A model generated the notes under the pieces. It was not told where the DNA came from. It saw only the letters and a program-made list of their open reading frames with translations, and searched no databases. DNA of 64,000 bases from Bolinopsis microptera (taxonomy: Eukaryota; Ctenophora; Tentaculata; Lobata; Bolinopsidae): the NCBI RefSeq assembly GCF_026151205.1, contig NC_087079.1, positions 12,142,635-12,206,634 of the forward strand. The letters are read 5' to 3'. How positions within the stretch are numbered: position 1 is the stretch's first letter; each line of letters starts with the position of its first letter. This document shows positions 1 to 64,000 of this stretch, piece by piece. The position numbers and the translations under genes were made by a program.

Positions 1-33
1 TGATGCTGTCTGCAGTAAATATCACATTAACCT

Positions 34-141
34 CACGTGACGTGACAGTGATTTGTACGCTTGATCGGTCACGTGACGTGACAGTGATTTGTACGCTTGA
101 TCGGTCACGTGACGTGACTGTGATTTGTACGCTTGATCGGT
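34..141. repeat. 36-bp tandem repeat, 3 copies
   Basis: Three head-to-tail copies of a roughly 36-bp unit containing CACGTGACGTGACAGTGA and then TTTGTACGCTTGATCGG. The third copy has one substitution (GACTG for GACAG). It probably lies in an intron of the thioredoxin reductase gene that extends past the left edge. No function can be inferred. Confidence 0.85.
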
Positions 142-1840
142 CAAGTCTTCAAACTGGGGTATTTAGCTAGAACAAATTCCACGATCTCGTGTCAAACTCA
201 ATACCAAACTTACTTGTGTTGAAAATTTCTGATGTTTTATGACTCGAGCAAGGAATCCCTATTAAGGACACAATGTAAACTAGATAATTATAGAACTTTC
301 ATTATCCAGTAATTATATCTTCTCCTTACTCGAGCTAGAATAGAGAACATCAACATTATCGAACACATGAATTATTTGTTATTAAATAATGAATATCACT
401 CATTGATATTCAACAACAACATAATGATTATACGGCTACAACTACATGATACTCATGGACTCCCTAGTTTTATTAGGGATAAGGGCGGTAGATGAGCGCG
501 TCCCGTATCCTAGCCTCATACTGATAGTACGGTACACAGGGCAGTGAAAGCAGTATTAATGACATTCTCACTTTTCAGAACTAAGTGCCTAATATAATTA
601 AGATAGAACATCTAAACAGTTTTATTCCTATTCCATATGATCGAGGATAGTCAGGGCTACAAAACCTGACCAAGTTTAGCTCAATCCAGTACTGGGCGTT
701 CGAGATATGAGGTTAAATATACCAAAAATAGAGGTTTTCTGGTGTGACATCATTGTAAATTATTTGGAGTATAACCTCAATATCTCACAAACTATACATT
801 TGTGGTCTTTCTGAGTTACACTATCTGTTTCCTCTGGCAATTTCGGTTCAGAGTCAATTAAGTTTGAAACAAAATCTCAGTATATGTGAAAGGACTGAGG
901 ATATCAAGTTTGTAAAAGCGCGCGCGCGCGCGCGCGCGCACACACATATAATGACCTCATATCTTCCACATTTAATGATTTTTTATAGAAATTCTTTCAC
1001 CATCCTGTAGCACTCATGTGCTGAGTAGGATAGCATTCAAATCATGTCTTTAAAAGCTTTAGATAGATACTGAGGGAGAAAATTCATGTTTGTAAAAGCG
1101 CGCGCGCGCGCGCGCGCGCGCATGGCCCAGACTATATCAATGGACGGCCACGGGAGGATAAAAGTACTTTCATACACACCAGCATGCTCATTGATGGCTT
1201 AAAATGAAGCTAAGACATACTCCTATCAGATCCACCATAAGTTAGATACCATAATAATCATTAAATGTGTCTAAAATGAGGAAGCTTTGACAAGTGCGAG
1301 TGGTTTTGGCAAATTTTGGTATAAAATGGGCCCTGAGATCATATTTTTCTCATTAAAATCACATATATATCACGAATATTTATGTGTGTTGGGTGTATCC
1401 TCATTGGTATCAACCATTTCAATCATCTAGAGCAGCTTTCCTGATTCTTTATCTCATGAAAATGGGCAAAAAAGCTCATAAATAGTCCAAAATCGGTCAT
1501 TTTCGCCGCTTTAATAACCTCATTCCTGGCACCCAGAACACTTTGGGTACTCAAAACATAATTTTTCGGATACCTCAGACCCCTAACTAGCACATGGAGC
1601 CAGAAAGAACAGCATGTAGGGACTTCTAAATTTCCATGGTTGAGAACCCAATGTCACACTATTCGTTCATTAATCCTGCTTTCACTGAAGGTAGTAATTA
1701 ACTCTGGGCCACCCTCTATATTCTGATCTCCATCCTGGAGGTCTATATGTCCCAAGTTTGCTCCCTAAACCAAAACCAAACCTGGTACTACCGCCCCTAT
1801 CCCTAAGAAACTAGTGATTCCAATAATCTCACTAAATAGC
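142..1840. other. non-coding stretch, probably intronic, with two (CG)n tracts
   Basis: I see no exon. Two alternating CG tracts (about 919-939 and 1,099-1,122) both follow the words TTTGTAAAAG, about 180 bp apart, so they are copies of one repeat. Such tracts can adopt Z-DNA. The remaining thioredoxin reductase exons (rest of the NADPH domain, dimerisation domain, C-terminal redox tail) are expected further left, outside the window. Confidence 0.5.
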
Positions 1841-2538
1841 TAACAACAACATTGCACGACTACACATGATACTCACTGTATCATAGATGTCTGATAACAA
1901 CAACATTGCACGACTACACACGATACTCACTGTATCATAGCTTAGATGTATGATAACCAGGTAACCAGGTAACCAGGTAGCCAGGTAACCAGGTAACCAG
2001 GTAACCAGGTAACCAAGTAACCAGGTAACCAGGTAACCAGGTAACCAGGTACACAGGTAACCAGGTAACCAGGTAACCAGGTAACCAGGTAACCAGGTAA
2101 CCAGGTAACCAGGTAACCAGGTACACATGATACTCACTGTATTATAGATGTCTGATGTTTGATGTCTGATAACCAGGTAACCAGATAACCAGGTAACCAG
2201 GTAACCAGGTAACCAGGTAACCAGGTAACCAGGTAACCAGGTAACCAGGTAACCAGGTACACATGATACTCACTGTATTATAGATGTCTGATGTCTGATA
2301 ACCAGGTAACCAGGTAACCAGGTAACCAGGTAACCAGGTAACCAGGTAACCAGGTAACCAGGTAACCAGGTAACCAGGTTACCAGGTAACCAGGTAACCA
2401 GGTAACCAGGTACACATGATACTCACTGTATTATAGATGTCTGATGTCTGATGTCTGATAACCAGGTAACCAGGTAACCAGGTAACCAGGTAACCAGGTA
2501 TCCAGGTAACCAGGTAACCAGGTACACATGATACTCAC
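1840..2538. repeat. (AACCAGGT)n array with embedded copies of an exon end and splice donor
   Basis: Blocks of an 8-bp unit (GGTAACCA) are separated by copies of a roughly 35-bp segment that begins ACACATGATACTCACTGTAT. Read on the minus strand, that segment is the last bases of the adjacent thioredoxin reductase exon (ending at 2,539) plus its donor GTGAGT and the intron start. Extra copies lie near 1,863, 1,916, 2,124, 2,261 and 2,411; the functional one is at about 2,523-2,557. Confidence 0.9.
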
Positions 2539-24531
<21,993 letters not shown>

Positions 24532-27500
24532 TAGTAAGGGGAAAAGTGGTCGATTTAAGGGTTCCGTTGGATTTGAATGTTCACAAGGATTTCTCAACGG
24601 AATATGGTAGTTAGGACCCCTACGAACATGATTAGACTTGTTGCCAATTTTGTATCTCAACAGAAACACCACTTTTACCACTTTTTACCACCTCTGTACC
24701 ACCTTTCTGGTTTGCCAAATATCTTTAGTTGTGAACATCGTAGAAGGCTGCAAATTAACCTAGAATGTTTATCTTATCAAGGAGTAAAACTTTTGTATTA
24801 CAAAATTTTTACATTGGACAATCAGCTAATTGGATAATTACCAATTAGTTAATCACCAAAAAAAGTGAAAATTTTTTATTGGCTCAAAATGATTGAAATC
24901 GTTTGAAACACGGAGAAATGTAGTTTTTAGAAAAACTTCAAAAATTTTTCACTTAAAAATTTTTTTCGAGACTTGGAAAAAAGTTTGAAAATTTGAAAAT
25001 ATTTTTTTCCGCCAAAGGTGATCGAATTGCATGAAACGTGAATAAAAATGCTTTGCAGTAAAACTTCGAAGATTTTTAGATTGGGGAATTCTAAAATCAT
25101 CAATATTTGAAGTTGGAGTTCAGTAAATCTCGACATATTTTAGTAATTAGGAATAGCTTATATATTAGCGGAAAGGGCTGAACCTGAAAAAGGTTAACCA
25201 CACAATATTAGAGTTTCATAACTAATTACAATACAGCTTTATCAAATTCCACATAAAGAAACAGCACAAAAGGACCATTTAAGATCGAACCGATTTTACC
25301 TGCTGTTCTATCATTTTATTGATTTCAATGATCAAAACCTCTGTACTGTCAATCTTGCCAATCTATACTGGGTATCTGAATGTACCGGACCTTTTATTTA
25401 CCTCTATAATTAGACCCAGTTGTGCAAGAAATCCGATTTCTCACAGGGGTTTCTTTTAACTGTGCACTTTTTGTCACTCTCGCAAGAGGCCCGGTATTAT
25501 AGGGGGGTATAGGAAGCGTAAATATACCTTCCATCATCCACTGTGGCTTTTTTGTATTGTGAATGCGCATGCCGCTTCGTTTGCTATGCCAAATACCTCA
25601 AATAACCCCCATATCTCATTGCCAGGGTCGGGATAGAGCTGGAGATAGCATCGAGAGGTTGCTAGAAATAGCTAGATTTAGAGTAAACTGGTGGTAGCTG
25701 GGTGGTGCTAGCATGGATGTAGCAGAACGTAGCTACACGGGGTTTCATTGGAGTTGGTTATTTTAATGGCCAAAGAGTGCCGGAACTAAAGTTACTTAAG
25801 ATTGCAGTTTAGGGGCAGTGTAAACCACGGTGTAGTCAGGGACACAGAGCTACAGTGCAGGAGTACTGCAAAAGAACAGTGCAAGTGATACAGTCTGCAA
25901 CAGTAAAACGCCGAAGAAGGAGATAAGATTGTGGCTGCAGAGGAGGAGAGGAGCTGGAACCTGATTGTATTTGGGTTGAAAGAAGAGGAGGAAGAAGAGT
26001 TTCCTGCTCTGGTAACTGCATTTTTGGAAGAGGTGGGGTGAGAACTTATTTTCAAGCGACAAGGGTGGGCTGGAAGCAACCAGGTACAGCTACCCGACCT
26101 ATTAAGATCACCATCTTGAGCTTAACAGCCTTTTATCAGAATCTGATGAAAACAGAGAGACTGACCCACCCCTTTTAGATCCAACGAAACCGTTTATATA
26201 AATCGACTTTTCCGCATGAATTACTTCATGGTATCTTCTTATCAAGGCTACAGACCTTGCCGTACCTAAGCGAGTCTCTTTAGCCCTTTTCTTCTTTAGA
26301 GCTTTAGGTTAATGATCAAACTCTTCGCTACTCGCTCTTCACTGGATCTATCAGGAAAGATTACATCTTTTTAGGTCTCAACCAGCCTGAGTTTTCCTGT
26401 TTTCATCATGTAGTACTAGTACGTTCTGCCACCTCCATTTTAGCACCACCCAGCTTTCATCAGTTCACTCTAAGTCTAGCTTTGTCGGCGTTTTACTGTT
26501 GCAGACTGTATCACTTGCACTGTTCTTTTGCAGTACTCCTGCACTGTAGCTCTGAGTCCCTGACTACACCGTGGTTTACACTGCCCCTAAACTGCAATCT
26601 TAAGTAACTTTAGTTCCGGCACTCTTTGGCCATTAAAATAACCAACTCCAATGAAACCCCGTGTAGCTACGTTCTGCTACATCCATGCTAGCACCACCCA
26701 GCTACCACCAGTTTACTCTAAATCTAGCTATTTCTAGCAACCTCTCGATGCTATCTCCAGCTCTATCCCGACCCTGGCAATGAGATATGGGGGTTATTTG
26801 AGGTATCTGGCATAGCAAACGAAGCGGCATGCGCATTCACAATACAAAAAAGCCACAGTGGATGATGGAAGGTATATTTACGCTTCCTATACCCCCCTAT
26901 AATACCGGGCCTCTTGCGAGAGTGACAAAAAGTGCACAGTTAAAAGAAACCCCTGTGAGAAATCGGATTTCTTGCACAACTGGGTCTAATTATAGAGGTA
27001 AATAAAAGGTCCGGTACATTCAGATACCCGGTATAGATTGGCAAGATTGACAGTACAGAGGTTTTGATCATTGAAATCAATAAAATGATAGAACAGCAGG
27101 TAAAATCGGTTCGATCTTAAATGGTCCTTTTGTGCTGTTTCTTTATGTGGAATTTGATAAAGCTGTATTGTAATTAGTTATGAAACTCTAATATTGTGTG
27201 GTTAACCTTTTTCAGGTTCAGCCCTTTCCGCTAATATATAAGCTATTCCTAATTACTAAAATATGTCGAGATTTACTGAACTCCAACTTCAAATATTGAT
27301 GATTTTAGAATTCCCCAATCTAAAAATCTTCGAAGTTTTACTGCAAAGCATTTTTATTCACGTTTCATGCAATTCGATCACCTTTGGCGGAAAAAAATAT
27401 TTTCAAATTTTCAAACTTTTTTCCAAGTCTCGAAAAAAATTTTTAAGTGAAAAATTTTTGAAGTTTTTCTAAAAACTACATTTCTCCGTGTTTCAAACGA

Positions 27501-27856
27501 TTTCAATCATTTTGAGCCAATAAAAAATTTTCACTTTTTTTGGTGATTAACTAATTGGTAATTATCCAATTAGCTGATTGTCCAATGTAAAAATTTTTAA
27601 TACAAAAGTTTTACTCCTTGATAAGATAAACATTCTAGGTTAATTTGCAGCCTTCTACGATGTTCACAACTAAAGATATTTGGCAAACCAGAAAGGTGGT
27701 ACAGAGGTGGTAAAAAGTGGTAAAAGTGGTGTTTCTGTTGAGATACAAAATTGGCAACAAGTCTAATCATGTTCGTAGGGGTCCTAACTACCATATTCCG
27801 TTGAGAAATCCTTGTGAACATTCAAATCCAACGGAATGCCACTTTTCCCCTTACTA
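24532..27856. mobile_element. 3.3-kb palindromic foldback element with about 1.38-kb arms
   Basis: The left arm (24,532-25,914) and right arm (26,485-27,856) are inverted copies of each other and almost identical. Predicted peptides in one arm recur exactly on the opposite strand of the other. The outer ends read TAGTAAGGGGAAAAGTGG. The single-copy spacer is about 570 bp. No transposase is evident. Candidates are a foldback DNA element with very long inverted repeats, or a segmental inverted duplication. Confidence 0.85.
25915..26484 (+). pseudogene. spacer of palindrome with possible LINE ORF1 remnant
   Basis: Just inside the left arm, the plus strand reads RSWNLIVFGLKEEEEEEFP followed by ALVTAFLEEVG and a stop. 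This resembles the RNA-binding segment of LINE ORF1 proteins (NLVIFGL-type motif). Several stops follow, so no intact protein is possible. Homology is inferred from a short stretch only. Confidence 0.35.
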
Positions 27857-29215
27857 TATATTTGATCTAATATTACATTTTCAAATGCTCATGAGCTGAT
27901 ACGAAATATGCTGTACTTGAAAGCCATAGCCATGCGTAAAGGAAGCATCTGACATAGCAATGTATCATAACCTACAATTTCATTCTCATGGAGAGACGTT
28001 CTTTTCTTCTTTTTTGGACTTTTTGTGAGCCGGAAAGAAAAGTAACGAAACTTCATAAGACCAGACGAGACAAATCTAACTCAAAATACAACTCAAAGAG
28101 AATCTACTTCAGACTGTCCTTGTATGACAAAGCTGCAAACAGGGGGGAGTACTTTAGCACAATGGCTACAAATCTTTATCAATTACGTGACACAATGGAT
28201 CAAGAATGCGATTAAAAAATTTACAAAGGACACAAACAGTGCTAGCAAGAGCTACCAAAGAAAGAATATCAGTGAACAGATCTTTCAAAAGAGCCGTTGG
28301 TCTATACAGTAAAACTATAACAAAGTGTTGATCTTTGAGTCCAATACATTTCATATTTGTAACACGTACAAAGCATATTGTGTTCATACTGTACCTTTCA
28401 AATTGCAAGAGCCTACTATCTAACTTTATAATACAGTGTATCACGGATTAAATTTGTATAACTATATGCCAGACTAAACTTACAACAAACTCCACAATAG
28501 GAAAGCTCTTGAACTATCACGACATGTGTGTTTTCTTTGATACACACAGGAGGCAAGCAAGTATATAATAATTAAGGAAATAGTTCTGCTATTATAATTA
28601 CTAAGTAAGCTCATTTATCTCTCTTGTTCACTGCAGTAGAACAAGAGATATAAGGATGTCATTAACAATAGATGTAATAGGCAAGGGTAGATTAGATACT
28701 TATACACTGAATATTTATACATAATTAAAATCTAGTGCTGCTAAGGGGTCTATTATTATAGTACTAAGAGCTCACAATCATAGTGAATGGCCATGGAGAT
28801 TGGAGCGGTAGCTTGTGGGTGTTATCTTACCAATGCAATTGATTTAGGCAGCATTAAAAAGTTACTAGTGTAACCCGGCGTATGGTCGGGATTCTGCTGT
28901 TACAGTTAAAAGTGTAAAGTATGGGCCTGCTTAGGCAGAACCTGCATCAGCTTGCAAATCAGCTTGCAAATCAGCTTGCAAAGATTATCAAACGATCAAG
29001 ATATGTCTGTAATGTAATCTAATGAAGGTGATTTCCAAGTACAATAATTGGATTTCCTACGAAACACTGCTTTGTAATTTTAATACTGGCTAGGCTGTAA
29101 AGGAGGGAGAGAGAGAGGGGGATACAAAATGAGAAACTTTAGTATTGCGTTGGGTGAAAACTAAACCACTTACTGAGCTGATCAATAGGTGGTAAAAATT
29201 GGTTTTAGTGTTAAA
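27857..29215. other. no confident gene
   Basis: Unique-looking AT-rich sequence. Short frames at 27,988-28,312 and 28,166-28,444 lack recognisable motifs or splice context. A triplicated CAGCTTGCAAAT lies at about 28,950-28,980. Confidence 0.4.
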
Positions 29216-29987
29216 TACAGGGTGGGCCAAAAGTCAGTGTACATACGTTTGCCTTAAAATAGCTCAGTCACTGAGTGCCCAATTGAAATAATTCTTTCTG
29301 GTATGACTTACTACCACCACTGGTTCGAGGAATTTGTCAAATCGAAAAATATTCGAGTTCATTTTTTTCAAATGAACGTTAATTTTTGCATTTATTTGAT
29401 AGTTTGGATAGTCGGATCGAGCTAAATTTTATTGAATTGTGTTTGGCCATTCGAGTTACGTTTGTCCTCAAAAAATTAGAACTGTAGCTTCTCAGATGAC
29501 CGAGATATGAAGCATAACGAGTTTATTCAATTACGTGTGATCAGGAGATTGGTTTACCTAATCACGTGATTAGGTGACCCTGTTAACCACCCAGTTGAAC
29601 ATTATGGGAATTGTTAAGGGAGCCCAATTAAGGAGTCGCGTCATGGTGTCACATAATCACCCAGTCAATTTTGTTAACGAGATACAGAAAATGCTTGATA
29701 ACTTTGTTATTTCTAATCTGTTTTGCCTCATGTTTTCAGATCATATGCAACATTTAATAATCTACCGTCTCGAAAAAAAGTGGGCGTTCAGTATGTTCAG
29801 AGAAAACAATATAAGTGTTTTAATATTGAATGGGCGTTGTCTAAAATATTCGAATTTTCAAATTTTGACGACGGAATCCTCGAACCAGTAAGTACAGTAT
29901 GCCATCTGCAAAGCGAAAGCTTTCAAATATAAAACACGGTAGAGCTATAATTAAGGCTCCGTACACTGACTTTTGGCCCACCCTGTA
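29216..29987. mobile_element. mariner-like non-autonomous element, 772 bp
   Basis: Terminal inverted repeats read TACAGGGTGGGCCAAAAGTC then AGTGTAC at the left, and the inverse at the right ending GGCCCACCCTGTA. TA lies at both ends, the target of Tc1/mariner elements. Sub-terminal sequence is also inverted (CTGGTTCGAGGAATT versus GGAATCCTCGAACCAG), giving long imperfect arms. The 105-codon frame at 29,574-29,891 has no transposase DDE/D signature. Confidence 0.85.
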
Positions 29988-31533
29988 TAATTTGTGAGTC
30001 AAATAATGAGATTATCTGGAATGAAAATGAGGTGAATCGTGGAACTTAGAGAACAGTTGTTTTCAGCAGCATTTAAAGAATTACCTTCTAGTATAACAAT
30101 GATTTTTAACAAACGTTTTCCGACACATGTACTTACCGCTGAATAAAATCGTCCGACTTTTGCTGTTATGCTCAGATAACTAACAGTTTTCAAGGTAGCT
30201 CTATAAACTCTTATAGCAATCATGAACAGCAGAAATTCATGAGCTAAAATATGAAATCAAGTAATGATTTATATTGAGCAATGAATAATAACATTCCATT
30301 GACATACCTGTACTCTAAACATAGTTTCAGGGTCCCTTCACCTACAGTATAATTTCCATTGAGAAAACTATTAAAATAGATTTTACTATTTCATATCATC
30401 ATTGATACAGTTTAATTAAATGAAACTATGACATGCAACAAAGAACAATGGACTGTATTATCATAAAATAAATTTTAACTGTGGTTTGTAAAATTCCAAA
30501 AAGGGCTTGAAATACCTGTAAAAACAATTCATCGTCCGTCAATTTTGAAAATTACCCTTTTATTAAACAATTCAAACTTATTTTGACAAAATCTGGGAGT
30601 AAAAGATTGTGAAGAACCGAAATCTTTCTAAGTTCTGTAACCAAGAAGTTTTGGTTTGACAGACTGAAAAACATGATTAAGCCTCTACACAAGATGAGAG
30701 TGCAGTTTATTAGTAGTAAAACAAAGATTTTAGCAAAATAAGTTGCACTTACAAACAAGTTGCACTTAAAATCAGTTGGTAAATGTGACCGACTTGGTGT
30801 GCTTAATCTCGGGTGGTAACAAATTCAAAAATGCCAACCTTTTCACAAGGTCGAAACGATTTAAAAAGTCTACTGTATTTTCCAATAGGATGCTATGCAT
30901 ATATGAATAAATTTGAATGTGGTCTGATAAATCTAAGACTCAGGATTAAGGGGTGTAACTAACTGGCACATTAGATTTTACATCAATAAAAGACTAATAA
31001 GGAGAGAAAAGAAGATAGAAAACAAACATGAGACACCTCTATCATAAGTGTCATAACCTCATCCCTGCTCCTATGATGGAGTAGATCATGAGTTTTGAAA
31101 ATTGTGTGCATACATTTGATTGTTGATATTTCAAAAGATATTGGTAGCAATGGACTAATTCTGTTACCTGTGTATTGTGGAAGCTTGAAAAAAGGGCCAC
31201 ACACAAAGATTGGCGAGCAAGGTAAAGATATTTGTAGGTTGACATAAGCTCGCTTGCTAGTCTATTATAGTCTTGACAACATTTCAAAATTAAGTCAATA
31301 TTAGTTAATAAATACGACAACAGATCAGTTTAAAAATCAAATATTTAAAAATATCATTTAAAATTTACAAATTAACAAGTTATCGAAATTAAAAAATACT
31401 ATATCGCGATTTCCGTAATTTAAAAAAATACGCGAAACCATTAAAGTCGGGTTTAGTACGTATTTGAATCATGAATGATCTGTTAAATTTTTTATGTAAC
31501 ACAATGCATGGCATATTGGGATCACACCTGATG
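29988..31533. other. no confident gene
   Basis: AT-rich sequence with only short, uninformative frames on the minus strand (29,999-30,223; 30,552-30,758; 30,983-31,320). No motif, splice context or repeat supports any of them. Confidence 0.4.
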
Positions 31534-31704
31534 ACCAAAGTGCATAAAAACTGCTGCTGACTACTGCTGACTGCTGCTAACTGCTGCTAACTGCTGCTAA
31601 CTGCTGCAAATGGCGCGCGCGCGACAGCATCAGTTAGCAACAGTTAGCAGCTAGCAGTTAGCAGCAGTCAGCAGCAGTCAGCCGCAGTTTCTATGCACTT
31701 TGGT
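31534..31704. mobile_element. 171-bp hairpin (foldback MITE)
   Basis: ACCAAAGTGCATAAAAACTGC at the left pairs with GCAGTTTCTATGCACTTTGGT at the right. Between them are inverted CTGCTGACTGCTGCTAACTG-type triplet-like repeats around a CGCGCGCG centre. The whole segment could fold into one hairpin. Confidence 0.8.
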
Positions 31705-31830
31705 CCTCCAAATTAGCTTGCTCATGCTATATTCTATTGCTCGCTTGATCTCTCACTGAGCTGCACGCGAATCCAAGCTCGAAAAGAGCGCGAGCGTCGT
31801 GCATTGAGCACAGCTAGGGGGAGCAGCGGA

Positions 31831-32064
31831 GCTGAAACCAGGTTTTCGATCAAACATTGCCATTTGTAGTCAAACGTCGCCAACAGTTGCTCTCGTCCAA
31901 TGAAATCACCGCGCTGCATTATGAAAGCCAAACTTTGCATACGAATATATGTAATTTAACTATGCACAATGGTAGGCAAAATGCAGCGATTTCATTGGAC
32001 GAGAGCAACTGTTGGCGACGTTTGACTACAAATGGCAGCGTTTGATCGAAAACATGGTTTCAGC
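31831..32064. mobile_element. 234-bp foldback element
   Basis: Arms of about 77 bp: GCTGAAACCAGGTTTTCGAT through CTCGTCCAATGAAATC at the left, with the inverse copy at 31,988-32,064. They flank an 80-bp centre. A C-run follows the right end. It is near-palindromic and non-coding. Confidence 0.8.
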
Positions 32065-32159
32065 CCCCCCCCCCCTGTGTGAGATTGTCGTGCATTGAGA
32101 TTGGCGTGTCATGCCATGCAATAAAGTTGTAATTGCATTAAACCAAGCCTTGCATGTAT

Positions 32160-33530
32160 AATGTAGCGCAATGCGTTACTGGGCCGCGCCGCGCACTCAA
32201 TAATGCTCCTCGCAGATCGGCGAGATGCGCTAATATACTAGCTAGGGGCCTCGCCGATGGCCTCGCTGCGATCAAAATTTACATCGTCTGCAATTAAAAC
32301 TTATTTTATTTGTCGATGTTAGCTTTGCACTTGACGGATGTTACTCGTCTAAATTTCTTCGAAGTTATAGCGCGCGCCGCTTTCTTCTCGAAATGGCCCG
32401 ATGGCCGTTTTTTCTCGAAATGGCCCGATGGCAAGCGCTACCTGCTACGAAGTAGCGCGCGCCGGGCCAGACCATTAACAGTGGTCAAGCTTTGCAGTAC
32501 TTGACGGTCGACGGATCCGATGTTCGATCATGTTACTCGTCTAAATTTTTTCAAAGTAGCGCACGCCGCTTCATGTCTTCTCGAAACATTATAAGTGCTA
32601 CAAAGTAGCGCGCGCCGCCGCGCCGGGTTAGTCGGCCATTTTCAAGAATAGACAAGCTTTGCACCCGGCTGCACCCCAAGCTTTGCGCAAAAGTTTTTAA
32701 TTCTACCATATATAATAACCGCCTTTACACTCTTTTTTGTAGCTTTCATGAAAATCAAATCAGTGCTGTCTGCAAATTAAGGCTTTGTAAAATTTGCACA
32801 CCTGATATGTTATACTAAGACCACTGATATTAATCTGTATGTAGCTCATTCGAGAAAATTTTGACACAAGTAAAAATTAAGAAAATAGGGGTTGTGGATT
32901 AACCTGATGAAGACCTCTGAGGAGATAAATAGGTGCGGATAAAAAACCCATTAATAATGATATTGTGTATTGTCATGGCGTAGCTAAAGCACGCTTGTAG
33001 CGCGATGCACTATAGATATATACTAAACTGGGCCGATGTACTATTATATTAAGCCGATCGGAGATCATTCGTTATATTAGAATTTAGATCTTAATCGGCG
33101 AAATGCACCGCCACCACTAAAATGGCCACTGGGCCACGTCGAGCTGTGCATGAAGGATCAGGATTGCAACATCGTCAATTAAACTATATGGATAATGGCG
33201 AATGAAACAATTTTAAATTGTAAACATTAAATCAATAATCACAAAAATTTGAATAAAATCAGAAACGCTCTTACACATTACAACAATTTTATTATTTTTG
33301 TTAACAATATTTCCGCGAGCGTGCTAAATCACTTTACAGTCGACCTTCGAGATTTTTCTAAAAGGGCCCCCTGACAGTTGAAATCTACCTGATTCAATGT
33401 ATTTTCGTACGCTGATTCCTTGATTCACGATGTCAATCCTTCGCATCTCGCCGATCTGCATATGTGGTTGCGAGAAGCATTATTGGATGCGCGCGCGCGA
33501 CCCAGTAGTGCATCGCGCTACAAGCTGATT
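32160..33530. mobile_element. possible 1.4-kb element with inverted, GC-rich ends
   Basis: The left end (GTAGCGCAATGCGTTACTGG through CAGATCGGCGAGATGCGC) recurs inverted at 33,443-33,528. Internally, GTAGCGCGCGCCG blocks repeat at about 230-bp spacing (32,368, 32,451, 32,555 and 32,607). GC content is well above the surroundings. No transposase frame is seen. Confidence 0.5.
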
Positions 33531-33772
33531 CCGAATCACCCCACTGCACATGACATATAAGGGTTAAAATGCTCCCCTAGCGAAATATCGGCGAAAAACT
33601 GTCTCGATCACGTGATATGACCATAATAAGGAAGTTGGTATAATTTCAAGTTAGGGTTATAAGGGTTTCTGCAGCATATGTTTCAGTTAGAGATTGGGTT
33701 AGGGTTAGGGTTGGTATCAGATTAGATGGCCGGCCATGATTAGGATTTCGAATAATCAATCAGAGGGTGGCA

Positions 33773-34764
33773 GACAACTGAACCCAATTGAATCTAGTTC
33801 CCACGCATTTAACAGGCACCCAATCAGCTTAATTGGGTGACCAATCAGCTTAAATCCCAAAACGACAACTGAACCCAGGTCATATCACAACTGCACCCAA
33901 ATTGAAAATACGACAACTGAACCCAAGGAAATACGACAACTGAACCCAACGATCGGATTTTCAGTGATATGAATGTGGTCATTATCACTATAGGATAGAT
34001 CATGACCACTGTAATTTAGAGCATTGGAGCCCTGTGCTTACCCCGGTAAAATATTAATACATACATGCTACATGAAGATTGAAGAGGTCTCCTCCTAGTC
34101 GTTGGAGTGGCCTGCATCACACACATCTCTTCTACGGTGTTCCACTAGTTTTAGAGCTAACTGTTTTACTGCGTCTCTGCTGATGTTATCGACACCTGTC
34201 AGCCGCATCCTCGAGAACACAGGCCATCCAGCCTTTACGGAGTCGTCCTCTCAGTCTTCTGACAAAGTGTCCGTTTAGCTTTGAAAGTTAGCCTTGTAGA
34301 TACGGATCTTGATGGGCGTTCTTATAGTTCCACTGTTTCATGTCTTCCAAAGCTGATGGAGCGCACCATTAGCACGCTGGATAATTGGCTCAGGTTACTT
34401 GGCTCAGATCTCGTGACTCCTGATGCTTTGGGAGGGCCTGCCATGGTTCAGATATCGAGCCCTGGGTCGGATCTCGGTGCTTGAGGAGCAGTGGATCGTA
34501 TCCTTTTCTTAGTAGCTGAGAAAGCAGAGTTCAGAGCAGAATTAAAGCGGAAAGCTGCCGACCAACACCTCCCAGCAACACAAAACCTCCTCACCGAAGC
34601 TTTATCTACATGCCCATCCGAAATCAACGTGGAAACTGTTAGTGATTTCTAGTGACGATTGGGTTCAGTTGTCGTTTAAAAGTTAATTAGGTAGTCTGAT
34701 TGGGTTTATAATTATTTTCCCAAGCTACCCTGTCTAGGAAAAGTCCGAATTGGGTTCAGTTGTC
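33773..34764. mobile_element. possible 1-kb element with GACAACTGAACCCAATT inverted ends
   Basis: GACAACTGAACCCAATTG at 33,773 is mirrored by AATTGGGTTCAGTTGTC at 34,748-34,764. Further sub-terminal copies in both orientations lie at about 33,862, 33,903, 33,928 and 34,660. The centre (34,080-34,620) differs in composition and has a 67-codon plus-strand frame (34,281-34,484) that I do not recognise. Confidence 0.6.
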
Positions 34765-35149
34765 CGGTAGCCCAATCAGAGCCACATAAATCAGAGGTTA
34801 TCTAGCTGGGGACCTGCGGCTATCATGTTCATAGAGATTCAGCGGAATGATACTGATAGGCTGAGCGCGGCCCAGTAACCTAGAGGACGTGTTTAAAAAG
34901 TCACGTGACAGTTTCACATAGCCATGTGTATACGCGTACTGCGTGACGCGCTTGTTTCACAAGTAGAACATAGAATATATATCCTTTGCTTGCCGCCTTC
35001 GGCGGTCGCGCGCTACTGCAAGCGAGAGGGCTCTGGTTAGAGCAACGTGACAGTCGAGTGTAGAGTGATTAATAATCATCCGTATTTCCGCTCGAACGTT
35101 CTGATCTGACTCCATGCAAGGTACATTAAACATCAAAGTTTTTCGCAGT

Positions 35150-37581
35150 TTAACAAGCATGGAAAGGAGACGCGCAGAGTCGTTGGGGTAAATAGTACTT
35201 GTTGACAAACTCGCCCATCACTTGTCCCATTCTTGGTCCATGTTCCATGTTGTTCCTCCTCGGTTCTGGAGGTAGCTCCATCTGGATACAGTCAATATCA
35301 CCCCCATCCTTGGAACCCCATCTCCTGGTAGTGTACCCGCCTCTGAAGTACTTCCCACCCACTCCGGACCCTGGACCAGGGTATCGGGGCGAGGGTATGG
35401 CCTTGTAGCCAGCCTCTTGGAACATGGCCCCTATACTGGCATCTCCTCGGAGGATCTGTTCAAAGGATACATCTACACGGTGTGCCAGCGCGTTTATTGA
35501 GGACTCTGACCTGTAGTGGTGTTATTTTGTGCTTCCTCTGGAAATCTTACAAATTGCCAAATTGGTTTACATTTTATCTTCTTAAATTTAAACCATACAA
35601 ATGATACTTAATATACTTATAGTACTTGATATGAACTTAATTTCACAATAGTCGAACGAAATTGGAACGTTTTCACTCGAGATGGTTTATAATTATTCAA
35701 CAGACTTCAAACCTTCTGAGTCTTCCAGAGTCCAAATCATCGTTGTCGATGAGATAACCTAGCTCGAACCAAAGGTCAGGGTGACTGCCAACCCCGTGAA
35801 TGTCAAAGTGTATTCCTGGTTGTGCGGTCTTTTTAACCAGATTGTGTGCTTTCTCTATAAACCTGAAGAACTTGATAAAATACAAGGCAATACAATATAA
35901 AACGGTGTCTGATATTAGTGATACCACTGACGACTTTTATTATTTTCCTCGTTTCTTTGTGGGGTTTGAGCGCAAGACTTCTCTTCAACCATTTCGATTC
36001 TCGAACCATCTCACACTCTCTCAATAAGCCTAACAATCGAATAAATAAAACACGTGTCATACCCGTGATAAGTGTCGAATGTGCACTCAGACTTGAAGTC
36101 ACCCTGCGTGGCCTCGTCCCTTTCTCGATTAGCATCCAACTTAGATCTGTGAAGCTGATTTACAATCATGTGTGGGGTTTCTCCTGTCACTTCAGCTATC
36201 TCTACATACAGAGGATGAACTTATTAAATTTATTTTATTACGGGTACATATCTAGATTTATCGTGTGAATTCCAATAAGTTTCTGTTTTGACTTTTAAAA
36301 TTTCGCAATGGATTTTCTTGATCTGTTACAAACTAACTTTCACGAATCTCCATGGCGAGTTTATTGGACCAGAGATCTCCAGAGGTCTTTGGCTCACATT
36401 TCGTAGGATCCTTCCTACCCGTACAGTCGTGGTTCCAGTCACAGGTGCGTGAACGGCGGTCATAGCAACCCTACAGAAAGTAATAATGAGACATATAGCA
36501 ACCCTACAGAAAGTAACAATGAGTCATATAGCAACCCTACAGAAAGTAACAATGAGTCATATAGCAACCCTGTGGCTGTATAAAGTTATTATGAGCTATA
36601 AATAAAATCTGTTACAAAACTGATTTCCGGACTCGTTCACATTAAACGATTGATCAGGACTATACATAGTATGTAACTATAATGTATAATGTATAATGTA
36701 TAATTCCACACTTACCCGCTCGCGATCTGGTAGGGCGCTAGGTCGCTTCCAGCCGTCGTGAGGGACTGACATGATTACTGTAGTCCTCTCTGTGCCACGG
36801 TAGAAGTCCACGTAGTGGCTGAAATTATAGATGTAAATGATTTAATTACTTAATTATGATGTAAATGATTTAATTAATTAATAATTTATCTGTTTGTTGT
36901 GAACAAGTTTGTTGTTTTTAAACCGGCAGGAAATAATATGTGATAATATGTATTTTTCTAGTTGCTCATCACATTGAAAACACCTCGTACGAATGATTGA
37001 GTTAAAAGTTGTCAGTTGTGGGGTAAGAAATGTGGGGTAAGGAATGTGGGGTAAGAAATGTGGGGTAAGGAATGTGGGGTAAGAAATGTGGGGTAAGGAA
37101 TGTGGGGTAAGAAATGTGGGGTAAGAAATGTGGGGTAAGAAATGTGGGGTAAGGAATGTGGGTTAAGGAATGTGGGGTAAGGAATGTGGGGTAAGGAATG
37201 TGGGGTAAGAAATGTGGGGTAAGGAATGTGGGGTAAGGAATGTGGGGTAATGAATGTGGGGTAAGGAATGTGGGGCAAGGAATGTGGGTTTAGGAATGTG
37301 GGGTAAGGAATGTGGGGTAAGGAATGTGGGGTAAGGAATGTGGGGTAAAGAATGTGGGGTAAGGAATGTGGGGTAAGGAATGTGGGGTAAGGAATGAAAG
37401 CTCAGAACTCTGAACCTCGTCTGAAGTTCCTCCTCTAAACTGGAAAACATTATTAACATTTAACAATTAAACCTTAACAGTTAACACTAATGTAGCAATA
37501 TTACCTGTTAAAGTAACCTCCGCTCCCAATACACAAGCTTAACAAGCCCAGTAACAAGGAACCATTTACTGTCCACATCAT
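35150..37581 (-). CDS. secreted N-formylglutamate amidohydrolase-like protein
   Basis: A complete gene of six exons: 37505-37581 (start), 36716-36818, 36338-36470, 36063-36183, 35713-35862 and 35150-35510 (stop). Phases are consistent and give 314 residues. The N-terminus (MMWTVNGSLLLGLLSLCIGS) is a convincing signal peptide, so the product should be secreted. Motifs in order are VIMSVPHDGWKRPSALPDR, VNQLHRSKLDANRERDEA, FDIHGVGSHPDLWFELGY and GGYTTRRWGSKDGG. The PHxG, R-x-K-x-D-x-NR and D-x-HG elements recall N-formylglutamate amidohydrolase and related zinc hydrolases. An uncharacterised secreted animal family has this pattern, so activity on formylglutamate is not implied. The ATG was chosen because it gives the signal peptide. 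The acceptor of exon 3 is duplicated in the intron. Confidence 0.85.
36471..36570. repeat. tandem copies of a 3' splice site and exon start
   Basis: Three extra copies of a roughly 32-bp unit, CATAGCAACCCTACAGAAAG plus TAACAATGAGT. On the minus strand each reads CTTTCTGTAG then GGTTGCTAT, identical to the acceptor and first codons of the exon at 36338-36470. This mirrors, at an acceptor, the donor-side arrays elsewhere in the window. Confidence 0.85.
37017..37398. repeat. 14-bp minisatellite, about 27 copies
   Basis: Unit GTGGGGTAAGGAAT with A/G variation, in the first intron of the secreted hydrolase-like gene. The minus-strand frames rich in PHIPYPTFLT are products of the repeat. A frame through it joins a plausible acceptor at about 37,432, so an alternative exon cannot be fully excluded, but the direct splice from 37505 to 36818 gives the better protein. 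Confidence 0.9.
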
Positions 37582-37842
37582 AGTTTACTAAAAACGAACT
37601 GGAGAATACAAGTGACAAGTTATACAAGTAGCTAATCAAGCAACGACCAATTAAACTTTTAACTCGCTAGCTCACGTGTCAGAACAAACTTGCAAAAAAA
37701 AAAGAAAAAAAAGAACAAACTTGCGCCACTATTTTGTTATCTCTTCAGATCATTCAGTCTTTAATTTCAGAGAGAGAGAGAGACGAATAACACGAGTCAC
37801 GAAACTTATGACGTTACAATAACTTCATGACAAATATGGGTG

Positions 37843-38222
37843 GGCGCACGTTATATTATATCTCCGCCAAAAGCACATCCAATTTGATACGTATGAAGTA
37901 TGTTTATAACTTCCTTGGTTGTGCACTTAGTTGGTATTCATCGACCAAAATTGAACGGGGAATCGTTTAAGATCACTTTCGAGGCACCTCGACAAAAACT
38001 TCTCACGCTATTGAGCTTTTTATGGAGAAATACGTCAGTAGCGTTTTTGAGCTTGTTATTCTCTTTCAAAAGTATTCCAAGTGATTTGTATAAGTGCATA
38101 TATTGACTCAGAATACATTGCAAAATAATTTTCCTCGATTCATGAAGTTTGAAAGAAGTTACAGCAATGTGCGCAATTTGGGGAGTGTGCTTTTGGCGGA
38201 GATATAAAGTATAAACTGCGCC
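37843..38222. mobile_element. Mutator-like MITE, 380 bp with 9-bp target duplication
   Basis: Inverted ends begin GGCGCA and share ATATCTCCGCCAAAAGCACA with the reverse complement of the right end. The 9-bp word ATATGGGTG flanks both sides (37,834-37,842 and 38,223-38,231). A 9-bp duplication is typical of MULEs. There is no transposase. Confidence 0.8.
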
Positions 38223-38795
38223 ATATGGGTGTTGCTGAAACGTCGACGAATATTTGTTATGTACAACGAGTGGATTATGTTTCAAAAACAAATTAGAAAA
38301 CAAATTAAAAAACTTGTAGTTGTACTAGCCTAGAATTCAGACTAGTTTCTTAAAATCAACTGAGTACAAAGTCAAGGTGATTCACGTATTTTTGAATATT
38401 AACAAAACATTTATATTATCTGTTCCAACTTCCAGGAGGATAGAAACGTTTAGGAAAGTTGATTACCTTGTAATAGAATTATCACATTTCTTTGGTGGTT
38501 TGGTAATTCGATAATATTAATATTGCTCTACTTCTGGTACGCTAATTTATTACCGTGATTAGTGATTACACTTATTACAAAATAATAATTTTTTTTGCAG
38601 TACACATTCAAATATATTTCACTAGAGAATACGAATTACGATAATTGTACCTCACTATTATATAACGCATCGACAATCAAGAGAGGAAACAATTTTCTCA
38701 AAAAGACCGCGTTTTTACATAATGATTAATGATAAAAATTAAAGAGTCTCGACAAAATAAGATAAATCTGATTATAACACATGAAACCCCCACAG

Positions 38796-38962
38796 GATTG
38801 CTGAACGAAGGCCCACCCTCTAACTGGAAGTCGTACATCTGGTCCCTGGCACAACACACCTTTTTATCTGTTGATCTGTACCTCAGTAATATAATGGCTG
38901 ACAACAGCAACTCATTTATTAATAATGAGATAAGATTTGAGAGTCTGCGTCCATACTTCTAA
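38796..38962 (+). CDS. possible orphan last exon (hypothetical)
   Basis: After a good acceptor (CCCCCACAG), 55 open codons end at TAA. Typical words are LLNEGPPSNWKSYIWSLAQH and NNEIRFESLRPYF. Composition looks coding and base usage differs from neighbouring AT-rich DNA, but I found no upstream partner exon before the MITE and do not recognise the protein. It could be a relic. Confidence 0.25.
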
Positions 38963-39935
38963 ACTCTGGAGTTAAAAAGATTATCTCAATATGTATTCTG
39001 TACCGATTTTTAGCTTAAATCATGGGCGTAACAAATTAAACGTGGAATTTTATATGCGTCTTTTCCCCTTGTAAACTTGTAAACAAACAAATCTAATCCT
39101 CGCATAACAAAGATAATAAATACCTTCTTTACTTTTACATTACTTGCAGCACCAAAAAGACAACGCCGGCCAAAACAGTTGGAGTCATTTAACCGTTCTG
39201 GCAATACAAGTTGAAGGAGGCTTTCAGGCTTTCACTTTCAGGCTTTGCCCGTTGTTGATTATGGGTTACCCCAAAACAAGCCTCGCTAAACTGTTTACAT
39301 AGCTTAGTTTAGCAAACAGGAACGGTATAATCATTAATCACATTGTACACGTCACGTAATATGGCATTTCATATTCAACATTCTCCCGTCTCGAGCTAGT
39401 AATAGCATTATATCAGGGTATGGTATCCTGCATTCCCTAAACTGCTTCCTACCCTCTATTGTTTTTCTCCTCCCTTTTCCTCCCATAACTATGATCTTGT
39501 CCTTGCAGTATTTCCCTCCAACATTATCCTTTACGTGTACGTAAGAGAATGCTAAATTAAATAAATGTGCAAATCTAAACATAAAATTCGGACAAATACT
39601 ATATTACAGTCCACCCTGAAGAATGCATATATTCAATATTTAATCGCATATTATCAGGGATTTACCTCGTTTTATCATTCATCGCAATGGATAAAACGAC
39701 CTAGCATTAAATCATAGTTGCTTTCAAACTAATTGATTTTATCCAGCTTATTTGTTCTTAGTTCTATTGTTTCCGATTTTGTTTTACCTAACCATGACAC
39801 GTTTGTTTCACCTACTCAATTTGACTCCAAGCGGCAGTTACAGTTGTTGCAGTGCTAAGATTAATTACTAAAATAACTCCTTCTAATATATTATCTACCA
39901 CAAAATAGTTACTAAGCAACTAGACAGAAATCAGA
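38963..39935. other. intergenic region upstream of glutamine synthetase
   Basis: No gene is recognised. It should contain the glutamine synthetase promoter and 5' UTR, but no core promoter element stands out. A short direct duplication (TTTCAGGCTTTC) lies at about 39,219-39,243. Confidence 0.4.
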
Positions 39936-42900
39936 ATGGACGGACTTAATGGGCTTAGCAACCCTTTCATGGATCTTGACCAGGGAGGAAAGTGTCAGGC
40001 TTACTACATTTGGATTGACGGTACTGGCGAGGGACTCAGGTATGTACAGTATAACCCAGATTTACACAATAACCCCGATTAACTGCGCCTGGTTTTCCGC
40101 AAACCCCGATATAATGTTGAGATTCGTTTAGCTTTTACAACACTATGACTAACAGGAGCGTCACATGGTGCATGTGACCACCCCACGGCAAGGCAGAAAG
40201 CTTGGATTCTAAGAACTGCCGATAATACCCCCTCGGCCTCAGGAAAATCCTTAACTAAAAATCACAATTGATAAAAATTATTTCCCAGGGGTAAAACGAA
40301 GACACTGATGAAGCCCACGATGGATCCCGAGACACTTCCAGTATGGAACTTCGACGGAAGTAGCACTATGCAGTCTCTTGGAGAGAACAGTGACATTTAC
40401 ATCAAGCCGGTCGCTTGCTTCAGGTCAGTTCACTTATCACACAGGGTCTTCATTTGAGAACGTTTCATTGGAGTCCGAGTACCAAAATGGCCGTTTGGGT
40501 ACACCGTTAGCCAACCATTCCTCACCAGGGATCCATTCCGACGTGGTGATAACATCCTCGTTATGTGCGAGACACTCGACCACGAAGGGAACGTCCATCC
40601 AACCAACAAGCGACGCAGCTGTTTTGAGAACATGGAGAGGTGCAAGGAGGTCAAACCATGGTTCGGAATTGAACAGGAGTACACCATGTTTGATTTCACT
40701 GGGAGACATCCGTATGGGTGGCCAAGCAACGGTTACCCAGGACCCCAGGTTAGGGACAGACTACAGTTATTTCGAGGTCGCGCGACCTTTTTAGGTGTTT
40801 TTGGACGAAAATTTCGTACCATAACAGCTGTGTTCCGTGTGGAATTGATTTGATGTAAGAACTAAGACTTGGTCCAATTTCTATGATAGGAAATAGGGTA
40901 AACAATCTGCTAGTACTTCTTTAGAATATGATCCATATCATTGACGGATTCAATAATAGGCCCCACCATCACTGTATCGTTTATATAACTTAAAACTTTC
41001 ACTTTCAGGGCCATTACCACTGCAGTGTTGGAGCTGAAAAAGTTAAGGGGAGGAAGATCGTGGAGGCTCATTACAGAGCTTGTATGTACGCTGGTATCAG
41101 GATCGCTGGATCCAACGCAGAGACCATGCCTTCTCAGGTATAATAATCTAGTTTGATTTTCTTTATATCTAGAAATTTTGCCGCTGAAAAATGTAGTTTT
41201 CACTGGAGCTATGGTCACACTTTTTCAAGACATCGAAGAAAGATCTTTAAAGACACCTCACCATATTCCACCTCAGTGGGAGTACCAAGTAGGCCCCTGT
41301 GAAGGTATCGAGATGGGCGACCACCTTTGGGTCTCCAGGTGGATTCTTCAAAGGATTGCGGAGGAGTTCAATGTGGTTATCAGCTTTGATCCTAAACCTA
41401 TTCCTGGGGATTGGAACGGCGCGGGATGTCATGCGAACATCAGGTTAGTTTTAAGGGGCGGGTTGTCATGTGAATGTCAGGTTGATCTGGTTTTATTTGG
41501 TTCGAGAAAAGCTTATCTGATTTTTTGCTTCACTGTTCACTTCTCAAATCTTTCCCAAGGACTGTGTTGTTGTTTAAACTGTAAATTAATTATCTACCAA
41601 TTCCCTTCATCAAATTCTCCTTATTTCTCACATAAAATTCTCCTCATTGACATTCCTACAGCACATTAGCGATGAGGGAGGAAGGCGGTCTGGAGAAGAT
41701 CTATGAGGCAATCGAATTGATGGGGAAGAAGCACGAGGAGCATATTTACGCCTACGATCCGTCAGGAGGAGTGGACAACAAAAGGAGGTTGACTGGACTT
41801 CATGAGACAGCCAGGTTAGTTTGGGGGGGGGGGGGGGGGGGGGGGGTGGGTGGAGCAGCCAGGTTAGTTTGAGGGGAGGGGGGGGTGGAGAGGCAGCCAG
41901 CTTAGTTTGGGGGGAGGGGGGTACAGAGGCAGCCAGGTTAGGTTGGGGGAGGGGGGTGGAGAGACAGCCAGGTTAGGTTGGGGGGAGGGTGGGTGGAGAG
42001 ACAGCCAGGTTAGGTTGGGGGGGTGGAGAGACAGCCAGGTTAGGTTTGGGGGGGGGGGGGGGGGGGGGGTAGAGAGGCAGCCAGGTTACTGGTTAGTAGG
42101 GGGAAACAGAGCTGGCTAGGATGGAAATGGATAAACTGCCAGGTAAGGTCCATAGAATTTGCAGAAATGAGAAGTGCTGTAAAATGGAAAAGAGGGAGCA
42201 CTAAGTTTGTTTTTTAAAGGAGAGGGGGAGTGGACTATGTTCATAGAATTTTTAGTGTTTTTCCATTGACTCTAAACAACTTATCAGCCCATTAAAAAGC
42301 CCGTATACGTTTATTTACTCTCAAATCTCAACAACATTCCACAAAAAAATTTTGCTCATTATCACAGTGCTGGCAAGCATGATCGTGCCTTTTATACATT
42401 CTATACTATTATAAAGTTGATAATCGAAGAGTTGCACACGTGGGGACAAGCTGAGAGTTTATCCGCTTTGTTGGCGAACACGAGAAGAACAGGGTCGCTC
42501 AGTTTATCTTCGTTTAACATTTTTTCTAACTCCCTCCGAGCCTGATTAAAACTTTCTTTGTCGGTGCTGTCCACTACGAATATGATTCTCTGGTAGGGGA
42601 AAATGTGAGGAACTTGTAGAATGTACTAATGTAGGTAGGCCTCATGCAAGTTATAATATATCCCCTCTGATTACTAATACTAGACGTACGGACAATTGGA
42701 AACTTATTACAATTCCTAAGCTGTAAATGAATGAGGTAAGTGAGCGACCGATTTCATTCTCGGTATCATTTTGCATTTACGGACGTTCATTCAAATAAAT
42801 ATCATTTCTTTTTGTTTGGGAAAGAGAGACACTGGCAGCAGTTCACTCTATCCAATTATGGGTTTTGGTCAAATAAAAAATACGGAACACCTTTCCAGAA

Positions 42901-45900
42901 CAAGAACAGGGAGAAACGTTGTACTTAAAACAAATCTTCGGTGTTAGATAACTGTTTTATAGCTACAAGTACAATACAAACAGAAAGAGAGATGTCTCAT
43001 GTAGATATGGGTTACACTCTGAAGTATACCTTGACGGACCTTATTTGGACGGACATTAAATAAACGGACATAATTATGAACGGACATTAATATGAACGCT
43101 AGAAGGTGCATTCAAAACCATCAAAAATTCGAATTTTTTCATTTTTTCAAACGTTTTTTAAATTTCAGCAAATGATTTTTAAATCATTTTTTTATAAAGT
43201 AAGTAAGAAAAGTAGTCGTTAAGCAGTAAAAATGTTAAAATATGTGTACATGATTAGTGTCTAATATCACATATCATCTTCATCAAATGGGTTTTCGTGC
43301 ATGAAATAGTTCATGCTTAAAGCATCGGTGATTTCTATAGCTTTTTGGAAAGTGGAAACATTTTTTTATCAAACTACCCCGGTCCTGCATTTCAGTGTTA
43401 ACTTTAACAAGCCATTCAGCGTGAAGTGGTTTTTATCTTAGACAAATTTAGGTTAACCTTAACATCACGTCGAGCTTACGAACGTTAGGGCCTCCAGCGT
43501 TCAATTAATGTCCGTCCAAATAAGGTCGGATAAGGTAGTCATTGACCAGTGACCACTGTGCACTGGTCAATAAAGAAACACTGTTGAATTACTCAGCAAT
43601 AACCAGTGAGGTGCGTTGATCATCTGAAGAAACACTTTTGGAGTGTTGAGCAATTTTCGGTGTCGAGTTGGGTTGACCATATGGGAGAACACTTTTGGAG
43701 TGCTCAGCAATCTCCGGTGAGTTGGGTTGATCATCCGAAGAAACACTTTTGGAGTGCTCAGCAATCTCAGGTGAGGTGGGTTTGACATAATCATATGGGA
43801 GAACACTTTTGGAGTGCTCAGCAATCTCAGGTGAGGTGAGATCGTCATCTGGAAGGACAGTTTGGGAGTGCTCAGCAATCTTCAATGAGGTGGGTTCATC
43901 ATCTAAAGGAACACTGTCGGGATGCTCAGCAATCTCCGGTGGTGTTGGTTGAACTTTCTGCAGATGGGGTACCTAGTGTTCCAAAGTTTTCATTCGAGTT
44001 GTAAACTTGCAGTTCAATCTCATTATCAACACGATTTTGAACCCGCTCCTTGACTGTGGCAAAACATTTCTTTCCGGATGTCCACAAATATGTGGTAATA
44101 TGTTTATACATAGTACTGTAAGAGATTGGGTTTAGAAGACTGTTGATTGGGATCACGATCAGAGCAAATATCTCAAACATTTTTGCAGAAGGATTTTCAC
44201 CGGTATAGGCCAAAATGATGACAGCGGCTATGAAAGAGACCCAGCTGACCAGCTGTGAGATTATCATGAGTGACAATTTTAGTGTTAACTGAGAAGTGTT
44301 GTCATTATTGACTGGACCAGCTTGCTGACGGGAACTCTTTGCCTTTACAACTATGATGGTATAGGATGCTGTGATGACTGTAAGCAATAAAGCCACAACT
44401 ACGCAGTATACGACCTTGTACGCGTGATAGTTACCTTGAACCTTAAAGACATTGGATATACACAGTGGGGTGTTACCGTAGTATCCTATGTCTGCAACGT
44501 CGAATATTGTGTTATCAGAGGTGATATTGGCATTTCTCAGATCAGCTAGGATCCTGATTGTATCTGTTGAAGAACTCAAACTGTTGTTGAAATAGTGGCT
44601 GTGGATCCTTTGAACGTGTTTTATCATAGCAGGGCCTTCTCTTGATGTTATGAAGGGATTCTTGTCCACAGCTGTTAGGATCATGCTTGTCCGGAAAAAG
44701 TTCTGGAGCTGATAAATCGGTAAAATAGGTACAATAGAATGAATAAAGCTGAGAAGAAAAACAATCACATTGACGATCTTGACTGTTTTCGTTGAAAGTT
44801 CAAAGGAGAACCCCAGTGAGCACTTTAAACACCTTAGAATACTCATAATGCCAATAACAATCAATGATCCATGAGATGATACAGAAAATGTAACTCCTAG
44901 CATCATACAGACTACACTTGCACGCCAGTCTTCATCAGATTGACAGTAATCCCCTTTAACTTTTAGAACAATTGATGCAACAATCATGAAGAAAAGGTAC
45001 ACGCCCATTAGAAAATCATAAAAACATATTGAAAGCCGTAAAATCCTGTCTATTTGAGCTGCTTTTGAAGTTGGATTCTCGTGAAAATTTGTAAGACCAA
45101 CAGATATATTAATTATCATGATACTCAAACTTCCAAATGAAGCTAAACCAGCGATGAGTTTAGATTCAACCATGAATTCAACAGACTCCGAACCATCCAC
45201 AGTGCAGCCTGAGCACTCATCTTTTCCATTGCTACAATCTTTCTTTCGGTCACATACGAGACTTTCGTTTATCCAGGTGACGGTTTCATTGACAGAGCAG
45301 TAAAAGCGTCCTGGACAATCCAACTCGTCAGCACTGTTTAAGCAGTGTATTTTACCATCACATAAAAATGTCAATGGGTAAGAATTATTTGAATAAGCTA
45401 CTGTGTCATTTTCGCACTTGAAGACCAGGGGGTATTCAAGCTCATTTCTCTGAAAGTCGATATTCTGACAAAATAATTTCCACTTCTCCAGTTCAGTCGT
45501 ATTAGTGCAGTGAGTTATACATGTTTCTGCTAATGAATCTCCGTATTTGAGGACCCATTTTTCAAAATCATTTTGTGACTTAGATAGTAGTAATAGTATA
45601 TTTAAACATTTAACAAATGGATTATAATCTAATTCCAGGTAGAAGCTATTCCAAATGATCTCAGTACAGTTTATATTTATGGGCTGATTTGAGCAGTTCA
45701 GCTCATTTATTTCTGGAAGGTGACTACAGTAATCGAGCTTAGAGAGACATAGTCGCTTTAATTGTGGTATCCTATCACAAAACAACTCATAAGAATCCTG
45801 ACATAGACACTCGTCACTATGGTCAGCGCAGTCAACTATTCCGTCACAAACAGCATGAAAGGCAATGCAAGCTTTTCCACCATCTCTTCGTGGACAGAAC

Positions 45901-48772
45901 ATGACCTGGTCCTGATAGCTTATTCCCTTGTTCGTACAATGGCACTCATCAGTCGAACACACACTATCAGAATCGCACCTAGCGCTCTTTCTTATCTCAC
46001 ACTGATAAATATCACCCCCTGCAATAGATAAATCTGACAGTGTTTTACGGCTTGGATATAACAAGTTGGAATAAAAGTTCAAATAATCGAAGTTCATGGG
46101 GCACACAGGGCCTTTTAACTTTAGTTCTTCAGAAAACATTTTGCCTTTGTGATGAAATCTAGCGTCTTTTGAGTTAAAGTACATGTTTTCAACTGATGTA
46201 GCTTCCCACTGACACGGAGAAACTCGTCCATATTGAAGGAGAACATTGTAATATAACAAATCAAAATGTAACAAATCAAAATAAACCGAAACGAACTTTA
46301 CTGATTTTCCTTCCTCGACTACTCCTGTAAGTTCCTTAGGAATGTAACCCGGATTGTTTCCATTGTCTCCATGTCTTGTAGTTGTAGAACGGGACTTTTC
46401 TTTTGACATGCCTACATTTACCATCACCACACAGAGGAGGAGAAATGTTTTAGCTCTCTTCATCTCTATGTGATCTTGTCTGATGGAGTAATTGGATTAG
46501 GCACATCTAGAAATAGTTTTAAATTCTCCCTTGTTTACTTTTAAGCTCCAATGCGAAAAATGGATCAAGTTCGAAATTTTATAAGGCCTTATAAAATTAT
46601 TAGTCAAAACCATAGCTCGCCCAAATTTTAAGAAAATTCTTGTGAAAAGGCCCCTTGAGGATGAAATTGATCTGGGTAATTGTATTTTTGGACGCTGATT
46701 TCGAATCACCCCTCATGACGTAAGGTAAAAATACTTCCCTGGAGAGTTATGGGCAAAAAACCGTTTTGGTCACGTGACATGCTAGTAAAACATGAGTTCG
46801 ATCGTTTATGGCTCGGGTTAGGGTTAGGCCTAGAGTTGTGTTAAGAATAAGGGTTATGGATAGCTTCGGGGTTATGGTTAGGGTTAGTGTTGGGATTAGG
46901 GTTTATGTAAAGCCGTTTTGTACGGCTGAAAAACCATAAAAACCAAAGTCACGTGACATTTTTGGGCGAGCGAATTAGTAAGAGCCCAAAACCATAACTG
47001 AAACTCTTTATAAGCTGTTGGAGTTGCCCGTATTATCAAATTGTGGGCGATACGGATACGGAGACTATGCAGGTGACTTGTGTTCAAAGAACCATCCCTT
47101 AAATATAATAGTCCACCATTCCATTGTTTGTTATTTTGGAGCATTCTTTTCATCAAAATTTTGAAGACAAAGAAGCATTGATTGAATACTGACGCAGCGA
47201 TCGGTCGCCTAGTATTTGAAAGCGATGAATGAAAATGAACAATAGTTACATTTTCATTTATGCGACGAATAATATAAGACATTAAAGGAGTGTGTAATTT
47301 GATTTTTCGCAATTCTCGAATCGCACGATATCGTACCACGCACGTTATTTCATTGATATCATAATCTACCAATACTAATACTAATAGGGATAATGGTTAC
47401 TTGGTGGCGCTCAGCCTGTCATTCCGCCGAATATCTATTTGTTTATGAACATGATAGCCTGAGGTCCCCATGAGGTAAGGGTTTTGGTCAAATAATATAA
47501 TCATATTCCTGCAGGGCGCCACTTTTACGGCCTTGATCCGTTTAGAGATTGTATCTTAAGTGAAAATAAATCAACTAATTTTGGAAACGGTGGCCAGGCT
47601 TGTGCCCCGTACTATCTTACTATGAAGTCCAATCGAGGGCTATAATTATTTATTGTTGGCGTTGCCTTCGCCCGTTTTTTACCATATCCGGTCTGCCATT
47701 TATCTCAACCGGCTTCCAGTGAGACCGCCATTTATTTTATTCTTAACCCTCCAGTATATAGTGAAACCGATGAATACCTTCCCAACCCATAAGATGAAGA
47801 TAATCACAGAATCTGAATAATTTCATCAAATTCAAATCGAATCCAGTAATTATATCAGGGGGGCTCGAGGTGAAAAGATATTTTAGAAGAAATGATGAAG
47901 GGACAGTGTGAAGAAATGAACTGCAAAGAAAGAGGATATAAATATCCAACTTATATAGTTCGTACTTCGTGGATATATTGTCTATATTAATATAGTCAGG
48001 CAATGGTGGATTCTATTAGTTTAGCTTTGCTCGCCCACATAAAACGTTAATTATGCCGGCCTAGCGGCCCTGATGCTATCCATATCACGGAAACAAGAAG
48101 AATCCAAAATCTAAATTCATGGTTAAACTTAAAACCTCCCCACTTTATAATTTAAAGTAATTGTTTGTATTTCAGCATTGAAAAGTTCAACTTTGGCGTG
48201 GCCGACCGCACTGCAAGTATTAGGATTCCTCGACAGGTTGCAGCAGACGGAAAAGGATACTTTGAGGTAATATAATAATTATCATATCGGGTCTCTTCAA
48301 GATGTCTCGACTGCCTAGACATCAAACCTTGGCAGTCGGTAATTTTCCCTTGGCCCGGAGTCAGCTAACCCTAGGGACCCTAAATAGTAGCAGATATTAT
48401 CATGTTTTAACAAAAGACAGGGCTTGCAATTTTACTTGCAAATGATATAATATAAGGTGCTATTAGTATTACATTTACATATATCATAATTATATCAATT
48501 CGTCTGGATATGATGTGTAATGTGTATGTCGAATTCGTACTCGTCTCGTAGATAAGCGAAGCAAAACGAAAAATTGTTCACTGTAAGTGTATACGATGCG
48601 AGTTGCAACAAGCATAGTAAGCAGTGGTTTTGCTAAATCAAATAAACAATCAATTTACTAATTATTAACTAATTGGTATTTTATTTCCACCTAGGACCGA
48701 AGACCCAGCAGCAACGCTGACCCGTACGTCGTTACCGATAGAATTATCCGTACCATCTGCCTTGACGAGTAA
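39936..48772 (+). CDS. glul: glutamine synthetase, class II, complete
   Basis: Makes glutamine from glutamate, ammonia and ATP in the cytosol. Eight exons (39936-40039, 40289-40423, 40529-40748, 41009-41137, 41277-41443, 41662-41814, 48176-48266 and 48695-48772) splice in frame to 358 residues, the usual length for eukaryotic GS. Family motifs appear in order: [21 protein letters not shown] (beta-grasp), [12 protein letters not shown] (metal and glutamate ligands), [35 protein letters not shown] (ATP signature), [19 protein letters not shown], and [20 protein letters not shown] with [11 protein letters not shown]. The chosen ATG gives [19 protein letters not shown], in line with related enzymes. 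All catalytic residues I can check are present, so it should be functional. Intron 6 is 6.4 kb, against at most a few hundred bp for the others, and houses another gene on the opposite strand. Confidence 0.97.
41418..41494. repeat. two-copy duplication of exon 5 end plus donor (glutamine synthetase)
   Basis: The last 26 exon bases and donor (GCGGGATGTCATGCGAACAT, CAGGTTAGT) recur 38 bp downstream inside the intron in diverged form (GCGGGTTGTCATGTGAATGT, CAGGTTGAT). The gene model uses the first donor. Confidence 0.8.
41806..42095. repeat. G-rich array containing copies of exon 6 end plus donor
   Basis: After the exon ends (GAGACAGCCAG, then GTTAGTTTGGGG), about seven more copies of GAGACAGCCAGGTTAGGTTG or close variants follow, separated by G-runs. 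Some copies keep the donor; at least one has CAGCTTAG. The plus-strand Gly/Arg-rich frames here are repeat products. Confidence 0.9.
42401..42589 (-). pseudogene. orphan ARF-family GTPase exon
   Basis: After an acceptor-like CCCTACCAG, 62 codons read [20 protein letters not shown], then [20 protein letters not shown] and KADK, then unrelated residues to a TAG. This matches the ARF/ARL core from the beta strand before the VVDS motif through the nucleotide-base motif NKxD (here NKAD). The P-loop, switch I and DxxGQ exons are absent nearby, and the homologous part ends where ARF genes often have an intron. It lies antisense in glutamine synthetase intron 6. It is probably a translocated exon, less likely part of an unseen nested gene. 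Confidence 0.7.
43029..43535. mobile_element. TA-flanked MITE, 507 bp
   Basis: Ends are inverted: CCTTGACGGACCTTATTTGG then ACGGACATTAA at the left, and TTAATGTCCGTCCAAATAAG then GTCGGATAAGG at the right. TA occurs on both sides. The GGACGGACATT word also builds the array at 17,280-17,452, suggesting a related family. Confidence 0.75.
43575..43925 (-). repeat. 66-bp-type repeat after the GPCR stop, open in another frame
   Basis: Five to six units encode, in the frame +1 to the receptor, the peptide motif [14 protein letters not shown] or [14 protein letters not shown]. The unit length is close to 66 bp, so several frames stay open. The first unit overlaps the receptor's last codons. It may be a lost or alternative C-terminal extension, or only a repeat. 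Confidence 0.7.
43926..46463 (-). CDS. LDLa-repeat class A GPCR, intronless, nested in glutamine synthetase intron
   Basis: A single 845-codon frame. A signal peptide ([18 protein letters not shown]) precedes an ectodomain of about 430 residues with three LDL-receptor class A modules: [20 protein letters not shown] near 200-220, [18 protein letters not shown] near 370-388, and [15 protein letters not shown] near 408-424. Seven membrane spans follow, from [18 protein letters not shown] to TM7 with NPISY (the NPxxY motif). A basic or acidic stretch equivalent to DRY is reduced to LRCL after TM3. The loop between TM4 and TM5 is unusually long, about 100 residues. LDLa-bearing rhodopsin-type receptors include relaxin-receptor and snail GRL101 types, but no leucine-rich repeats are evident here. 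The ligand is unknown. The lack of introns suggests retrotransposition or an intronless family. Confidence 0.9.
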   Translation of the reverse strand: MKRAKTFLLLCVVMVNVGMSKEKSRSTTTRHGDNGNNPGYIPKELTGVVEEGKSVKFVSVYFDLLHFDLLYYNVLLQYGRVSPCQWEATSVENMYFNSKDARFHHKGKMFSEELKLKGPVCPMNFDYLNFYSNLLYPSRKTLSDLSIAGGDIYQCEIRKSARCDSDSVCSTDECHCTNKGISYQDQVMFCPRRDGGKACIAFHAVCDGIVDCADHSDECLCQDSYELFCDRIPQLKRLCLSKLDYCSHLPEINELNCSNQPININCTEIIWNSFYLELDYNPFVKCLNILLLLSKSQNDFEKWVLKYGDSLAETCITHCTNTTELEKWKLFCQNIDFQRNELEYPLVFKCENDTVAYSNNSYPLTFLCDGKIHCLNSADELDCPGRFYCSVNETVTWINESLVCDRKKDCSNGKDECSGCTVDGSESVEFMVESKLIAGLASFGSLSIMIINISVGLTNFHENPTSKAAQIDRILRLSICFYDFLMGVYLFFMIVASIVLKVKGDYCQSDEDWRASVVCMMLGVTFSVSSHGSLIVIGIMSILRCLKCSLGFSFELSTKTVKIVNVIVFLLSFIHSIVPILPIYQLQNFFRTSMILTAVDKNPFITSREGPAMIKHVQRIHSHYFNNSLSSSTDTIRILADLRNANITSDNTIFDVADIGYYGNTPLCISNVFKVQGNYHAYKVVYCVVVALLLTVITASYTIIVVKAKSSRQQAGPVNNDNTSQLTLKLSLMIISQLVSWVSFIAAVIILAYTGENPSAKMFEIFALIVIPINSLLNPISYSTMYKHITTYLWTSGKKCFATVKERVQNRVDNEIELQVYNSNENFGTLGTPSAESSTNTTGDC
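46464..48175. other. rest of glutamine synthetase intron 6, with telomere-like GGTTAGGGTTAGG
   Basis: At 46,806-46,900 several GGGTTAGGGTTAGG-like words lie between two copies of GTCACGTGACAT (about 46,769 and 46,950). Both flanks share short inverted words (GCTCGCCCAAA versus TTTGGGCGAGC). A similar TTAGGG cluster and the words GATTCCGAATCACCCC occur at about 33,526-33,712, so this is probably a dispersed non-autonomous element. No further gene is recognised. Confidence 0.5.
48298..48440. repeat. second copy of the 6,090-6,800 repeat family
   Basis: GTCTCGACTGCCTAGACATC, AAACCTTGGCAGTCGGTAAT and, after a short gap, GACAGGGCTTGC match the element at 6,104-6,260. It lies in the last intron of glutamine synthetase. 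Confidence 0.75.
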
Positions 48773-49021
48773 ATATAGCCATCACACAACACTCCATAGC
48801 ATCGATGACATCATCACCTGCAATGACGTAGGTAATGACGTTCGATGACGTCATCAACAAATCAACATGTATAAATAATTAAGCATGTGCAAAAACTCGG
48901 ATCGAGCTAATTTTAAGGATTTTTTTCAATTTTATTGTTTTACTCTGCACTCTGTTAATTGTTTGACATTTTATTATTATTATTTTTATTTCGACAAAAA
49001 ATGTTTACAAATGCCGAATAG

Positions 49022-49027
49022 AATAAA
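49022..49027 (+). other. candidate poly(A) signal of glutamine synthetase
   Basis: AATAAA lies 250 bp after the stop codon on the plus strand. No better hexamer is seen nearer to the stop. Confidence 0.45.
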
Positions 49028-49189
49028 AGACTTAGGCGTTTTTAAACATTATTTGTCGAAATGTGAAAAAGTTTTGTTCTTCATGCAGTGTGTAGATTGA
49101 ATATGTTTACATTTTGCTAACCTTATTGGAGAGTTATTATTTAGAAGGATTCAGAAACTTGCGCAATTCATCAAGTCTTTATACTTATA

Positions 49190-49860
49190 TGGTACAAGAG
49201 TATGAGGCGCTAAAAGGCAAAATTGAGGTACTGGAAGTCAAAATCCCCGAAAAAATGGAAAAATCATATTCTACCATTTCTAGTTTTTGAAGACGAAACT
49301 CCAGGACCGAAATTTCACAGTTTTGACCGAATTCTTCTCCAGAAACCAATTATTCAGTCAATTATGGATGCCATATGACACAATTTAGGTGCTAGAAGTT
49401 TGATTCCGGTCGGAGGAAGCTTTGTGCTTACTACAGAAAGCTTTACAAAACGAAAATTTACATTTTCAAAATTCTGTCCCATTTTCAAATATGAAAATGC
49501 CTGAACAAAAATTTGACTGATTTGATGGACGTTTTGCCCACCGACCAATTAGTGAGCTAATTGAGGATGGTATGAGACCAAATTGAGGTACTGGAAAAAA
49601 AATCCCCGAAAAAATGGAAAAATCATATTGTCCCATTTTCAAATATGAAAAATTCTGAACGAAAATTAGACCAATTTGATGGACGTTTTGCCCACCGACT
49701 AATTAGTTAGCTAATCGAGGATGATATGGGACAAAATTGAGGTACTGGATCTCCTAAAAAATGGAAAAATCATATTCTCTCATTTCTTGTCCCATTTCCT
49801 GTTTTTGAAGACGAAATTTCTGTTTTTACCTAAATTTGTTATAGTGGATGGCTAACAAAA
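49190..49860. repeat. diverged repeats of about 180-190 bp
   Basis: The words GAGGTACTGGA, AAAATCCCCGAAAAAATGGA and AAAATCATATTCTACCATTT recur three to four times with changes, together with TGATGGACGTTTTGCCCACC twice. I see no coding capacity. It lies between glutamine synthetase and the receptor gene. Confidence 0.7.
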
Positions 49861-49983
49861 ATATTGGTTCCGAAAACTTCATTTCTTGAGTACGCCTTAA
49901 AAATTCCTAAATTGTATAATTATTATTGTACATCTGACTATTTGAGGAGGAATGGAACTGCTCTGGCTCAATACAATGAAATA

Positions 49984-50845
49984 CCGTAGAATGGGGGAAC
50001 TTCGCCATGTTTTACAGCTATTTCATGTTATTTAGAAAATACGACACGAGTACTTGAAAAAGTTTATAGCTCATATGAACAGGATTGGTAAAGCAAATGT
50101 TTTCGTATGAACCACATCAGCCAGGCATAAATAGTCAGCTAGATTGGTGCCACTGAAATCAGGGCGAAGTTACCCTGCAATATGGGATAACTTCGCCATT
50201 CTGAAACTATACCATATTCGGTGCTAAGCACCATACCACTCGAAACTCAATTATATTTCCTTGATATACCTGCCAATTTTACTTATCTAGCTCTAGCCTG
50301 CGTGTTACAATGGGCAATTTGGTCGCTGGGGTAACATCGCCATGCTGCGGGTAACATCGCCGGGATGAAGTAGAAATGTAGTCGAACTTCGCCAATACAC
50401 GTGCGTGACTTTGCCAGCCGCGCGCGAATTTCGCGCCAAACTTCGCCGAACAGATGGGATCAGAAGAGGGTAACTTCGCCACACACAAATTTGAAAACTT
50501 TATAATATCAGTTGTGTGCATCATGGCTAACTAAATTCGCCCTTAAATGAACAGGACATATGCTAATGATGTCACACAGAATTTATTAAGGATATAATTG
50601 TAAAATATGGGAAATATGCAAGCAGGAAATTTTAGCCACTTTATTGCATTATTTCATGTTGCCTGAGTTTAATTAACATAGTAAGATAGTAAACGTTTAT
50701 TTTTGAATAGGAATACCTTTATAACCATTTGTTCAACACAATACTATACAAAAACTTGATCTCCTAACAATTCAAAACAGTAAAATGATTATTTGAAAAA
50801 TAGTGGCGAAGTTCCCCGACACGGCGATTTTACCCCAATCTACGG
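49984..50845. mobile_element. TA-flanked non-autonomous DNA element, 862 bp
   Basis: The left end CCGTAGAATGGGGGAACTTC pairs with the right end AAAATCGCC...CCCCAATCTACGG, flanked by TA. Internally GTAACTTCGCC or GGCGAAGTT recurs many times in both orientations. The 81-codon minus frame at 50,279-50,524 carries this repeat and is not a gene. Confidence 0.7.
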
Positions 50846-51250
50846 TACAATTACATGACATTGGATATGAAAAAACATATCAATGATTAATGATATCTAT
50901 AATAATTATTCATCATTTGCATTTATTGAAAAATCATAAAAGAATTATGACTAACGAAAGTTAATTATTTCAGCAGGTTTTTTGGTGTTCAGTCACATCT
51001 CAAGATAATGGTGATAGGAATGAGTAAAAATAGTTAATCGGATCTAAGTTTTAGATATTACTTCAGTTTAATCAAGGGTCATACATCCGGATCCCGATGG
51101 CACTCTCGTGGTACCCTCGAGGCACAGATATAATCAAGTACAGATATACACAGTTTCTTATCATGGCAAAGCTGATAATGATTATGAAGAGAAATTGTAT
51201 GTTGTCATAAGAGAGCATCGGCTGTCATCTGATCCAATACCAGGTGTCTT

Positions 51251-54177
51251 CTAATATCTCTGGATAGAAGCTGTGGATGATACTACCGAAGCTCTTCTCA
51301 TAGTTGTAGATCCACCAGCAGCGGTCAGGCCAGCAGAAGAAAATCCTGACAAACCCAAACTGGTTCCTATTTTCTGCTGAAGAGATCCGCGTAGAGATGA
51401 GATCTCTGATTCAATGTCGATCTTATTTGATACCTTAAACTTTAGAAGTATCTTAGTAACCCATTGCTCCAGCATTCCTTCACTTGAACCTGCATTTTAT
51501 TTATTATTGCTTAGCCATTACAAACAGGAAAGACTGACATGGATTTAGTTGCATTACTGACACTACCAGGATTCAGGAATGGTTGAAAGCCGGCTAATGG
51601 TCGCTTTTCACTAAGAAATAGTTTAAAGTCGGTTAGTTAATTAATAGCTCATTTGGTTCAATAATGGCGATTCTCATCCGATTTGTGCGATGTTTGAAGA
51701 GGAAAAATGTTCAGCCGAAACCGTTTGGCCGATAGGAAAACTGAATTGAAATGTATACCTTGTTGGGCAGCTTTTACTTTGATCCCCTCTATCAGTGACT
51801 GGAACTGTTGTGCGGAGAGTTTTACGGAATATTTGCTTGACACCCGGGTTATCATGGACAACATCTGTTCTTCCGTCATCACTATACCTCCACCACTTGA
51901 AATGTCACCTAGGAGTGATAATAGTTAGAGATCGTCTGAAACAGTGATGCTAGTTGAATAATTGGGAGACTGTAAATCTGAGTGAACTTCATTCATCACC
52001 TCCAGCAAGATCTATGATAAGGAACAGAAAACTCACCCTTTAACTTAGCAAGCATTTCAGCAACAAATTTACTCCTTGAAGCAGCACTTCCTCCAACTTG
52101 CTGACTGGTCATCTTTTGCTTCAAGCCTGCGATAAATTCCCCTTCCATGTCCCCAGGCAAAGCAAAACCACTCCCTACCAGTTTGCTGCGAATGAGCTCT
52201 CCTATTGCTTCATCATCGCCACCTTTTACGGCCCTTAGTTGCAATGCTTTTGATACGATCATTTGCTGAAAGATATAGTGTTCTATGTTGTTCGAGTCAT
52301 TAACATAAGGATTGATAATTACACAAGGAATGATAAGCAGGGTTATTAAATTAACAAACAGAAACCTCAACTAGCTCAGTATCTCCAGTCATCCCTCGTA
52401 TTGTTACACTTGCCATCAACTCCACCATATCCTCAGAGGACAGGGAAATTCTTCGCTTTCCTGAGGTGAGAAGTTTACAGGGGCGAGAAGTTTATCAGGA
52501 CTAGAAATGTGGATTCTTAGTGGGGAGGCGAAGCATTAAAAAAAATTCGTGATAGTGATTTTCTGGGGATTGATTGGTCAATAACGGATTCTAATTGGTT
52601 AATTGATGTCACGTGTCAAAAGATATGCTTCACCTTTCCATCTGAATCCACATCTAGATACCCGGTGATTTTCGTCATAATGATGAATAGCTATAATAGG
52701 GCTTCTACGACTAGATACAGACAATTAATAAATATGAACATTTTTTAATTATCAAGCTTTACCCAAGATAGCTTGAATTTGCTCCAAAGATACTCTTCCA
52801 GACTCATCATCATCAAAAGATATTCCCAGACTTGCACCGATCTTTATTTCTAAAGCTGCACGAAGAGATGCTACCTCCGAACCGAAATCAATCCTGTTGG
52901 AAACTTTGAATTTTAGAAGAATCTTCGTAACCCACTGTTCTAACATTCCCATTGACAATCCTCTCTCTGCCACCTTGAATTTTATAGCCTCAAAAAGTGA
53001 CAAGTTTTGCTGCATAGACAGTTTGACAGACAGTTTCCCAGATACCCTAGCTATCATTGAAGATATCTGCTCAGCTGAGAGAACCAGGCCACCTCCACCC
53101 GCGATTTCATCTCTTAGTTTCTCCAGCATTTCTGAAACAAATCTGCCTCTGGAGGCAGCACTTATCCCAGCTTGTCCAATAGTTATCTGCTTCTGTAATC
53201 CCATCAGGACTTTTCCTTCGATGTCATCAGGTAAAGCCACGCCAGAGGTGAGCACTTTGCTCCTGATGAGATCCATTATAGCTCCTTCGTCGCCTCCCTC
53301 AACTCTCTTAAGTTGTGCAGCTTTGGCGGTTACCATTTCCTGAAAGTAATACACATTCTAAAGGAGTAATATCCCTCAACTCTCTTAAGTTGTGCAGCTT
53401 TGGCGGTTACCATTTCCTGAAAGTAATGGCTCCAAGTTACTGCGGACATAGTTCACTATGTGTTTACCGTGTTTGGGTGCCCATCATATTTTACAGATGG
53501 GTGCGATATTTTGAACGATTCTATTTTATATTCATCTATTGCTGTACTCTGTAAAATTTGAAAAGTATTTAATAAAAAATACACATTCTATAGGAGTCAT
53601 ATGCCAAGAATTGTAGACAGATTCTTCTTGTTCAAACTCTCCATTTTCGCCTATCTCTTTAGATATACAAATAGATCCCTTTCGAAGAACGTAGGTGCAT
53701 AATAGAATAGCGCAATTGTTTCAGTTAGATAATGGATAATTGACCGGTAAACAAAACAATATGGCAGGATCTATAGCATCAAATATCGTATTATTATATA
53801 GTTGTACTTGTAGTGGGAATAGTATCTCACTATATTGATATTTAAGCATTGTAAAGTTCTGATACTCTACCTCTATAAGATCGTTGTTCCCACCCATGCC
53901 CTTGAGTGTAAAACTTTCCATCAACTCCAATTTGTCGTCATCGTCCAACTTTATGTTGTGTTTAGCTGAAATTTTGTTGGTTTCTGCTTCTAAATTGTCC
54001 TTAGATTGTTTCGTGAATATATTTTATCCCTGGACTTGGGAGCAAGCCAGCTCTGAAGATTTAAGAAATTAAAAATGTTAGCAACAAATTGTAATTACCT
54101 AAAATAGTTACGAGCTTTCTAGCTGAGATTGTACCACTAGATTCCTCACTGTCTCTTTCGTCGCTGCCTTCGCTTAT
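51251..54177 (-). other. two tandem copies of an unrecognised domain at the receptor C-terminus
   Basis: Copy 1 spans exons 54099-54177, 53871-53965 and 52763-53339. Copy 2 spans 52366-52460, 52037-52265, 51759-51908 and 51251-51489. Shared blocks include ELMESFTLKGMGG / ELMASVTIRGMTG, IMDLIRSKVLTSGVALP / IGELIRSKLVGSGFALP, ISSMIARVSGKLSVKLS / MLSMITRVSSKYSVKLS, and MLEQWVTKILLKFKVSN (identical in both). DDDESGRVSLEQIQAIL and SSGTISARKLVTIL have the spacing of a degenerate EF-hand loop. The domain looks helical. I cannot assign it to a known family. Confidence 0.75.
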
Positions 54178-57100
54178 CTTAGATGGAGATTGAAATGTTA
54201 AAGGAAAATAAAATGGGTAAGGGGTAGGGGCAATAACTTCAATTGGAAATTTTGATCAAAATTTCACATGGTATCGCAACAATCAACATAGAGAGATAGA
54301 GTAAACATTATTTAAAGAGCGTAAAATATTATGCGTTTTTACCTTAGATGGCAGCCTGCTTATATCACCTCGTTGAACAACCGAAATGCTTTTTACATTT
54401 CGGTTGTCCGTCACTGCAGCCAGTATTGCATTGAGCCGATCTTGCTGCAAAACAAGCAGTGCTTTATAAAAAGTATTAATTTTCAGATGATTCTGGTAGA
54501 ATTTTCAAAATGTATATAACTAACTCATTGTCAAAAAAAAGGAATCATAACTTTACTTCATCGTTTTCTTGATCTCTTGCGTTCTGTCTCTTCTTTTCTT
54601 TCTCTAATCCCTTCCTCTCTTTCTCTATTTCCTTTTGCAACTGTTTCAACTTCTTCTGTTCGTCCTTCAGCGCCTTCTCAACATCAGTCTCTATATTCGT
54701 TGTATTCGTTACAAAGTTGATGTGCTTCTCAATCTGAATGATAGGGCGACATTTACTCAGTTATTCAACACGATATGCAAAATGTTCACATTTAATTAAT
54801 TACTTAATTAATCTTACAAAAATATGATTGCAACACACAATTTGCTCAGTTTTCATGTTTCACAATTAAAAGAACTCCCTAACAAAATAAAGGAATTTAA
54901 ATGAAAATAAATACTGTTTTTGTAGTGGTTCCGCGATTTCTCATAGAGTCAATATCCTTGTAAATATTATCCAAATCATGGTCCACATCGTCAATGACGA
55001 TGTCTGGGTAAGGAATGTTCCTCACATTGACCTGTGAGAAAGCCAGGAAAATCTACATTGTTCGGACTGAATGATCATGGCAAGATTTGTCATGAAAATG
55101 AGAAAGCAACCAGAAAGCAATCACCGTTTGCCTGAGCAGCGCTATAATTTCTATAGTTCTATGAAACCATTAGCGATTGATTCTTACAAAAAACGTCGCT
55201 ATTTATTGATGGAATCCAATGATCTAAGTTGTTCCGTCCCTTTGTCATGATTATGAACTTATCGTGTGATATTATGAACATGTTACAGTTGCTTCAACAT
55301 CTCAAGATTAATCGGTTTCTCGAGACCATGAAAACATCTGATCAGACTTATTTCTCTTGTTGAATTGCAACGTCGTTTGATTTCATTAACAATAGTTGAA
55401 TACTTAGAATAATACTTAGAATAATAATACTTAGAATAATAATACTTAGAATAATAATACTTAGAATAATAATACTTAGAATAATAATACTTAGAATAAT
55501 AATACTTAGAATAATAATACTTAGAATAATAATACTTAGAATAATAATACTTAGAATAATAATACTTAGAATAATAATACTTAGAATAATAATACTTAGA
55601 ATAATAACTTACATTTATCTCGTGGGTAGTGCTAGATAACCGCCGTGTTCTCAGGACGGTAGGATCGTATTCTATCCCTGCTTTAGCGTCTGGGATCTTT
55701 CCCAAGCCTGTGCAAGTTGGGCTTCATTATTCTTCGTTCAATTTCGGCAATCATCACTGCTTCTTAGTATTGATTAGTTGAAAACAGTATTCATCAGTTA
55801 AAAATACTATTTCATCATTCTTATTTAACATTAACTGAAGTAGCTGCTTCACATAATAATGAATAACAAATAATGTGTACAAATACAAATACAAACGAAC
55901 TCATTCAGAAGAATGTCTTACCAACTATAACAGATTTAGGGATTGTAACCATTCTTGACTCTCGTCTCTTTTTCTTAGTCTTGAATGTATCACTTGTGGT
56001 GTCTGTCAGCGATTCGAACGACTTTATCTGTGAATAATTTCAATGTTTCTGTGAATCATGGATAAGAACCTAAGTAGCAATATAAAATCATAACGCGAAG
56101 TATTCAATTTAAAATGCCAAGGAGCAGGAAGTTACAAATTAACCATACGTTACAACAGATGTACATATTTGTGTTTTCCACTTTTATAACAGTAAAAAGT
56201 CTAGCAAAGTCACTGAGGACGGCACAAGACACGATTGTGGTTCTGAAAGTTCTAATCCCAAATAAAGCTTTGATAAACGGAAAATCATCAAAATAAAAAA
56301 GTATAACCTTGTGATCGTGGTGCGCATTAGAATCTATATCAGACAGGGAATTTATCGGAGTGAGTGTCTTCATCCAGCTGAACTGCTTAGAAGGAGCAGT
56401 ATCTGTCATACTCTCTTGGTCGAAGTCCACATCAAAGTTATCCTCGTCCGGATCGTAGCTTAATTGAGACGCTCCTCCATCAGCCCCTCCCCAGTCTCTA
56501 GCTGTTAATATGGAGTGAAGTGTCACTTTAGTTGACGCAATATTTAATTTTTTTGTATCATGCGATAAAACATTTGTTTACCTGATTTAGCGCTGCGTCT
56601 TCCGAGTATAAATAATAATTTGAGTGAACGTTTCAACTTAAACACGGCACCGCTGCTAGTACTATACTACAACACTGCCAGGTTACAGAAACAGACTGAT
56701 CTAAAATTGCAAAAAACTTCGCTCACGTTTTAAAGAATTCTGTCCAGGACCTCCCTTCTTGTTAGGCAAATCCTTACCTCCGCCTCCCTTCTTCACTGGA
56801 ATGTCCTTACCTCCGCCCCCCTTCTTCACTGGAATGTCCTTAGCTGCAGACCCATCAGAACCAGGAATATGCTCCACAGACTCAGTTACCTCTGGTGGGT
56901 GTCTCTGAGGAGCAGTGATAACACCACATGACATATGAGAAACACCTGCTATGTTAGACATCGCGTCACCTCCGTTAGGCGTGCTGTCGTGCTGTGAGGA
57001 CAGATTAGCGTTAAGTTTCCCACATATAAAAACAGGGTAGGGTACAATGTAGTATTTGAACATGAAAAATTACCGGTATAGCCCATTCATACTTCTGACT

Positions 57101-60100
57101 ACAAACCTGAATGCTGTCAATATCTGCTAGACTGTGAGGGTTTACATCAGAGCCGGGTCCTAAAGGAGCCATTGCTCCTCTATTCGGATCAGCAGGTTTT
57201 TCACTCTCCAGTGAACCGTCATCATCCCTTCCCATGTCCAGAGGGGCCTCATCGTCCCTATTGATTTCTAAAGGGGCCTCATCGTCCCTATCGTTTTCCA
57301 AAGGGGCCTCATCGTCCCTATCGTTTTCCAAAGGGGCCTCATCTTCCCTATCGTTTTCCAAAGGGGCCTCCTGAAAAATATTCGGGAATCAGCGTCAACC
57401 AAAACTCGTGGCCGATATTGTCCTGAGGATTTGACGCAATCACGAGATTAAAAAATCTATGAGATAAACTAGAAATAAACAAGAGTTTACGTAGGTATTA
57501 GATGCTGGTCCGTCAATTTCGACTGGACCAGCTGCAGGGTCTTCTCCATCAGGCGTCAGTTCTTTATTTTTAGGTTCATAAATTGGATTATCCACCTGGG
57601 TATTGAAGTTACAGACTTCATATTGATAGGGATCTTATTGTGGTCTGTAGAGAATTTAGGAAACGAAAAGTAAATTTGAACCAGGCACCATGAACCAAAG
57701 TACCTAATAAAGTAATAAGCAAATGAGGATAACTTTACCACATCTGGAATGCCTGTTCCACTGGTAAGTGCCTCGTACTTGTCCTGATCCTGTTTACAGC
57801 AGGAACAGAAGGACGAACAGGCACCTCCACATCTCCGTATCAAGTCAGCCAAACAGGGAAAGGCAGTTAGTAAGCAGGAACCAGGAGTACACTGAGAATT
57901 GAGATAGATAAGACACAGGTGAAACTTTTTAACTGGTATCATTTCTGAGTTGATCTCGAAAAAGGTATGAAGTCGTAAATTACAATAACCTTCAGTACTG
58001 TGGTCACAGGCATTTCAGTGAAGAGTAATCAGGTTCGAAAAATCCGGCCATCAAAATACTTGTGATGTCAAAGCAGCGGAATAGGAGAAACTACTTAAGT
58101 AACATACTATAAGTACATACTATAAGTACATACTATAAGTACATACACAACATGCTTTGCAGCAGATGAGAAGGAGTATCCCCAAGAAGAGTATCCCCAG
58201 TATGATGCCAACAGCTAGCAAGAGAGCCATATTACCGTCATCCTCTCCAACACCCGCTACTGTCCCTCCTGTCCCTCCCGGAGCTGCAACTCCTCCACCA
58301 GCTGCACCCACTTCAACACATTCTGCGGGATGTACAGCGTCACAAAAGTGATACAATTTACAGATGATAATGCCTCTTACTACTTTACTAACTGATATAT
58401 TGTCAAACGAATAACTATTATATTTGGAAATAGCGATTTTATTTTGGAGTTAATGGCACAGCGAGGGGACAGCCAGCATGAGGAATAAGTAGCACGCAAT
58501 TGGTGTACAAAATCTTTAAAAATAACCACAAAATCATAATAACGGTTGATCCGAAAAGAATAATTCTACCTTCAGAAGCAGTGTCCAGATAAAAGAAACT
58601 ACTGCTCTTGTGGTAGAAATAATACTGACAATCGTCCACTACCACCGTGCACTCTCGTGTACCTAAAACAGTTAGTTCATAAGGGTACTGGTTATTTGCT
58701 CGACATGTCATTATCCAACATGTCATACAGTTAATTCCCCGGTAACGGTTACTAACGGCCCCTAATTATAAAATTGAAAGACAAATAGGTAACATACCGG
58801 CTGGGATCTGGTCTAACGAGGGTTTGTTGATAACAGTAGTGCCGAGACACTGTGAGGTACATTTGTTGAACCCCTTATCAAAGATACAGGTAGCACATGT
58901 CTCGAAGTCTTCACAGGAAGTACAGACCTGTTGATAAAAACCGATCATAAAAACATTTTGAGACAATTTATTAAAATGCTGGAAATTAATGAAAAGTAAA
59001 TTTTTGAACCGTTCCAAATTCTTTGGATTCTCACTCAAAAAAGCAAACGATGCACGAAGTACACAGTAAGTTGTACTCACAGTGCAGGTTTGACAGTGTT
59101 TTCCTTTGTACCCACCGTCACATACACATCTCCCGTTCTGGCATTCACCGTGCCGTCCACATATCACCTGGCAAAGAGGTACCGTTAACAGCTGATAGGT
59201 ACTGTGTAAAACATCTTGAGCTTAGTTAGAATTTAATCATATAGTGGGACGTTGGAAGTTGGGAGCTAGGGGTGTTGTTGTCTGTTAAACCTGTAGAAAT
59301 CTGTTGAGATAACCGGTTTGTAAGTTTGTAGTGAGACTAATACTTACATTAGTACTGTCCCTACACTGCTAATACTTACATTAGTACTGTCCCTACACTG
59401 CTAATACTTACATTGGTACTGTCCCTACACTGCTAATACTTACATTGGTACTGTCCCTACACTACTAATACTTACATTAGTACTGTCCCTACACTGCTAA
59501 TACTTACATTGGTACTGTCCCTACACTGCTAATACTTACATTGGTACTGTCCCTACACTACTAATACTTACATTGGAACTGTCCCTACACTGCTAATACT
59601 TACATTGGTACTGTCCCTACACTGCTAATACTTACATTGGTACTTTCCCTACACTTCTAATACTTACATTGGTACTGTCCCTACACTACTAATACTTACA
59701 TTGGAACTGTCCCTACACTGCTAATACTTACATTGGTACTGTCCCTACACTACTAATACTTACATTGGAACTGTCCCTACACTACTAATACTTACATTAG
59801 TACTGTCCCTACACTGCTAATACTTACATTGGTACTGTCCCTACACTGCTAATACTTACATTGGTACTGTCCCTACACTACTAATACTTACATTGGTACT
59901 GTCCCTACACTGCTAATACTTACATTGGTACTGTCCCTACACTGCTAATACTTACATTGGTACTGTCCCTACACTTCTAATACTTACATTGGTACTGTCC
60001 CTACACTACTAATACTTACATTGGAACTGTCCCTACACTGCTAATACTTACATTGGTACTGTCCCTACACTGCTAATACTTACATTGGTACTGTCCCTAC

Positions 60101-63100
60101 ACTGCTAATACTTACATTGGAACTGTCCCTACACTGCTAATACTTACATTGGAACTGTCCCTACACTACTAATACTTACATTGGAACTGTCCCTACACTG
60201 CTAATACTTACATTGGTACTGTCCCTACACTGCTAATACTTACATTGGTACTGTCCCTACACTGCTAATACTTACATTGGAACTGTCCCTACACTGCTAA
60301 TACTTACATTGGAACTGTCCCTACACTGCTTCTCACTGTACTGACACGCTTCTCCCGAGTACCCACCAGCACACAGGCATTCCTCACACATACAGGTTCC
60401 TGTGGTAATATATGTCTCGTAATTATAATAATCATAATCATCATAGTTGTAATAATTATAATATTAAATAACAGCATAATACGATAGTATTGTTAAAGTG
60501 ACACCACATAATTATAGGGGCTGGAGTAAGAGTACTCAGTCCAGGGTTCTTCTTTAAGGCTCTCTCAGCCTGACCATTTTTTGTCGCCACAATTTTGCGT
60601 GTATAATTTGATTTGTATTTTCAGTACTATTTGTCTCGAATAATTAAGACAAAGACTTCGATTAGAACAGATAGCTGTGTTACAAACCTCTACCGGAGCA
60701 GATAGCTATGGTGTTTTTACCCTCCACTCGACCTTTAGGACAGTTCCCATGGTCACACTCACAATAGTCACCGTACGTCTGAAACAGTAACTTTAGTCAG
60801 TCTGAGTAATGTTTCAGTAACAATTGAGAACAAGTGGGGTCGCTGAATATAGCATGTTAGAACGGGAGATCGAACCGGTAATTCGTAATGTGTTATAAAA
60901 TCACGAAATATCAGGAGCCTTGAAAGAGCTTCACCGCAGAGTGCAGTCATATCTTTAAAAAACTTACGAGATCTTCACATTTACACCGACCACACTGACA
61001 AGTGCCCCTACTAGAGCACATGGGCACCCTATTCCTGGACCTAACCCTAGGGTTAACACACTGAGTCACATTACCAAGATCCCCAACTTTACAGTCACAT
61101 TTAGCTCCCACCCAGCCTGACTTGCAGGAGCAGGAACCACCTGTGTAATTGTAAACAGGTTATGAGTATAAATAAGGAGTTATCATATCTATGAGGTTCT
61201 CACTTAGTCACTATTCCGTTAAATTAGTTACATAAAATATATTATATAGTACATAAAATTTCAAACACGCCACTAATTCTGACACCCTGCAGCCTGCTGT
61301 ATGCGTCTATCAACGTTTTAATAGTTTTCATAACTTCATAATCTCATAATGTTGTATTTTCTTGCCGTTATAAAACATTGAAATCTCACCAACCACTAAA
61401 TTCTGTCTTACCTTGGTTGCCACTAGATTCTATCCTACCTTGGTAGCTGCCCTGTTTGTTACACTTCACGCTGACAGGCTCAGTGGGCAGGTTCAGAGTG
61501 CACACTGTTTCAACCTGTACAATAGTTAGTTTAAGTTTTTTTTAAACAGATCATCGTTTTTTTGAAAACGACATTCGTATATGAAAACCGACAATCGTTT
61601 TTTAAAGCCTATCAACGTTATTAAAATCCGATCATAAACGTTTAAAAAATTATAATCGATTTTGAAAACCGATAATCGTTTTTGAAATTGATAAACGGGT
61701 GTTATTTAAGTATTTAGCACCACACGGCGGAGATTGACCTGGTTATAATTGGCCGAGTAATCTTTTGTTGCTATACCCTACTCCACACTCCACAGTACCC
61801 TACTCTACTAATCTGTGAATGAAATGTACCTCTAGTTTGAGTTGACCGTAAGCAGGGAAGTTAAGAAGAGTTTCCTCTTTAGTTTCCAAACAGTGGCTGA
61901 CACAAACTTTCATCTTGAAAGTGATGTCACTTTCTTTATCTACATTATCACAACTTCTAGTGGCATCTCCTGATGTTGAAAATGTTTTAAAATGTAAGGT
62001 GAAAACATCGATAAAGTAAAGTAAGTAAAGATTACAGCGCATTATATTTTCCGAATTATATTTTTTACAAACTTTCCAGACGAAAGTCTACCTGTGAGAT
62101 GGCATATATAGGAGACATAGTCTACCTGTGAGATGGCATATATAGGAGACATAGTCTACCTGTGAGATGGCATATATAGGAGACATAGTCTACCTGTGAG
62201 ATGGCATATATAGGAGACATAGTCTACCTGTGAGATGGCATATATAGGAGACATAGTCTACCTGTGAGATGGCATATATAGGAGACATAGTCTACCTGTG
62301 AGATGGCATATATAGGAGACATAGTCTACCTGTGAGATGGCATATATAGGAAACATTGACTCCAGGAGGAATGTCCACCAGGGTAACAGAAGGGTTGGAC
62401 ACTAATGAGTTGTAGTAGCTGCTGATCTCTTCATCTAGTCTAGTAGCGGCTGATAGGTCGAAAACCTGATATAGTTATTAGTGTTATCAGTATATTCTAA
62501 ACTTCTTACAAAAGATTAGGTACAGGGTGAGTTGTACATGATAGGGTAAACATTACAGAAACGGTGAATAGTAGATATGAGTTTTGAACAAAAAAACAAA
62601 AAAAACAAGGACACAGTACTATGTTGTTAATTATTTTGCAGTATACGTTTTAATTCTTTTCAAAGTAAATACTAACCTTTGAGTTGGGTATCATATCCCT
62701 CAGCATCCTCTTATCCACAGAACTTGACACTACAAACACAGGGATGGTGTTGTTCCTGAGCAGCATGTTTGCCACCTGTACTATAGAGGGGTAATCGGTT
62801 GTAAACCCATACTTTCTAGTGCTGCCAGTCCGGCAAACTTCATCAAACGGCTGGACGAACCCACCCAGTTTTCCATCTCCTGCTATGTGAGGATTATTGT
62901 AGAGTGCAACTATGACCATCTTGTTGCTGGAATCTCTCCAACCCATCTGGTTACATATCAAACTCTGGTAAAGTGCATCAAAAGCGGCGTTTCCTTGAGA
63001 GGTAGTGTCGTTGGTGTACATGGTCTCCAGGATTAGTTTGTAAATCTTGTCGTTGTTTTCCAGGTAGTTGAGGGCTCTGAAAGCGTGGGCTTCACTGCAT

Positions 63101-64000
63101 GTACCATCAGCCATGCAAGGATTGTCGGAGTAATTCTTATGCTCTGTAGCGTACGGGATTGTGTTTCTGTCAGAGAAAGTCCCGTATCCAAAGTAGGTAG
63201 TGTTAGCAAGTGATGACAAGGTTAAAACCAGATCTTTTACCATAAAATTAAACAAGCCTCTGTTTACCGAGGGTACCTGGTGCTGTAAAATAACAACATC
63301 TAACGGGTGATTGTTAGAAGAGCGAGCAAAAGTCTCAACCTCCGCACACTGTCCTGGTCTCATCTTGACGAGCACCTGGGCAGGAGACAACTGGTTAGGA
63401 GACAACTGAACTGTAGTGTCGCTGTCTCCTAGATTCGTCCCACCTGTAGTCTGTACAGTGGGTGTAGGGTTTATCACCTCCTTGCAAGCTTCAATACGCT
63501 TGCTATTACTAGTCATGCACCTGTAGTCACCCCAACTACCATCAGCACACCAGCCACACTGGGCTTCTTTCATGCAGTCATCCCCTGAGTTCTCCCAGCA
63601 GGGATCAAACCCTACTTCAACAAATGTAGTTCCTGTCACCTTGTTAGTGACTGTTATCTCGTAGTTAATGGTAACATCAGTTCCATTCGAGAAGGTCACC
63701 ACTGCGTAGTATTGCCCGCTATCAGACTGTTTGAGATTACTGATCTCAACAAACATTCCACCCTGCTTTATATAGAATCTTCCATTGACATACGTTATTG
63801 GATACCTCACACCGCTGATGGTGTAGTACCATTTTATAACGTCTCCAGTGCCTATCGTGTTGGGTATGTTAAGCTCGATGTTGGAACCTTCTTCCACCTC
63901 ACAGATAGACTTTCCATTACAAAGTGGTAGACCCAGGTTTGGTTTAGTTGGGATAACATCCACATTCCAAGGGTAAGTTATCAGGTAACTGTCACTGGAG
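51251..64000 (-). CDS. integrin beta-like receptor with Ig-like domain and about 1,000-residue cytoplasmic tail (5' end beyond window)
   Basis: Exons in transcript order: 62677-64000 (open at the edge), 62330-62465, 61830-61969, 61439-61514, 60968-61140, 60688-60778, 60308-60399, 59081-59167, 58798-58927, 58570-58662, 58147-58322, 57739-57891, 57491-57595, 57107-57370, 56727-56991, 56308-56501, 55922-56027, 55613-55707, 54915-55031, 54557-54733, 54343-54444, 54099-54177, 53871-53965, 52763-53339, 52366-52460, 52037-52265, 51759-51908 and 51251-51489. Every junction is GT-AG and every phase fits, giving about 1,850 residues. Domains: Ig-like (SDSGQYYAVV), PSI (CMKEAQCGWC), beta-I (AGDGKLGGFV, TTDYPSIVQVA), I-EGF repeats, beta-tail, membrane span (LLLAVGIILGILFLGILLLI), then the tail with NPIYEP. 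Integrin beta chains pair with alpha chains for adhesion, but here the metal-site residues are gone. The ectodomain is secure. The tail's membership in the same transcript rests on phase continuity. Confidence 0.8.
53293..53430. repeat. 77-bp tandem duplication of an acceptor and exon start
   Basis: The acceptor and first 14 or so codons of the exon at 52763-53339 (CTCTTAAGTTGTGCAGCTTT, then ACCATTTCCTGAAAGTAAT) are repeated about 76 bp upstream (minus sense) with no differences that I can see. The upstream copy is out of the gene model. Part of the unit (ATACACATTCTA) occurs a third time at about 53,579. Confidence 0.85.
54557..54733 (-). other. coiled-coil exon in receptor tail
   Basis: The 59 codons from IEKHINFV to QENDE are very rich in Glu, Lys and Gln, with Leu and Ile at heptad spacing (KKLKQLQKEIEKERKGLEKE). 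This indicates a coiled coil, perhaps for dimerisation or cytoskeletal binding of the cytoplasmic tail. The exon is phase 0 at both ends. Confidence 0.7.
55390..55612. repeat. 15-bp tandem repeat next to a splice donor
   Basis: About 14 copies of TACTTAGAATAATAA directly follow (minus sense) the donor of the exon at 55613-55707. The donor GTAAGTTATTATTCTAAG is itself the first, slightly diverged unit. The repeat uses only intron-side sequence. Confidence 0.85.
57107..57370 (-). other. acidic coding repeat in receptor tail
   Basis: Right after the acceptor, four to five 30-bp units encode EAPLENDRDD with small changes (last ones EAPLEINRDD and EAPLDMGRDD). The remainder is Pro/Gly/Asp-rich. 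It is in frame with its neighbours and probably disordered. The next exon (56727-56991) has a second coding repeat, KDIPVKKGGGG. Confidence 0.75.
58100..58146. repeat. three tandem donor-like GTATGTACTTATA units
   Basis: Directly after the membrane-span exon (donor at 58,146-58,145), GTATGTACTTATA occurs three times in a row on the minus strand, so two extra potential donors lie within 30 bp. Confidence 0.8.
59337..60330. repeat. 32-bp minisatellite made of exon end plus donor, about 31 copies
   Basis: Unit on the plus strand: CTAATACTTACATTGGTACT plus GTCCCTACACTG. On the minus strand each copy reads CAGTGTAGGGACAGTTCCAAT then GTAAGTATTAG, which is the end of the exon at 60308-60399 plus its donor. 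The first unit is the functional exon end; the rest fill most of the intron. The donor core GTAAGT is kept in the copies I read, while TTCC/TACC/TTAG variants mark the exon part. Confidence 0.95.
62086..62355. repeat. 34-bp minisatellite made of exon end plus donor, 8 copies
   Basis: Unit AGTCTACCTGTGAGATGGCA plus TATATAGGAGACAT. On the minus strand each reads CCATCTCACAG then GTAGACT, the end of the exon at 62330-62465 plus its donor. The functional copy differs by AAACATTG in place of AGACATAG. Use of a later donor would shift the frame or meet TAG, so the first donor is required. Confidence 0.95.

Follow-up and report, generated by a model that had tools for sequence, protein, structure and literature searches.

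Some exon ends of the ctenophore Bolinopsis microptera are repeated in tandem into the adjoining introns, and the resulting arrays are probably minisatellites of the type known as mirages, produced for the most part by ordinary growth of intronic repeats. The window in which they were noticed is the whole stretch of 64,000 nucleotides analysed here (NC_087079.1, positions 12,142,635 to 12,206,634), and its repeat arrays were seen by sequence reading and with TRF. For each junction cited in an earlier note on this DNA, 24 exon and 8 intron nucleotides were aligned to the intron it belongs to (1 kb at most), and the score was set against those of 100 foreign junctions. The copying of exon ends described in that note stood at eight of the nine junctions, which matched their own intron better than any foreign junction did (six of seven donors and both acceptors), and was weak at the ninth, donor 61438. 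The donor copies keep exon sequence and splice site together in the tandem unit, as mirages do, again weakly at 61438; arrays of this kind occur at both types of boundary, that is, at donors and at the acceptors 36470, 53339 and those of loci L030 and L041.

Exon-end copies in the window

As for the thioredoxin reductase-like (TrxR-like) gene, on the reverse strand, one exon (2539..2634, from sequence reading; first intron base 2538) ends in TATAATACA/GTGAGT and is followed by an array (1954..2561, reverse strand, TRF) that combines an 8-bp TAACCAGG core with blocks copying 18 exon nucleotides plus the donor; there are three donor copies, and the own-intron score is 28.5 against a foreign maximum of 10.5. 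This exon alone had no PDB match, so the name of the gene rests on a second, predicted exon (16669..16784, reverse strand) and on sequence reading; the second exon matched the pyridine nucleotide-disulphide oxidoreductase family PF07992 with E=1e-5 and 25.6 bits, slightly below the cut-off of 26.1. Its donor, CACCAG/GTTAGT (first intron base 16668), scored 17 against a foreign maximum of 11, and the array (16275..16676, reverse strand; TRF 16275-16657, edge read) is built of units of 39-56 bp in which the exon tail and the donor recur, with six donor copies.

Glutamine synthetase (GS) lies on the forward strand. Exon 5 (41277..41443, PF00120) ends in ACATCAG/GTTAGT, with the donor at 41444, and residues 1-54 of its 55 align to solved glutamine synthetases with E=7.7e-28; judged from this alignment, the sequence copied from the exon end is conserved and coding, for this exon at least, and the exon end is the source of the copy. 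The intron holds one diverged copy of the exon end (41444..41490, forward strand, by sequence reading), whose donor is degraded (zero donor copies counted), and the junction scored 16 against a foreign maximum of 10.5. Exon 6 (41662..41814, forward strand, from the reading frame; donor 41815) ends in ACAGCCAG/GTTAGT and scored 16.5 against 10.5; its 50-aa piece alone had no Pfam match. The G-rich array behind it (41815..42090, forward strand; TRF 41834-42060, edges read) copies ACAGCCAGGTTAGTT and has six donor copies.

In the integrin-beta gene, on the reverse strand, the predicted exon 62330..62465 follows an exon assigned to PF00362 (E=7.9e-34) and has the donor TCTCACAG/GTAGAC (first intron base 62329); a 34-bp unit present eight times (62085..62356, reverse strand, TRF) copies the exon tail and donor, with a score of 30 against a foreign maximum of 10.5. 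A second predicted exon (60308..60399, reverse strand), with the donor TTCCAAT/GTAAGT at 60307, precedes 31 copies of a 32-bp unit (59337..60330, reverse strand, TRF), 30 donor copies being intronic; here, the score is 31 against 11. Between them, the exon ending at 61439 carries a 27-bp duplication (1.9 copies; 61393..61444, reverse strand, TRF), and its donor, 61438, scored 10, a value that 2 of 100 foreign donors also attained, with few exonic bases copied; the gene finder described below set the end of this exon at 61412, that is, at the second copy.

Regarding the acceptors, a 33-bp unit (3.3 copies; 36462..36571, reverse strand, TRF) spans acceptor 36470, which scored 17 against a foreign maximum of 8.5, and a two-copy repeat (53338..53425, reverse strand, by sequence reading) holds acceptor 53339 with about 60 exon nucleotides, at a spacing of about 77 estimated by eye, with a score of 32 against 15. 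The acceptor copies reported by the earlier note hold at both places, but 53339 could not be placed in the integrin gene as the note had it: the integrin exons that were read finish near 58147 in a membrane-spanning segment, and this acceptor lies downstream of them. The ORF at 53339 had no Pfam match, nor had the one ORF tested of the gene labelled hydrolase-like.

Recurrence and placement of the arrays

Beyond the window, a sample of 100 introns was set by exon pairs located with Pfam (68 kinesin, 15 myosin and 17 TCP1) and blind to repeats. It extends to three TCP1 regions, two myosin regions and, of the 136 kinesin matches, the 101 that fell within the first 20 stretches, with DEAD-box matches left out; 110 exon pairs yielded a junction, ten with scores of 0 or less were dropped, pairs with query gaps above 14 or with no solution were skipped, and two near-duplicate paralogue pairs are included (L023/L024 and L026/L027). 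At scores of at least 13, four donors, one acceptor and none of the exon-internal 32-mers matched their own intron, compared with 0 of about 2,970 swapped pairs and 0 of 100 reversed junctions; the donor count was four at cuts of 12, 13 and 14, and three at 16 and 20. The recurrence that had been suggested for the whole genome is seen in this sample of three protein families at 4 of its 100 donors, and the high copy numbers were borne out, with up to 51 donor copies at the kinesin locus L034. Four kinesin paralogues carry exon-end arrays made of different units. The window itself is denser than the sample, with seven donors set against 57 predicted introns (GS excluded), and it had been selected for arrays.

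A small gene finder, which recovered 99 of 100 verified donors at an exon cost of 14 (these donors being also its training set), was run at an exon cost of 16, where it kept 326 exons against 13 in reversed sequence; it missed the GS gene. At scores of at least 13, its 298 predicted introns gave seven donors, four acceptors and two exon-internal pieces, with 0.1, 0.25 and 0.2 expected from swapped junctions. Four of these donors were the verified ones, those of L024 and L030 sat on doubtful exons, and that of L023 was AT-rich; the credible acceptors were that of L041 and one of two at L030. The acceptor match at L036 was rejected, the exon being false.

The excess over swapped and reversed junctions shrinks to a modest one at most when the introns' own arrays are placed at random, and the proposal that splice junctions act as seeds of minisatellites stays unproven. 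According to this proposal, something at the 5′ splice site, such as a co-transcriptional RNA-DNA hybrid or templated repair, triggers the duplication; we consider it unlikely, although it fares best among the alternatives. It draws on the contrast between 4 of 100 verified donors and 1 of 100 acceptors, and on several placement counts. Within the 100 sample introns, 57 arrays lie wholly inside 49,951 bp and fall into successive intron fifths as 17, 8, 6, 11 and 15, with fuller ends and no clear departure from evenness. The four donor overlaps compare with 1.23-2.16 expected from shuffled arrays (P 0.03-0.16) and with 0.66-1.38 by a density estimate (Poisson P 0.005-0.05); 11 arrays begin at most 20 nt beyond the donor where 5.5 are expected (P 0.011), or 9 against 3.9 and 7 against 2.6 at stricter array scores, with no excess on the acceptor side of the same introns (4 against 5.5).

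The larger sets speak against seeding. A shuffle set of 290 introns was assembled in which verified introns replaced predictions, L024 was removed, L030 was merged and L036 was given its true period of 53; its donor overlaps remain four against 2.67-4.81 (P 0.28-0.72), the 190 further introns adding none that TRF detected. The donor-side lean is absent from the 106 introns with well-scoring predicted exons (5 against 3.75; true overlaps 0 against 1.14), while the 11 against 4.4 in 83 weaker predictions is distrusted because false exon ends fall beside arrays. With the loosest array score, 0 acceptor overlaps were seen where 2.2 were expected (P 0.09) and 1 where 4.8 were expected (P 0.04), and at stricter scores the shortfall was not significant; the 290-intron set, which includes the true L030 acceptor, has one acceptor overlap.

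Word pairs gave a similarly divided picture. AGGTAAGT occurs in 1201 pairs against 19 for its mirror word (single words, 10,758 against 7,965), which favours seeding, but the scrambled word GAAGTAGT and its mirror also pair (202 and 329). Counted by eye among the matches listed, there were 12 loci for AGGTAAGT in 28.9 Mb and 40 for GAAGTAGT in about 169 Mb, a 1.75-fold difference before any scaling to the single-word frequency of GAAGTAGT. Permutations of the letters of AGGTAAGT are paired in the sample at 504 of 6,171 occurrences (8%), or 42 word-loci (0.7%), and those bearing GTAAG at 2 of 224; none of four tandem AGGTAAG loci inspected had a convincing coding exon ending there. The word-pair pattern was rejected as proof of seeding, since the mirror of AGGTAAGT is an unusually low control. 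A roughly twofold donor preference remains compatible with the density estimate, the donor-side lean and the pairs of AGGTAAGT against its mirror.

The same lean would be expected from selection against acceptor-end arrays, and we infer that near position-blind duplication, with selection shaping the survivors, accounts for the pattern. Tandem duplications would arise often in introns, at positions largely blind to the exon-intron border. Where one took in the 5′ splice site along with the final bases of the exon, the mRNA would retain the copy in the exon and further copies would be intronic, harmless while the spliceosome uses the donor beside the real exon; such arrays could therefore survive and lengthen as other intronic arrays do. 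Duplications that add copies within the coding part or upset the acceptor side would be removed more often, so the survivors would lean to donors.

Intron birth and known relatives

Mirage minisatellites have been described from amphioxus and have been proposed as makers of introns; the structure of exon-end arrays is already known and named there, in Adh3, the globins BflGb6 and BflGb9, troponin C and PGBD5, and is reported to leave splicing undisturbed (PMC3087553, PMC3902484). Compared with those reports, the host here is a ctenophore and not a cephalochordate, a difference of taxon and not of structure, and an iGluR protein of this genome is closest to ML032222a, a gene name of the ctenophore Mnemiopsis; the present arrays reach 51 donor copies and come with a per-intron rate and random-placement tests, whereas the spliced mRNA and the allelic instability of copy number belong to the amphioxus cases, the ctenophore arrays being known from the DNA of one assembly. 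Minisatellites with units of about 30 bp also overlap exon-intron boundaries as internal tandem repeats in human segmental duplications, and in that account they change transcripts and may give rise to new introns in paralogues of recent origin (PMC2812944); the transcript effects are a feature of the human repeats. The few percent of donors affected in this ctenophore, not far from the rate expected for array-rich introns, suggest that repeat-rich introns generally yield such arrays as a by-product, even in distantly related animals.

The earlier note had favoured a model of intron birth or enlargement of the type proposed by Rogers, in which GT and AG both come from a duplicated AGGT-bearing segment and units are spliced out whole; for these arrays, it now appears very unlikely. 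Units with AG/GT do occur in 6 of 11 donor arrays, and seven 49-bp units, each GT...AG, stand at the kinesin acceptor of L030, but AG/GT is ordinary, being found at 60 of 100 sample donors, and the AGGT enrichment sought at array-bearing donors was not found. None of the six donor arrays checked (four from the sample and the integrin arrays at 62329 and 60307) reaches the acceptor of its intron; the two integrin ones stop at 62085 and 59337, short of their acceptors. Neither result supports the idea that AGGT duplication creates or enlarges introns here, and the related one, that the mRNA stays the same when whole units are removed, breaks down in 5 of 11 arrays, where the unit lacks an AG before the GT. 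Reported intron gains of the AGGT type, namely the ATP2A1 case of Hellsten, fission yeast and the potato RdRp (PMC4974935), share with the ctenophore arrays duplicated exon sequence with GT and AG signals; they differ in that the acceptor of each checked ctenophore intron is a separate one beyond the array, intron gain being a feature of the reported cases.

Choice among donors of like predicted strength

Donor copies were scored in 11 arrays (seven from the window, with donor phases set by eye, and four from the sample), and most score like the first donor; the 51 copies at L034 average 9.0 against 9.2 for donor 1, and those of GS exon 6 are lower, 10.3 against 11.7. One array had no scored copy; in eight of the remaining ten, every copy is either out of frame or preceded by a stop. 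Since the copies score like the first donor and yet none keeps the protein intact in these eight, splicing must pick the donor next to the exon, once against 51 copies; use of the first donor would follow from the coding damage that downstream donors are predicted to cause. We tentatively suggest that ctenophore splicing commits to the first, exon-tied donor over as many as 51 donors further downstream whose predicted strength is the same, that this strictness may let the arrays persist and lean to donors, and that extra upstream acceptors may be captured and purged, in keeping with the shortfall of acceptor overlaps at the loosest array score.

That the arrays are themselves functional, with numerous U1 sites that would hold U1 snRNP on the intron, whether to prevent premature polyadenylation or to delay or regulate splicing, is highly improbable: predicted donor strength is kept across up to 51 units, but a young array of any kind would be expected to show high identity. 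Chance or an assembly artefact is scarcely credible, for although assemblies are error-prone at long arrays, the swapped pairs contradict chance, and against an artefact stand the lengths of 12 contigs (15-26 Mb), the scattered substitutions that distinguish units of the 60307 array, and the different units of the kinesin paralogues. Read as mirage-type minisatellites, the arrays set identical 5′ splice sites in direct competition, and the winner can be read from long RNA reads.

Copies of exon ends in the window and in sampled introns

Arrays built from exon ends are a real, recurrent and already-named feature, hosted here by an animal very distant from amphioxus, where minisatellites whose unit spans the exon end and the splice site are called mirages. 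In the available portions of the papers, the amphioxus mirages (PMC3087553, PMC3902484) have the same structure as the ctenophore arrays, and the human boundary repeats (PMC2812944) are related to them. Such arrays were not found reported in the accessible text of open-licence ctenophore papers, including the Hormiphora and Mnemiopsis genome papers; the accessible parts give tandem repeats as 13% of the Hormiphora genome, and 248 Mb in 13 chromosomes for Mnemiopsis.

As for the window (G000:C8:12142635-12206634), nine junctions were each inspected directly in the sequence: the donors at 2538 and 16668 (thioredoxin reductase-like, TrxR-like), 41444 and 41815 (glutamine synthetase, GS, exons 5 and 6), 62329, 60307 and 61438 (integrin-beta), and the acceptors at 36470 and 53339. 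The earlier note had claimed exon-end copying at all of them; this held at eight, where the junction aligned to its own intron with scores of 16 to 32 and the highest-scoring of 100 foreign junctions tried on those introns reached 8.5 to 15. The match was weak at donor 61438, whose score of 10 was equalled by 2 of 100 foreign donors. Pfam backed the names integrin-beta (PF00362) and GS (PF00120); PF07992 was slightly below cut-off for the TrxR-like gene, and the Pfam search of the tested 53339 ORF and the "hydrolase" ORF gave no match.

The eukaryotic genome that holds the window comprises 264.65 Mb, with twelve of the contigs met being 15−26 Mb long. One of its glutamate-receptor proteins matches ML032222a, a Mnemiopsis gene product, far better than any other solved structure (E=9e-121; kainate receptors come next at ∼4e-71), which makes the animal a ctenophore related to Mnemiopsis. 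Outside the window, exons of kinesin, myosin and TCP1 were found by Pfam in 26 stretches (229,126 bases), their junctions being inferred via phase, open frame and splice signals; 100 of 110 introns were kept (score above 0; 68 kinesin, 15 myosin, 17 TCP1). At a score of at least 13, a cut-off set after viewing the first 62 kinesin introns, four donors (L025, L034, L036, L039) and one acceptor (L041) were copied into their introns, compared with 0/100 exon-internal pieces, 0/100 reversed junctions and 0/∼2,970 swapped pairs, and the copying thus recurs beyond the window. At the kinesin locus L034, the exon end plus GTAAGT occurs ∼52 times over, with a unit of ∼33 bp.

In L030 (minus orientation, 4785−5129), seven 49-bp units GTATTC...CCCAG, each shaped like a tiny GT-AG intron, lie across the acceptor of a kinesin exon. 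In L041 (minus orientation), a single kinesin gene has two introns, at 3668 and 2484, that carry long arrays from their first bases (13 bp × 21.7, including the donor GTGAGG, and 21 bp × 29.6), with little or no exon sequence copied. Near-identical kinesin paralogues differ in the length of the same intron: 122 versus 1062 bp in L023/L024 (junction low-scoring) and 1009 versus 4535 bp in L026/L027.

Array placement and a possible donor preference

Arrays growing over exon−intron borders, together with tolerance at donors, would account for most of the pattern, and any donor preference would be modest. Repetition is common within these introns: 825 of 4,566 interior 32-mers in the 100 sample introns (18%, a figure inflated by long arrays) have a later copy, and TRF placed 57 fully intronic arrays in 49,951 bp. 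Chance was modelled by shuffling each array inside its own intron, with exon overlap of up to one unit, and by a density estimate, both at TRF scores of 40, 60 and 90. In the verified 100 introns, four donor overlaps were seen versus 2.16, 1.79 and 1.23 by shuffling (P 0.16, 0.09, 0.03) and 1.38, 1.04 and 0.66 by density (P 0.05, 0.02, 0.005).

The earlier note proposed that splice junctions seed arrays, and seeding could cause a lean toward donors: in the verified set, 11 arrays start at most 20 nt beyond the donor versus 5.5 expected (P 0.011), and 9 versus 3.9 and 7 versus 2.6 at stricter scores. This lean is about twofold, with small numbers looked at several times, but the next-best set, 106 predicted introns with well-scoring exons, does not confirm it (5 versus 3.75). 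In 83 weaker predicted introns the count was 11 versus 4.4, with false exon ends beside arrays likely. Across all 290 introns, verified and predicted, four donor overlaps were seen versus 4.81, 3.94 and 2.67 by shuffling and 3.80, 3.05 and 2.13 by density (P 0.17−0.72).

Selection against arrays close to the acceptor could likewise cause the lean. Acceptor overlaps under shuffling were 0 versus 2.19, 1.78 and 1.26 in the verified set (P 0.09−0.26) and 1 versus 4.83, 3.96 and 2.70 in the 290 introns (P 0.04−0.23); acceptor-side arrays within 20 nt in the verified set numbered 4 versus 5.5 expected.

Creation of introns by AGGT duplication, also suggested in the earlier note, is not supported: AG|GT stands at 6/11 array-bearing donors versus 60/100 verified ones, and 6/6 checked donor arrays stop ahead of the acceptor; nothing in these counts or extents indicates that array-bearing introns are new.

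Genome-wide, AGGTAAGT has a second copy 4−34 nt away 1,201 times versus 19 for its mirror word (single occurrences 10,758 and 7,965), a count weighted heavily by a small number of satellites; a scrambled word pairs 202 times and its mirror 329. Some donor-word arrays are dispersed satellites, since one AGGTAAGT-bearing 32-bp unit makes up extended arrays at two C1 loci separated by 0.7 Mb (G000:C1:36576-37703 and C1:761375-762150). By eye, among the matches listed, paired loci numbered 12 in 28.9 Mb for the donor word and 40 in ∼169 Mb for the scrambled word, with at most 19 across the genome for the mirror word. At four loci of tandem AGGTAAG examined, L001 and L002 had no predicted exon that ends at the tandem, the sole one at L003 was 14 nt and within the repeat, and L004 had a weak one of 57 nt.

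Copied donors and splicing

Eleven donor arrays (seven window, four sample) were scored with a donor matrix trained for this analysis, and the frame was read onward; to be counted, a copy had to agree with the first donor at 12 or more of 15 bases, and none counted for GS exon 5, whose copy is decayed. In eight of the ten arrays with counted copies, their mean score is within 0.2 of the first donor; copies at 61438 outscore it (8.6 versus 7.8) and those of GS exon 6 fall below it (10.3 versus 11.7). A stop precedes every copied donor in frame in eight of ten arrays; at 61438 and GS exon 6, use of the first copy would insert 9 or 16 residues. Frequent use of later copies would therefore cost most of these proteins. 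Strict choice of the first donor is not self-evident, because SRSF1 and hnRNP A1 can favour either of two competing 5′ sites in human cells, according to the accessible part of PMC5585400; how the first among many equal donors gets picked is the question most deserving study.

Further observations

The GS intron region (window 41815−48770) apparently holds a candidate nested gene, LDL-receptor class A/7TM-like: a further GS-like coding piece lies near 48695, and between the GS pieces, on the opposite strand (43926−46496), an open frame of 856 aa carries LDL-receptor class A repeats (Pfam) and a 7TM-like region recognized by eye. At window 17917−21831 there are ∼4 kb of GAG/GGACT-rich arrays of extreme strand skew, with TTTTTGTCCG decamers close by. 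In the sample, one myosin-head stretch of L042 (G000:C3:9154012-9154485) is matched twice, adjacently (profile 105−167 and 102−167), which may reflect exon duplication or a mutually exclusive exon pair. Finally, a 459-aa open frame at window 8934−10313 is likely a retroelement remnant, as it resembles the zinc-binding region of reverse transcriptases at a sub-threshold score.
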